From Enchytraeus crypticus (Eukaryota > Annelida > Clitellata > Enchytraeida > Enchytraeidae), in the NCBI GenBank assembly GCA_905160935.1, contig CAJHZI010000428.1, forward strand, positions 1,076,218 through 1,140,217: DNA of 64,000 bases. Reading direction: 5' to 3'. Every line of letters begins with the position of its first letter. The first letter of the stretch is position 1. The notes below the pieces were generated by a model. The model was given only the letters and a program-made list of their open reading frames with translations. It was not told where the DNA came from and did not search any database. This document shows, in pieces, positions 1 through 64,000 of the stretch. Made by a program: the position numbers and the translations under genes.

Positions 1-183
1 GTCGCTGCCACAGAAAAGATTTTTCGCGCTTATCACCAGTAAAGGCGCTGGTCCTCCTGCCTATTTCGTCAATAAAGTCTGATGCGAGAGAGTTGATGGG
101 CCCCAGGGATTTTTATTACTAGTTTTGTTATTATTATTATTATTATTATTACTCTTATTATTACTACTATATAATGACCGCAG
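1..183. other. 5' margin: intron with TTA microsatellite
   Basis: The first 183 bases contain a (TTA)n microsatellite at about 127-165 and no coding stretch I can support. A stop codon at 175-177 in the frame of the next exon, followed by CAG at 181-183, fits an intron end. An upstream NAV exon would lie off the left edge. Confidence 0.5.
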
Positions 184-1210
184 CCTGACGGAGGCCAGGG
201 CTCGGAGACTTGGCAGAAGTACATGATACGGGACCTCTCCACCTCCTCCAAGTCTTTCCACCGGGGCGCCCCTGACCGCGCCACCCTGCCCCTCTCTAGC
301 CGGGCAGACAGGAGCTTCGTGCCCACAACCTCAACGGGGTACCCAGCAGGGGCGGCCACGTACCACAGCGCTACCACCGGGGCCTCCATCCAGACCAGTG
401 GCCCAGGGGCCATGTTCGTAAAGAGAAGCCATCAGGCCACTATTACTGACCTCAAGAACAGAACGCAGAAATCTGGCACAGCCGTGGCCATTGACTTCAC
501 GAGTGGTCTGCCCCCTGCAGGTGCCCACGGGTCGAATCCTAGGAGGAACTCTGAGATCGACCAGGCTCGCTCGCGGTCGAGGCAGCCTCCCTGCGGCAGC
601 GTCAGCGACTGCGAGACCTACTCTCCGCGCGTTACCACGGCGTCGCTACGGCGTCACGGCAACCGTAGCGACGACGGCGAGCAGGATGTTGGGTCATACT
701 GCGCCGCGTCTCTGGAACGAACTGCCGCTCTCATGGCGGCGGTGTATCGACAAGCGTTACCAACTACAGCAGAAAACCCGGGGTCAAGATCTGGGTCGCT
801 GGATAGGCGAGCTAAAGGCAGTAATATAGAGGCAGCTAAGGAAGCTCATTCAAAGGTCACTGAACTTCTGAGAAAAAATTGTCGGACTCCGCAGGGGGGT
901 TCTCCCGCCCACTACACGAGGGCGCCAGGGGTCAATAGACCCCCCGGGGATATTTCAGACGGATGTCAAGCGTCTAGACCTTTAAGTGAGGGGTTAGGGA
1001 ACGGTACCCCCTCTAGAGTTCAGAATAGGGCGGGGGGTAACACTGGGGAGGGACTTAGAATGGCGTTCAGTGAGACTGATAGTGTGGAGGATTTGACCTA
1101 CTCTCCCTACGGGGTCAGGAGGCGTGGCACTGCGGATCTAGGTCAAGGGTCAGGTGGTTACCATGGTGACGCAGGCCTACGTCGTCAGGATAGTGGGCGG
1201 AGTCAGGCAG
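184..1210 (+). CDS. NAV: Probable NAV exon 1 of window (Ser/Arg-rich region)
   Basis: This is an open frame of about 342 codons with no in-frame stop. It begins after a CAG acceptor at 181-183 and ends at a consensus donor GTGAGT at 1211, in phase 1. Composition is rich in Ser, Arg, Gly and Pro with short patches such as SDCETYSP and ETDSVEDLTYSP, as expected for the disordered basic N-terminal half of navigators. I see no conserved NAV block in it, so assignment rests on strand, position and composition. A later in-frame acceptor at 216 is also possible. The open frame continues past the donor into intron sequence with a CT run, and that extension is not coding. Confidence 0.6.
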
Positions 1211-3817
1211 GTGAGTTGTTCTTTGTGGTTTTTCAATATTCTCTTTTTAAATTCCTGTTGTTATTATTTCAAACTTTATCAACTGGAATTTCTTTTACTT
1301 GTATTGCATGTTTATTTAGTTGCCTAGTTATCTTTCAATTTTTAGGATGGAGGGGTGGTCAACCACATAGATTACTTTTGACCTCTTTGACGGTCTTGTT
1401 TGTGAATGTTACTATATATTTTGAGGGTATCGAAATAAACATAGTACTCTCTCTCTCTCTCTCTCTGTCTCATCTCTCTCTCTCTCTCTCTCTCTTGAAT
1501 ATTTGCGCTATTTATTTTATTGGCAGATTCTCAGATTTATTTACTGATTTGACTGAACGATTGAGAACCTGATTGATTGATTGACTGATTGATTGACTGA
1601 TTGATTGTCTGATTGATTGACTGATTGATTGACTGATTGATTGACTGATTGATTGACAGATTGATTGACTGATTGATTGGTTGATTGATTGACTAATTGA
1701 TTGACTGATTGAATGACTGATTGATTGACTGATTGGTTGATTGACGAAATGATCGGCTGATTGATTGATTGACTGATCGGTGACTGCCCAATTGTAAAAT
1801 TGCTTGCAGGTTCCTCACTCGAAAGCGATGTTTGTGACGGGTGATTCCAGAATTTGGACCCCTTACATACTAATACGCGGTTGAGTATCTTACCGACATC
1901 GCCACTGGCTTCAGCCAATGTTATTTACTGAATGAATGATTGATTGACTTATTCGTTAACTCTGACTCTTTTACATTGACGGATAGTAAGTTTGTACCCT
2001 CAGTTACCGAGTAAAGTCGATATATCTCAAAATGAAAGTACGTCCTATCTCTAGCAATTACTGTGTAGGCTGTAACCATTTGAAGTCGAATTAATATCAA
2101 CTCTTTTAGTTTAGTTTACTGGCGGAAGCCAGTGGCCAAGTCGGTAAGATACTCGACCGCGGATCAGTATGTGCGGGGCTCAAATCCTGGGCTCTCCTTC
2201 ACTTACATCGCTTTGAGTGAGGAAATTGACGTTAACATTAGCCTTTAGCTTTTTTAAATACCTGGTTAGTCCTCATTCATTTTTCTGTGTAACGTGGTTA
2301 GTCCACTCTTATTTCACTCGTTATTCCACGCACCGGTCCCCTGTGACATCATCATCGTCTGTTTGCTGTGTAAACACATTAACGTCTCGACATTGTTTAA
2401 CGTCCGTAACTCACGCCACATCCTGACCTGATAAAACTTGAGCTCTATATGGTAGAGTTTCAAGAGCGGCAATATGTTCCATGTTGTGCTTCCTTGTGTT
2501 TAATTTCTGTAACTATTATTTAATTAACTATTTAATTAATTATTACTTTATTAATTACTAATTCTTAAAGCCATTACGATATGCAGGAGAAATACGATTA
2601 TAAAGATTGCAATTACAGATTTATTTTACTTGATGTAACTCTGTAACGTCAATGTGTGACCCAAATTAACGAACTAATAAAAATTATTAATTTAACAAAG
2701 AATTAGCTAATTCTAGATTTACCCAACTGTCATTCGAACTCTTCTAATGATCCTCATCTACTGGAGCTAATTATCATCATCATCTTCCCGTGAATACCAG
2801 TTTAACAAGAGTTGGGATACGAATAGACTTTCTCCAGTCCTCTGTCTTACACCATATCATCAGTAAATCTCCTTTAATCTCTTTATGTCTTTATTTAAAT
2901 TTTGTAGCAATTTCTGGAGCCTAGGCGCTCACCAACCGGAATGCCCTTTCTGACGTTGGAATAGTAATTAATAATAGGAGTTGTTTAAAGTAATGGTTGA
3001 AGAAAGTGGAAGCTTTGATTTAGAATTTAGCAAAGTGTTACCAAATTCATGCCAATAATAAAGATAGAAAAACTATGCACAATAATTAAACTACAGAAAA
3101 GAGATTAAAATTGTAAACAAGTTTGTTGTCTCGTAAGATAAACAAACTTCCAAAGATATCAAGTTGCGAAAAATCACGAGAAGACATGATGTCAAACTAA
3201 GAATTCTTAACTCCTGCGTGATATCAGTACTAATCTATGGATACGAATCATGGGAACTAACAAATGCAATGGAAAAGAAATTGAATTCCGCCGAAAGCAG
3301 TTGGCTTGAGGAGAATGCTAAGAATCAGTTACATATAGCACGTAACAAATGAGAACAATAGAATAAGGACAGATCAACTAATGGTCAGGGAAAGCATCAA
3401 GAGAAGAATGAAATGGGCTGGATCTTTGTTGCTAATGGAAGAAAACAGAAGTCGAAGAAGACTTGAAGGCTGCTGGAGTTAGAATTTATGGTAGAACATA
3501 AGGAAGAAAAAAATGAACATCGAGGAAATGGCAAAGAATGGAGTTTTGTGGAGGAACATCATTGAGAAATCTTTGACTGGAGAAAAGGTTGATCACATGA
3601 CGTGACATTCTAACTCTCCTATTCGCTATTTCGGCTGCTAATCCTGGCTGCTATGTAACATGTTGCTTAGTCGACCTTTTAGCTAGCCTCAGTAGGCACA
3701 GGGTCCAAATCCTGTGCTAGCCCGTCACTGATGTGCCTTTCTGACAGTGCACCGACGTATATTCATTTAGCTCTCTACCTATATCTATTTAGCTCTCTAT
3801 CCATATTCATTTGGCTA

Positions 3818-3883
<66 letters not shown>

Positions 3884-4339
3884 ATATATATACTCATTTA
3901 ACTCGCTACCTATATTTATTTGGTGGTAACATTTATTCTAATAACCCTGATTTACACGACCCATGTTTAATCTACTAGTCTATAACACCAGAGCGTCGCC
4001 AGCCTCGTATTGCAGAGCTTATAGCGGCGCCGTTCTGACTGCGAGGTCGTGGGTTCAAATCCCCCTCGAGACCAGTTAAACATTCATCATCATCATCAAT
4101 CGAGCGACCCTAGCGGCGAGACTTAGCAATATATGCCGCCTATAGTACCGTCAATCTGCATATTAGAGAATGACCTAGCTGTAACTGTTATGAGTGTGGT
4201 GATATGGTGGTTAATATTGTGGTTGTATAGTGGTCTAGTTCTGTACTGTGGTAGTGGCTAATGACCATGTGCTTTTATAATATTGTTATCAATATCTTTT
4301 TCCAGATCCCTTTCTCTCGTTTACTAAACTATCTCTCTC

Positions 4340-4380
<41 letters not shown>

Positions 4381-5531
4381 TTCGCTCTCTCTAGCTTTCC
4401 TCTCTGCCTACCTGTTTCTATCTCTTTCTCCTCTCTCATTCTCTGTCTCTATCCATCTCTTTTCTCTTTCTCGTTCGCTCTCTCACTTTCTCTCTCTCCT
4501 ACTTTGCTGAAAATCTCTCTCACTCTACATTTCTCTCGTTCTATTTTTCTGTCTGTCTGTTTTCTGTCTGTCTTTCACATAAATACACACATATATTCAA
4601 ATGCGGTGTTCTTATTGCGCAATGGCTAGGAACCGGACGTTAAATTCTTACAGCTTGATTAATTGATAAACGATTTAAAATAATATATTAATTAATAAAT
4701 TAATTGAAAAATTGGTTAAACGAAGAAACTTACTACTTGCAGTACTGAAGTGTTCACATGAATGCATGCTATTAGTTAAAGCTGGTAAAGCTAGTGTTAA
4801 CGTCAGTTTCCTCACTCGAAAGCTATGTCAGTCACGGGCGAATCCAGAATTTGAACCCCGCACAGACTGATCAGCTATCATCAAATAGCTTACAGACATC
4901 GCCGCTGGCTCCAGCCCAAAACACATATTTTCTTCGGAAGCCGAGAGGATGCAGGGATCTGAACTTATGTAGTTTTGAACTTCGATTTGGATGCTCGCTT
5001 GTGTGACAAGCAAGAGGTATTGGGTTCAAACCTCAGCCAGACCCTCTGTGACAGTGTCACTGGTGATAAAGCAATCGATGTCAAGCATGACGTTACAGCA
5101 ACAACAACAACATAATTAGTACTGTCGTCCAAGACAACGTCTAGCACACAGCTTGTTGTAGTCGTGACCATTGGATGGAGCTAGTGGTGACGTCGGTTCT
5201 ACCGCGGACTCGACCGCGGATCTGTATGTGCGGGGTTCAAATCTGGGATCGCCAGTCACTGATATCGCTTTCGAGTGAGGAAACTGACGTTACCCAGGGC
5301 TTTGCCAGCTTTTTGTATCTCGATAATATGATGGTTCGTACATACTGACTGACTGAGCTACTGTTTGGTGTACTGTAGATCACGGGTCCAGCCTATCTCT
5401 CATCTCAAACACTTCATCTGTCTACTCTACGGTATGTTCTCTATCTCTCTCTCTCTTTCTTTATCTCTAACTTTCTCTCTCTCTATCTCTCTCTATCCTT
5501 CTATCTCTCTTCTCTCTCTCTCTCTCTCTCT

Positions 5532-5586
<55 letters not shown>

Positions 5587-6497
5587 TGCTGGATATCGTA
5601 AGATAAGCGACCGAGGATCAGTATGTGCGAGGTATTTGTCCTGGGCTCGCCCGTCACTAAAATCACTTTCGAGAAATAAAACTGACGTTAACACAGATTT
5701 TAGCTTTAGATCCTTAATGAAGGATATTTAGCACTGTTTAGATTACCACTGCTTAGCTTATCACGTCTTAGCCTATCACTGTTTAGATTACCATTGCTTA
5801 GCTTATCACGTCTCAGCCTATCACTGTTTAGATTACCATTGCTTAGCTTATCACGTCTCAGCCTATCACTGTTTAGATTACCACTGCTTAGCTTATCACG
5901 TCTCAGCCTATCACTGTTGTTATGATTTATTGTCTTGGTTTGATGGATCACTTCATTCATTGTTATTTTCCATCGTCACTGACTGGAACCAGTGGCGATA
6001 TCAGTAAGTTATTCAATCGCGGATCAGTTGGTGCGAGTTCAAATCCTGGACTCGCCGTCACTGACATCGCTTTCGAGTGAGGAAGCTGACGTTAACCTTA
6101 GCTTTAAACATTAGCTTTTTAGCTTTTATCATTGTTTTTGCAGGCTGAAAAAGCTTTTTATCATTGTTTTTGCAGGCTGAAGACAAACAGGCGCAAGAGG
6201 TAAGATAATTATTCTTATGAATTCTGTTTTCACTACTGTTTCTGTTTATATCTATAATTTATTTGCGGTCCGATTCTTATATTTGTGAAAAGTGTTAAAT
6301 ATTTTCTAGTAGTAGTAATGTTCATAATTCGACAGATGACACTGCTATGCATACCCGAATTTTTAGAGTATTCTGCTAGTCGCCAGTGGACGTTTGTCAA
6401 TATGTTCACTAATCCGCCAATTTATTATATGGCTGAAAAGATAAATTCTGTTAAACTATCTTGAGTTAATTAACCAGTTGATGAGAAATATTACTCG

Positions 6498-6538
<41 letters not shown>

Positions 6539-7667
6539 CATTTATCACTCACTCACTTAGTCACCCAGTCACTCAGTCGCTCAGTCACTCGCTTACTCAT
6601 TGACTCATCAGTAGTTTGGATCACTTTGTAATCCGCACTGATCGATGGTATGCTCGTTTGGTGAGAGCTGATGATTTTAATTACTCTATTTGGTCCCCCT
6701 CTTCTTCTTCATCTGCCTCATCGATAGCCCCTCGTTTTCTGGAACCCTTTTTTTTTTTTTTTTCTCCTGGTTGTATGCATGAATAACGAGGGTAAGAAGT
6801 TGATGATAAATTTGTTGATGCGATATTTACTCCCAGCATCCGATGCTTTATCTCTCTAAATCTACGTCGGCTTTGCTGTTAGGTTAGAGATGGTAAAGAG
6901 CTTAGATGGTAGGTAGGTTGTAGTGTGTTTAACGTCAAGGTTCAGTAGCACAAAGCTTTTCTTCAAGACGACTCGACACACTCGAGCTACCGTCACAAAG
7001 ATTAATGTAACAGTAAGTTACTGGTAGTTAAACTGGTAATTTGACAGTATATTGGAGCATAGATGGGTAGGAGTGTAGGGACCTGAGTGTGGTAGGGTAG
7101 GGTAGCGGGGGTAGCATATGCTAGTGTAGGCAGCAGGGGGTTGCTTAATGATTCTGATAGGACTATGAGGAACTTAGGCTTATCCAGTTTCAATAATAAC
7201 TGCTCAGAATATCTGCATGAATAATTATTCGTTTATTTCTCAGGAATTCTTGGTTAATTCGTCAAAAATTCAACATGAATTAGGGATACTAACGAGTTTC
7301 TCTCTCACTTTGATTTTAGCGAATGATAAGGATAAACTGTGAACATCTTCTCTATTTGTATCAAGGGTTGGCAAGTTTAGCCCGCATGCGGTTTATACCA
7401 TGGTTTTAACGATGGTTAAACGCATGGTATATCTGATATGTAGATAAGGCGAGAAAATAATTTAATCCAAAAAATTTGAGGTTTCTGATAAATGGGGGGC
7501 CTAAAAGTGTTGAAGAATTCACATCAACATATCCCCCTCTCTCTCTCCTTCCTCTCTCCCTCTCTCTCGCACACACACTCACTCTCTCTCTCTCACATTC
7601 ACTCACTCACTCTCTCTCTCTCTCCTCTCACTTACTCACTCTCTCTCCCTCTCTCACACTTCTTCCT

Positions 7668-7718
<51 letters not shown>

Positions 7719-10321
7719 TGTACGCCCGTGGAACGGACGTTAAATAACCTACAATAACGTGATGCTAGCACACGAGTATGAAAATAAATGTACTCGGTGG
7801 GGGGTTCTGTGGAAATTTTGAAATCTCTCTTGAGAGAATTAAGAGATAATTCTCGAGCAGGCGGGAGGTTGAGATAGGAACTATCAGGTTCTCCTCAACT
7901 GTGAGAAATATCCACCGGGAAGTGTTTTCTCTGGGCGGGCTGAGAGAATATATTGCCAGATATTGCTGTGTGTTACCGCGTAGAGTATTACGAGTCAATC
8001 ATATACTGGTATAGAGTATGATAAAGAGCACGAATTATAGAAGCTGTAAGGTATGTATTTATGTGAAACTGTGAAAGTTATGTGGAAATATATGCGATTT
8101 ATGTGAAACTGTGAAAGTTATGTGGAAATATATGCGATTTATGTGAAACTGTGAAAGTTATGTGGAAATGCATGCGTGTGACGTTGTGTAAATTATACTT
8201 TAAATTATTGCTACTGTAGGCCTATATGAAATTGTTATAATCTACTTTTTAAGTGTCGTTGTAGGCTGAAAGTTATGGGAACTATTTTACGCAACAGTGT
8301 GCAAGCGAGAGGGGGTTAAGGAGAGAGAGCGAGACAGAGAGAGCGAGACAGAGAGAGAGCGAGACAGAGAGAGAGAGACAGAGAGAGGGAGAGACACACA
8401 GAGAGAAAGAGAGCGAGAGAGAGACAAAGAGAAAGCGAGACAGAGTGAGAGAGAGGGTGATAAAGGGAATATATATTATACCGATAAGCAGACAGTGACT
8501 CATAAAAGGACGATGCAGAATTATTGAAGATATAAAATATGAAGAAATAAGAGTGTAAGAGACAGACAGACGAAGAGAGAGAGAGAGAGAGAGAGGAAGA
8601 GAGAAAGAGCTTGTTTTGGCGTAACAAAATAAACACCTCTATTTTCCGCCCGGTTGGTTGATGAAGATGTTTTGGACTAGGTAGAGAAGTGACTCCTATG
8701 AACTCGATACTCTACCAAACATCACATCATAGCGAGAGCGTATCAGTCACGTCATAGCTCTCACCCCATAAAACCTGCCCTCTAATGCCACCCCACTACC
8801 ATGATAACTGCTCTCAAATACTAAAACTATCCCCCCCCCCCTTCCCGGCTGGAGCCAGTGGCGGTGTCGGTAACATACTCGACCGCTGATCAGTATGTGC
8901 AGGGTTCAAATGCTGGGCTCGCCCGTCACTGACATCCCTTTCGAGTGCGGAAACTGACGTTAACAAAAGCTTTTTTTACCATGGTAATTGTGTAAAATAA
9001 AACCACCTCCCATTGTAACTTCTCTATATATAACTCTAGATGTAACTTCTCTATATATAGCTATCTCTCCCCCCCCCCCCCCGTTAATGTAGATTGGGCT
9101 CTGTCAGTAGCGTGAATGATTAGACGTTCGTTTGCGGATGAGTAGGTGCTCTGTTCAGATACAAGTCAGGCCACTAATTTGTATTAGAGATTAAAAGTTG
9201 ACTCTGAACAAGGATTTAGTCTCTTGTTCATCAGCATCAGTTCATTGGGTTGAATGGGTTCTGTACAGAACATACATGTAGGGCGGCAACATTCCTGCAT
9301 TCGTTTCTATCATCAGCAATCTTCACAGCGTCTTCCCATAAAATGTTTCATGCTCTCAAATCCTTGTTGATCGTATTTAGCCAAGTACTTCTAAGTCTTC
9401 CTCTTTTCCCTTTTCGTTGAGTTGGCTTTCAGTTAACTCTTGTTAAGTTTTAATAATGAAGGACCTATGGGGAGAGAAAACTGATTCGTGAGGGGGCAAT
9501 ATGTTTCTAATTTTATTTTTTGTTTTAATTTTGATTCGGATTGTGCCATGTAGCCGCCAATGAGTATCCATTGCGAGAGGGGTAGGGTTAATGGTGGACA
9601 CTCCCCCTAAGTATAAATGGCTCCGCCCCTAAACTTATAGCAAATTTACGACACTTCTGCTACACTGCAAATCTTTGCAGCAATTGATAAGATTGAAAAT
9701 AACTCTAGGAATTCATGCCTGCGGCCCTGCACATAACTTAATGCCAGATAATAGTTTTTCGTTACATTTTCAGTATAAATTGCATGTATACTTGAGGCCC
9801 TAATCTAATTGAACCATCCGACAACTGCACGCGATAGTTAGGGGCTACAACGAAACTTAAGGAAAGAGAATGATAGGTTGTGAGTGGAATCAATGGATTG
9901 ATTGATTGATTGGATGTGAGTGAAATCATTGGATTGATTGAATGATTGGATGTGAGTGGAATCAATGGATTGATTGATTGATTAGATGTGAGTGAAATCA
10001 GTGGATTGATTGAATGATTTGATGGGAGTGGAATCAATGGATTGATTGAATGGCTAGATGTGAGGAAAATCAGTGGATTGATTGATTGGCTGTGAGTGAA
10101 ATCAACTGATTAATTGAATGATTGAATCTCTAAAAGAATCTCCTGATTAGAATTACCATCTCATCTCTATCTCTTCTTACAATCTCGTACATCTGCATCT
10201 CTAAAGGAATCGCGTTTAGTCAATTATCTTTTGTTTATCCACTGCATACCTTTACTTGTAGTCTAGTTCGTACCTACAGGGCAAACCTTTTATAATAATC
10301 TACCCGTAGACTCTCTCTCTT

Positions 10322-10356
<35 letters not shown>

Positions 10357-11847
10357 ATACCTATCTCTCACTCTATACCTATATCTCTCTATACCTTTCT
10401 CTCTCTCTCTCTCTCTTGTTCTCTCTCTCTCTCTCTCTCTATCTATACCTATCTCTCTCTCTATCTCTATCTCTCTCTCTCTCTGTATCTCTGCTATAAC
10501 TGCTCTGGACCTTCTATTACGTTGAGAACGTAAATCATTTAAAGCGAATGAACTCTATCAGCGACTGTTAACTTAACGTGGGTTTTAACTTGAGCTTCAT
10601 GCTACTTACGCTAACTTATGGATTGATTGGTTGATTGATTGATTGATCAAATTGATTGATTGATCTATAAAATTGATTAATAGATTGATCGATTGGTTGA
10701 TTGATTGATTGATTGATTTATGGATGTATTGATTGATTGATTGACGAAAGTGATTGATAGATGACATAATTAAGAAAATGTTCTAGATATTTGGCTTCCA
10801 GTATATCGGTGGATTTTGATAAGTGAAAGTTGATCTACCTGGAGCATAGGGCGATGTGTGTGTAAGTTGATATCTGACTGGAATAACTGAAGTTACCCGC
10901 TGAATTAATGTAGCTCACGGCACCTTAATAACTTATATACATACATACGTACCCACATACATACATACATATACACTGTCCATACATACTGTACATACGT
11001 ACATATATACATACATACATACATCCATGCGTGCATACATACATACATACATCCATACATACATATACACAGACATACATATATACATACATACATACAT
11101 ATATACATCATAAAAATGAAATAATATATATTGAAATATCTATTGGGCCTACCTGTTGAAATTCTCGAAAACATATTCCTTGATATTATATTTTCATACT
11201 TATCATTATATCAGAGGAAATCAAGAATAAACTAAACGAAAGCTGATATTTAGATATTCAACCGCGGATCCGTATGTGCGGGGTGCAAATCCTAGGCTCG
11301 CCCGTCACTGACATAGTTTTCGAGTGAGGAACTGTCGTTAACATTAGCTTTATCAATTTTATTTTTCGCAAAAGGTGAAGTGTAGACTACGGCTTCATTA
11401 ATACACATTGAAATATGCCCTGTCCATTATGCACAAGTGAGTTCGGAATTTACTAAAGATTATATTGTTGCATTGATCGATGGTGTTCTCAGAATGGAGC
11501 GAGATAGTTATGAGCAGAGACTACAGATCAATTGATCGATGGTGTTCTCAGAATGGAGCGAGATAGTTATGAGCAGAGCATGTCACGTGATGTTAGTTTA
11601 ATACAGCTCTTATGAACAGCGTGAGATCTCTGAGTATTAAATGTGCAAATCAACTTCTCTACGTGAGATAGACGAGGAGATAACAGGCGCCTAGTGTGTG
11701 TGTGTGTGTGTGCGTACTTGTGTGTGTGTGTGTGTATGTGTGCATTTGTGTGTGTATGTGATCAAGAGGGAGAGAGAGAAAAAACGGTGAGAAACGGGGA
11801 GAGAAATATACTGAGTGAGCGAGGGAGAGTGTAAATTCAGAGAGAGA

Positions 11848-11882
<35 letters not shown>

Positions 11883-12367
11883 GGATAGATAAAGCCGAGA
11901 AAGAAAGAGAGAAATCGAAAGAGATACAGCGAAAAGGTAGAGATCGATATATAAAGAGAGATAGAGAGAGAGGGGGGGGAGAGGAGGGACGGATGGAGGA
12001 AGAGAGAGACAGAGAGGGAGAGATAGAGAGAAAGATAAAAGACTTAATATACCGGTACTAGTATAATGCTCTGTAGCATGATCTAGGTGGAGATAGATGG
12101 ATACTTGATATCTTCATAAGTCCGTGCAGCGTGGATCTACTCAGTCAGTGCTGCTGTACAGCTCACCCGTACTCTAGAATTCTAGGAATCTACTATTATG
12201 CTTTTACTCTGCACTACCAATGTGCTTTTAGTGTAACAGAAACGAATTTTGAACGTATAAATGTTGACACTTCGCTGAGATTGCTTAAGTATCGTTTAGA
12301 AAAGAGCATTAATTGTCTGCAATGTGCCTTACTGTTTGAATGAGTGACACACTGTTCTCAGGTGTAA

Positions 12368-12419
<52 letters not shown>

Positions 12420-15400
12420 AACGAAAACTTATATAGCAGTGTCATGGCCGAACTCGGTCTTCGAGACTACTTTACAGTAAGAGTTAACATAACATAACAT
12501 AACGGCACACTGGGTCAGGAAGCACAGATGCTTGTTTAAGACCCATTTCCTCTTCCTCTCCATGGTTATTAGTAATCGTTGCCTTTTGATGGCGCATCAA
12601 TGCAGCCGGCGCGGATTTAAGAATAACCTTCCATCACCCTGGGATTTTTTTCCTTCCTAAGCTTTTACCAACACTCGGTCTTCCAAGGTGGTCACCCACA
12701 AAGTACTAACCGAGGTCGATGCAGCTTAACTTCGATAATTGACGCGCAACTAAACCAAGTGCGCTAATCCCGCGTCAATTATAATTTCAGTTCAATTGTA
12801 ATCATGAGCTGAATAACAATTACATTTAAATTAATATCTAAACTAGTAAAAATTTCTACATATGAGCGGAACTTTACGCTATCCAGCAACACTCATTCCA
12901 GACTTTATAATACAAGACACATACTGACACTTCCTGAAAACCTCTTAACTGAAATCTCCTTACATGACTGAAATCTCTTTACGACTGAATCTATTTAAGA
13001 CTGAATTTATTTGCGACTGAAATCTATTTACAACTGAAATCTATTTACGACTGAAATCTATTTATGACTGAATCTATTTATGACTGAAATATCTTTATGA
13101 CTGAGATCTCTTTACGACAGAAGCTTCAGTTGCTAAAATTTCTTTAGATAGTAGATTACATTACAGGCCTATAACAATCAATAAAGTTTATTCTAGACAA
13201 ATTGTTCGGGTAATTTAGATAAGTTTTGTCGATTATTGAGATAGTATAAATATTGTACCGAAATTTCATCATTTGTTTGTCGATTTATGTAATAATTAGC
13301 ATAAATTCTGACTTCAGAGTACCATACGTCATCATCATCGTCTTCCCTTGAATCCCTTTTGAGCAGGGGTCGGGATGTTAGAATATCCAGACTTTGATTT
13401 CAATAATTTCAGTCAGTAACTGAAGACCAGCTTGAAAATTACGGTCGAATAAGTTACAATAGACAGTGGCTCAAATATCTTCAAAATATTATTAAATACT
13501 GAATAGTCTGATGGAATATATTTTATATCGGATTTAAACAGGATATTCTGCTCACATTAAGCATGATTGTCTGCTCACATTACTGTTATTTTGGAATAAA
13601 ACTGGATTATGTATTGAGCTGATAATTTTAACAATATTTACGGATCGTTCTAAGTTATATTTAATTATCTCTCAAACTGTCCAGTTTCTTTATACTATGG
13701 AATGGTTGAAGTGAAGATCATGAGTGAAAGTATCTATAGCTAAAATGGAAATATCTATGCATCGAGTATCTGTGCCCAAAGTATAAGTATCTATACTTAA
13801 AGTGGAAGTATCTGTGCCGAAAGAGGTAAGGTGAAACATTAGGCACCTTAACTCTGTCCTAACTTCTCTAATGGTGAAACCTACTGAATACTCAATTCTT
13901 AGTGTCCGCGTCTACATACATGTATACAGTACATAATTGAACCTTCTCATAGCGAACCGGATAAAATGCCGAATTATAGATGGTAGCTTCTGCACATTGC
14001 TGAACGTTTTCTTAACATACACTATACAACATCGTCATCAATTTCTCCTTGTCATCTAATCACTGGTCCATACTATCGAGGAATCCTACAGACGGAACAC
14101 TCCTGCCTCATGTCTCGAATGATGTTTCGCGTTGGCTCGGTCAGTTCCTCCTCATCCTCTGATGAAGAGGTCAGAGGTCAAGGGTCAGCACATCGGCGAA
14201 CCTCTGTGTGGCAGCCCCAGACGCCTCAGAACACTCGACGTCTTCGTCATCGCGATGAGCCTGCGCCTAGCGTCCTGCTCTCGGTCACCGTTCAGCGAGA
14301 CCAGCAGGGGAAGGACATCAGGACCAGGGGCTCCTCTCTCTTTAGTCCTTCCAGAATCCCGCTCGTAAAGACCCAGTCCGCTGAAAAGAGTCAAAGAACT
14401 AGAACCGAGAAGCACGAGAGAGGCTCAAAGTCTGGGAAAGATAAGAAAGTAAAGATGAAGGAGTCAGGGAGAAGTGGTAGGTCAGAATCGTTGAGTGTGT
14501 GTAGAAATCTTGTGCCGCCGACGTTGTCTAGTTCTCTAGCCTTGCCCACAGGCTACTACAGTCTGGGCAGGAATGAGGCAAGGCATCGTGTTGCCGCTAT
14601 TGAAACATCGTTGGATTATCCAGCAAAGCCGCCTTGTGTCAGAAACCAGAGGAGCACTAGACCTCAAAAGTCTTCCAGAAATCTTCCAGAGATTCCTCAA
14701 GAAGTGACTGAGATGGATGATGATGATGATTTTGTGGAAGGTCAGCAAAAAAGGTCGGCAAGTGATTTCGATCTTCACAAAATCGAAAGACCTTCGGAGA
14801 AGGGGATTGTTAACAGTGGTAGTCTAAAGTCTGATAGAAAATCTAGAATTAAAATCGCAACAAACTCTAATAAATGTCAAAATAGTCAAAATGGCAACGT
14901 TGTTGTTCAGCCATCGAAGCAGAAACTACGAGGTAGTGGTAAGCTTCTTTTGAGAAGTGTACTCAGCAGTAGTACGGCTGCTACCAAAGAACTGCCATCT
15001 GTGGAAATGAAGAGATTGCTGGGAATTAAGGAAACCAAAAGTAAACAAAGAGAACAAGTTCTCGAAGAAACGTTGAATGATTTTAAAAATCCCCGCGACT
15101 GGTATAGCTTTGACGAAGATGACGATGATCAAATCCGAAGCGTATTTCTTCAGCCACGAAATAACGGTGTGCCGGTGAATTATACTAGTTCTTGCGCAAG
15201 TGAAACGGGTGTTTTACAAGGTAATTGGAATTCCGTTGTCAGTCAAAGTTGTATGGCTGCTAGAAGGTGGAATTCCCGTTCAAACGAAGGAGTTTGGAAA
15301 GCTGGTAACGGTTTTTCGAATGATGTAGGGGAATACTGTAGAAATCAGAGTGGAACGACGGTAGTGAAAACTTTTAATAACAAACAAAATTCCATGTCGA

Positions 15401-18385
15401 CGAGTTTCTGGGACTCGCTTAGTGGCTATGCCGACTGCGAGGATTCAAGCGACGATGATGAGTCATCGTCCAGTATGACTCAGCGAATTAGAGTAAGTTA
15501 TGTATCTGGGTCAAAAATAGAGTATGTTACGTATCTAGGTCAGAGAACTAGAGTAAGCTATGTATTTAGGTAAGAGCATTGGAGTTAGTTATGTGTTTAG
15601 GTAAGAGCATTGGAGTTAGTTATGTGTTTAGGTAAGAGCATTGGAGTTAGTTATGTATTTAGGTAAGAGCATTGGAGTTAGTTATGTATTTAGGTAAGAG
15701 CATTGGAGTTAGTTATGTATTTTGGTCTGAGAATTGAAAGAGGTTATGTATTATTAGTCCAATAAATAAATGATTGATTAAGAAATCATTTTCTTAACTT
15801 TCGATGGTGATATCATTAAGTCTCAATTTGAGAATTTCATAACAATTTACTGCCTAACCTACTTCTTCACAGATATTACATTACTCTGTTGATCCATTAA
15901 CTGCAGAGGGTTGATAAATAATAGTTTAGCAGTCATTCTGCTATTTCTATGGATAGAAACCTCATTCGTTAATATAGTGTTTGATGGATCTGTTACTTTA
16001 TGGAACGGTTGATTGATTTATTGATTGGCTGAACGGTTGATAGATTTATTGATTGATTGAGCGGTTGATTGATTGAGCGGTTGATTGATTAAGCGGTTGA
16101 TTTATTTATTGAACGGTTGATTAATTTATTGATTGATTGAACAGTTGATTGATTTATTGATTTATTGAACGGTTGATTTATTTATTGATTGATTGAACGG
16201 TTGGTTGATCTATTGATTGATTGTGTTAAATAGATTCGAAAGCTTCGAAGAGAACTTGAATCAGCGCAAGAGAAAGTTCACACACTAACCACACAGCTTA
16301 CCACTAATGTAAGTATTGTGGTTAATTAATTAATTTGTTAATTTGTTAGCTCACACATTAACCACACAGCTTACCGCTAATGTATATATTGCAGTTCATT
16401 GATTGACTGATTGATTGATTGATTAATTGTTTGATAGATTGATTTAGTGATCGATTGATTGATTGATGGCTTGATTGATTAATTAAATATTTGATTGATT
16501 GACATATTTATTTGCTGATTTACTTATTTTTTGATTGACTGACTGAACTGATTGATTGATTCAGGCTCACGTGGTTGCAGCCTTTGAGCAGAGCCTGTCG
16601 AACATGACTTATTGATTAATTGATTGATTAATTTACTTATTGATTGATTGATTTAGGCTCACGTAGTTGCTGCCTTTGAGCAGAGCCTGTCGAGCATGAC
16701 TCAGAGACTACAGAAGTTGACGGCGAGCTCCCAGCAGAAAGATCAGCAGCTGAATGAGCTGAGGAGAACCATCGAGGCGATGTGTCAACAGGGAAAAAAC
16801 CCCATCAATACCCCAGCTCAGAGGATTTCCTCGAGCAGTGGTAGCTCTGCAGGCAAGAGTAGCGGTATGTGCAGAGTCTATTTTTCTGTCTGTCTCTCTC
16901 TCTCTCTGTCTCTCTCTAACAATCAATCAGTAATCAATCAATCAATAATAATTTGACGTCCGGTTACACGCCATAAGGCAATGTCAGGGATGTCTCTCTT
17001 TACCTTTCTATCTCTCTCTTTCCACCTCTATCTATCTCTAGCTTTCTATCTCTCTCTCTCTAGCTCTATCTCTATATCTCTTTATCTTTTTGTGTCTCTA
17101 TCTCTTTATCTCTCTATCTCCATCTATCATTATCTTTCTCTCTCTGTCTTTCTCTGTCTATCCCTCTCATCTTTCTCTCCTTAGAAGTTTACTTCTTGTT
17201 ACAGATCCGCCGTCGATGGTCTAGATATATCCATATGAGGATCTCTCTCGTGTACGATTTAGTGGCAATTTCAAAGCTATATTTCTATTCACAGTCTCTT
17301 TTCGCACCTCAAGAGCCATTGGTCTATTTAGTTAGACTTAGCATTCACTTGGTTTGATCCAGTGGCGATGTCGGTAAGATGTTCGACCGCGGATCAGTAT
17401 GTGTGGGGTTCAAATCATGGGTTCGCCCGTCACTAACATCGCTTTCGAGTGAGGAAACTGACGTTAACCTTAGCTTTACCAGCTTTAATGTCGAGATAAT
17501 ACACATTGTGGGATTTCCTGCTTTGTCGTCTCTCACGTGACGTGTGGTTTACGTTAGGTCCATTCTTAATTTGAGAGACACATTAAATTTGAAAACTTTT
17601 TCACTGTTTAATGGCTAATTTGAACATTAAGTTCAAATTTGAACATTTAGTTAAAATTGATCACTAATTAATGAACACATTTTCAACTTTCATTATGCTT
17701 AAACAACCCCTACAGTATCTTTGATACTGTGGAATATAATTGATTATTAAGGGAATTACCAATTGGTGGACTGATCAATTTATCGACTTTTCCAGATATA
17801 TCTGTTGTTAAAATAAATTGATAGATGATTGATTGACTTACTGATTGATTGACTTACCGACTGACTTAAATACTGACTGACTGACTGATTTATTAATTTG
17901 TTAACTGATAGATTTATTTATTGTCTTATTGATTGATTGATTGACAGATTGACAAATTTATCGATTGATTAATTGCTTTATTGACTGATGTGATGATTTT
18001 AGCAAGTCACGGTGGTAGCAGCGAGGGCGGAGCTAACTCCGCCCATCAGCCGCAGCAGCTGTTTGACAGACACATGTCAGCTGACAGCGTGTCCAGTCTC
18101 AACAGCTTCGTCAGCGCCAGCAGTGCGCTCAGCCAGCCCTCACCAGCAGCAGCTCGGCAGCAGCTGTCAATAGCTGCTGTGCCGTCAGCAGCTGACTCCG
18201 CCTCCTCAGCCGGTGATAGAAAGAAGAACAAGAAGTCCTGGGTAAGGTTTTTCCTTTTATGTTTTAATATTTAATTTTTAAAGATTGAATATTAGTCTGG
18301 TAAATAAGGAATGTAGTGGAAAACCTCTTGAGAAGTCATATTTTCTCAAGATAAAAGCTGGTTTTCTAGCCGGTAGGCAGTTCAC

Positions 18386-18422
<37 letters not shown>

Positions 18423-21400
18423 CTAATCAAATAGTGGATTTATTGTAGTGTTGTAGTTTATGTTATTTTACTAAAATTCCCGAGCTGCTTATATTTCAAC
18501 TAATTAGCTTTTATTGTAGTGATGGATGTCGTACAACTGTATTTTCTATTTAAAATTTATTATAATTAACTATACATTACTGTGCTGCAGTTTAGCACTA
18601 TAATGATTAGAGTTACAGCTCAGTTAAACATAATGACATTCAAATCAGTATTTGGCAGTTTAATTATGATTACTGATTTTACTATTACTATTTATTATTT
18701 TAAGCTGCGGACCTCGTTCAGCAAAGCATTCGCTCGCAAGAAGAGCACACGTCACGGCTCTCTATCTGATGTAGAGAGCGACGAGTTGTCTCTGCGCTCA
18801 GGTGGTTCTATTCCTAACTCTCCCATGCTACAACTGTCACATACAGTCAGCATGCCCACCACGCCCATCAAGGGCTTGAGTGCCCATCTCAGTGCTGTGT
18901 GAGTATTGCTTATCACTGGCTTATCACTTGCTTATCACTTGCTTATCACTTGCTTATCACTGGCTTATCACTGACTTATCACTGACTTATCACTGACTTA
19001 TCACTGAGTTAGCACTGAGTTAGCACTGATTTATGACTGACCTATCACTGGCTGATGACTGAATTATCACTGATTTATGACTGACCTATCACTGGCTGAT
19101 GACTGAATTATTACTGATTTATGACTGACCTATCACTGATTTATGACTGACCTATCACTGGCTGATGACTGACCTATCACTGGCTGATGACTGAATTATT
19201 ACTGATTTATGACTGACCTATCACTGATTTATGACTGACCTATCACTGGCTGATGACTGACCTATCACTGGCTGATGACTGAATTATCACTGATATATGA
19301 CTGACCTATCACTGGCTGATGACTGACTTATCACTTATTTATGACTGACCTATCACTGGCTGATGACTGAATTATCACTTACCTATCAATGATCTCAAGT
19401 TAACGGACATTCAGCTCATTGACTGATTGATTGATTGATTTATTTATTTATTGATTGATTGATTAATTGATTGATTGAGTGATTGATTGATTGATTGATT
19501 GACTGGTTGATTGATTGATTGATTGACTGATTAATCAGTAGCGGCACGGTAGATCACACTGCAGTGCTACAGTTGAGACAGGAGTTACATGAGAAAGATC
19601 TCAAGTTGATTGATTGATGGATTGTTTGATTGATTGATTGATTGATCGATTGATCGATTAATTGATTGATTGATTGATCGATTGATTGATTGAATGATTG
19701 ATCGATCGATTGATTGATTGATTGATTGATGGATTGATTGATCAGTAGCGGCACAGTCGACCACACTGCAGTGCTACAGTTGAGACAGGAGCTTCACGAG
19801 AAAGATCTCAAGTTGACGGACATTCAGCTCGACGCGCTCTCATCGGCTCATCAGCTCGAGCAGATGTGTGAGATCATGAACAAACTCAAGGTTCTCATCC
19901 CTCTAGTGCTTCATGTAGTTATAGTTATAGTTCTTGACTTAGTTCTAGTTCTAGATATAGACTTAGTTCTAGTTCTAGTTCTAGACCTAGTTCAAGTTCT
20001 AGTTCTAGACCTAGTTCTTGACGTAGTTCTAGTTCTAGTACTAGACCTAGTTCTTGACCTAGTTCTAGACCTAGTTCTAGTTGTAGACCTAGTTCTTGAT
20101 TTAGTTGTATTTCTAATTTAGACCTAGTTATAGATCTAGTTCTACACCTAACTCTAGTCTAGTTCTAGCTCTAGACCTAATTCTATACCTAGTTCCATTT
20201 CTAGTTCTAGTCTAGTTCTAGTTCTAGACCTAATTTAAGACCTAGTTGTAATTCTAATTATAGCTCCAATTCTAGACCTAGTTCCGATTCTAGTTCTAGA
20301 CCTAATTCTAAACCTAATTCTAATTCTAGTTCTATTTTTAGACCTAGACCTATTTCTCGACCAAGTTGTAATGCTAGTTCTAGTTCTAGTTAATACCAAA
20401 GTTAGAACGAAGATGTCATGAAACTAAAAGCTTTCGAAAGGTGGACATGAAAAAGAATGGAAAAAATTAGCTGGACACAGGAAGTTTTGAAGAAGTCCTG
20501 GAGTGAGTTGGTACAGATAGACAGTTGATAAATGTATTAAGAAATAGGAAGAAGAGATGGATAGGACATATTCTAAGGGGGGAAGGTCTATTAAAAGAGG
20601 TCAGAGAAGGTAGAATGGAAGGAAAAAGAGACAGACGCCGGCCGGTATTAGGTATGTTAGATGATTTAAAGACCCACTCATATGTGGAAATGAAGAGGAA
20701 GACAGACAAGAGTGGAGGCGTTATATACCATGGACCTGCCAGTAGGCAGTGCACTAAGAGAGAGAGAAAGAGAGTATATAACTGATGAATATTGGAAGAA
20801 ATGAAATTATTAATAAGGTTTTTTAAGTAATATTGATTGAGCAGTGATAATTAATCGGCTTAATTAATTAATTGATTGAGTATAAAGTGGGAAAGTTGGA
20901 CTGATTGATTGAGTATAATTCTAGAGTAAGATGATTAGATTGATTAATTGATTGATTAGTTGAGTATAGAGTAGGACAATCAGATTGATTGATTGGTAGA
21001 GTATAGAGTGGGATAACTAATCAGATTAACTAATTGATTGATTGATGGATTGATTGATTGATTGATCGATTTATTGATTGATTGATTGATCGATTGATTA
21101 ATCAGATTAACTAATTGATTGATTGATTGATCGATTGATTGATTAATTGATTGATTGATTGATTGATTAATCAGATTAACTAATTGATTGATTGATTGAT
21201 CGATTGATTGATTAATTGATTGATTGATTGATTGATTAATCAGATTAACTAATTGATTGATTGATTGACTGATTGATTGATTGATTCATTGATTGATTCA
21301 TTGATAGGGTGAGATGGCTTCGCTAAAGGCTGATAATGACAGACTTCAGAGAATCATCGCAATAAAAGACCACGCCTCTCAATCAACCTGTCAATCAACC

Positions 21401-24400
21401 GCAGGCTCCGCCCACTCGACACGCCTCTCCTCGGGTTCCTGCCCACAGTACGATACTGGAGCAACAGAAAACATTGTTGAAGGTAATATAATCAATCAAT
21501 AACTTTGTCAATCAAGCATCAATCAATCGATCAATCCACTTCTTACCAATTAATCAATTTTTCTGATATTCATTTGGAGATTATCAATTCGTGGACAGTG
21601 GAGCCCTACCTACTGGCAGGTCCATGGTATATAGCGCCTCCACTCTTCTCTCTCCTAGTGCACTGCCTACAGGCAAGTCCATGGTTTATAACTCCTCCTT
21701 TCTTCTCTCTCTTAGTGCACAACCTACTGGCAGGTCCATGGTATTTAACGCCTCTACTTATCTCTGAGGAAAGCTTTACTACTATGGACCTGCCAGTAGG
21801 CAGTGCACTAAGAGAGAGAGAGGATTGGAGACGAGTTGTTTTTGACTGACGGCTGTTGGGTCATAAGGCTGACTTCGATTTCTTATAGCCTCGCCCGGAT
21901 GAACGGCTTTGAGCCCTTGATTGCCATTGTTCAGTGCTATTAGCCTGTTAATTAATTAAATGATTGATTGATTAATTAATAAATTATTGTTATTTTCGAT
22001 AACCAAGGAAGTGTGGACCGGCCCTGCAGGAGCCAAAAGCAGTGGAATCAGGGCAATGTCACTCCCTGCAGCAATCAGCAACATTTAACTTTTAAAAAGA
22101 TATCCTGTGAACATAATAATAATAATAATATTATTAATTGATTGATTGATTAATTAATTGATTGATTGATTGATTAACGACAGATTATTTTGTAGGTGGC
22201 AGAGAAGAAGAGGTGGGAGAAAGCGAGGTGGGGGGAGAGAGGAGGAGACTGAAGGTCAAGGTCAGATTGAGTCATACAGCTGAGTCATCGTTCAATGAGT
22301 CATCATCATCGTCGTCGTGTACACAAGAGGTATAGACACCATGTTGTACAATACTGTTGTGTGCACACAAGAGGTATAGACACCATGTTGTACAGTACTG
22401 TTGTGTGTACACAAGAGGTATAGACACCATGTTGTACAGTACTGTTGTGTGCACACAAGAGGTATAGGCACCATGTTGTATTGCTCAGTATCTGTTGTGT
22501 GGCCCAATGGATAGCATGCATGCCTTAGAGACCAAACGTCATCGGCTCATATCCCAGCCGTACAAAACACTTTTTCGATCGACTTTTTCAGTTGAATCTT
22601 TTTATTTGTATTCCTTGTCAAAATAACAACAAATACAGCATACTTAATTAGAAACTAAACAAATAATGAGGAGGAGGGTTACCACAAACGAGCCTAAGCT
22701 CTGTGAGATAATACAGTCAGTAGCAGCTACTAAGAGCATGAAATACTATCTTAGCGCCTGTTGGTAGGAGGCTGATGTTATTTTAAGAAATAGAAAGAAC
22801 TGCATGGAATATCTTACTGAGAGGGGTTGTTGTGCAGCAACAACAACATTAATTGGATTGCACTTGAGAACATCGAGCACTATGTAACTAAACCAAGCCC
22901 TTGGTAAAGAGGTAATGCAAGGCAGTTGAATGGAAGAGTAGTGAGTTACGAGAAGACCATTGCTTGAAATGCTGGATGATTAGATAGCACATTCGCTCGG
23001 AGAGAGAGATGGAGAGATAGAGAGAGAGAGAGAGAGACAGTGAGAGAGAGAGTGAGTGAGAGAGAGAGATTTAGAGAGTGAGAGAAAGAGAGAATGAGAA
23101 AGAGAGGGAGAGACATAGTGAGTGAGGGAGAGATAGTGAGAGAGAGAGAGAGAAATCTAGTATAGTGTGATTTATCTATTATCTCTATGTACAGAACAAG
23201 CACCCCACGTTTATTATCTACTATCTTTATGTAGAGAACAAGCACCCCACGTCTATTATCTACATCTATTATCTCTATGTACAGAACAAGCACCCCACGT
23301 ATCTCATCGGCATTGTTCACATCACACCCTGCGCCACCTGGGAGTCGCTCGACTCTAGTGTCAGGAAGACCTTCAAGGTATGGGCGAGCATGAATATTGT
23401 ACAAGTAGATAAATCAATCCCTTTAAGGGAAGATGATGATGATGATGATGATAATGACGACGACGACGACGACGATGATGACTCTCTGAGTTACTGCTTG
23501 TAAGCCTTGACTTCTAATGTAAAGCTGGCAAAGTTTATGTTAACGTCAGTTTTCTCACTCGAAAGCGATGTCAATGACGGGTGAGCTCAGGATTTGAACC
23601 CCGCACATACTGATCCGCGGTCGAGTATCTTATCGACATCGCCACTGGCTCCAGCCACTATATTCACTTATCCTGTTATGGATAAGTAAATGACTTGTTT
23701 TGCTAGGTTATTCAGGTGGGTAGTTGGAAAGTTGTATAACTGTGGATCAGTTGGTGCAGGGTTAAAATCCAGTGCTCGCTCGTCACTGATATGATATTGG
23801 CAGTAAGCTGAATTCAATCATGACTTTAGCCCTTTTTATGCTCTTAGCTGATTGATTAATTAACTTAAAATTTTAAGTAAGTAAACATGCAATATAATGA
23901 AATGATCAACTATGTTGATATCTATCACTTTTATTACGACATGTTTAAAGCGTAAGCAATTTATTCCATTGTCCGTATAACCAGTCCAGTGAATGTCCGA
24001 GATTTTACTCTCAGATCAGCGCGGCTGAGATTCGAACCCACGAGAGTTCAACTCACCTTAGGATCTGTCATTTTAAACTTAATGACGTTACCCCTACCCT
24101 ATTAAGACATTCTACAACGGTGTATATATCTACCAATGAGCGCTTGCAAAAAATCTACACTCAAAACATCGACAAGCTGATCTCTGGTTAACACTTGTCA
24201 TGAAATAGGAATTCTATAATCTGTTGTTATATGTCTAACAGTAGGTTTTTTAATCTCGATCAAATCTAATGTTAACTGCTTCCTATGAAACTCACCATAA
24301 GACATTCAGAAAATTTAAAAAGGACTCTGACGTCACGTGTGTAGGAATTTATATCTCGGGTAGACTCTGTGGGAGTGAGCGCAGCAGTAGGAACCGGCAA

Positions 24401-25724
24401 TGGGCTGAGCCTGGGACCTGAAAGCATCGCCAGATATCATCTTAACTCAGTGTCGAGACATAAAGGTTTGTGTCGCTGCCCGTGTTATTATTGTTAATGC
24501 TATTGTTAATTTAATTAAATTAATTTTCGTTAATGTTTTATGTTATTGTTAATGTTATTGTTAATGTTTTGTCAGCGTTATTGAAAATAGACCAACGGGA
24601 AACTGCACGTGTTTTTGTTAACGGCAGGCAATCATTGTTAGTTGGGCGCTATAAGACTGATATCAATTATGATTATTAATTATAATGGTTGTTATTTAGT
24701 ATATGGGCCATGATACTGAATTCAGGGCTAGAAAATTATTATCAGGGCTATAACATTAGTATTAAGTAAAGCATACTATAAATGGATTGTGGTATATCAT
24801 AGTATAGCATAGGCCTAGCATACAGCGGTATGGTATATCGTAGTACAGTATAGTATACAGCGGTACGATATTTCATAGTATAGCATAGTATACAGCTGTA
24901 CGGTATATCATAGTACAGCATAGTATACAGCGGTACGGTATGTCATAGTATAGCATAGTATAAAGCGGTACGGTATGTCATAGTATAGCATAGTATGCAG
25001 CGGTACGGTATGTCATAGTACAGCTTAGTATACAACGGTACGGTATGTCACAGTACCGCATAGTATGCAGGGGTTCGGTATGACGTAATACAGGTATGTG
25101 ATAATGTGAGTCAAGATTTCTCGATACAGGGAAGAAAAATATTTAGCCATAGTCAAGTTTAACGTCAGTTTTCTGCTGTCAGTGACTGGGAGAGCTTTAA
25201 ATTTTAATCCTTCTTCCACTGATCCGATGATGAACCTATGCTAACCTATTATCTGCGCCCTAGCGAATATAAATAGTAATAAAACATAAAGGCTATAGTA
25301 TGGCTGGAGCTAGTGGAGATGTCGGTAAGTTATTCGACCGCGGATCAGTATGTGCGGGGTTCAAATCCTTGGATCTCCCGTCACTGATATCGCTTTCGAG
25401 TAAGGAAACATTAGCGTTTAGTATTTTAAATATAAAGAAGCAGTATCGCGTAAAAATGAGCGTGTATTGGTTGTGAATCTGCTTTTTCTTCTTCTACCCT
25501 TTAATCCCAGTTTAACGAGGGTCAGGATACGATTGGACCTTCTCTACTCCTCTTTGTCCCATACCATATCAAAGTCTCTTCCATTCGTTCTAGAAAATTT
25601 TGTAGCAGCTAAAATTATGTATTAGATATAAATAAACTCCAAAATTACTTTATTATATTATTTATTATACTATTATGTTATTTACTATATTATAATATTA
25701 TTTATTATAATATTATACTATTTA

Positions 25725-25771
<47 letters not shown>

Positions 25772-28700
25772 GTACGTTACGCCTGCTATTTATAGGTTCA
25801 GATTTGCCAGAATTGATGCCTTGGCATTTGACTGAAGAAGAGAAGAACAGAGAAGTCATTGTAACTCTCAAAGGTTATCAAGAGTTTGTGTTACAAGAGT
25901 AATAACGTCCCTGACATCGTTCTTGTATGAGGAAAAGGACGTTAGACCTTTATTATTATTAAAAGAGTAATAGTAATAGTTAACACATAACCCAGGACTG
26001 GCTGAAGTAATAACTGCAGACTCGGACAGAAAAATCTCGCTAACGAAATCTCGATAAATTCGACAAAGCTCAAATATTTCTACACAAGTTTCGGAGCTTC
26101 TGGAGGAGGAATTTTGGTGTATAATCAACAAATTAGGTGAAAATATATCCAGTGGTAAAAATATTTTATCGTTTCTGCGAAAATGTGCCAAAATCAATTT
26201 TAACAAGGTTATTTTATTTATAATACTGCAATAGTCTTCAGAATTTAGGATATCTTTAACAGAAGAACGTATTTTTAATATTTTCCCTTAGTTATGGCAG
26301 CCAGAAGGTATTGTAGGCTTCAAGATCTTCAACTATAATTCTAGTTCTAGTATGGCTGGAGCCAGTGGCGAAGTCGGTAAGATACTCGACCACGGATCGG
26401 TATGTGCAGGGATCAAATCCTTGGCTCGCCCTTCACTGACATCGCTTTCGAGTGAGGGAATTGACGTTAACCTTTGCTTTACGAGCTTTTTTCTGAAACA
26501 GTAGCTCTGAGATAACAGTAAGCATATTTTGTTCTCGGACCAGATTGGGTAGGTTTAGAATCCTTAATAACTAAATCATAAAACAAGTAAATTACGCGCC
26601 TAAATATTAAGCCTGGCCTGGTCGCTGCAGCAGCTGCGTACTAAATTATTGAAGACAAGATAAAATAGCGAAACTCAGCCATGATTACAAAATTGCGCAT
26701 TCAAGAATCTACTAAAGTAGATGTCTCCACTACATAAGTAAAGCCATAAATACAGACCAATAGTGCAATTAGGTATGGATAAAGCATAGACTTCGTGAAG
26801 GGATTAACTTGTTGATCTAAGGAGTGCTGTTATCGAGCGAGAAAGCAGACTTTGAGTATGAATATGTACCTTGAACCTGCCACGTGGCAGTGCACTGAAG
26901 AAGTTCAATTAATTGACTTATATTAGTTTAATTACTTAACTTATTGATTGATTTATATATATTTATTTGCCATAACGAAAATATTTTTGATTGATTTTTT
27001 AAATGAGCCGTTCAATACCTATTGATCGCTATGATTAACTTATCAATTGATTGATTGATCTATTACTCGATTAACTTAGCAATTGATTAACCAATTGATC
27101 GATTAACTTATCAATTGATCTATTGATCGATTAACTTATCAATTGATCTATTGATCTATTAACTTATCAATTGATTGATTGATCGATTAACTTATCAATT
27201 GATGCTGACAGGATCACGTGACGCTAGCGTAGACTCTCTCTCGTTTGAGACACTCATACCCCGCCCGATCATACAGCGCTACGTGGCTCTGCTGCAGGAG
27301 CACAGGCGGCTCATCCTCTCCGGGCCCAGCGGTACCGGCAAGACCTTTCTAGCCCACCGGCTCGCTCAGCATGTCGTCACGCTGTGAGTAAAAAACAGTA
27401 AAAACGCTGGTAAAGCTTAGGTTAACGTCAGTTTCCTCACTCGAAAGCGATGTCAGTGACGGGCGAGCCCAGGATTTGAACCCCACACCTACTGATCCGC
27501 GATCAAGTGGGGGGTGAAGTAGGGGTTTCAGTTCCTTCCGCCTCAAGCTCTTGTTTCTACTTCCACCTTCTTATTTTCCTCTGAAATGGTTCAGAGCCCT
27601 TCAGCCTTGAACCATTTAATAATAATAAATAATAATAAAGGTTTAACGTCCGTTTCCTCATCCAGGGACGATGTCAGGGACGTCATCCCTGGAAAATTTC
27701 TATAGTAGTGGAAGGCTAAATTATTTTAAATTATTTTAATTATCATTTAGTAATTAGCCCTACCCCTAGATATTGCCTGAAAGTTTGTAACTGTCAAAGT
27801 AAGAGTTTACAAAATAATATAGCCAGAGTATGATTTGAACACGCGACGTAGGAATCTTGAAGCGGACTCTATCGCTGTATCTAAACCCGCTGTTTCATTA
27901 GTCATTACTGACTCTTAAATGTCGATATAGAACCTAAGCTCTGATCTTTGCCTAATTCCCAGTTTTCGCTAAATAGACAATGAATGTTAAGTAGTCAAGT
28001 GGTTTGAGACCACAATCGGTGTAGCGACTAGACCTCTGCAAGTCAAGAATGTGAGCGACCAGTTGAATAGAACTCATTACCACGTGACTACACTGCCCAT
28101 CACTGTCATATATCTGCGTCAGTCGTCTCTAGCGAGCACGTACAGTTATCAGTAAAGGCGAATCTATATTCCCGCATCAACTCAAGACCCAGTCTAGAAC
28201 CTACTCGTTTTCTTGGCTAATATTTAGCGCTATTTCTATATTTAGCGCTATTTCTATATTTAGTGCTACTTCTATATTTAGTGCTACTTCTATATTTAGT
28301 GCTACTTCTATATTTAGTGCTACTTCTATATTTAGTGCTACTTCTATATTTAGTGCTACTTCTATATTTAGCTACTTCTATATTTAGTGCTACTTCTATA
28401 TTTAGTGCTACTTCTATATTTAGTGCTACTTCTATATTTAGTGCTATTTCTATATTTAGTGCTACTTCTATATTTAGTGCTACTTCTATATTTAGTGCTA
28501 CTTCTATATTTAGCGCTGCTTCTATATTTAGTGCTACTTCTATATTTAGCGCTATTTCTATATTTAACGCTATTTCTATATTTAGCGCTAAGTCTATATT
28601 AAGCGCTATTTCTATATTTAGCGCTATTTCTCTATTTGGTTCTATTTCTATATTTTGTGCTATTTCTATATTTAGTGCTATTTTTATATTTAGTGTTATT

Positions 28701-31700
28701 CTATATTTAGCACTATTTCTATATTCGCACAGATCTGGCAGGGAATTGGCCGGTTCTATAGCCACGTTTAACGTTGACCACAAATCCGGTAAAGAACTTC
28801 GACAGTATCTCTCACATATAGCAGAGCAGTGTGAACATTCCGACTCAGCTGCTGCAGCTAATCCTGACGTAGCTGCTGCAGATCCTACAGCTGCTGCAGA
28901 GACGAGAGCAGCGGAGGCGGAGCCAGCAGCAGCTGGGGGCGGAGACTTGCCAGCTGTGATAATACTGGACAACCTGCACAACGTGGGGTCACTGGCCGAA
29001 GTGTTCAACGGCTTCTTTACGACGAAGCATCACCAGTGGTGTGTTATTTGAGATTTAGTTATTAATGGTCGGTTTCATGAGAAGCAGATAACATTGTATT
29101 TGTTCGAGATTAGATAATCTGCTGCTAAACTTTTAACTGCAGATTAAGGCTTTTGCGTTTCATGAGTCAAGTTTTAATAATGATTAAGTTATCTGACTTT
29201 AAGCCTCGGTTAGATTGGAACAATAAATAATCTATGCAGTAAAGAGTATAGAGCTGTACCGATGGCTTTTCGGTAGCAGGATGACGGCAGATCACTATCG
29301 GTAGCCTAACAATTTATTAATTGTTTTAGCCCGACCTCAGCTAAACTGGGACTCAATGCAATATGATGATAGTTAATTTCTCTTATTAATATTTTTTTTG
29401 AATGATCTCTATGGTTCACTGTGTTACTGGTAATTAATGAAATTGTACTTAATGCATGTGTACTGCATAGGTGTGTTAATCCCTAGTTTTGTAATTTAAA
29501 CCCCTCTAAAGTGATCTTTTCTCCAGCAGTGTCTGAACGAAGACCGTCATCGAGACTACTTTTAATTCTCTCCATGATAATCATAACTAGCTAATAAGAT
29601 CATACAATCATTAATCATAACTTGGTTGCAAGCTCCGATACTTTATGAACCTACCTGGGCCCTAAGAGATATCCTTTATTTCTTGACTGACCTGAACTTT
29701 GAACCTAGACCGCATGCTTTCGAAGCGAATGCTCTAGTCGTTACGTCATATCCACACCCCATTTTATTATCATAGCTTTTCGTATTTCTTTTTTATTTCA
29801 GCCCGTATATTATCGGTACAATGAACCATACAGGCAGCCAAGGCTCCTCGTCTACCACGACAAACCTGCAGCTACACCACAACTTTCGTTGGGTGCTCTG
29901 TGCCAATCACACCGAACCAATCAAGAGCTTCCTCTCTCGCTACCTCAGGCGTCGTCTACTAGAGGCTGAACTGGGCGGAGCCTCGGAAGTAGGTCAAAGG
30001 GGCGTGTTCTCGCCGAATTTAGGTCACATAGGTGGTGTGCTAAAGGGTCAGCTAAAGGGTAGGGGTGGAGTCTTGCAGGGCCAGGATTTGTTGGAAATGA
30101 AGAGGGTTGTGGATTGGTTGCCTCAAGTCTGGCTGCACGTCAACAAGTTCTTAGAAACACATTGCTCGTCTGACGTTACTATAGGTAAGTTAAGTCACAA
30201 CATTGTGGTGTTTTTATTAACAGTTAATAGTTAGGTCACAACATTGTGGTGTTTTTGTTAACAGTTAATAGTTAGGTCACAACATTGTGGTGTTTTTGTT
30301 AACAGTTACTAGTTAGGTCACAACATTGTGGTGTTTTTGTTAACAGTTAATAGTTAGGTCACAACATTGTGGTGTTTTTGTTAACAGTTAATAGTTAGGT
30401 CACAACATTGTGGTGTTTTTGTTAACAGTTAATAGTTAGGTCACAACATTGTGGTGTTTTTGTTAACAGTTACTAGTTAGGTCACAATATCGTGGTGTTT
30501 TGGTAGTAGCTAATTATTAGGTCTAAATATTGTGGTGTTTTGTTAATAGTTGAACTTTTTCAGATATAGTTTGTAGACTGTACTGAGGAAGAAATGCGAA
30601 TATATATTTGGTGTTAAGTTTAAAAATGTTTATTAGAATTTATTATTGTTATTCCTGAAGAAAAAGTGTTTACTTAATTCCTGAAGATACTCTCTTTCTC
30701 TTTTGTCCTATACACTTAACTTATCAGTTTAATACTGTGTATGTGTGCGTATGTAGGCCTATATAGGCATGTATCTATGTGTGTATGTGTATGTATGTGT
30801 ATATATGTGTATGTGTGTGTATGTATATTTGTGTGTGTGTATGTGTGCAGGACCACGTCTATTCCTCTCATGTCCTATGAGCGCCACTGTACGTATGTAT
30901 ATGTATGTGTGTATGTATATATGTACGTGTGTATATGTATTGATGTGTGTATGTATGTGTGCATGACCACGTCACTTCCTGTCATGTCCTATGAGCGCCA
31001 CTGTACATATGTATATGTGTACCTGTATATATGTGTGTATGTATGTGTGCAGGACCACGTCTGTTCCTCTCTTGTCCTATGAGCGCCTCTGAGGCACTCG
31101 TGTGGTTCACTGACCTGTGGAACTACTCCGTAGTGCCCTACCTGCTGGAGGCAGTTAGAGAGGGACTGCAGGCAAGATCTAGAGATTATCAAATAATAAA
31201 ATAAAGATCTAGAATTTATCATATAAATTGAATAAAGATCTAGAGTTTATCAAATGAATAACATAAATAAAGATCTAGAGTTCATCAAATGAATAAAATA
31301 AATAAAAATCTAGAGTTTATCAAATATTCAATTTGAATTTAGAGAGTTATTATGAAAACAATTGCACTTAATTCCTGAATTCAAAAGTTAAAGAAATCAT
31401 TAACAGCGTTAGAAGTCATTCACAGTAATCAATAGCCATTAACAATCATTTACACTGATTAACAATCATTAACACTCATTAACTATTGTTAATGAAAGTT
31501 AGCGTATCACTTCTCATGCTCTATCACGCTCATACAGAGACTTTTCAGTTAATTTAACAATTATTAATAGTGAAGACCTATTCATTCAGTATTTGATTCA
31601 GCGCTCCACTGATTTATTCAGTCTTTGATTCAGTACTTGACTGATTTATTCAGTACTTGATTCAGTACTCCACTGATTCATTCAGTCTTCGATTCAGCAC

Positions 31701-33213
31701 TTCACTGATTTATTCAGTCTTTGATTCAGTACTTGACTGATTCATTCAATACTTGACTGATTCATTCAGTACTTGATTCAGTACTTCATTGATTCATTAA
31801 GTACTTGATTCAGCGTTTGACTGATTGTAGACCTATGGACAGAGATCAGCGTGGGAGGACCCCGTTGACTGGGTGATTGACAGCTTGCCCTGGGCCCAGG
31901 CTGACCACGCCTCCCTGCTTCATCTCAGGCACGAGGATGTGGGCTATGACCTGCAGGGGGCTGTCCCTAACAGCGGGGGCGCGGCGTCAGCATCTCACGG
32001 GGGCGGGGCCAGTAGAAATCAGCCGTCAATCAATTCAAACTCCACCCCCTCTACTGCTAATCAAAACAACGAGACAGCTGATTCTAAAGATCCTCTGGTA
32101 AGTTAGACTCGATTTCATTTCATCGATTAACTTTAATTCTCTTTCTTGTAACTCAATCATTCCATTGTAACGGTTCTATTGTAAGGTCACCACGTTTTTA
32201 GTATTCACGATTATTATTATTATTCATCATTATTTTTTTATTTTTTTTATTTTACCCCGGGTGTAAAGAACCTGGGATTTGATAAAAACGATTCGAGCAA
32301 AACATGCTGAATCGACGCCCGGCTACTCGAGGCCATCTAGCTGCTTAAAAGAATTGCTGAAGCAGACTGCATTAAATCTTTACAAAGTTATGGAAAGCAT
32401 TTGCCAAAGAAAAGATGTCTCTCGCTTATCGCCGATGCGCTCTGCAATTAGCCTTCCTATACTATTAATGAAGTCAACTCCATCGGGATTCATGGTGCCC
32501 ATGGTTTCAATGGCCACCAGAAAAACTTCATATCCTAAGGATAGATCGCGGTACTTGTCCATTTTCTTAGAAGCAGCAGCTCCACCGGCAGAGACTGAAG
32601 TTGTACTCAGGTAGGAGTTTGCCATAGTGTCAATGACCGTAACATTCATACGGCACATTTATCATTGCACCGAGGCACTAAGGTTAAGCCATCCGGGCGC
32701 CTACCATCTGACCTAGACAACCCGCTTGGTTCCTTCGAGGAAGGGATTCCCTTAATATTATTATTATTATTACTATTATCATTATTATTATTAGTATTAT
32801 TATTATTCACAGAACTGGTTATACGGAAATGGACTAAATTGCCTAACGGTTTAAACAAGTGGTGTTAAAAAGTGATAGATATCAACATAGCTCATCATTT
32901 CGCTATAATGCGTTTTGCGTTTTATAATGTTTTTACCCATTCGCCTATTTAACCGAAAGTTTTATGAGGAAACGGTAAACAAAATCTTTATAGTTTTGAT
33001 GTATATAATTTTTATAATTTTTATAATAGTTTTTATAATTGATATTTGATATAGTTTTGATCGTGGCGTTGATTGACGTTTCAGATGTCAATGATACTCC
33101 GCCTACAAGAGGCTGCCAGCTATTCCAGCCCTCAGAGCAACGAGAGTGACTCCGCCTCCAGTGTTATAGAACAGGGCGACTATGAGACAAGAAGGCGTGG
33201 CCTAGACGATTAG
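184..33213 (+). CDS. NAV: Neuron navigator (NAV/UNC-53/Sickie family), 3' part of gene, 19 exons
   Basis: Neuron navigators are large cytoskeletal proteins acting at microtubule plus ends and actin in migrating cells and growing axons. Family identity comes from conserved blocks in the right order: VVAAFEQSL...MT with the following coiled coil, DSVSSLNS, KKSW then SFSKAF, the KLTDIQLDAL..AHQL coiled coil, the DSLSFETLIPRP block, Walker A GPSGTGKT, CPYIIGT, RYLRR, FLSCPM, DLWNYSVVPYL, WEDPVDWV and DPLMSMILRLQEAA. Exons: 184-1210, 6176-6199, 14092-15492, 16234-16308, 16657-16864, 18003-18241, 18705-18898, 19746-19890, 21308-21482, 22196-22329, 23285-23377, 24345-24465, 25796-25873, 27212-27383, 28733-29038, 29802-30184, 31053-31171, 31831-32097 and 33085-33213. 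From exon 3 on, all phases match and the frame stays open to the stop at 33211. The gap between exons 1 and 2 is out of phase, so at least one exon is unplaced there. The 5' end is outside the window. Confidence 0.93.
1570..1790. repeat. TTGATTGAC minisatellite
   Basis: Tandem TGATTGATTGAC units of 8-16 bases. The reverse strand reads as an artefactual VNQS-repeat frame. Confidence 0.85.
1798..1922 (-). mobile_element. SINE-A copy (tRNA-derived SINE)
   Basis: Reverse-strand copy of the most frequent SINE in the window. It retains GCCAGTGGCGATGTCGGTAA and the TTTCGAGTGAGGAA 3' part, with a damaged B box. Confidence 0.75.
2118..2258 (+). mobile_element. SINE-A copy (tRNA-derived SINE)
   Basis: Forward copy starting GGAAGCCAGTGG, with the polymerase III A-box-like TGGCCAAGTCGG, a B-box-like GGCTCAAATCC, and the TTGACGTTAACATTAGC tail. 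Confidence 0.85.
2765..2965 (-). mobile_element. LINE-2 3' end fragment (GATGAT tail)
   Basis: On the minus strand this reads through a degenerate LINE C-terminus into the tail GTATCCCAACTCTTGTTAAA followed by GATGATGAT. The same tail follows a clearer coding remnant at 34,850-35,095, and a close relative of this fragment lies at 49,305-49,545. Confidence 0.6.
3100..3610 (+). pseudogene. Degenerate LINE reverse-transcriptase C-terminus
   Basis: Translation at 3,164-3,352 gives KLRILNSCVISVLIYGYESW followed by ELTNAMEKKLNS, the thumb and C-terminal signature of RTE/Jockey-like LINEs (the YGxExW motif). After a stop the remnant continues as RTDQLMVRESIKRRMKWAGS in another frame, then RSRRRLEG. 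It is frameshifted and dead, and sits in NAV intron 1. Confidence 0.75.
3820..3882. repeat. (AT)n microsatellite
   Basis: An uninterrupted TA dinucleotide run of about 60 bases, flanked by partial copies of CTCATTTAGCTCGCTACCTA. Confidence 0.95.
3985..4075 (+). other. tRNA-like sequence (tRNA pseudogene or SINE head)
   Basis: GCCTCG at the 5' end can pair, with one mismatch, with CGAGAC just before CCA. Between them lie an A-box-like TTGCAGAGCTTATAGCGG and a B-box GGTTCAAATCC. No clean anticodon arm is visible, and the downstream CATCATCATC is the usual tail of repeats here. It is probably a SINE head rather than a working tRNA. Confidence 0.45.
4325..4575. repeat. CT-rich microsatellite tract
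   Basis: A (CT)n run with interruptions that ends in (TCTG)n. The 122-codon open frame through it is low-complexity SL repeats and not a gene. GGAACCGGACGTTAAAT at 4,629-4,646 is a fragment of the GACGTTAA tail module. Confidence 0.9.
4778..4922 (-). mobile_element. SINE-A copy
   Basis: Nearly full reverse copy from the AGCTTTACCAGCTTT tail through the B box (GGTTCAAATTC when reversed) to GGGCTGGAGCCAGCGGC. Confidence 0.85.
4975..5050 (+). other. tRNA-like sequence
   Basis: TTGGATGCTCGCTTGTGTGAC resembles a tRNA 5' half, followed by a B-box GGGTTCAAACCTC. No paired acceptor stem is evident, so it is probably the head of another SINE family. Confidence 0.35.
5183..5312 (+). mobile_element. 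SINE-A copy
   Basis: Contains CTCGACCGCGGATCTGTATG, GGGGTTCAAATC and TTTCGAGTGAGGAAACTGAC. An 11-base stretch (ACCGCGGACTC) is locally repeated near its head. Confidence 0.85.
5430..5590. repeat. CT-rich microsatellite
   Basis: A near-continuous CT dinucleotide run with T interruptions. Artefactual open frames run through it on both strands. Confidence 0.9.
5592..5708 (+). mobile_element. SINE-A copy, diverged
   Basis: Contains GATCAGTATGTGCGAGG, CTGGGCTCGCCCGTCACTAA and AACTGACGTTAACA, with a broken B box. Confidence 0.75.
5730..5925. repeat. 45-bp minisatellite, about 4 copies
   Basis: The unit is CTGTTTAGATTACCACTGCT followed by TAGCTTATCACGTCTCAGCCT and ATCA. Because it is a multiple of three, the reverse strand shows an artefactual 15-residue repeat frame. 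Confidence 0.9.
5980..6116 (+). mobile_element. SINE-A copy
   Basis: GGAACCAGTGGCGATATCAG, GAGTTCAAATCCTGGACTCG and TTTCGAGTGAGGAAGCTGAC are in order. It ends about 60 bases before the NAV microexon. Confidence 0.88.
6176..6199 (+). CDS. NAV: Probable NAV microexon (24 bp)
   Basis: A strong acceptor (ATTGTTTTTGCAG) precedes 24 bases read as AEDKQAQE, followed by the near-consensus donor GTAAGA. Phase 0 at both ends joins cleanly to the next placed exon at 14,092. A tandem copy of the acceptor plus the first bases of the exon lies just upstream (6,117-6,150), the same exon-edge duplication seen at secure NAV exons, which supports it being an exon. Its join to the 184-1210 exon is out of phase, so an exon between them is missing or one of the two calls is wrong. 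Confidence 0.45.
7538..7715. repeat. CT/CACT-rich microsatellite
   Basis: A CT tract with CACTCACT interruptions. GGAACGGACGTTAAATAA at 7,730-7,747 is the GACGTTAA tail module in the same arrangement as at 4,630. Confidence 0.9.
8058..8170. repeat. 40-bp minisatellite, about 3 copies
   Basis: The unit starts TGTGAAACTGTGAAAGTTAT. Two copies are identical and a third is diverged at its end. Confidence 0.9.
8310..8612. repeat. GA-rich microsatellite
   Basis: GAGA and GACAGA runs in two blocks separated by about 90 bases of ordinary sequence. Frames on both strands are artefacts. Confidence 0.9.
8846..8976 (+). mobile_element. SINE-A copy
   Basis: A well-preserved head (GGCTGGAGCCAGTGGCGGTG), a B box GGTTCAAATGC with one substitution, and an AACTGACGTTAAC tail. 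Confidence 0.9.
9885..10125. repeat. 36-bp minisatellite with TGAT core, about 6 copies
   Basis: Units of GAGTGGAATCAATGGATTGA plus TTGATTGATTGGATGT with small changes. The reverse strand gives an artefactual SNQSINPLI repeat. Confidence 0.88.
10310..10495. repeat. CT-rich microsatellite
   Basis: CT runs interrupted by ATACCTAT units. Confidence 0.9.
10620..10760. repeat. TTGA microsatellite
   Basis: An irregular TGAT run, the most common tetranucleotide repeat in NAV introns. Confidence 0.85.
10935..11110. repeat. TACA/CATA microsatellite
   Basis: Imperfect (ACAT)n. The minus-strand Tyr/Met/Cys-rich frame is an artefact. Confidence 0.9.
11250..11360 (+). mobile_element. SINE-A copy, 5'-truncated
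   Basis: It begins inside the head at GATATTCAACCGCGGATCCG and continues to ACTGTCGTTAACATTAGC. Confidence 0.82.
11472..11580. repeat. 57-bp tandem duplication
   Basis: Two copies of TTGATCGATGGTGTTCTCAG and the following bases, nearly identical, 57 bases apart. Confidence 0.85.
11695..12045. repeat. GT then GA microsatellites
   Basis: (GT)n at 11,695-11,758 is followed by GAGA-rich sequence to about 12,045. Confidence 0.9.
12360..12785 (-). mobile_element. 5S-rRNA-derived SINE (SINE3-like)
   Basis: Read on the minus strand from 12,785, the element has an internal stretch matching the animal 5S rRNA 3' half: TCGAAGTTAAGCTGCATCG, then CGGTTAGTACTT and GGGTGACCACCTTGGAAGAC. A body of about 200 bases and a (AAT)n tail at 12,370-12,415 follow. 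The 5S match covers roughly 12,680-12,755. Families of SINEs with 5S heads are called SINE3. The body end (minus-strand reading of AGCGGTGTCATGAC and TTCAAGACTGCTTTACAGG) recurs without the 5S part at 41,690-41,800. Confidence 0.7.
12786..14091. other. Intron 2, last part
   Basis: Contains a TATTTACGACTGAAATC minisatellite (12,940-13,130), a LINE-2 tail fragment (13,335-13,400, minus) and a short AAGTATCT minisatellite (13,725-13,830). I see no exon. The interval 13,420-13,720 shows nothing recognisable. Confidence 0.55.
12940..13130. repeat. 17-bp minisatellite
   Basis: About ten imperfect units of TATTTACGACTGAAATC. Confidence 0.85.
14092..15492 (+). CDS. NAV: NAV exon 3 (Ser/Lys-rich region with SxIP motif, 467 codons)
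   Basis: The acceptor CCTACAG at 14,085-14,091 gives phase 0, and the consensus donor GTAAGT at 15,493 ends the exon at phase 0 after MTQRIR. The region is disordered, Ser- and Lys-rich, with a basic block (HERGSKSGKDKKVKMK) and an acidic Asp run. The tetrapeptide SRIP at 14,350-14,361, followed by LVKTQ and close to the basic block, fits the SxIP motif by which plus-end proteins bind EB1. The 3' end (SFWDSLSGYADCEDSSDDDE) leads into the coiled coil. An ATG lies at 14,110, but the open frame runs upstream of it and the splice acceptor is the better start. Confidence 0.88.
14350..14361 (+). other. NAV: Candidate SxIP EB-binding motif in NAV
   Basis: The codons read Ser-Arg-Ile-Pro, preceded by FSP and followed by LVK, with a lysine/arginine-rich block within 40 residues. 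SxIP motifs in basic Ser-rich context recruit proteins to growing microtubule ends through EB proteins, a known property of navigators. Function here is inferred from the motif alone. Confidence 0.55.
15480..15735. repeat. 31-bp minisatellite seeded at the exon 3 donor
   Basis: The units start at the exon 3/intron junction. The true junction (CGAATTAGAGTAAGTTATG) is followed by TAGAGTATGTTACG and TAGAGTAAGCTATG copies, then at least five near-identical units of GGTAAGAGCATTGGAGTTAG plus TTATGTGTTTA. Confidence 0.88.
16005..16225. repeat. TTGATTGAACGG minisatellite
   Basis: GAACGGTTGATTGATTTATT units run to within 10 bases of the exon 4 acceptor. Confidence 0.85.
16234..16308 (+). CDS. NAV: NAV exon 4 (coiled coil start)
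   Basis: 25 codons, IRKLRRELESAQEKVHTLTT and QLTTN, between TTAAATAG and the donor GTAAGTATT, phase 0 at both ends. Heptad-like leucines and charged residues fit the start of the NAV coiled coil. Confidence 0.9.
16351..16394 (+). other. Partial duplicate of exon 4 3' end with donor
   Basis: CACACATTAACCACACAGCT followed by TACCGCTAATGTATATATT repeats the last 30 bases of exon 4 and its donor region. Relative to the exon it has one silent change (CTA to TTA) and one replacement (Thr to Ala), and the donor is GTATAT. Confidence 0.85.
16395..16655. repeat. TGAT repeats in intron 4
   Basis: TTGATTGA-rich sequence surrounds a decoy copy of the exon 5 start at 16,565-16,609. Confidence 0.85.
16565..16609 (+). 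other. Partial duplicate of exon 5 start with acceptor
   Basis: After an intact TTCAG acceptor, 45 bases read AHVVAAFEQSLSNMT and then break into TATTGATTAATTG. Differences from the true exon start are two silent changes and Asn for Ser. Asn is the usual residue here in vertebrate navigators, so the copy keeps the ancestral state. Confidence 0.88.
16657..16864 (+). CDS. NAV: NAV exon 5 (VVAAFEQSL coiled coil)
   Basis: The acceptor ATTTAG and donor GTATGT bound 69 codons plus one base. The stretch VVAAFEQSLSSMTQRLQKL and following QKDQQLNELRRTIEAM is one of the most conserved NAV blocks (vertebrate form: VVAAFEQSL, NMTSRL, EKDTELLDLRETI). The 3' part is Ser/Gly-rich linker. Confidence 0.96.
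16885..17190. repeat. CT-rich microsatellites in intron 5
   Basis: Two CT tracts flank TTTGACGTCCGGTTACACGCC at 16,953, which is the reverse of the ACCGGACGTCAAA tail module. Confidence 0.88.
17348..17490 (+). mobile_element. SINE-A copy, nearly full length
   Basis: One of the best copies: TGATCCAGTGGCGATGTCGG, GGGGTTCAAATC, CATCGCTTTCGAGTGAGG, AACTGACGTTAACCTTAGC and the terminal TTTACCAGCTTT. Confidence 0.92.
17491..18002. other. Rest of intron 5
   Basis: AT-rich sequence with TTGAACATT repeats at 17,615-17,690 and TGAT/TGAC repeats at 17,815-17,990. No exon seen. Confidence 0.6.
18003..18241 (+). CDS. NAV: NAV exon 6 (SVSSLNS ... KKSW)
   Basis: The acceptor GATTTTAG completes the phase-1 codon of exon 5, and the donor GTAAGG follows TGG at phase 0. 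It encodes a Ser/Ala/Gln-rich linker with SADSVSSLNSFVSASS, matching the NAV SDSISSLNS block, and ends RKKNKKSW like the lysine run in other navigators. Confidence 0.94.
18242..18704. other. Intron 6
   Basis: Holds a LINE-1 3' end (GCCGGTAGGCAGTTCACTAA, 18,368-18,387) running straight into a (GA)n tail to 18,420. No exon seen. Vertebrate navigators have Val-Tyr-Glu between KKSW and the next block, and a 9-base microexon here cannot be excluded. Confidence 0.55.
18705..18898 (+). CDS. NAV: NAV exon 7 (SFSKAF block)
   Basis: TTTTAAG acceptor, donor GTGAGT, phase 0 to 2. LRTSFSKAFARKKSTRHGSL matches the NAV LRSSFNKAFSIKK block. It continues SDVESDELS and a Ser/Pro/Thr-rich stretch. Confidence 0.94.
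18900..19390. repeat. CTTATCACTGAC / GGCTGATGACTG minisatellites starting at the donor
   Basis: Short units begin about 10 bases after the exon 7 donor: first CTTATCACTGG, then GACCTATCACTGGCTGAT alternating with ATTATCACTGATTTATGACT. Higher-order copies are visible at 19,075-19,270. Confidence 0.85.
19391..19417 (+). other. Partial duplicate of exon 8 (middle part)
   Basis: GATCTCAAGTTAACGGACAT followed by TCAGCTC equals bases of exon 8 coding DLKLTDIQL, with one silent change, then dissolves into TGAT repeats. Confidence 0.85.
19418..19745. repeat. TGAT microsatellite with embedded exon copy
   Basis: Long TTGATTGATTGA runs on both sides of a 70-base duplicate of the exon 8 start. The minus-strand NQSINQS frame is an artefact. 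Confidence 0.88.
19539..19608 (+). other. Partial duplicate of exon 8 start with acceptor
   Basis: After an identical ATCAG acceptor, 70 bases encode the same residues as the start of exon 8 (SGTVDHTAVLQLRQEL and HEKDLKL). Five codons differ (ACA/ACG, GTC/GTA, GAC/GAT, CTT/TTA, CAC/CAT), six base changes, all silent. No usable donor follows and the frame stops at TGA in the TGAT repeat. Confidence 0.9.
19746..19890 (+). CDS. NAV: NAV exon 8 (KLTDIQLDAL coiled coil)
   Basis: The ATCAG acceptor supplies one base to complete the exon 7 codon, and the exon ends after CTCAAG at phase 0 with a weak donor GTTCTC. LRQELHEKDLKLTDIQLDAL and SSAHQLEQMCEIMNKL match the vertebrate LRSELWEKEMKLTDIRLEAL and NSAHQLDQIRETM coiled coil. 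Confidence 0.95.
19905..20395. repeat. CTAGTT hexamer minisatellite
   Basis: About 490 bases of GTTCTAGTTCTAGACCTA with higher-order 12- and 18-base variants, starting just after the exon 8 donor. The VLDLVLVL frame is an artefact. Confidence 0.9.
20400..20785 (+). pseudogene. LINE-1 3' end (5'-truncated, frameshifted)
   Basis: Reads WTWKRMEKISWTQEV in one frame and then QLINVLRNRKKRWIGHILRG, followed by RMEGKRDRRRPVLGMLDDLK, then the untranslated end ATACCATGGACCTGCCAGTA and GGCAGTGCACTAA and a GAGA tail. It matches the longer copy at 53,040-53,675. This is the extreme C-terminus of an RTE-like LINE. Confidence 0.88.
20880..21305. repeat. TGAT repeats up to the exon 9 acceptor
   Basis: TTGATTGATTGATCGATTGA runs with a 70-base higher-order unit (ATCAGATTAACTAATTGATT onward), repeated three times at 21,105-21,260. 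The last unit forms the polypyrimidine-poor acceptor of exon 9. Confidence 0.88.
21308..21482 (+). CDS. NAV: NAV exon 9 (end of coiled coil, Ser-rich linker)
   Basis: TTGATAG acceptor, donor GTAATA, phase 0 to 1. GEMASLKADNDRLQ matches the vertebrate LEVDLLKAENDRLK end of the coiled coil. The rest is a Ser/Thr/His-rich linker ending GATENIVE. Confidence 0.92.
21598..21825. mobile_element. Inverted cluster of LINE-1 3' ends
   Basis: Three minus-strand copies of the LINE-1 tail (TACTGGCAGGTCCATGGTAT and ...TCTCTTAGTGCAC) lie in tandem about 70 bases apart at 21,605-21,770. A plus-strand copy (ACTATGGACCTGCCAGTAGG, CAGTGCACTAAGAGAGAG) follows at 21,780-21,825. Confidence 0.85.
21826..22195. other. 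Rest of intron 9
   Basis: Mixed sequence, with a short TAATAA/TGAT run at 22,112-22,180. No exon seen. Confidence 0.55.
22196..22329 (+). CDS. NAV: NAV exon 10 (LKVKVRL beta region)
   Basis: TTTTGTAG acceptor, donor GTATAG, phase 1 to 0. ERRRLKVKVRLSHTAESSFN corresponds to the EEVTLRVVVRM strand that precedes the AAA domain in vertebrate navigators. It ends in a serine run then CTQE. Conservation is weaker than elsewhere, but both phases fit their neighbours. Confidence 0.82.
22318..22498. repeat. 44-bp minisatellite seeded at the exon 10 donor
   Basis: Four copies of a 44-base unit, each containing the last 12 bases of exon 10 and its donor (CACAAGAGGTATAGACACC) plus ATGTTGTACAGTACTGTTG. 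Each copy reproduces the same GTATAG donor. Confidence 0.92.
22493..22620 (+). mobile_element. tRNA-headed SINE (Arg-tRNA-like head)
   Basis: TGGCCCAATGGATAGCATGC resembles the 5' half of an animal tRNA-Arg including the A box. A weak B-box-like GGCTCATATCCC follows, then a T-rich body. The match is by eye and no second copy was found in the window. Confidence 0.45.
22996..23158. repeat. GA-rich microsatellite in intron 10
   Basis: GAGAGAGT-type run. Confidence 0.9.
23165..23300 (+). repeat. Three tandem copies of the exon 11 acceptor and first 16 coding bases
   Basis: Units of TCTATTATCTCTATGTACAG plus AACAAGCACCCCACGT start at about 23,175 and 23,215, and the true exon start is at 23,285. 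The first copy keeps a usable CAG, while the second has TAGAG. The repeat unit is 38-48 bases. Confidence 0.9.
23285..23377 (+). CDS. NAV: NAV exon 11 (pre-AAA beta region)
   Basis: GTACAG acceptor, donor GTATGG, phase 0 at both ends, 31 codons. YLIGIVHITPCATWESLDSS plus VRKTFK aligns with vertebrate FFLGCSKVSGKVDWKMLDEA then VFQVFK. The sequence is diverged but the spacing of Gly, Trp, Leu-Asp and Phe-Lys is kept. Confidence 0.88.
23415..23485. repeat. GATGAT/GACGAC repeat at a LINE-2 tail
   Basis: CCCTTTAAGGGAAGATGATG begins the run, matching the LINE-2 tail. Confidence 0.75.
23520..23660 (-). mobile_element. SINE-A copy
   Basis: Reverse copy, well preserved, from AAAGCTGGCAAAGTTTATGT to CGCCACTGGCTCCAGCC. 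A badly decayed forward copy (GTGGATCAGTTGGTGCAGGG) follows at 23,700-23,810. Confidence 0.88.
23915..24118 (-). mobile_element. SINE-B copy (second tRNA-derived SINE)
   Basis: On the minus strand: a head with CTCGTGGGTTCGAATCTCAG as B box, then GCGCTGATCTGAGAGTAAA, GACTGGTTATACGGACAATG and GATAGATATCAACATAG. Related copies lie at 58,120-58,345 (minus), 60,640-60,835 (plus) and 32,812-32,932 (plus, 3' part). Confidence 0.82.
24345..24465 (+). CDS. NAV: NAV exon 12 (linker before AAA domain)
   Basis: GTGTAG acceptor, donor GTTTGT, phase 0 to 1. EFISRVDSVGVSAAVGTGNG and LSLGPESIARYHLNSVSRHK align with vertebrate DYISKMDPASTLGLSTESIH then GYSISHVKR. Confidence 0.92.
24790..25090. repeat. 34-bp minisatellite
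   Basis: About eight units of TATAGCATAGTATACAGCGG plus TACGGTATGTCATAG. Confidence 0.9.
25300..25420 (+). mobile_element. SINE-A copy
   Basis: TGGCTGGAGCTAGTGGAGAT head, intact GGGGTTCAAATCC B box, TTTCGAGTAAGGAAAC. It lacks the last part of the tail. Confidence 0.88.
25480..25620 (-). mobile_element. LINE-2 3' end fragment
   Basis: Minus strand: GAGAAGGTCCAATCGTATCC then TGACCCTCGTTAAACTGGG, the LINE-2 tail. Confidence 0.65.
25727..25769. repeat. (AT)n microsatellite
   Basis: About 40 bases of TA dinucleotide, 27 bases before exon 13. Confidence 0.95.
25796..25873 (+). CDS. NAV: NAV exon 13
   Basis: TTTATAG acceptor, phase 1 to 1, 26 codons. SDLPELMPWHLTEEEKNREV and IVTLKG align with vertebrate LDAEPPEMPPCRRGVNNISV then SLKG. 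The donor GTTATC is weak; it is chosen because the next exon continues the conserved order and phase. Confidence 0.88.
25874..27211. other. Intron 13
   Basis: Contains a TTA-tailed tail module (25,893-25,968), a SINE-A copy, a LINE-1 end fragment (26,868-26,905) and TTGATCGATTAACTTATCAA repeats (27,000-27,205) reaching the exon 14 acceptor. The minus-strand frame at 25,868-26,206 has no recognisable domain. 26,500-26,860 shows nothing recognisable. Confidence 0.55.
26350..26492 (+). mobile_element. SINE-A copy
   Basis: Full-length forward copy from ATGGCTGGAGCCAGTGGCGA to TTTACGAGCTTTTT, with a B box GGGATCAAATCC carrying one change. Confidence 0.9.
27212..27383 (+). CDS. NAV: NAV exon 14 (AAA domain, Walker A)
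   Basis: CTGACAG acceptor, donor GTGAGT, phase 1 to 2. It carries DSLSFETLIPRPIIQRYVAL then LQEHRRLILSGPSGTGKTFL, closely matching vertebrate DSLVFETLIPKPMMQHYISL. Walker A GPSGTGKT is at 27,322-27,345 with the invariant Lys. The exon ends RLAQHVVT. This opens the NAV AAA+ ATPase. Confidence 0.97.
27400..27512 (-). mobile_element. SINE-A copy
   Basis: Reverse copy starting 17 bases after the exon 14 donor. It keeps the tail, GGGTTTCAAATCC-like B box (reversed) and part of the head. Confidence 0.88.
27513..28215. other. Rest of intron 14
   Basis: Includes a minus-strand TTA-tail module (27,615-27,700) and a tRNA-like stretch at 27,985-28,060 (AGTCAAGTGGTTTGAGACCA, CAATCGGTGTAGCGACTAGA) related to 42,060-42,170 on the minus strand. 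No exon seen. Confidence 0.55.
28218..28722. repeat. 18-bp minisatellite abutting the exon 15 acceptor
   Basis: About 27 units of TTCTATATTTAGTGCTAC with GC-variant units. The last unit becomes ATTTCTATATTCGCACAG, the acceptor of exon 15, so the polypyrimidine tract is itself a repeat unit. Both-strand open frames here are artefacts, although the plus frame happens to run into the true exon. Confidence 0.93.
28733..29038 (+). CDS. NAV: NAV exon 15 (AAA domain, Walker B; Ala-rich insertion)
   Basis: TTCGCACAG acceptor, phase 2 to 2. The first part (SGRELAGSIATFNVDHKSGK, ELRQYLSHIAEQ) aligns with vertebrate SGREVTEGIVSTFNMHQQSC. An Ala-rich insertion of about 35 residues (28,841-28,945) precedes LPAVIILDNLHNVGSLAEVF, the Walker B region. 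The exon ends KHHQ, and the next exon gives CPYIIGT after joining TG and C. The donor GTGTGT at 29,039 is fixed by this match. Walker B has Asp-Asn where human NAV2 has Asp-Asp and typical AAA+ proteins Asp-Glu. Confidence 0.95.
29039..29801. other. Intron 15
   Basis: Plain AT-rich sequence with a LINE-2-like tail (GCCCGACCTCAGCTAAACTG, 29,329) and a tRNA-like reverse segment at 29,690-29,745. No exon seen. Confidence 0.6.
29802..30184 (+). CDS. NAV: NAV exon 16 (AAA domain, sensor and arginine region)
   Basis: TTATTTCAG acceptor, consensus donor GTAAGT, phase 2 to 1. PYIIGTMNHT is the sensor-1 region (vertebrate PYIIGTTNQP). It continues NLQLHHNFRWVLCANHTEPI and FLSRYLRRRLLE with the conserved RYLRR basic run. 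A Gly-rich insertion with an internal echo (GGVLKGQLKG, GGVLQGQ) precedes VVDWLPQVWLHVNKFLETHC and SSDVTIG, all conserved NAV features. Confidence 0.96.
30185..30540. repeat. 41-bp minisatellite starting at the exon 16 donor
   Basis: About eight copies of TAGTTAGGTCACAACATTGT plus GGTGTTTTTGTTAACAGTTAA. The first unit contains the real donor (AGGTAAGTTAAGTCACAAC); later units read TAGTTAGGTCAC, having lost the AAG of the donor. Confidence 0.92.
30851..30887 (+). other. Partial duplicate of exon 17 start with acceptor
   Basis: After GTGTGCAG, GACCACGTCTATTCCTCTCA and TGTCCTATGAGCGCC copy the exon 17 start with two silent changes, then it dissolves into GTATGTAT. Confidence 0.9.
30965..30999 (+). 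other. Second partial duplicate of exon 17 start, acceptor lost
   Basis: GTGTGCATGACCACGTCACT shows CAG changed to CAT. Coding differences are two silent changes and a Leu to His replacement. Confidence 0.85.
31053..31171 (+). CDS. NAV: NAV exon 17 (FLSCPM, DLWNYSVVPYL) with GC donor
   Basis: TGTGCAG acceptor, phase 1 to 0. PRLFLSCPMSASEALVWFTD and LWNYSVVPYLLEAVREGLQ align with vertebrate PCFFLSCPIGIEDFRTWFID then LWNNSIIPYLQEG. The exon ends CTGCAG followed by GCAAGA: the donor is GC rather than GT, in otherwise ideal context (CAG/GCAAG). Translation of the next exon continues the family sequence exactly from this point. Confidence 0.94.
31172..31340. repeat. AAGATCTAGAG minisatellite starting at the GC donor
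   Basis: Units of about 30-37 bases: AAGATCTAGAGTTTATCAAA plus TGAATAAAATAAAT, about five copies. The first unit is GCAAGATCTAGAGATTATCA at the exon edge. Confidence 0.88.
31560..31825. repeat. TTGATTCAGTACTTGACTGA minisatellite
   Basis: Irregular 17-35 base units reaching the exon 18 acceptor, whose GTTTGACTGATTGTAG is a diverged unit. Confidence 0.85.
31831..32097 (+). CDS. NAV: NAV exon 18 (WEDPVDWV block, linker)
   Basis: GATTGTAG acceptor, consensus donor GTAAGT, phase 0 to 0. TYGQRSAWEDPVDWVIDSLP aligns with vertebrate VHGQKAAWEDPVEWVRDTLP. A Gly/Ser/Asn-rich linker follows and the exon ends SKDPL, as in vertebrate SDPL. Confidence 0.95.
32290..32760 (-). pseudogene. Mobile-element ORF remnant (PDGLTL / VTVIDTMANSYL domain)
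   Basis: On the minus strand RRPDGLTLVPRCNDKCAV and, one frame away, NVTVIDTMANSYLS are followed by KMDKYRDLSLGYEVFLVAIE, TMGTMNPDGVDFI and GDKRETSFLWQMLS. This order is familiar from multi-copy retroelement-associated proteins of marine invertebrates; I recall the family pattern but not a firm name. A frameshift separates the two parts and the 5' side ends in (AAT)n, so it is dead. Confidence 0.6.
32812..32932 (+). mobile_element. SINE-B 3' part
   Basis: ACTGGTTATACGGAAATGGA, CTAAATTGCCTAACGG and GATAGATATCAACATAGCTC match the plus-strand copy at 60,720-60,835. It lies directly after a (TTA)n run. Confidence 0.78.
33085..33213 (+). CDS. NAV: NAV last coding exon and stop
   Basis: GTTTCAG acceptor, phase 0, 42 codons and TAG at 33,211. 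MSMILRLQEAASYSSPQSNE aligns with vertebrate MAMLLKLQEAANYIESPDRE, the NAV C-terminus. The tail VIEQGDYETRRRGLDD is part of the unit that was then amplified downstream. Confidence 0.95.
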   Translation: MSMILRLQEAASYSSPQSNESDSASSVIEQGDYETRRRGLDD

Positions 33214-33545
33214 CACCGCCTCCAGTGTTATAGAACAGGGCGACTATGAGACAAGAAGGCGTGACCTAGACGATTAGCACCGCCTCCAGTGTTATAGAAA
33301 AGGTGACTATGAGACAAGAAGGCGTGGCCTAGACGATTAGCACCACCTCCAGTGTTATAGAAAAGGTGACTATGAGGCAAGAAGGCGTGGCCTAAACTAT
33401 TAGAACCGCCTGTAGTGTAATAGAACAGTGTGGCCATAAGTAAAGAAGGTGTGGCCTAGACGACTAGCTCCGCCTCCTTTGTCTTAGACCAGGGTTACTA
33501 TAAGAAATGAAGGCGTGGTCTAAGTGACAAGTACCGCCTCCTATG
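33150..33545 (+). repeat. 64-bp minisatellite derived from the NAV terminal exon
   Basis: Units of 63-64 bases start CCGCCTCCAGTGTTATAGAA at 33,152 (the coding copy), 33,216, 33,280, 33,343, 33,406, 33,470 and 33,534. Each includes the last 20 codons and most keep the stop (GACGATTAG). Later copies are progressively diverged, so the coding copy appears to be the founder. Confidence 0.93.
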
Positions 33546-33597
33546 AGATTGACCTGTCTATGTAACTCTGTGTACAATCTGTCCTATAACTCTACTC

Positions 33598-33862
33598 ACA
33601 AACTCTATAAGTGTAGTACACTTAGGTGTGTTAAGTGAAGTACACGAGGATGTGTTAAGTGAAGTACACTTAGGTGTGTTAAGTGAAGTACACGAGGATG
33701 TGTTAAGTGAAGTACACTTAGGTATGTTAAGTGAAGTACACTTATGTGTGTTAAGTGTAGTTCAGCGGGGTGAGTTAAGTGTAGTATACTTAGGTGTCTT
33801 AAGTTAAGTTACCAGGGTGTGTTAAGTGAAGTGTACCAGGATGTATTAAGTGTAGGTGTACA
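33598..33862. repeat. TTAAGTGAAGTACACTTAGG minisatellite in NAV 3' UTR
   Basis: About ten units of 23-26 bases (GTTAAGTGAAGTACACGAGG and relatives). Confidence 0.9.
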
Positions 33863-33875
33863 GAGGTGTGTTAAT

Positions 33876-33904
33876 AATAAATGTTCGAATAGTAGCTTAA
33901 TAAA
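33876..33904 (+). terminator. NAV: Candidate polyadenylation signals of NAV
   Basis: AATAAA at 33,876-33,881 and again at 33,899-33,904, about 670 bases after the stop and just beyond the UTR minisatellite. In such AT-rich sequence this is suggestive only. Confidence 0.4.
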
Positions 33905-34849
33905 TATTAATCTAAATTAAATCATTTGCGTCAACATTAATTAAGATTTCTAAGACTAAAAATAGGGGTATGTTTGCGGATAATAAATTTTCTTAAGATT
34001 TTCTTATTAAATTGGCATTTAGCCACTGATGTTTTGGTCAGCCTTTGTAACAACGATTTTAATTACTAACCTTTATCAAAAATATGAAATTACTTCATAG
34101 TCGTATGCTAAATTAATTGGCACATTTTAAAATTAGGACTTAAATTATCACTTCTTTGTATTACTTTCTTAACAATATTGGTCCAGGAAGCGCAATTGTT
34201 TAAAATGTTTTCTCGATGGATGTCATCTTGTAGTCATCAAAGTCAATTTTGTCATAACTTCGATAAGTTTATTCGATAAGTTTATTTTTTCCCGTAAAAT
34301 AAATTTTGATTTAACCTCGTTCAGTTAATTTTTTTAAACTATTATATATAATCTTTTATTCACTAATTCTTGGCAGAAAACACGCACATATACAATTACA
34401 TTGCAAAACGTGACACAACAGAATACATATAAAAAAGTGCACATAAAAGTTTAACAATTTCAAATTTTTCACAAACTGCACAATAGTTAAAACAGAGCAT
34501 TTTTTAAATAGCGCCAGAATTTATAACGAATACTCGACAAAGAGTCATTGCTATCTATGGCAAATTTACTTTTAATATTTAAATAATCAATGTAATCGGG
34601 AGAGTCCAAATGCTGCTTAGCACTTAACTTATCAGTAATTATTAAGAGTTTTTAAATATAATAAAAATCAACAGTGGAAAAACGACGGCTAAATCGCCCG
34701 AATGCATCATGAGCGATGAACGAGAGTCATTGGTTGAACTGTTAACTCTGTTTAAGTCATTCTGTAATATCCACTGATATTTGTCAGTAAAACAATAATA
34801 TTGAAAATATTGAAGTCGCTGTAATGCCGTAATTGCCTTAACCAATTTA

Positions 34850-35095
34850 GAAAACTTAAGCTGTACTTGGCATGCTATGAGCATATTGTGAGAAAGGCAG
34901 ATGAGGATGTAGTAAAGAGAGTTTGGAGGGAAGAGCTGATGTTAAGCTAGAGAGAGGTAGACCACAATTGATGCGGGATGCGGTGATTAAGAAGGACATG
35001 AAAAATAGCGGATTGACTGATGATATGATGCATGACAGAGAGGATTGAAAGAGGTCTATTTGTATCCCGACCCGAGTTAAACTGGGTGGTGATGA
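34850..35095 (+). pseudogene. LINE-2 C-terminus and 3' tail
   Basis: Reads HIVRKADEDVVKRVWREELM, then RGRPQLMRDAVIKKDMKNSG, DDMMHDREDWKR and the tail TATTTGTATCCCGACCCGAG TTAAACTGGG. The RGRPxxxWxDxVxxDMxxxG pattern is typical of the C-terminus of RTE/Jockey-type LINEs. It ties the GATGAT-tailed fragments elsewhere to this family. Confidence 0.78.
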
Positions 35096-35435
35096 AGCTA
35101 TACGTGGCATGCCTAGATACAAGACCAAATTAAATTGAATTCTCTTCTATTTCATTCAGCAGATGTAAGCATAACATGAGTTTGCATTAGTTAGAGATGC
35201 TAGCGTATTATTTTAGGAATTGGTTACGGTTTGTTCTTGTTTTTGTTCTCAGTTTTGTTGTATTTGTAACGTGATTTGTGATTATTTCTGTTAAATCTTA
35301 GATTCTGTTAAAGTTAACTGTTTTGTTTATTCGTGAATTCTTTCAGATTCATTAGTCTGTTCAGATATTTTCAATTCGTTTTCAGTTATTAATTATCGAC
35401 TCATTGACAATTGAATGAATTGTACAGAGACGTAA

Positions 35436-35815
35436 TTTATAGTAAGCTTGTCGTCGGTGGCAATTGGGCAGAAATTGTTGAAGAAAAAGGAAAATTATAT
35501 GAGCAGTTATTATTTCATGAGGCAGAAATAAAAGGATGAATACAAAATAATGAAACCATCTAAAGTAATAGGGGAAATGTACTAAAATTGACACGAAGGC
35601 CTTATACGTTACACAATTAAGTGCTGGGTTTCCCTGCTAAGGCAGAAATTGTTATAAAGAACAGAAAGCTATCTAAGCAGTTATTATTTCATGAGGCGGA
35701 AATTCTTGAAGACAACAGAAAATTATCTCAGCTGTTGTTATTTCAAGACGATGTTGAAGCTGATGTTGAATATACCATAGATGGATATCCCAACATGAGT
35801 TGTTAAGAACCGTAG
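35436..35815 (+). pseudogene. Short coding-like tandem repeat (AEI...LLFHE), unrecognised
   Basis: Three imperfect units of about 62-70 bases encode AEIVEEKGKLYEQLLFHE, AEIVIKNRKLSKQLLFHE and AEILEDNRKLSQLLLFQD, the last followed by DVEADVEYTIDGYPNMSC and a stop at 35,804. The first unit is cut by a stop and is out of frame with the others. ILEDNRKLSQ faintly recalls dystrophin/dystrobrevin coiled coils, but I would not assign it. It could be a decayed gene fragment or a repeat. Confidence 0.4.
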
Positions 35816-35849
35816 TCAGTTTTGTCTATTATCCATTTACCGGTCCCAG

Positions 35850-35960
35850 GACTGTTCTAGATTGTAATATCTAGTTGGCTAGCCAGGGATTCGAACCAGC
35901 GACGCTTCAGTGTGCCTCGTAATGTTGGTAAGATTGTACTACCCTGTCATTCTCTGTAAA
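35850..35960 (-). other. tRNA-like sequence, reverse strand
   Basis: On the minus strand CGCTGGTTCGAATCCCTGGC is a perfect B box. The 5' half is not convincingly tRNA-like. Confidence 0.35.
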
Positions 35961-36850
35961 CATACGCGTATTGTACGTCAATTTGCGATAATTTAAGCTT
36001 TTGTATTCTCCTACTTAGTCAACTTGTTCAGAAAAGTGCAGATTTTGTAATCAGATGTAAAGAAGTAACGAGCAAGTTATTAACGTGATTTACTGATTGT
36101 TTTCGTAATCTTTCGTTTGTTTTTCTTGTTTTAATTCTTTTGTTTCCGCGTTTGTTTGTTAAACACAGCTACACTAGTTTTATATCATATACTCATTCTG
36201 CTTCTTCTCTCCGAGTGCTCTCTCTCTCTCTCTCTCTCACTCTCTCTTCTTGATCTATACTTTCTCAATAAACACTTTCTTGGCAATATACACGACACCT
36301 ACTTTACATCGACTTCGTGCACTTTCTGAAAATACCTTACTAAAATACATTTTCTGGTTAAAGTGAAATACCGTAATTGGATTTAATTGTAAATAGAGTA
36401 CGAATTTATTTTTTCGCCTTGCAGTATATAAACACTGCATTATATTTGAACGATCAGCTAGCTGAAATCGCCATTGATTTAGAATGAATATTTGGTTAAA
36501 GATCTGTAAATAATTCATAGTTTCACGGGTGTGTGTAACATGACGTTGTATATTATCTAATTAATTAACAAGCTCTATGGGCAGAAAATATTTGCCATTT
36601 ATTGGCAAATATTTGACTTAGGCTGAAACAGCGTTTTATTCGATCATGAAATATTTTCGACAAATAAAGTATATTCAGTGTTTCCTAGATTTTAACTTGT
36701 GCTTATTGTATGTATAAACTTAGTGTTGTGTTCGATTTGTTCAATTTCGTAAATGAGTGTTTGTTTTAAGTCTGTAATATTTATTGTATTTTGAGGTGTT
36801 AATTTATTATCTGTACTTTATATTATTAATTCTGCATTTATTTTTATTAC

Positions 36851-36851
<1 letters not shown>

Positions 36852-36927
<76 letters not shown>
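36852..36927. repeat. (AT)n microsatellite
   Basis: About 70 bases of uninterrupted TA dinucleotide. Confidence 0.95.
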
Positions 36928-36934
<7 letters not shown>

Positions 36935-37424
36935 GATCTCAATTATAATTAGCATTCGTGGTATTTGTGTATTGTTTAGCTTTATTATACTATTAGTCCG
37001 TCGTAAGTTATGCATATTATTTGTTTTATTCATTTCTCCTTTACTTTTATTATCTGCCCTAATTTAAATATGTTACAGTGAAAATAATAACTTGTGCGGT
37101 TTGTTTATTTGCAAATTTATTGCTAATTTGCGTATCTATTGATAATTTGCATATTTCTGGCTAATTTGCATATTTCTTGCTAATTTGCATATTTCTTGCT
37201 AATTTGCATTGGCTATCTATTCGTGGAATTAATATATTTCTTGTTGATTTTAAGTTTATTTATGCTACTGATACAACAGTACTGACTGTTATACTGCACC
37301 ACGCTGATTGTAACAAAGTGTAAGTCACTTCTTTTAGATGCCTTGTCGTTTATTAAAGATTATAAAGTATTTATGTCCGCAACTTTGCGTATTATTATAA
37401 TTACTTTCTCTTCTGCACATGTTT

Positions 37425-37516
37425 TTCAGATCGTTTGCGGTGAATCGATTTGTAGTGACATGTGATGGGGGGACGTCCCTGACATCATCCTTGTATGAGA
37501 AAACGGACGTTAAACC

Positions 37517-37557
<41 letters not shown>

Positions 37558-37572
37558 TACTATTATTAATAT
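37425..37572 (+). mobile_element. TTA-tailed element copy
   Basis: GATCGTTTGCGGTGAATCGA TTTGTAGTGACATGTGATGG, then GACGTCCCTGACATCATCCT TGTATGAGAAAACGGACGTT and AAACCTTTATTATTATT. Close copies lie at 38,625-38,735 and (3' part) 40,395-40,465. Confidence 0.82.
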
Positions 37573-37621
37573 CGATCAGCGACATCTGGTAGCAAGACCC
37601 TGATGTGTCTTGTGTTGGATG

Positions 37622-37752
37622 AGGAATCGAACATTAAACATTGATAGATGATGACGTTAATCATTGATTAATAGATGATGACGTTAATCATTGATTAATA
37701 GATGATGACGTTAATCATTGATTAATAGATGATGACGTTAATCATTGATTGC
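37622..37752. repeat. 27-bp minisatellite
   Basis: Four copies of GATGATGACGTTAATCATTG ATTAATA. ACGTTAA within it resembles the shared tail module. Confidence 0.9.
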
Positions 37753-37875
37753 TGATTACAATAATCCTTAATTAATTCTTGATTTTTACATTATACTTCA
37801 TCATGACGAAGAAATGGCCGTTAAATTTCACAGACATACAAATACACGCTCAATCAGTGACATACAAACACACAT

Positions 37876-38016
37876 GGCGGGAGCCAGTGGCGAAGTCGGT
37901 AAAATACTCCACCGCGGATCAGTAGGTGCTGGGTTCAAATCCTGGGTTCTCCCGTCACTGACATCGCTTTCGAGTGAGGAAACTAGCGTTAACCTTAGCT
38001 TTACCAGCTTTACATG
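37876..38016 (+). mobile_element. SINE-A copy, full length
   Basis: GCGGGAGCCAGTGGCGAAGT through GGGTTCAAATCC to CTTTACCAGCTTTA. A (CA)n-rich ACACAC tract follows at 38,020-38,115. Confidence 0.9.
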
Positions 38017-38234
38017 CGCAAATACGCACTGACACACACGAGCACATACACACATACACTCACATACGCACACACATACAGACTCACATACGCACGCACA
38101 TACACAAACACACGCACATACGATCAAGTACAACAAATCACGAATTATTTTAATTGAAATTCGACTTTAACGAGTTGACAATAAGAACGAGACATATTCA
38201 CCGGTTAGCATTGTTCACATCAGCATCAGCACAG

Positions 38235-38325
38235 CTGCTACGCGCTAATAGACGAGTAGCAAATCAGTTAAAGGTTTCGCCTGCAGAGCAACAGGTGCGA
38301 GGTTCAAACCACCCCTAAGCGTTCA
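38235..38325 (+). other. tRNA-like sequence
   Basis: TAGCAAATCAGTTAAAGG and a B box AGGTTCAAACC are spaced as in tRNA-derived SINE heads. Confidence 0.35.
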
Positions 38326-38609
38326 CAGGTATATTGAAGAGTTTACACTTACATTAAATTCAGATTTAGTCTTACATTAGATTTCATAAAATTCAATTTA
38401 ATTAAATCGTTAATCAAACAATCCACAACTTTGAAGGGTGAATCTATTTGAGAGTAAACAGTAGACAGTGAGTGACTACTGCAGAAGATTTCTAAGTACA
38501 ACTTACGACTGACAGTACAGTTTATGACTGTAAGCGTTATGACTGAACAGTTATAAGCACAAATGCTTACAACTTATGACACACGGGATCTTTTTCTTTC
38601 TCTTCAGCA

Positions 38610-38738
38610 CATGTTTTCTTTCAGATCGTTTGGGGTGAATCGATTTGTGGTGACATGTGATGGGGGAACGTCCCTAACACAATCCTTGTATGAGGAAATC
38701 GACGTTAATCCTTTAGTATTATTTATTATAGGAGCGTC
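38610..38738 (+). mobile_element. TTA-tailed element copy
   Basis: GATCGTTTGGGGTGAATCGA, GGAACGTCCCTAACACAATC and GGAAATCGACGTTAATCC match the copy at 37,425. Confidence 0.82.
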
Positions 38739-39611
38739 GATTTTATGACCGCCGTGTTATGACAGACATTACCAATAAAATCCGAGTACAAATTATGACC
38801 AAAAGAAAGTCATAAGGTTTCATACTCACGGCGGACTGTACATTTCAATGCACAAAGCGTAATAGTTGCACACATAAACGTGTACAACGTAAACAAAATG
38901 ATTGCAGCGAAATAAACGATGAAAGTGATTCAAGCGAGTAAAACTGGCAAGTAAATACACACATACACACAGACGTACATTCAGCCATACTAAGCAGCAC
39001 AATGAAAACAATAAATAAACCGGGCTGAAACGTTCTCTTAATTATTACGTACAAAAAGTCATCTGCATAATTATAATTATCAATAAACTTTCATATTCAC
39101 GAGATGTCGCAAAGCAACACGTAGATGTCTATCCCCTGTTATACGATATGACGCAAAAAATACTCTACAGCACGACCTGTGCATTAGTTCACAAAACACC
39201 ACAATATTGCGAAAAAATTCGCTTTAAATCCTAAATATTAAACTTTACGATTCACCTTTAAACAGAAACTCTAACGTTAGCCTATAACAACAAACTAACC
39301 GAATAACCAAGCCAATATCATCCATGACGATGTCGGGCACCCTAGTACATATTCTAGTTACGTCGCAGGGAAGCAGAGAATTAAATTAAGGGTCCTGTAA
39401 ATGCCCGATAAATACGTTACTCAAAAAAGCTGCTCTAGGATTCGAACCCACGATCTTCAAAGTAATGCCAAATATGCCATATACAGATTCATAAAGCTTT
39501 AAATGCATGTCTAACAACTGGGCCATAATATATTTTAAATATATAACATACATATTAATATATTAAATAATATAATGTGTATTAATTATATCCTATGTAT
39601 TAAATATATAA

Positions 39612-39612
39612 A

Positions 39613-39675
<63 letters not shown>
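39612..39675. repeat. (AT)n microsatellite
   Basis: About 60 bases of TA dinucleotide within AT-rich sequence. Confidence 0.95.
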
Positions 39676-39677
<2 letters not shown>

Positions 39678-40389
39678 GTCAAATCAACAACTACAACATT
39701 GATATTACTACTATTGTAAAATAATTAAACTTGGTATTCGGTATTAATCACATTTACTGCATAGAGCAACGAGTCGGCAGCGAAACAGTCACTTTTAATA
39801 ACATTACACCATTTATATTTTAATATTGCAATACACTCACAAATAATTAGTTGCTGCTAATAATTACCATGTTAAGCATTATTTATCAGCAACAATATAT
39901 AGTAGATCTGAGCGCTGTCTTACTATGATATCGCAAACACAAGTAAACTACACAAAGTCTACAAATAATTAGGTCGCCTTCACGCAACTTGACAATGTGC
40001 GCAGCTGAAACCACCAAGCATCTAAAGATTATTTATTTTAAATAGTATTAAAGTATTTTTCTAAAATTTACCAGCTACAGTTGCAAGTCGCATTTTCAAT
40101 ACGCTAAAGTAACATTTTAAAAAGAGTTGGCGTTGGCATTTGGCCAAAAATAATTATGTCGAAATTTAAAGGAAAAAGAAATTGATAAAAAAAGGTGTTA
40201 CAAGAAGTTCAAGAGTTTAAATGATTTAGCATCACTATGATCGATTAAGGTTCATTTATTATTTAAAATTCTCTCAGTAATTAAAACACCCAAACACTAA
40301 GAACAAATATATAATAAGCTTATTCAGACAATTTTTGATTTGTATCCAGCACATTCCAGTAATGTTGGTATTAAACACTAGTACTCTAG

Positions 40390-40465
40390 TTCCACATCCC
40401 TGACATCATCCTTGTATGAGGAAACGGACGTTAAACCTTTAATATTATTATTATTATTAGTTAAA
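40390..40465 (+). mobile_element. TTA-tailed element, 3' part
   Basis: CCACATCCCTGACATCATCC TTGTATGAGGAAACGGACGT TAAACCTTTAATATTATTA, the cleanest version of the shared tail. Confidence 0.8.
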
Positions 40466-40682
40466 ACAGAAACCACTTGTAAATCACTACAACTGTACTC
40501 TACTCTTTACTCTTAATGTATTCAATACGTATCCATACACCATTTCTGTTAATATGCCCATTGCGTATCTGTACATAGTTATTTACAAGTGTGCCGTGGC
40601 TCTAAATGAAACAACTAATCTGGCGCCTACAACCTCACATAACACCTTTCTTATGGGCTTGTTTGTTAAACATAAACAATTG

Positions 40683-40766
40683 TCAATATTGTCGGGGATT
40701 TGAACCCCGCACATACTGATCCGAGGTCGAGTATCTTATCGACATCGCCACTGGCTCCAGCGAGTC
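40683..40766 (-). mobile_element. SINE-A head, reverse
   Basis: GGGATTTGAACCCCGCACAT to GCCACTGGCTCCAGC is the head half with an intact B box; the 3' half is missing. A decayed forward copy (CCGACTGCGGATCGGTCTGC ... AACTGACGTAG) follows at 40,800-40,905. Confidence 0.82.
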
Positions 40767-41099
40767 CAGCCTGTGAGAGTATGCTGTGTCGGCTCCGTAT
40801 ATCTACGTAAGGCACCCGACTGCGGATCGGTCTGCGCAGCTTTCAATTCTAAAGCTCGTCCCGTCAATGATGAGCTTTCGAGACAGGAAACTGACGTAGT
40901 TTCCTTTAACTACGTCGTCAAATAATAATATAAGACATATTGCGAAGTGATAGGTAATGCAGCACATAGAAAGAAACACATACTGTGTCATATAACAAGA
41001 ACTAACGGTAGCGGTTGAATTAGCAAACCCATTCCAGCATTTGTCGTCGTTTAAGATCACATGTTGCCGAGATAAGCTCTCTTTTTCACATGATCAAGT

Positions 41100-41185
41100 A
41101 TCTAGCAGCTTGGATTAACCGGCAGAACACCCGTCTTTCAATCATGAGGTCAAGTGTTCGAAGCTAAATCGAAACTTCTCTATAG
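41100..41185 (+). other. tRNA-like sequence
   Basis: GCTTGGATTAACCGGCAGAA (A box-like) and AGGTCAAGTGTTCGAAGCT (B box-like) have tRNA-like spacing. Confidence 0.35.
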
Positions 41186-41284
41186 GTATTTCATAAAGTT
41201 GAACACATGGAGAAGTTTCGTATAGATAGCGTCATGCTCATTGGGCACAAGGATTATATCAGTAGTGATACAACAAGCAGCACT

Positions 41285-41475
41285 CAACCAAAAACTTCTC
41301 TCTCTTTTAGTGTACTGCCCACTGGCAAGTCCATGGTATATAACGCCTCCACTCTTTGTCTTCCGCTCTCCTCTTCATGTCCACATATGAGTGGGTCTTT
41401 AAATAATCTAAAATATCTAATCTCGGCCTGCCCCTGCCTCTTTTTCCTTCCTTTCTCCAAAAACTTAAGATTTCG
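41285..41475 (-). pseudogene. LINE-1 3' end, reverse
   Basis: On the minus strand: TGAAGAGGAGAGCGGAAGAC, GGCGTTATATACCATGGACT TGCCAGTGGGCAGTACACTA AAAGAGAGAG, with the preceding codons of the LINE C-terminus (TTTAAAGACCCACTCATATG). Confidence 0.85.
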
Positions 41476-41524
41476 ATAAATCTGCTAATGAAATGTAAAG
41501 AGAAAGACAGTAACTAAATAATCA

Positions 41525-41525
41525 A

Positions 41526-41571
<46 letters not shown>

Positions 41572-41820
41572 GTTTTTTAAGTTTTTTTAAAGTTAAATTT
41601 AAGTTTTTTTTTAAAACTTTTAATTAAATAAAGTCTCTTTTATCTTATTTTTTAGCCCAGGGTCCTTTACAGCCCAGGGCATTTTAAAAAAAATAAATAA
41701 ATAATAATAATAATAATAATAATACTAATAAGCTCCAACAACTTCTATAGCGGTGTCATGACTGGTGTCGGGTCTTCAAGACTGCTTTACAGGTTCCTGG
41801 CTTAAAAATCTAATTAATAT
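41525..41820 (-). mobile_element. ATT-rich tract and 5S-SINE body end
   Basis: (AAT)n runs at 41,527-41,570 and 41,695-41,730. Between 41,735 and 41,800 lies AACTTCTATAGCGGTGTCAT GACTGG ... GGTCTTCAAGACTGCTTTAC, the same element end as 12,420-12,475. Confidence 0.55.
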
Positions 41821-42054
41821 ATCATTTCAAACGTCGAGAATTATAAAAATTCTCTAAATTGCGAATCTGAATTAACCAGACAATTATCAAATTAAAGCGC
41901 TATTCATCACGCTCTCTCTCAGCCCTAATTAATAATAATAATTATATTTAGTTAATTAATGTAATTATAGTCACATATTAAAATGTTTCTTCATATTATT
42001 ATAAATTATATTATATTATAAACCTCATAATTAGAATTAATTAGAGCTCGAGCT

Positions 42055-42175
42055 TTAATGGGTCGCTCATGCTCCAGATTTGCAAAGTTCTAGTCGCTAC
42101 ACCGATTGTGGCATTATACCACCAGGCTACTTGACCTTCACTGTCCATTCAACGCTACAGTAGCATTTAGCTTAA
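42055..42175 (-). mobile_element. tRNA-like repeat, second copy
   Basis: Minus strand AGTAGCCTGGTGGTATAATG CCACAATCGGTGTAGCGACT AGAACTTTGC shares CACAATCGGTGTAGCGACTA with 27,985-28,060, so it is a dispersed family. Confidence 0.55.
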
Positions 42176-43894
42176 AGTGGCGCTTTATAAATATACTTAT
42201 CAATATCTTCATTAGTAATACCTCTGCATAGGCAGACATTGTCTTCAACAGCACGACCAAATGTAAAATCCATGTCTAATACAATTGCAACCACATCGAA
42301 ATCTCTTGCATAAATAAATCCACCGCTCGCGAGAAAAAGGTATTTTTTAAGTCCTTAATTTCAATCCGATTGAAAGTCATCACAACGCGTAGGCACCACT
42401 GAACAAATACAGAAATTCACCGGAAGATAATTTCTCAAAAAATTACGATCGCATCAAACAAGAATAGTAAAGCATACTGAATGCATCGCCGGGTTTCAAA
42501 AGGCAGACCAGATTCTGTAAAATATAGCAAAAATACAAACAGCCTTTTCACTGGGATAGTCTTATAGAGCAAGTACAGTTCAAGCTTTGATCTGGCAGAG
42601 AGACAACGTATATATTCTTGTACATAATCATAAACGAGGAGATATGTGAGAAATGCTAATGATACATAAATTATACTATACTTACACATAATTATTAAAT
42701 AATCATAATTATAATTATTATTACAATTATTATATGAATTATTAAATAAATATCTATGATTATGCAATAATAAATATAATTATACACAACACGGCTTGTT
42801 CTAACCATTAATTGCTTCAAAAGTTAACAATTTTAACGATAAATGGTTAAAAAACGAAGAGTGGTGTAAAAAAAAAATATTATAGAATTTTGAAGCTGCT
42901 AAAGTGTAGTACCATTTATACAGTGTGATATTATATTCACTATTGTATAATTCTGTATAATTATGTGAAATTATATTGTAGTTATGTGTAAGTATAGTAT
43001 AATTATGTGCAATTAGCATTTCTCACATCTCTCCTCATTCATGATCATGTACGTCACTACAAAAGATGATTCTAGACATCTGACAAGTAGACAACATTTC
43101 AAATCATCAAAGAACAATTGAACGTCTGTTTCACATTCTGTGGACGACATCGGCTGGTAACAAATGCAATGTAACAGCCTAGTTATAATCTAACAGAACA
43201 CGGCTTGTGCTACACGTGTGAATGTAAACATGTTCTACCGTCATCTGTTTCAGACAAATCAATCAATCGTTTTTGTTATAAATCAATCAATCGCCTTCAT
43301 ATGAATCAACAAATAGCTTTGCAGGCTGATATTACAAAATCAAACATCATAATATTAGCCGTTTTGAAATTATTCATTCTAATCTAGCCATCTTTCGCCA
43401 GCCATTCAAAAACTAGAAGTTTAAAAATCAAATCTACTTTGGCCGATTGCAGCCAGTCTTAGAAGTATTGACTCAAGCATTGACAAGTCGATAGACGCTA
43501 TTTGCTCTCTTATAGAACACCTAAAGAACTCATTGATCATTAATGATAGTCACCCACGAACGAGGAAACTGAAGGTAAATCACGCTTCGCACATAACACA
43601 ATAAATATAAGACTGCTTCTCAATCAGCAGATAATATCGGTGACGTCTCAGACAACACGTGGAGTTCACAGACACACAATGGCAGTTTAGCATAGAGAAG
43701 ATAACAACAACAATACAGGAATAGAGATAAATAGAACTGATTGCGTCTAACACAATCCAGCCATCTGGTGATTATACAGTACTAATAAAAGATTTAAAAT
43801 CCGTTTCCTCGTGCAAGGTTGGTATCAGGATTATAACAGATACCACAGTAACAGTTTACCTAAAACTTACAATAGTTACTATAGTAACAGTCGC

Positions 43895-44110
43895 TTAGTG
43901 TTGTAGCAGATATCTAGTGTTGTAGCATGCCTCTAGTGTTGTAGCATGCCCCTAGTGTTGTAGCATGCCTCTAGTGTTGTAGCATGCCCCTAGTGTTATA
44001 GCATGCCCCTAGTGTTTACCAGATATCAGGTGATGAAACATATATCAGGTGATGTAACAGATACCAGGTGCTGTAGCAGATATCAGGTGATGTAGCAGAT
44101 ATCTAGTGTT
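43895..44110. repeat. GTGTTGTAGCATGCCCCTA minisatellite
   Basis: About ten units of 18-22 bases: GTTGTAGCATGCCTCTAGT, later AGATATCAGGTGATGTAGC. Confidence 0.88.
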
Positions 44111-44189
44111 AAAACTAAACCTTCTCTGGCAGATAATATAAAACATCAGTTAACGTTTAATTTGGTGGGACTTGCCCTCCACCCGTTTG

Positions 44190-44470
44190 ACCTTTAGAGG
44201 TCTGATTCTATTTTCTCCAGCCCCACCAGATTCTATTTTCTCTAGGCCCACCAGATTCCTTTTTCTCTAGGCCCACCAGATTCTATTTTCTCTAGCCACA
44301 CCAGATTCTAATTTCTCCATCCCCACCAGATTCTATTTTCTCCAACCCACCAGATTCTATTTTCTCCAGCCCCACCAGATTCTATTTTCTCCACCCCCAC
44401 CAGATTCTATTTTCTCCAGCCGCATCAAGCCGCACCAGATTCTATTTTCTCTATTCTATTTTCTCTAATC
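44190..44470. repeat. CCCCACCAGATTCTATTTTC minisatellite
   Basis: About eleven units of 20-25 bases lying 50-330 bases beyond the stop of the minus-strand gene, in its probable 3' UTR. Confidence 0.9.
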
Positions 44471-44518
44471 GTCGAGCGCTGCATGACCCTGTTCAAGTGT
44501 AATTAGTAAACGACCCGT

Positions 44519-45004
44519 CTAAGAAGTACCGACCACTGACCAGGAACCCGTGGTTGTCGGTGCAAGAATATGGGTTAAACCAATCGTGGTTACCGCCGGA
44601 GCCATAAAACCATTAGCCAACCCAACAGTGGTAATAGCCGGCACCACGTAACCACTGCCTAAACCACCCGCGGTTACCATAAAACCATTAGCCAACCCGC
44701 TGGTTAAAGAAGCTGCCACTAAACTATCGGATGGTTCTGAAGCGGTAACTACTGGTTCCAAGTTATTGTTGGGTAACCCGTTGGTAACGGTTGGCACGTA
44801 AAAACCTTTAGACAACCCTGGGTTACTTTTCGCAGTCGGCGAAGCATTAGATGATGAAGATGAGGAATCGGAGGGTATCGGGGACGTCCTTGGCTCAGAA
44901 CCTCCAGATCTCCGTTCTTCCAGTCTCCTCCTGATGAAGTCCTCGAGACCACCACTGCCGGGTCCTACTCCACCTGAGGATATGATAGGATCACAAAACA
45001 GGAC
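44519..45004 (-). CDS. Minus-strand gene, last exon and stop (GLANGFM repeats)
   Basis: Acceptor TTGTTTTTCAG (minus strand), phase 0, 161 codons and TAG. VLFCDPIISSGGVGPGSGGL EDFIRRRLEERRSG leads into a poly-Ser patch and a low-complexity tail with recurring GLANGFM(V/A)xA and TVTNGLPN, TSGLANG, TVGLANG, TIGLTH phrases, about four degenerate copies of a 20-residue unit. The tail is rich in Thr, Val, Gly and Ala and lacks charged residues. Confidence 0.78.
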   Translation of the reverse strand, partial: VLFCDPIISSGGVGPGSGGLEDFIRRRLEERRSGGSEPRTSPIPSDSSSSSSNASPTAKSNPGLSKGFYVPTVTNGLPNNNLEPVVTASEPSDSLVAASLTSGLANGFMVTAGGLGSGYVVPAITTVGLANGFMAPAVTTIGLTHILAPTTTGSWSVVGTS

Positions 45005-46003
45005 CTGAAAAACAATGAACAGAAACTATAAAACTATGAACAAAACGTAGAACACAATGAACAGAACCTAAAACACAACACTACAGTACTTACATTTCAT
45101 ACTGTAAGCACTTATACAGTACATACAGTATGAACAGAACGTAAAACACAAAGAACTTAACGTAGAACACAATGAACAGAACGTAGAACACAGTGAACAG
45201 AACGTAGAACACAATGAACAGAACGTAGAACACAATGAACAACGAACGTAGAACACAATGAACAGAACGTAGAACACAATGAACAGAACGTAGAACACAA
45301 TGAACAACGAACGTAGAACACAATGAACAGAACGTAGAACACAATGCACAGAACGTAGAACACAATGAACAGAACGTAGAACACAGTGAACAGAACGTAG
45401 AACACAATGAACAGAACGTAGAACACAATGAACATAACGTAGAACACAATGAACAGAACGTAGAACACAATGAACGGAACGTAGAATACAATAAAAGGAA
45501 CGTAGAACACTATGAACAGAACGTAGAACACTATGAACAGAACGTAGAACACAATGAACAGAACGTAGAACACAATGAACAGAACGTAGAACACAATGAA
45601 CAGAACGTAGTACACAATGAACGGAACGTAGAACACTATGAACAGACTGTAGAACACTATGAACAGAACGTAGAACACAAAGAACAAAACGTAGAACACA
45701 ATGAACAAAACCTAGAACACAATGAACAGAACGTAGAACACAATGAACAAAACCTAGAACACAATGAACAGAACGTAGAGCACAATGAACAGAACGTAGA
45801 GCACAATGAACAGAACGTAGAGCACAATGAACAGAACGTAGAACACAATGAACAGAACGTAGAGCACAAAGAACAGAACGTAGAACACAATGAACAGAAC
45901 GTAGAACACAATGAACAAAACCTAGAACACAATGAAATATTATAATTCAGAATGCATTTGATATATTTATAAACATTGAACCTGTTGTTAAAAATCGAGA
46001 CAG

Positions 46004-46042
<39 letters not shown>

Positions 46043-46089
46043 AAGAGATAGAGAGATAGAGAGAGAGAGAGAGCAAGAGATAGAGATAG

Positions 46090-46124
<35 letters not shown>

Positions 46125-46596
46125 TATAAAAGAGAGACGGAGGCAGAGAAATGGACAGAGAAATAATTAACAGTGCGATCAAAACCTAAAAAAGTCTGAA
46201 GAACGTGATTATGAGTAACACAGAATTCAAATTTCCCAACACCACCCGGGGATTCCCCGATCAGCTATTTATAGAAGACTTGGCACTGACATATCACCGC
46301 CACTCATTCACTGGCACATACTACGCGTATAACGTCATAACATCATCCTCTTCGAATTGTTCTACACACAACTAACGACATTCCTGGCGACAAATCTCTA
46401 CAACAACAACAACACTTGGCAGAGCTTAGAGCGGCCTCTAAAGAATAAATACTCCTGCATGGTTGGATAGAGTCAATGCTTTATAAAATATCTTTTATAC
46501 CGCCAGATTTATGAAATACAGCGAAAATAATCAGAGAGAAACAGAGCGAGCTAGAGAGAAGAAAGAGAGCCAGAGAGAACAAACGAGAGAACAAAC

Positions 46597-46640
<44 letters not shown>

Positions 46641-47702
46641 GCGAGATCGAGAGGGATAAAGAGAGAAAAAGAGAGCGAGCGAGACAGACAGAGAGAGATC
46701 TAGTGAGAGAGAGCGTGAGAGAGAGAGAGAGATACGTAGAGAAAGAGAGAGGCAGAGAGTCACGTAGAGAGACCTGTAGCATGGCGCAGTTGATGCTGAA
46801 GAGGGTGTGTAGGGTGAGTAGGAGGGTGATGTACCTAAGCTTCTCCTCAGGGTGTGAGTGCTGAACGACCTCCTGCAGGTCCTGCCTCGCCTCCGCGTGG
46901 ATCCGCTCTGCTGCCTCTGAGGCCTCCAGCGAACTCCCTGGTCCTGTCAGCCAATCAATCAATCGATTAATCCATCGATCAATTAATCAGTCAGTCAATC
47001 AGTCTGTCAGTAATCAATCCAGCAATCAATCTAGCAATCGATCAGTCCATCAGTCAATCAATCAGTCATCAATCCGACTCTGTCAATAAATTAGTCAATC
47101 AATTAATCTAACTATAAATCAGTCATAAGGTAAACAGGATTGTTTTCACAGGGAATGACGCCCCTGCCCCATAAATACTAGTCGAAACAGAGGAAGGCAT
47201 AGGGGGACCACCTCGTCATAAAAAGAATCTACCAAGATTAATGGTATATCAAAAGAAATATTAGATGATTTAAAAATCCACCCATTTGAGGATATGAAGA
47301 GGAAAACGGAAGATAGAGATGAGTGGAGGCGTTATATACCATGGACCTGCCAGTAGGCAGTGCATTAAGAGAGAGAGAAATCAATCAGTCAATCTATAAA
47401 TAAATTAGTCAATCAATCACTCAATAACTCAATCAAGCAGTCAATCAATTCATTAATCAATTAATCAAAAAAATCATTCAATCAGTCAATCAATCCCTAA
47501 ATCAATCAATCAGTCAGTTAATCAACCAAACAATCGATAATCAATATCTCAATCAATCAATCAGTCATCGACCTGACCCTATTAAAGTTCCATAAATCCA
47601 GTAAGACGACAGACAATCGTACAACAACAACTTAACCTTGAGCTATAAATAGCACGCAGAGAGTTGTGATAGCAAACCACACTGTAGAGCTTTGTCTAAA
47701 TA
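44519..47702 (-). CDS. Unrecognised protein, last three exons (minus strand)
   Basis: Three minus-strand segments join in phase: 47,702 or 47,681 to 47,637, then 46,943-46,774, then 45,004-44,519 with stop TAG. The protein reads FRQSSTVWFAITTLCVLFIA (hydrophobic, possible membrane segment), then SEAAERIHAEARQDLQEVVQ HSHPEEKLRYITLLLTLHTL FSINCAMLQVLF (amphipathic then hydrophobic), CDPIISSGGVGPGSGGLEDF IRRRLEERRSG, and a Ser/Thr/Gly/Val-rich tail. I recognise no domain. Complete open frames, matching phases and plausible splice sites argue it is real. Upstream exons were not found with confidence; they may lie at 48.2-52.6 kb. Confidence 0.7.
45010..45945. repeat. 21-bp minisatellite, about 40 copies, upstream of a minus-strand acceptor
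   Basis: The unit on the plus strand is AACACAATGAACAGAACGTAG, with 18-24 base variants. On the minus strand it reads TTCTGTTCATTGTGTTCTAC, closely resembling the acceptor region of the last exon (TTCTGTTCATTGTTTTTCAG), so the array seems grown from that acceptor. The Cys/Ser/Phe-rich frames are artefacts. Confidence 0.93.
46000..46130. repeat. GA-rich microsatellite
   Basis: (GA)n with GATA interruptions. Confidence 0.92.
46131..46773. other. Intron of the minus-strand gene
   Basis: Ordinary sequence at 46,140-46,520 in which I see nothing, then a GA-rich tract (46,530-46,770) abutting the donor of the 46,774-46,943 exon. Confidence 0.6.
46774..46943 (-). CDS. Minus-strand gene, penultimate exon
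   Basis: Minus-strand acceptor TTGGCTGACAG at 46,944, donor GTCTCT at 46,773 (weak), phase 1 to 0, 56 codons plus two bases. PGSSLEASEAAERIHAEARQ DLQEVVQHSHPEEKLRYITL LLTLHTLFSINCAMLQ: an amphipathic helix followed by a 20-residue hydrophobic stretch. The weak donor abuts GA repeats but the join gives an unbroken reading into the last exon. Confidence 0.75.
46945..47580. repeat. AATC repeats with embedded LINE-1 end
   Basis: CAATCAATCAGTCAATC runs (the complement of TGAT repeats) at 46,945-47,120 and 47,375-47,575. Between them is a LINE-1 3' end at 47,240-47,380 (plus strand). Confidence 0.85.
47240..47380 (+). mobile_element. LINE-1 3' end
   Basis: GATGATTTAAAAATCCACCC, GATGAGTGGAGGCGTTATAT and ACCATGGACCTGCCAGTAGG CAGTGCATTAAGAGAGAG. 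Confidence 0.85.
47637..47702 (-). CDS. Minus-strand gene, probable antepenultimate exon
   Basis: Minus-strand donor GTTAAG at 47,636, phase 1, joins in frame to the next exon. Two in-frame acceptors are possible: CTCCAG at 47,703 (66 bp) or CTACAG at 47,682 (45 bp). It encodes FRQSSTVWFAITTLCVLFIAQ, a likely membrane segment. Phase agreement and hydrophobicity support it; no homology is recognised. Confidence 0.5.
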
Positions 47703-48125
47703 CTGGAGCGGTCCTGCTTCTACACCTCTTTATATCTCTATCTGTATATGTGTCTATATCTCTAGCTGTATGTGTGTCTACACGTGTGCTACTGCTTGTC
47801 CACCTCTTTATATCTCTATCTGTATGTGTGTCTATATATCTATCTGTATGTGTGTCTACACGTGTGCTACTGCTTGTCCACCTCTTTATATCTCTATCTG
47901 TATGTGTGTCCACCCACACGTCTACTATAGCCTGTCCACCTCTTTATATGTCCATATGTATGCGTGTTCACACGTCTATACCTCTTTATATGTTTATATG
48001 CATGTGTAACCACACGTTTACACCTCTTTATATGTCTATATGTATGTGTGTCACACGTTTATACCTCTTTATATGTCTACATGTCTATGCGTCTATATGT
48101 CTATATATCCGCACGTTTGCGAAAT
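47703..48125. repeat. CTGTATGTGTGTCTA minisatellite upstream of a minus-strand acceptor
   Basis: Longer units (ACCTCTTTATATCTCTATCT GTATGTGTGTCTACACGTGT GCTACTGCTTGTCC) occur about three times, then decay. The strip GATATAAAGAGGTGTAGAAGC next to the exon is a unit of the array. Confidence 0.88.
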
Positions 48126-48294
48126 TTGACATTTAACTCTAGGAAGAGTTCATGGACAGAGCAGGGATGAACTGAAATCTAGACTCGTTAATCACGTGAC
48201 TCGTTAATCACGTGACAACCACAGCGAGGTCCATGACATCATCGAGCACTTCCTTCAATACTCTCGTCCACACGGGTGAGAATATGTAACAAGA

Positions 48295-48975
48295 TCAGCA
48301 GTACTGCAACAGAGTCAAGTACTGTAGTACTGTGTGTACTGTGATAAGTACTGCAACAGAGTTAAGTACTGTAGTACCGTGTGTACTGTGATAAGTACTG
48401 CGAGAGAGTCAAGTACTGTAGTACTGTGTGTACTGTGATAAGTACTATAACAGAGTCAAGTACTGTAATACCGTGTGTACTGTGGTAAGTCCTGCGAGAG
48501 AGTTAAGTACTGTAGTACCGTGTGTACTGTGATAAGTACTGCGAGAGAGTCAAGTACTGTAGTACCGTGTGTACTGTGATAAGTACTGCAACTGAGTCAA
48601 GTACTATAGTACTGTGTGTACTGTGATAAGTACTGCAACAGAATTAAGTACTGTAGTACTGTGTGTACTGTGATAAGTAATGCAACAGAGGCGAGTACTG
48701 TAGCACCGTGTGTACTGTGATTAAGTACTGCGAGAGAGTCAAGTACTGTAGTACTGTGTGTACTGTGATAAGTACTACAACAGAGTCAAGTACTATAGTA
48801 CCGTGTGTACTGTGATAAGTCCTACAACAGAGTCGAGTACTGTAGTACCGTGTGTACTGTGATTAAGTACTGCGAAAGAGTTAAGTACTGTGATAAGTAC
48901 TGCAAGAGAGTTAAGTACTGCACAGAGTCAGTACTGCAAGAGTGTCAAGCACTGTAGTATTAAATGTACTGTGAT
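48295..48975. repeat. GTACTGTAGTAC minisatellite, about 13 copies
   Basis: The unit is about 47-60 bases: AAGTACTGTAGTACCGTGTG TACTGTGATAAGTACTGCAA CAGAGTT. Each unit has the near-palindrome GTACTGTAGTAC and could form hairpins. Confidence 0.92.
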
Positions 48976-49304
48976 AAATACTACAAATGTAAGTACTCAG
49001 CACTGTTTGTACTGTGATGGAAGTGTACTCTTCACAATTTGAAATGTTTGTGTTCGTGTCGATGTATTTGTCCATTATATCAGCCGTAATGCACTCATGA
49101 CGTCAACACATACATCTTACCGTCAAACTCAGAAGCACTTCTCTTTTAATTAACTATAACATAATGCAAACAACTTAGTCTATGACACACAATGCATATA
49201 TTCCCATAGCACACAGGCAATACCATTAGAAATCACAACATCGACCAAAGTCTATCCCACCACAAACGTTCTTTCCTTACTAAATCTCAATAAATCATCA
49301 ACAT

Positions 49305-49545
49305 CATCATCATCTTCCCTTAAATCCCAGCTGAACTAGGGTCGGGATACGAATGGACCTTCTTTTGAAGTTTTCCTTTCGTTTACGTTTTGTAGCAATT
49401 TCTGGAGCCTATGCGCTCACCAACCGAATACCCTTTCTGACGTTGGTTTGGACCTAGTTTTTATGCCGCCTTCTACGACAAGTGCATGTTTACACGATTG
49501 GTCTATTCTTCAAGCAACCAGGACACAACAAGCGGAAAAACACAC
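49305..49545 (-). mobile_element. LINE-2 3' end fragment
   Basis: Minus strand: GGTCTATTC region, CCAACGTCAGAAAGGGTATT CGGTTGGTGAGCGCATAGGC TCCAGAAATTGCTACAAAAC and the tail GTATCCCGACCCTAGTTCAG then GATGATGATG. It shares CAGAAAGGG and CTCCAGAAATTGCTAC with 2,765-2,965. Confidence 0.72.
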
Positions 49546-49604
49546 TAAATCTTAATACATCAATCTAGCACAATATCACTTCTAACGAGGTTTCAGATAG
49601 TTTC

Positions 49605-49750
49605 CCGTTGACTTCCCCTGCGCAAGCACACGAGCGCTTTGTAAGCATGCGCAATGGTAAGCGTAGCAGAACGTCTCGATACGTCTGTGCTCGAGAAAAA
49701 CAAGCAGATCCTAGAATTAGATTACACAGGCCTTCTGAAGGTCGCGGCGA
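49605..49750. promoter_or_regulatory. Possible promoter patch with NRF1-like motifs
   Basis: CCCCTGCGCAAGCACACGAG and AAGCATGCGCAATGG contain two half or near-full NRF1-type motifs (TGCGCATGCGC family) about 30 bases apart, in a locally CpG-richer stretch of otherwise AT-rich DNA. It could serve the minus-strand gene ending at 44,519. Inference only. Confidence 0.25.
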
Positions 49751-49867
49751 GATATCGTCAATAGCTCTCTCTCTCTCTCACTCTCTCTTTCTCTCTCTCC
49801 TCTCCTATCTGTCTGCTTGTATCTCTAAATAACTCTGTCCGTGTCAGGGAAATGTCAATAGCACACT

Positions 49868-49895
49868 GACTGTCTGTCTGTCTGTCTGTCTGTCT
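49868..49895. repeat. (TGTC)n microsatellite
   Basis: Seven TGTC units. Confidence 0.9.
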
Positions 49896-50234
49896 GACAA
49901 TCTTTTGACTATCTTTACAGTATAACACCAGAATGACGCCTAGACTATCTATCACAAGTCATTTCGACATTCAGACATTGACAACACCTGCTAATCAATC
50001 AATCGATCAATCAATCAATCAATCACCAACTTGGCCCAAAATCAAATCGTCTCATTAATGTAATAACCTAACTACACGCAGACATCAACACTCGGATGAG
50101 ACCGCCCACAGGAACAGAAACGGGAGTTAAAATCGTCAAAATCGTTTGAGATCTCGTCTTTGCAGTACAGCTGTTTACAAGCCAACACTGGTTCACGCTA
50201 CAACTGCGTGATCAGCTTAAATCTACAGTGCTCC

Positions 50235-50395
50235 GTGGTGTGCGTGTGTATGTGTGCGTGTGTGTGTGTGCGTGCGCGTGTGTGCGCGTGCATGTGTGTT
50301 CATGTATGTGTGTATGCGTGCGTGCGTGCGTGCGTGTGTGCGTGTGCGTGCGCGTGTCTATGCGTGCGCGTGCGTGTGTGTGAGAAAACTTCGTG
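50235..50395. repeat. GT/GC microsatellite
   Basis: GTGTGTGCGTGCGCGTGTG run. Purine-pyrimidine alternation is consistent over about 150 bases. Confidence 0.92.
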
Positions 50396-50519
50396 TGTGA
50401 CCTTGACAATTTCGAAACCTTTTAGAGTAAATTTACTATCGAGATAGATAACCTACACGTACACTGTGTGTCATAGGCAAACAGAGAGAAGGGTGAGAGA
50501 GTGCAAGACAGACGTGTAG

Positions 50520-50599
<80 letters not shown>

Positions 50600-50660
50600 A
50601 GAGAGAGAGAGAGAGAAAGAGAGAGGGACGGAGACACAGAGAGAAGAAGAAAGGAAATTT
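50520..50660. repeat. (GA)n microsatellite
   Basis: About 75 bases of pure GA, then an interrupted tract. Confidence 0.95.
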
Positions 50661-51377
50661 TGAAATCTTTTGATAGAGTTCGTTGAGGCACAGACAGACA
50701 GCTACCGAAAGATATTACCAAGCGGACAGACAGACTGACTGAAGTATTTTCTGTTCTGTGTTTATGGCTGAGATCTAAAGAGATCAAAGGCAGGCTGTCG
50801 GCAGCTGTTGACTCGATCCAACAGACCATGGAGTCATGATGCGCAGGAGTTCCGACGGTCAACCATATTTGAAAATTCTGCTTAGACAGATGTAGATCGC
50901 TAATTGATATGGCGGTGTCAGGATCGAGAACATGATAGATTGAAGATATACGCAAAATATACTGCCAATTAATTAATTAATTCATATTTAAAAATAATCT
51001 CTATCTAGTGTTCTATCACATGACAGGTATAAAGTATATATTCGTACTCAGAGTCTGTTTTGACGCTCTATAAAAAGCACTACAAAAAACAAACAAATTA
51101 ATCCCATGTCAAAAGGCTATTACAATATCTTATGATGCCTATGGCTATGGAAAAAGTATGGCTTCTGAGGTGAGTTCCATTTGCATTTCCCAATACTTGC
51201 TTGGTCTACTCCTACGACACGTGCGGTTAACGATTGTTCTAGTCATCAGTATCTCGGACACAACACATAGAAATAAGAGAATAAACAATCCAAAAATATA
51301 AATTTTAATTTAAAACCTTAAAATTGAATTTAATAGTCTGTTATGTTACGTTAAATTTATTAAATAGCACAGTTCTA

Positions 51378-51388
51378 ATTCTCTCTCT

Positions 51389-51459
<71 letters not shown>

Positions 51460-51462
51460 ATG
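51378..51462. repeat. (CT)n microsatellite
   Basis: Two CT runs separated by TTT. Confidence 0.95.
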
Positions 51463-51841
51463 TTCCTCTTCGACATAGATATATTACAAAGTTTTGCTTG
51501 TCTTACAGAATAACAGTATGATATCTTACTGGTTAATAAAACACATTTTTATGAACACGTTTAGTAAACTACACCTGATCTTCAATGTTCGCTTTTCAGG
51601 AATATTATTTATACGATTACTAATGTTGAATTTTTGGCAGATCATATCATTGTATGTGGGCATATAGAATATTAGCATTTCCTCATTCTGGCTCAATACA
51701 TAGCTAAGCGGTATGCCAATTACCAAAAGGCCACCGCTGTGCAACACTGTGCTAAACTTGATGAAAGCCATAACGGTTCTTTACGAATTAATAACTGAAT
51801 ATTCATAGGAGACACTTTAATGTTAATTGAGAGTGTGCAAT

Positions 51842-52065
51842 ACCCAGGCGCGGATCTAGAGGGTAGCCCCCTACGTTAGGCCCGTCAATTGCACTCTGTA
51901 GTCTCAGTATTGGAGAAGGCTTTGGCTCAAGTAAAAATATGTGGACACTGATAAACCCCCTTAGAAATTCCTGGATCCATCTATGATTCCCCCACCAATT
52001 CTAGCATTTGTCTAACAGCTAAATTTCTCCCCCACATTCAGCGATAGGCACCCCTGCTGTAAAAC
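51842..52065. mobile_element. Possible short DNA element (CAGGCGCGGATCTAG ends)
   Basis: CAGGCGCGGATCTAGAGGG at the left and AAATTCCTGGATCCATCTATG near 51,965-51,990 look like imperfect inverted ends; the GCGCGGATC / GGATCC phrase is common at repeat termini in marine invertebrates. Single copy here, so weak. Confidence 0.3.
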
Positions 52066-52479
52066 AGCACAAAATTAACAAAACATTTGTAGCTTTGAGC
52101 AATCGATGGCATTGATTGTTAAATAAGGAAACTTAGGTGCCTTAGTTTTATGTTATTGTACTTTGTAAAAATATAAAATATCCTTTAAAAAAAGCCAAGG
52201 GAAAATATTTACTAATTAATAGAATTTATATTTCTCATTTTTTGTCATCAGTAAATGATTTTATCAATACCCCCTCCCTCCTTGCCCAGTTTAAGCTCCA
52301 TAAATGATGATTACTTGGCTCCATCCTCATTGACATCAAACTATAATAAGAAGCACCCATTGATGCCAATATTATATCCACGCTTTTCACAGAGACATTG
52401 TCGGGTTCAGGCAGCTGCTGCGGTAACATCGCAACGTGATTGGCTGACAGCTGCTGACTGTTGTAGCTGCCGCCATTAC

Positions 52480-52552
52480 CTGCAGGCCAAGCTCCTTGAT
52501 GTTTTCAAATAAACCAGAGTTGTATGGCCTGGACTCAAACCGTTGATTGAAG
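52480..52552 (-). CDS. Possible minus-strand exon (PYNSGLFENIKELGLQ)
   Basis: On the minus strand an open frame reads FESRPYNSGLFENIKELGLQ and ends at an ideal donor (CTGCAG/GTAATG) at 52,479. The acceptor is unclear; one choice is after TTTGAG at about 52,530. PYNxGxxxNI vaguely recalls the segment after the catalytic domain of DHHC palmitoyltransferases, but I would not name it. It could belong to the minus-strand gene at 44.5-47.7 kb. The plus-strand alternative (QAKLLDVFK then stop) is less convincing. Confidence 0.3.
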
Positions 52553-53039
52553 TGGAGTAAGTTGAATATGAAAGTGTGATATTCGATGTAGTACTTACTC
52601 GGTAGAGAAGATAAAAATGAGTCTTAAAAGATACTTTATGTGAATTAATAGTTTAAGTAAGATACTGTGCAAATAGCGTATACAGTAGTGGACTAGTAGT
52701 TCGGTTAGTGATATTGCGAATTAATTTTTCAGGTTACTTTAACTCTACTTTATTATGTAGTAATATCGTGCTAATTAATAAAACGTGAATTAATAACCGA
52801 ATAAGCAATCTAATATGGACATTTATGATACTTTTTCTCTCATCGATTGGTGTTCTGTAAAGATGATAAAGTTTAATATTTAGGCCAGTTTTTGTTTAGG
52901 CCAGTTTATCAAAGAATAAATATTATTATCAATTGAGTGGTGACCGGCTGCTAAGAACTTTAGTATAAAAGAGCATAATGGGAATTTTTCGATTTTCATA
53001 TTAATCAGCTGTTTCTTTGATTATACCTTAAATGCCTTA
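52553..53039. other. AT-rich stretch
   Basis: AT-rich sequence without features I recognise. Confidence 0.6.
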
Positions 53040-53675
53040 AGGCATCATCAGCGACATTGATCGCTACATCAGAGATGGTTTTTAGTGGTATCATTTTGCC
53101 AGTTCATGCATTGAACTATACTATAACCGATGACAGGAAATGTGAGACGGAAATATGCAGTAGGATTGCACAAGCAAAAGCGGCCTTTGGTAGTAGAAAA
53201 GAACTATTAAGAAAAAGTCTACAGAAAGACACAAAGATAAGGATAGTGAAAACTTTGGTTTGGACCACGCTATTATATGGATGTGAAACATGGACCTTAA
53301 GGAAGGAAGATATTAGGAAACTGGAGGCATTGGAAATGTGGATTTGGAGAAGAATGGAGAGGATTAGCTGGACTCAAAAGGTTACAAATGAGGAAGTCCT
53401 GGAGAGAGTTGGCATAGATAGACAGTTGATAAATGTATTAAGAAATAGGAAGAAGAGATGGATAGGACACCTTCTAAGGGGGGGAAGGTCTATTAAAAGA
53501 GGTCATAGAAGGTAGAATGGAAGGAAAAGAGGTAGGAGCAGGCCGAGGTTAGGTATGTTAGATGATTTAAAGACCCACTCATATGTGGAAATGAAGAGGA
53601 AGGCGGAAGACAGAGAAGAGTGGAGGCGTTATGTACCATGGACCTGCCAGTATGCAGTGCACTAAGAGCATTGAA
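53040..53675 (+). pseudogene. LINE-1 C-terminus and 3' end, longest copy
   Basis: An open frame of about 150 codons reads GIILPVHALNYTITDDRKCE TEICSRIAQAKAAFGSRKEL, then KTLVWTTLLYGCETWTLRKE DIRKLEALEMWIWRRMERIS, then VLRNRKKRWIGHLLRGG: the thumb and C-terminal region of an RTE-type LINE. A frameshift near 53,500 separates the last part (EGKRRQ-like, LGMLDDLKTHSYVEMKRKAE DREEWRRYVPWTCQYAVH). It is 5'-truncated, with no polymerase active site. The tail is GCAGTGCACTAAGAG. Confidence 0.9.
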
Positions 53676-53839
53676 CTAGAGGACTAGATCACTTTGCATT
53701 CTATCATTATTGTGTACCAGTGTTGTTTAGTTATAAATTATAGGTTTTGACATTAGAAGATTATTTTTGGTAGTGTCTCTTTTGACCTTTTTGTGCCAAC
53801 ACCAAAAAATGAGAGATTAGGGCTCGTTAACGTAAGTAG

Positions 53840-53913
<74 letters not shown>

Positions 53914-53935
53914 TCTCTCTCTCTCTCTCTCTCTA
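53840..53935. repeat. CT and CA microsatellites
   Basis: (CT)n then (CA)n then (CT)n. Confidence 0.95.
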
Positions 53936-55625
53936 ACGTGTTCTGATAATGTCCGGTCCAAGGTATATATTTCTACTCACAAAAAAGAGTAGGCCTACTG
54001 CATCGGTTAAAGAGTTAATCCGACCACAAGCGGTTACGACTTATCTACACCTTTAATGCTGCATATAGCTTGGGGATAATATGGCTTATGGGGTCGTTTC
54101 CTGTTAGACTCTTTAGTTATTGCTCAGTCGCCCCTTAAGAACACGTGTAGCTGTCGGCTGGTCTATTCTTCAGTGTCTGGGACACAAAACTGAGAATTTA
54201 TATATAGTATAAAATCAACAATTTATAGCAGTATTTATTTAGCGTATGGGTTAATTCCAGTAGCTGCTTCACTTGTAAGGCAGCATAGCGTCGGCAGATC
54301 AGACCAAATCTTATAGGAGTATAGTACCAATAATCAATCAGTTAATATCAGTTTATATATTTATATCGTTGTTAACAATATGGACATTTTGCATGTTACT
54401 TATTCACTTGATAGCTTTGTAATGTTGTCTTGTGTACTTGTCTACCATTGAATTGGTGAAAATAAATAAATAAATTAAAGACGGTCAATGAGTGTGATGA
54501 CAAAGGTTGGGTAGGACTGAGTTAGTACTCGAGTAGAGGAAGCGACTAGACACACAATGCAGCTGCGCTGTGTGCTCTAGCGCTGCACTCTGCAGTCTAT
54601 GACTGGAGTAGTGGGAGATTTAAATCAGCCTTGCTGTGAGAATTTAACAGTAGCTTATAGGAATCGACTTTTCCTTTACATTGTATTGACTTGTAACGCC
54701 AGTCTAGTCGTAATATTATGCCTCATCAGACATATATTTGTAAAGGGGGAAAATACGAATCTTTCTTACACCATCAAGCAAGTAAACTTTAAAAAATACC
54801 AGAATATCTTGGAGTTTCCATTGTACGCAGATTTGTTTGTATGTAATTTAATCAATAATCAAGAGAGATTTTTCTCCGTTTATTTACGATTATTATTTAG
54901 ATTTGTACTGTGATGGATTATTTGAAATGAAGTGAACTCAAAAATTGCGAGACTTGTTGATAACCCGGACTTACAATTGATGTGCAGTAGAAGGATGTAA
55001 CAGAATCTGTTATGTGCTAATATGACATGTGATGTCTTGACACTGGAAAAACGGCCCAACTGACAAACCTGAAAGATTTTTAATTAATTAAATTAATAAT
55101 CTAGGATGTTAGTTAAAAAGTTAATTAGTTAATTTTCCGACCCTAGCTAAACTGGGATTCCAGGAAGAATATGATGATGATGTTTGATATTTGAACGTGT
55201 TTATAGCTGTCAACTGTGAAAAATTATATATTTAGTTATATATGAATGTTTAAATGTGGAGTGATGTAATAATGGCAATAAAAGCAGAGGATTAATCATT
55301 TGATGAAGATTTTTCTAGCTAAATAAAAAAACCAGTTCGTAATAAATTTATGTCTTGTGTTACAGTTGCAGATAGCACATATTTATGAGCTGTGGAATAC
55401 ACGTCACTAGCATCGTTTGTGCATCACATGAGAACATGTCTTAGCAGTAAAGTTGTAGCTGACAAATTAAGTCTTATTTACTATTTTAGGCTAGTTGGAT
55501 TAAGTAAGCACATCAGTACTTTGAGATTTATCCTTAACGATTCTCTAACGGAAAACTATCCGTACCTTCTCTGGGGATTATCTAAACGGAAGTGGAATTC
55601 ACTTGTCTGTCTATTTAGCTTAGTC
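53936..55625. other. Region upstream of the first Axin coding exon
   Basis: No gene assigned. It includes a decayed LINE-like end (54,110-54,195: GGCTGGTCTATTCTTCAGTG), a LINE-2-like tail (55,138-55,185) and an open frame at 54,599-54,913 with no recognisable domain. Axin 5' UTR exons could lie here, but I cannot point to one. Confidence 0.5.
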
Positions 55626-56255
55626 ATGCAGGATTTATTCTCATCTGTTAACATAACAAGCGCAGGATTTCTACTCTCAGCCCCCCGGCCCCCTATCCCT
55701 GGTGAGGAAACTGATCCCAGTGAGTCCCAATCCACCCGGAGTGCCCCTGCGGCCCCTTCCTACCTCCGCTCTCACTCCCAACTGGGAAAGTCTTCTATCA
55801 CCGCCGCAATGAGTCACCGCTCTTCATCGATATCTCCGGCCGCAACTCCGCGCAAGTCCAACCTTGATAGGACGTTGGTTGCCCGGGGGCCCGCCGATGA
55901 AGCCCCGCTGGGGTTTGAACCTGAGGGTAGCGTCTCCGGGTCACCGGGGCTGTTTGCCGAGACATCTACTGGGACTCCTCGGCGATGTCTGAGGTGGGCT
56001 GAGGGACTCGAAGCCCTGCTAGAGGATGGAGAAGGGGTTAAGCTGTTTAAGTCCTTCCTTGATCAGGAGTTAGAGTCTTCCAAAGCTCTGGACTTTTGGT
56101 TCGCGTGCAGCGGGTTGAAGTTGATGGATGCGAGGGATACTGGTCGTATTGCCAGCATGGTGAAGGTTATCTACAAGCTGTACATCAGAAGAGAGGTGTT
56201 TGCTCTCAGTCCTGCTGTAAAGAAGACGATCATGGAGAGGCTTAAGCGGCGCGAG
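55626..56255 (+). CDS. AXIN: Axin exon 1 (tankyrase motif, first part of RGS)
   Basis: I chose the ATG at 55,626 because it places 20 residues before RPPIPGEE, close to the 21 in human AXIN1. The open frame extends 78 codons further upstream without similarity, and the TCATGCAG at the same spot could instead be an acceptor. Exon 1 ends after RLKRRE with donor GTAATC, phase 0. The RGS part has LFKSFLDQELESSKALDFWF and ACSGLKL, matching vertebrate [20 protein letters not shown]. Confidence 0.92.
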
Positions 56256-58574
56256 GTAATCAGAATTATCGATTGATTATTGATTATTGATTAGACGAAT
56301 GGATAAATCGTCTATTTGTATCCCGACCCTAGTTAAACTGGGATTTAAGGGAAGATGATGATGATGATGATGATTGATTATTGATTGATTGATTATTAAA
56401 TATTGATTGATTGATTTATTAATTAACTCTTGATTGATTGTTGTGCAGTTAAAGCACCGTCGCTGACATTGGGCGTTTTTTGTTTATTTGCACAAATTAT
56501 TTTCACGATGATAAATGACGTTTTAGAATCTACTGAAAGCATAGAATGGTGAATTGCATTTGTAAGAATATTTAATTTTGAGGAATGATAAAATTTTGGT
56601 TGTCTCTGTATTTTTAAAATTCTATAGATTTCAATTACAATCGTCCACAATGATTAGTTTAACCTTTTTGACCTAAAGGTATTGTAGAATGTTGAATTTA
56701 GTGTTTAATATAATTTTAAGAAAACACTTTGCAATCGAAATTTATATATTTCAATTCTAGTAGTTAACATTGTATTTCTTTTAATTCTTCACTTCGATGG
56801 CGATGTCGGTAAGATATTCGACTGCGGATCAGTTTGTGCGGGGTTCAAATCCTGGGCTAGCCCGTCGCTGACATCGCTTTCGAGGCGGAAACTGACGTTA
56901 ACATTAGCTTTACCAGCTCTTTTACTTCTGCAGATTTTAAAGTTTCACTTTTTGTTTGGAAAGCTGTAATTTATATATTTTAATTCTACTTGTTAACATT
57001 TTTATTTTTCTTTATTCTACACTTCTGCAGATTGACATCAACCTATATGACGCCGCACAGGACGAAGTAGAAGACTCGATGCGACGTGATACCTACCCAC
57101 TCTTTCTAAAATCAGACATCTACCTCGAATATTTACGTCAGGGGGGAGAGAGTAGTGGAAGCGGCTGCTGCGGGGGTACAACTGGCGAGAGCCCTCGCAC
57201 CAGTAATAATTCCAGCGGTTCAGACAGTGTCAGGCCGTTTATGGGTCTATTGCCAACTCTGCACGAGGAGAAGGAGTTTTGTGATGCCTCTAGGTTGAGC
57301 CATGATTCCACGATGGATAGGTCTTTGTCAGAGTGCCTAATGAGTAGATCTCTGGCTGGTGACTCTTTCAAGAAACCTTTCGGTGAATTCAACAAAGCTT
57401 CTCATTCTGCGTATAGGCAAGAAAGGTGAGCTTTAAGAAAATAGCTTTTTAGTTGTGCGATTTGACGTTGATTATTTTTTTCTTAAATCTTATGTATTTT
57501 ACATAGATATTACCTTTTAATTGTGCAAATTAACGTTTATTATCGTATTTCCCGGTTTTTTATTGATTTGTTAGATGGTTATGAAGTAAAACTTGTCATT
57601 ATTTAGTGAAAACTGTATTTTTCAGGTTACTTTTAAAAGTTTCTTACTATTTATTATTGAAGTGTAGATGTAATCTTTAATTCGCTAATTGCACGGTTAT
57701 ACAACTAGATAGATTGATTATTTCAGTGAAATAATTAATGTATAATAAGTGTTGTGTCCAGAAGGCCATACTTACAGATTTCAGTTCGAAGGCTTGGGCC
57801 CTATAATGCTAGTAAAAGCTTTCAGTGTAGTTCAAATGTGGATCCTATCAATGGGACGTTATTTTTTCTGCATTCTCTTTTCTGCCGTATGAGTTTTTCA
57901 TTTTTCTCAATAAGCGGAAATGAAGAGGAAAGCTAAAGACAGAGAAGAGTGGAGGCGTTATATACCATGGACCTACCAGTAGGCAGTGCCCTAAGAGAGA
58001 CAACTTCATACTAAATAGTAATAGTGAGGTATTGTATTTTTTGAGAAGTGATTAAATATTAAAAGGTACGAAAAGTGATATCAATCACTCTTAATAAAGC
58101 AAAGTAAACACACATTATTATTTAGTGAAATGATCAACTATGTCGATATCTATCACTTTTTAACATCACATGTTTAAACCGTTAGGCAATTTGTTCCATT
58201 TTCCGTGTAACCAGTCCTGTGAATGTCCGAGATTTTACTCTCAGATCAACGCGGTTGGGATTCGAACCCACGAGGTTTCAATTCACCTCAGGATCTGTCA
58301 TTTAAACTTCATGACGTTACCCCTACGCTATTGAGACATTCAATTATACTACATGTGCTACGAATACACTACTTATAAATATATTTAATACTACTTAACC
58401 TATACTCTGTGCTACAATGTCACCCCGCAGACGGCCAGCAGTCAGCCTGGGAGGGCTGAGGCCTCAGAGGCAGCACCTGAGCTACGCCCCTGTGTCAGTG
58501 CAGGACAGCGAGCAGCAGAGCGCCTCAAGTGATGTCCAGACTGATGACGCCTTGTCCCACACTGACAGCAGCAG
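55626..58574 (+). CDS. AXIN: Axin, first three coding exons (partial gene)
   Basis: Axin is the scaffold of the beta-catenin destruction complex in Wnt signalling. Exons 55,626-56,255, 57,031-57,425 and 58,431-58,574 join in phase (0, 2, then ending at 2). Order: a start ATG 20 codons before the tankyrase-binding RPPIPGEE; a Ser/Pro linker with SISPAATPRKS and LGFEPEGS (vertebrate TATPRRS, LGYEPEGS); the RGS domain LRWAEGLEALL to YLEYLRQG, which in the family binds APC; then LPTLHEEKEF and DSEQQSASSD with TDSS. GSK3-binding, beta-catenin-binding and DIX regions are absent from the window and must be on exons past 64,000. Confidence 0.96.
56256..57030. other. Axin intron 1
   Basis: Has TGAT repeats with a LINE-2 tail (56,305-56,375), a SINE-A copy (56,795-56,925), and otherwise nothing. 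Confidence 0.65.
56795..56927 (+). mobile_element. SINE-A copy inside the Axin gene
   Basis: GATGGCGATGTCGGTAAGAT, GGGGTTCAAATCC, CCCGTCGCTGACATCGCTTT and AACTGACGTTAACATTAGC; well preserved, 104 bases before the exon 2 acceptor. Confidence 0.92.
57031..57425 (+). CDS. AXIN: Axin exon 2 (end of RGS domain and linker)
   Basis: CACTTCTGCAG acceptor, donor GTGAGC, phase 0 to 2. IDINLYDAAQDEVEDSMRRD TYPLFLKSDIYLEYLRQG closes the RGS domain (vertebrate IDPAMFDQAQTEIQATMEEN TYPSFLKSDIYLEYTRTG). A Ser/Gly-rich linker with LLPTLHEEKEF (vertebrate YLPTLNEDEEW) follows. Confidence 0.97.
57915..58000 (+). mobile_element. LINE-1 3' end
   Basis: CGGAAATGAAGAGGAAAGCT, GAGTGGAGGCGTTATATACC, ATGGACCTACCAGTAGGCAG and TGCCCTAAGAGAGA. 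Confidence 0.88.
58120..58345 (-). mobile_element. SINE-B copy
   Basis: Reverse copy, closely similar to 23,915-24,118: GGGATTCGAACCCACGAGG, CTCAGGATCTGTCATTTAAA, GACGTTACCCCTACGCTATT and CAGTCCTGTGAATGTCCGAG are shared. Confidence 0.85.
58431..58574 (+). CDS. AXIN: Axin exon 3 (DSEQQS...TDSS block)
   Basis: CACCCCGCAG acceptor, phase 2 completing the exon 2 codon, and a weak donor GTCTGT ending at phase 2. LSYAPVSVQDSEQQSASSDV and DDALSHTDSS match vertebrate [20 protein letters not shown] and TLSLTDSS. The next exon, beginning with the VDGIPPYR-type block, is not found up to 64,000. Confidence 0.94.
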
Positions 58575-58639
58575 GTCTGTGTGGATCTCTCGTTGTGTGG
58601 GTTTATTGTAGTTATTTGTAATTATTCACTGGGATTAAT

Positions 58640-59045
58640 GGGCAGATGCTGGTGGTGGTGATTATGGTGGTGGTGATGATGATGATGATGGTGGTGATGA
58701 TGATGATGATGATGGTGGTGATGATGATAATGATGGTGATGATGGTGATGGTAAGATGATGGTGGTGATGATGATGGTGGTGGTGATGATGATGATGACG
58801 ATGGTGGTGGTGGTAGTGGTAGTTGTGATGATGATGGTGGTGATGATGATAATGACGGTGGTGGTGGTGGTGGTAGTTGTGATGATGGTGGTGGTGGTGA
58901 TGATGATGATGATGGTGGTGGTGATTATGATAGTGGTGGTGATGGTGATGATGATGATGATGATGATGATAGTGGTGGTGATGATGATAATGATGGTGGT
59001 GGTGGTAATGGTGGTGATAATGATGATGATGATGATGATGTCGAT
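58640..59045. repeat. GATGGTGGT microsatellite
   Basis: About 400 bases of trinucleotide GAT/GGT repeats. His- and Met/Val-only frames on either strand are artefacts. Confidence 0.95.
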
Positions 59046-59239
59046 TGCTGCGATGTGTAGCCATGATTTAAAGCATCCCTTAGGCATTGGAATGTTAAAT
59101 ACTAAATTTTAGCTTATATATAAACGCTGTATGAGCCTCACTAGAAGACAACGATAAATAAATAAATATTGATTTACTAAATAAATAAATATTGGATATT
59201 GCGATGGATGATGGTCAAGCTTATGAACAACATTAAGAA

Positions 59240-59520
59240 TGAAGTAGTGTTAAATAGTGTTGACATATATTGACAGTTGATAAACATCGTAAAGTATTGA
59301 AAAAACTGGATTGATAATGTCTCGAGAAGGAATGATTCATTAAAAAAGGTAATTGAAGGATGTATGAAAGGAAAATGGTTAGAGGCAGACCAAGGCTTGG
59401 AATGCTGTATGACTTAATAACTGATTCGTCTGTTGTTATGAAGAGAAAAGCAGAGTATAGAAATATGTGGACGAGTTATATGCCATGGACCTGCCAAGAG
59501 GCAGTGCACTAAGAGAGACA
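59240..59520 (+). pseudogene. LINE-1 C-terminus and 3' end, diverged
   Basis: GACAGTTGATAAACATCGTA, then AGAGGCAGACCAAGGCTTGG, then AGAAATATGTGGACGAGTTA TATGCCATGGACCTGCCAAG AGGCAGTGCACTAAGAGAGA. Diverged relative to the copy at 53,040. Confidence 0.82.
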
Positions 59521-60054
59521 CACCGTAGGAGTAAAAATTGCATTTAAATGAATGTACGGAACGTAACTTAACGGCAGCAGCGATTTGTTTAATTTCTAAT
59601 GAAAATTCAAACGTTAACTGATGCACGTTACATTGTCGACGGTTTGATGTCGCTTTCTTTCATCTCAAAGCCTTTCTCTCTATCCACACATGAACAGATA
59701 AAGGGAAGCCCTAATTTTAGCAGACATTTGATACACTGGTATATTCTTCTGATGTTCTGCGTCTCTATGGTCGCTTTGATGAAAGCTGGCTAATTATCGC
59801 TCGTTCTCAATTCGGTAATTTTTCTTTAGGCAGCGCCTTGAAGGAAAATTGTTTAATTAACTATCATGCAAAGAAAGGTATTTTATGATTTCTTAGGCTT
59901 GTGATAAATGATTCTTTAATTAGGCGATAAAGTAACCAAAAATTAAACCGAAGTAGCAAAAATTTTATTAGCTTATGTGCTTTATTTTTTTGCACAAGTC
60001 ATATATAAACCTTATATGGAATAAGTAAAATCGTAATGGGCGAGATAGTGTATG

Positions 60055-60064
60055 TGTGTGTGTT

Positions 60065-60095
<31 letters not shown>

Positions 60096-60102
60096 TAGAG
60101 AG

Positions 60103-60145
<43 letters not shown>
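60055..60145. repeat. (GT)n and (GA)n microsatellites
   Basis: GTGTGTGT followed by about 70 bases of GA. Confidence 0.95.
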
Positions 60146-60639
60146 TATTGTAACCGTGGATGTCTCTGGCAGTTAGCAAGTTTCTGACTTTAAACAAAGT
60201 CTTTAAGCAGCTCTTTGATGTGAACACGATTAGGTTTCTTTAATACCTTTATAATGCGCACAGAAAAATCTGTAGAACGCTCTCTATAATCCCTCTGGTG
60301 TCGGGATAAGAGATCCATAATGATAATAATAATACTGGCAATTTTGCCGAAGCCATCGACAAGCCAGCCAGATCAAAGGGCCTTGTTTATTCCACTTCCC
60401 TATACTTTATTCCCGCATCACTTCCATGGTATCGCACGAATCTAATTCATACGATCGAAACCGGTTCTCTTTTATCTTCTACACTCCCCCTACCCACGTA
60501 ATGCTTTGCCTCCCCACCCCTTCTCTTTCATGCAGTTCTTTGATTGGCGGCTTCATAGATGTTATATTGGTAGGATGACTAAAATTACTTATGACACAGA
60601 TGGTTTTTTTATTGATACGATGACTAAAACTAATTATTA

Positions 60640-60835
60640 ACGGATGGTTTTGGACCAGATGAATTCTCGTGGGTTCGAATCCCGGCCGCGCTGATCTGAG
60701 ATTAAGATCAGGGGCATTTTCTGGACCGGTTACACTGAAAATGGACTAAATTGCCTAACGTATATAACATGTGATATCAAAAGTGATAGATATCAGCATA
60801 GTTGATCGTTTCACTATAATGTGTTTTATTGTTAA
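60640..60835 (+). mobile_element. SINE-B copy, nearly complete
   Basis: TTCTCGTGGGTTCGAATCCC (B box), GGCCGCGCTGATCTGAGATT, GGACCGGTTACACTGAAAAT GGACTAAATTGCCTAACG and GTGATAGATATCAGCATAGT. The best forward copy of the family. Confidence 0.85.
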
Positions 60836-63800
60836 CCATTATTTAGCGGTTTGATCTGATCCGAATTACAATCTTGATTGGTCGTTAATTCCTTCTAGCC
60901 CTAATCTTGATCCTAACTTAATCCTAGGAAATAACTGTGTATGAATTTGTTCAAGGGAGAGAAGAATTAGAAAATTAAAAATGAGCTTTAAATAAACTAA
61001 AACAATTGAATTTGCTATGAAAAGAGCAAAATTGTTCGGTTTATTTCTCTACTTCATTAATCAGTGGAGTAATCTTTTATTTCAGTGAATGTGCAGTTTG
61101 TGCAGTGAGTAGTGTATACTGTTTGTAATAGTCGAGTTTTTGGCCCCTAAATCTCCGAGACAACCAGATATCATTACTCCGAGGTCGGCGGCTCGCTCTT
61201 TGATGTGGTGTAGTCGGGTCTCTAATAGGAACCTTTAGTTGTTCTGCGGAAGAGTCAACGACTGTTGTTATTCATAATGAAAAGAAGACGAATGATAGAC
61301 CGAGCTTCTGCAAAAACATAAAAGATACTAAATCTGTGAAATATCATTGAAGCGTTGCTGAACGCTACTTTTTAACTCTCGCTGGATTGGAGTTCGTGTG
61401 GGTTATTGTGGACTACGTGTGAAATGATCTGTTAGGTCTCGGGGTATAAATTCTTCTCAACGTAAAATGTCAAAAACGCTTCTTTATAGAGTTTCGTTAT
61501 ATGGCGATGAAGTCATATATGACTAATTCGTAAAGTGTCTAAATTGTAATAGTAGGTCTAATTGGAAATGTATAGTAACTAAAGAGAACCATTACTATAT
61601 AGAGAGCTTCGTATCGTCAAATAGTTGATTTCGGACAAGTGAAACTTGATATCTTACCATATGCTTTATCTAGTTTACAATGTTCATTGGCAGACTGAAA
61701 ACATTCCAACATAATATATGGAATATACATTCCGTGAACTTCCGTCTTTTGATCACTGGGTCGGCGTCATTTAAGATCTCTTTTTCTCTCTGCAATTAGC
61801 ACAGGTTTCTACCAAATAACTTTGAGCGAATTTGTAGTTATGTACCCTTGAGACTTCCTAGCGTCTTTTATTAAGAGACGGACGTTAAATCTTTATTGAT
61901 CGCTCCCACTACTGGAAGTTGAATTGCTTTAATTAATTTTTAGGAAAAACTGAGTATTCAACCCCTAGAAATAGAATTATGAGGCTGAATGTTGTCGTTT
62001 TGGATAGTGAATCTAGTTAGCTTGTATTTAATTTAAATATGATTTTCCTTTATCCGATCCTTACCATTTACGGAGCTTCAGTCATCAATAGGCGACGGTC
62101 CGAATCAGAAATTCTAATCTTTCTACAGGAGCTTACTCCACTTGAGCAGTGCCGATGAACGTTTTTATTACTTAATTTATTTTTTCAAATTTGCTCGAGC
62201 TAACTGGAGTTGACGCAGATGAAATATTTTTGTGAATTATTGTTTGAAGTGCATACCTGAAGCGCAGCGAAGCCATTCATCTGTAGGGTCCAAGCTCTGA
62301 GCGTGTCGGCAACCCATTGAGTGGGTGAAAACCTTCAAATGGTTCTCTAATGATCCTTACAATAGACTACTCTAATCAAAACTGCACTGCAGCAAGGTCT
62401 AATAAAGCGTCAAGTACTCGCTCCGATGATTGAAGCTTAATCGTGTGAGAGGAAGGAGGAATTTTCTCAGATGTGGATGGGGTGTAAGCAAATGAATCAT
62501 GCCAAATATTGTCTTCTTTAAGTTAATTTGTTTTCTTTAATTCCATTTATCTCTGGACTTACTTTCTGGGTTTTGGAATTTGCACCGTATTGGACCTTCT
62601 TTTTGCTCACCGGCTTGAATTTGTCTCAATAGTGCTCGATGTTGTCATATACGACAGAAGCATTCTAATTGTTGTTATCATTAGTCGAGTTGTTGTTTTT
62701 CTTGTTCTAATCACTCAGTACAATTTGGAGTTGTAAATCGAAATTCGGTGGCATTCGGTCAATAATTGCTGTTTATTTTTTATTCTAAGCAGAAATCGAA
62801 ATTAGAGATAATTTAGGGGGTGAACGGTGTCTAAATGATCCCTCTAACGATAGTGAGGCATATGCAAGCACATGTACGAATAGACACAAGCGAATAAGTT
62901 GAGGCAGACAATGCTAGAAACCAATACGTGTGTAATCTTTCATCTTTTTGTTCTCGTACAAATGACGACATGGAAATTCCTCTACTCTATCATTTTCTTC
63001 TTTTTCATCATCTCGACGGCGCTTGGATACGAGAGTGCGGTTCAGTGGGGTGGTGAGATCTAACGGGAGAGTTCGTAGCGAATCGTTTGAAATAGTCGAG
63101 ATTAGTTCACCTGGATGTTGTAATGGACATACACTATGTAAATATCTTTATCTCGTTGTGATGTTGTCATGGACAGAAAGTATGTAAATATCTTTATCTC
63201 AGTGTGATGTTGTCATGGACATAAAGTATGTAAATATCTTTATCTCAGTGTGATGTTGTCATGGACATAAAGTATGTAAATATCTTTATCTCAGTGTGCT
63301 GTTGTCATGGACATAAAGTATGTAAATATCTTTATCTCAGTGTGCTGCCAGATGACAGGTTCATGGCACATATTAATCTCTTATTCTGTTATAAAATTGT
63401 CTATCATTTCATGTTTCGGTTCTAATATTATGATGATCACCATTTAATGATTCGTTTACGTATAAATGAAACGTATTATATTGGTTAAGAAGTAATGATA
63501 ATGATTGGTATTTTCCCATCAATCAAGAACAGTTAGTTTAGAAAGGTACTTAAGTAAAACGCCAAGACAGGCACTCTAATACCTGCAAAACCAGGCCTTC
63601 AATGAGGGAGCATAACACCCTATCTAGTTGACCACCTGGATATCAATCACCTTGCTAACAATCGTCCTACAACACTAGCCAGTTTAATATTTCGTAGCAG
63701 ATTGAGAATTTAATTTTAACAATTCGGAGAATTAATTCGCCGATTCGGATAAGCGATGGCAGTTGGGCGATGAACTAACTGAGACGTTTGATGTGCTGGC

Positions 63801-64000
63801 TGGAGATAGGTAGGGTATATTTATTGGTGTGTGAATGTATGTATAAAAGAAGCTAGCGATACGTTTCTGCCTCAGCCGGCGCTCAGTAATGATTGCCTGC
63901 CTTTGAAGTCACAGCTCGACAACTGATCTCGCGTAATGCTATTTGCTTACGTTTATTCTCTCTCCCTCGAACTCTGGTATTGAATAATATTACTTCTCTC
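60836..64000. other. Probable Axin intron 3 or downstream, no gene seen
   Basis: AT-rich sequence with no open frame or conserved block I can support. A fragment of the tail module (GAGACGGACGTTAAATCTTT, 61,874) and a 46-bp minisatellite at 63,118-63,345 are the only structures I see. 59,530-60,050 and 60,150-60,630 are likewise empty of recognised features. Confidence 0.55.
63118..63345. repeat. 46-bp minisatellite, 5 copies
   Basis: The unit GATGTTGTCATGGACATAAA GTATGTAAATATCTTTATCT CAGTGT is highly homogeneous, suggesting recent expansion. Confidence 0.93.

Follow-up and report, generated by a model that had tools for sequence, protein, structure and literature searches.

The window analysed is a stretch of 64,000 nucleotides from the annelid Enchytraeus crypticus (contig CAJHZI010000428.1, positions 1,076,218 to 1,140,217 of the forward strand), and NAV positions given below are those of the window. 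The gene on its + strand is, judged by its predicted protein, a neuron navigator (NAV). Nine Pfam families were matched by the C-terminal part of 945 aa, with a NAV1-like AAA lid (E 3.5e-45) and the NAV ubiquitin-like domain as the best matches. The gene model was read from the sequence and has 18 exons with compatible phases, designated E2 to E19; the start of E3 is uncertain, and E1 lies outside the model. Starting inside E3 and splicing at the real sites gives a frame of 1393 codons with a terminal stop. NAV is followed by an Axin-like gene (55632–58574, + strand) with an RGS domain and a tankyrase-binding region that remained under its cut-off. One tRNA-like short interspersed element was seen by eye in several intronic copies (e.g., 5985–6110, 8855–8970, 17360–17470, and 26350–26480). 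A search of the whole window against Rfam gave no matches.

Copies of NAV exon edges were sought by offset scoring, in which gapless copies within 1500 bp of each edge were evaluated with the exon and intron sides scored apart. An edge passed with an exon score of at least 8 and an intron score of at least 5. A nearby copy of the exon edge together with adjoining intron was found in this way at 7 of 34 tested edges, namely the donors of E3, E4, and E10 and the acceptors of E5, E8, E11, and E17. Self-BLAST of the window was less sensitive and recovered only E3, E10, E17, and E19; as it missed most of the copies, it was replaced by offset scoring. The copies at the NAV edges are as follows.

6118–6181, + strand: 32-bp duplication at the E2 acceptor, with a decoy acceptor before 6144 and the real one before 6176.
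15480–15752, + strand: 3' end and donor of E3 (15492/15493), start of a 31-bp array (tandem-repeat coordinates, self-BLAST, offset scoring).
16348–16416, + strand: copy of the E4 3' end (34 nt) with a weaker donor, offset +73 (offset scoring).
16549–16618, + strand: copy of the E5 acceptor and the first ~45–54 nt, offset −92 (offset scoring).
19391–19417, + strand: further, shorter partial copy of the E8 interior, upstream of the long one (by eye).
19459–19609, + strand: 71 nt from the start of E8 with the acceptor and the intron sequence before it, copied at offset −207 (offset scoring).
22317–22480, + strand: E10 donor with 13 exon nt and three further copies, 44-bp array (TRF, offset scoring).
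23172–23302, + strand: E11 acceptor, array of ~42–48 bp units, two upstream copies (TRF, offset scoring).
30802–31091, + strand: E17 acceptor with 39 exon nt, two upstream copies and the real edge (self-BLAST, offset scoring).
30851–30892, + strand: first E17 copy, candidate cassette exon (splice-site scoring).
33152–33522, + strand: end of E19 with the stop codon, 64-bp array running into the 3' UTR (TRF, self-BLAST, offset scoring).

In the copy of the E3 donor, at offset +60, the alignment takes in 13 nt of the exon. The E5 copy reaches an in-frame stop codon, while in the E8 copy (exon part 19539–19609) all six differences from the exon are synonymous, unlike in the pooled decoys described below. 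The exon parts of the two E11 copies start at 23195 and 23237, with 24 and 29 exon nt aligned. The E17 copies start at 30851 and 30965, the second without AG. The first has an AG acceptor with a score of 6.6 (6.3 for the real one), followed by a 42-nt open, frame-preserving stretch and, on its 3' side, by a modest donor-like GTATGT with a donor score of 2.6; it is possibly a cassette exon. The list of copied edges in the original prediction is thus essentially right apart from E2 and E19. It gave 12–70 copied exon bases. At the seven passing edges 13–71 nt were aligned, while the E2 copy, a true 32-bp duplication, includes only 6 exon bases, fell under the threshold, and is listed at a relaxed one. 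At E19, the repeat takes in the end of the coding sequence with the stop codon, but no splice site. Anatomically, it is correct to describe the copies as families of decoy splice sites, the decoys being predicted ones.

Further minisatellite arrays lie beside NAV edges.

18909–19386, + strand: 22/44-bp array, starts 10 nt past the E7 donor (TRF).
28220–28725, + strand: 18-bp array, ends 7 nt before the E15 acceptor (TRF).
30188–30551, + strand: 41-bp array, starts 3 nt past the E16 donor (TRF).
31174–31326, + strand: 35-bp array, starts 2 nt past the E17 donor (TRF).
31580–31826, + strand: 32-bp array, ends 4 nt before the E18 acceptor (TRF).

For these arrays, borders lying exactly on splice sites had been claimed, but comparison of TRF coordinates with the exon model places them 2–10 nt off. 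The E17 donor is apparently of the GC type (exon end CAG, intron start gcaaga, 31171/31172).

When the same offset test was applied to other points of NAV, copies were found at 14/410 exon-interior points and at 236/570 random intron points. The rate at edges (7/34) is above that of exon interiors (Fisher P = 0.0004) and below that of introns (P = 0.018), which means that the copies are real and non-random, and that a preference for boundaries is absent. The comparison was extended to a sample of seven genes, composed of NAV and six multi-exon channel genes taken from an ion-channel family search regardless of repeats; these genes and the small loci mentioned below were chosen by protein family. 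Exon edges outside NAV came from a purpose-built gene finder trained first on NAV. It gave 13 of 16 internal NAV exons exactly, but, NAV having been part of the training set, this does not check the finder independently. The first count (exon score of at least 9; edges 19/182, introns 601/2530, exon interiors 94/1532) was dropped, as it included a repeat in C108 mis-called as an exon, along with several exons resembling transposons. After cleaning by hand the list held 88 exons: two were removed from C108, one from C165, one from C377, and two from C574, one start was moved in C652, and E3 and E19 of NAV were added.

In this list, local duplications cross 14 of 174 edges, with acceptors and donors equally represented (7/87 each). 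Rotation of the exon model along the gene (1000 times) gave an expectation of 21.2 ± 4.4, which is a mix of introns, exons, and flanking DNA, and the probability of a rotated count reaching the observed one was 0.965. Exon edges are therefore not preferred, and the claim that duplications favour them failed, in these seven genes, in the kind of shifted-position comparison that had been proposed as its check. Duplicated sequence within 5 nt of an edge was present at 21 edges against 16.2 ± 3.1 by rotation, which is not significant. Towards the exon, the frequency of crossing declines smoothly. At 100 and 20 nt inside the intron it amounts to 25% and 17%, respectively; at the edge itself it is 8.0%, and 30 nt inside the exon it has dropped to 1.2%. 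Of the 120,296 positions in introns, 14.3% are crossed, as against 0.77% of the 15,413 positions in exon interiors. A second set comprised a stretch of a myosin gene, the Axin-like part of the window, and six potassium-channel loci. The potassium-channel loci L002 and L006 were omitted, as they had no confident exon, so that 6 of 8 were used; here 1 of 33 edges, in myosin, was crossed.

At relaxed thresholds, 21 of the 174 edges in six of the seven genes carried 44 copies when the number per edge was capped at six. Edge copies occur in NAV and five channel genes, as well as at the myosin edge. The clearest case is the acceptor at 7716 of channel gene C107, where a unit of ~40 bp with the acceptor and about 20 exon bases is present in at least nine copies within 430 bases, counted by eye. 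In the copy of the C108 donor at 15317, only 5 intron bases match. The matches at the C165 donor at 23878 (+1462) and the C652 acceptor at 12329 (+585) are probably due to chance, and the two edges were left out when the best copies were compared (see below). C108 and C652 are similar channel genes; for five copy-bearing edges of the pair, a homologous edge exists in the analysed sequence of the other gene, and none of the five has a copy in its counterpart (homology judged by eye; a sixth edge is without counterpart in that sequence). This absence suggests rapid turnover of the copies. Several isolated two-copy duplications share 0–4 bases at the junction; as the 106 junction rows mix isolated duplications with members of arrays, no mechanism is claimed from them. 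An exon-interior copy was also noticed within an intron of C652 (L029–L031, reverse strand, about 17361–17420), just upstream of an acceptor; the copy is in frame with the acceptor, and so the exon was extended into it by the gene finder.

Duplications of exon-intron boundaries, termed mirages, are said to have been described originally in a 2002 paper on Adh. In amphioxus they affect Adh3, the globins BflGb6 and BflGb9, troponin C, and PGBD5, where they reportedly leave regular splicing undisturbed and have been suggested as a way in which new introns could arise (PMC3087553, PMC3902484). They share with the annelid copies minisatellite-like tandem units of ten to ~160 bp that span boundaries at both 5' and 3' edges in several genes, with AG or GT in many copies. 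In the annelid, the unit spans the boundary, both acceptors and donors are involved, and AG or GT is kept in 38 of 44 copies; by this anatomy, the predicted decoys are of the same kind as the amphioxus mirages. They differ from the described amphioxus cases in the host, an annelid and not a cephalochordate, in being measured against intron and shifted-position expectations, and in being known from DNA alone. Intron gain by tandem genomic duplication in potato RdRp has in common with them the copied splice signals, which could yield a new intron or exon, but in the annelid the copies lie inside existing introns and no new intron was identified (PMC4974935). Internal tandem repeats of human paralogues are likewise intragenic and affect exon structure, whereas the human case reportedly concerns segmental duplications (PMC2812944). 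With ordinary intronic minisatellites the annelid arrays share diverged tandem units, but some annelid units include coding sequence and a splice site. Within the open-access literature searched, mirages by name appeared only in amphioxus papers, and no report from an annelid was found by searches that addressed annelids only in small part.

The copies are probably mirages that arise when tandem duplication acting throughout introns spills over exon edges, and that survive where a splice site and the frame stay intact. According to this explanation, introns of this annelid would undergo frequent short tandem duplication, at times repeated into arrays, and some of the duplicated segments would end within the adjoining exon. 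The mutational step may be slippage, a template switch, or repair of a staggered break. If one intact splice site and the reading frame remain, the copy would survive and stay in the intron as a decoy, which would afterwards drift as noncoding DNA; copies that damage the exon would be purged. Purifying selection is thus the presumed cause of the gradient from intron to exon. The idea that selection keeps copies only if some intact site survives, already put forward as a possible cause in the original prediction, fits the steep fall into exons, from 8.0% at the edge to 1.2% at +30 nt. Together with the shifted-position control, the occurrence of mirages in an annelid suggests that they are to be expected as a by-product when tandem duplication is highly active in introns. 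Cryptic splice sites, exons, and introns could be born by this route, which is open to testing.

It is quite unlikely that selection instead maintains the decoys for use as alternative splice sites or exons. The preserved AG or GT, several acceptor scores equal to or above the real ones, the frame-preserving E17 copy with both splice signals, and the synonymous differences of the E8 copy would agree with such a role. Pooled over the exon parts of all copies, however, 29 synonymous and 93 nonsynonymous differences were counted, which are not independent because arrays count repeatedly; this is what is expected of noncoding DNA, and the copies drift accordingly. In the best copy per edge (n = 19), the decoy is weaker than the real site in 12 cases, equal in 4, and stronger in 3. 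Moreover, the E5 and E8 copies meet intronic stop codons, their donors are weak or too near, and amphioxus mirages are said to leave regular splicing undisturbed (PMC3087553, PMC3902484). An artefact of the hybrid PacBio/Illumina assembly, also raised earlier as a cause, is hardly credible. Over ~6.5 kb, contigs C108 and C417 differ solely by an additional 86-bp tandem copy in C417, with 100% identity elsewhere, and for this reason copy counts may be uncertain. Yet the NAV frame is intact, the units are presumably shorter than single reads, several substitutions are present in many of the copies, and independent genes show the same anatomy again; given the substitutions and the recurrence in unrelated genes, an artefact is unlikely for most copies.

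Another possibility, which we hold with considerable doubt, is that a mutational process tied to exons (for instance through transcription, splicing-dependent chromatin, or replication pausing) raises the frequency of tandem duplication within 150 nt of them, mirages being the fraction that crosses the edge. Coverage by duplications is 0.359 at 20–150 nt from exons and 0.217 at 150–600 nt (76 introns; P = 0.001 in 1000 rotations within introns), although the distance bins and the statistic were chosen after the profile had been seen. The enrichment persists with any one gene left out (P of at most 0.0033, 300 rotations each), in short and long introns (38 each), and alike on donor and acceptor sides. 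Interspersed repeats have no such pattern (0.220 and 0.222), and, descriptively, the second set points in the same direction, with 0.08–0.12 at 20–150 nt and 0.04–0.07 beyond. Singly, however, six of seven genes have the same direction and only three reach P < 0.05, with C107 reversed (0.193 and 0.233). Simple repeats are also enriched near exons (0.125 and 0.061), so that the pattern may be a general property of intron near exons, and unmasked transposons are a possible source of it. Without introns holding edge copies, the difference shrinks to 0.240 against 0.189 (61 introns, P = 0.012). Within the last 10 nt before the edge, coverage falls below expectation (0.158 against 0.226); the hunch that repeats favour the neighbourhood of exons consequently has some support at 20–150 nt, but not in these last bases. 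The flank coverage nevertheless leaves plain uniform spill-over incomplete as an explanation. An exon-proximal process is compatible with spill-over from intron-wide duplication and would add to it.

If true genome-wide, the enrichment in flanks would suggest a mutational bias next to exons. It is a speculation, and a rather improbable one, that the 20–150 nt flank is a hot zone of tandem duplication in this annelid, perhaps also in amphioxus, where a mutational process linked to exons would keep generating spare splice sites and, now and then, exon copies that preserve the frame (the 42-nt copy of E17 may be one of them), and so would go on supplying new exons and introns.

The 86-bp difference between C108 and C417 (L017, 4105–4191; L032, about 7495–7667) is not at an exon edge and may be a real polymorphism or an assembly difference; the two contigs are possibly redundant, or the duplication is a fresh one. 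In the mitochondrial contig of the assembly, the long protein genes lie on one strand in the Lumbricus-type order of annelids, which is also the order given for the mtDNA of E. crypticus (PMC8460440). Fragments of cox1 with stops were seen in nuclear contigs (L010, L011, and L012; contigs C373 and C166) and are probably nuclear copies of mitochondrial DNA.
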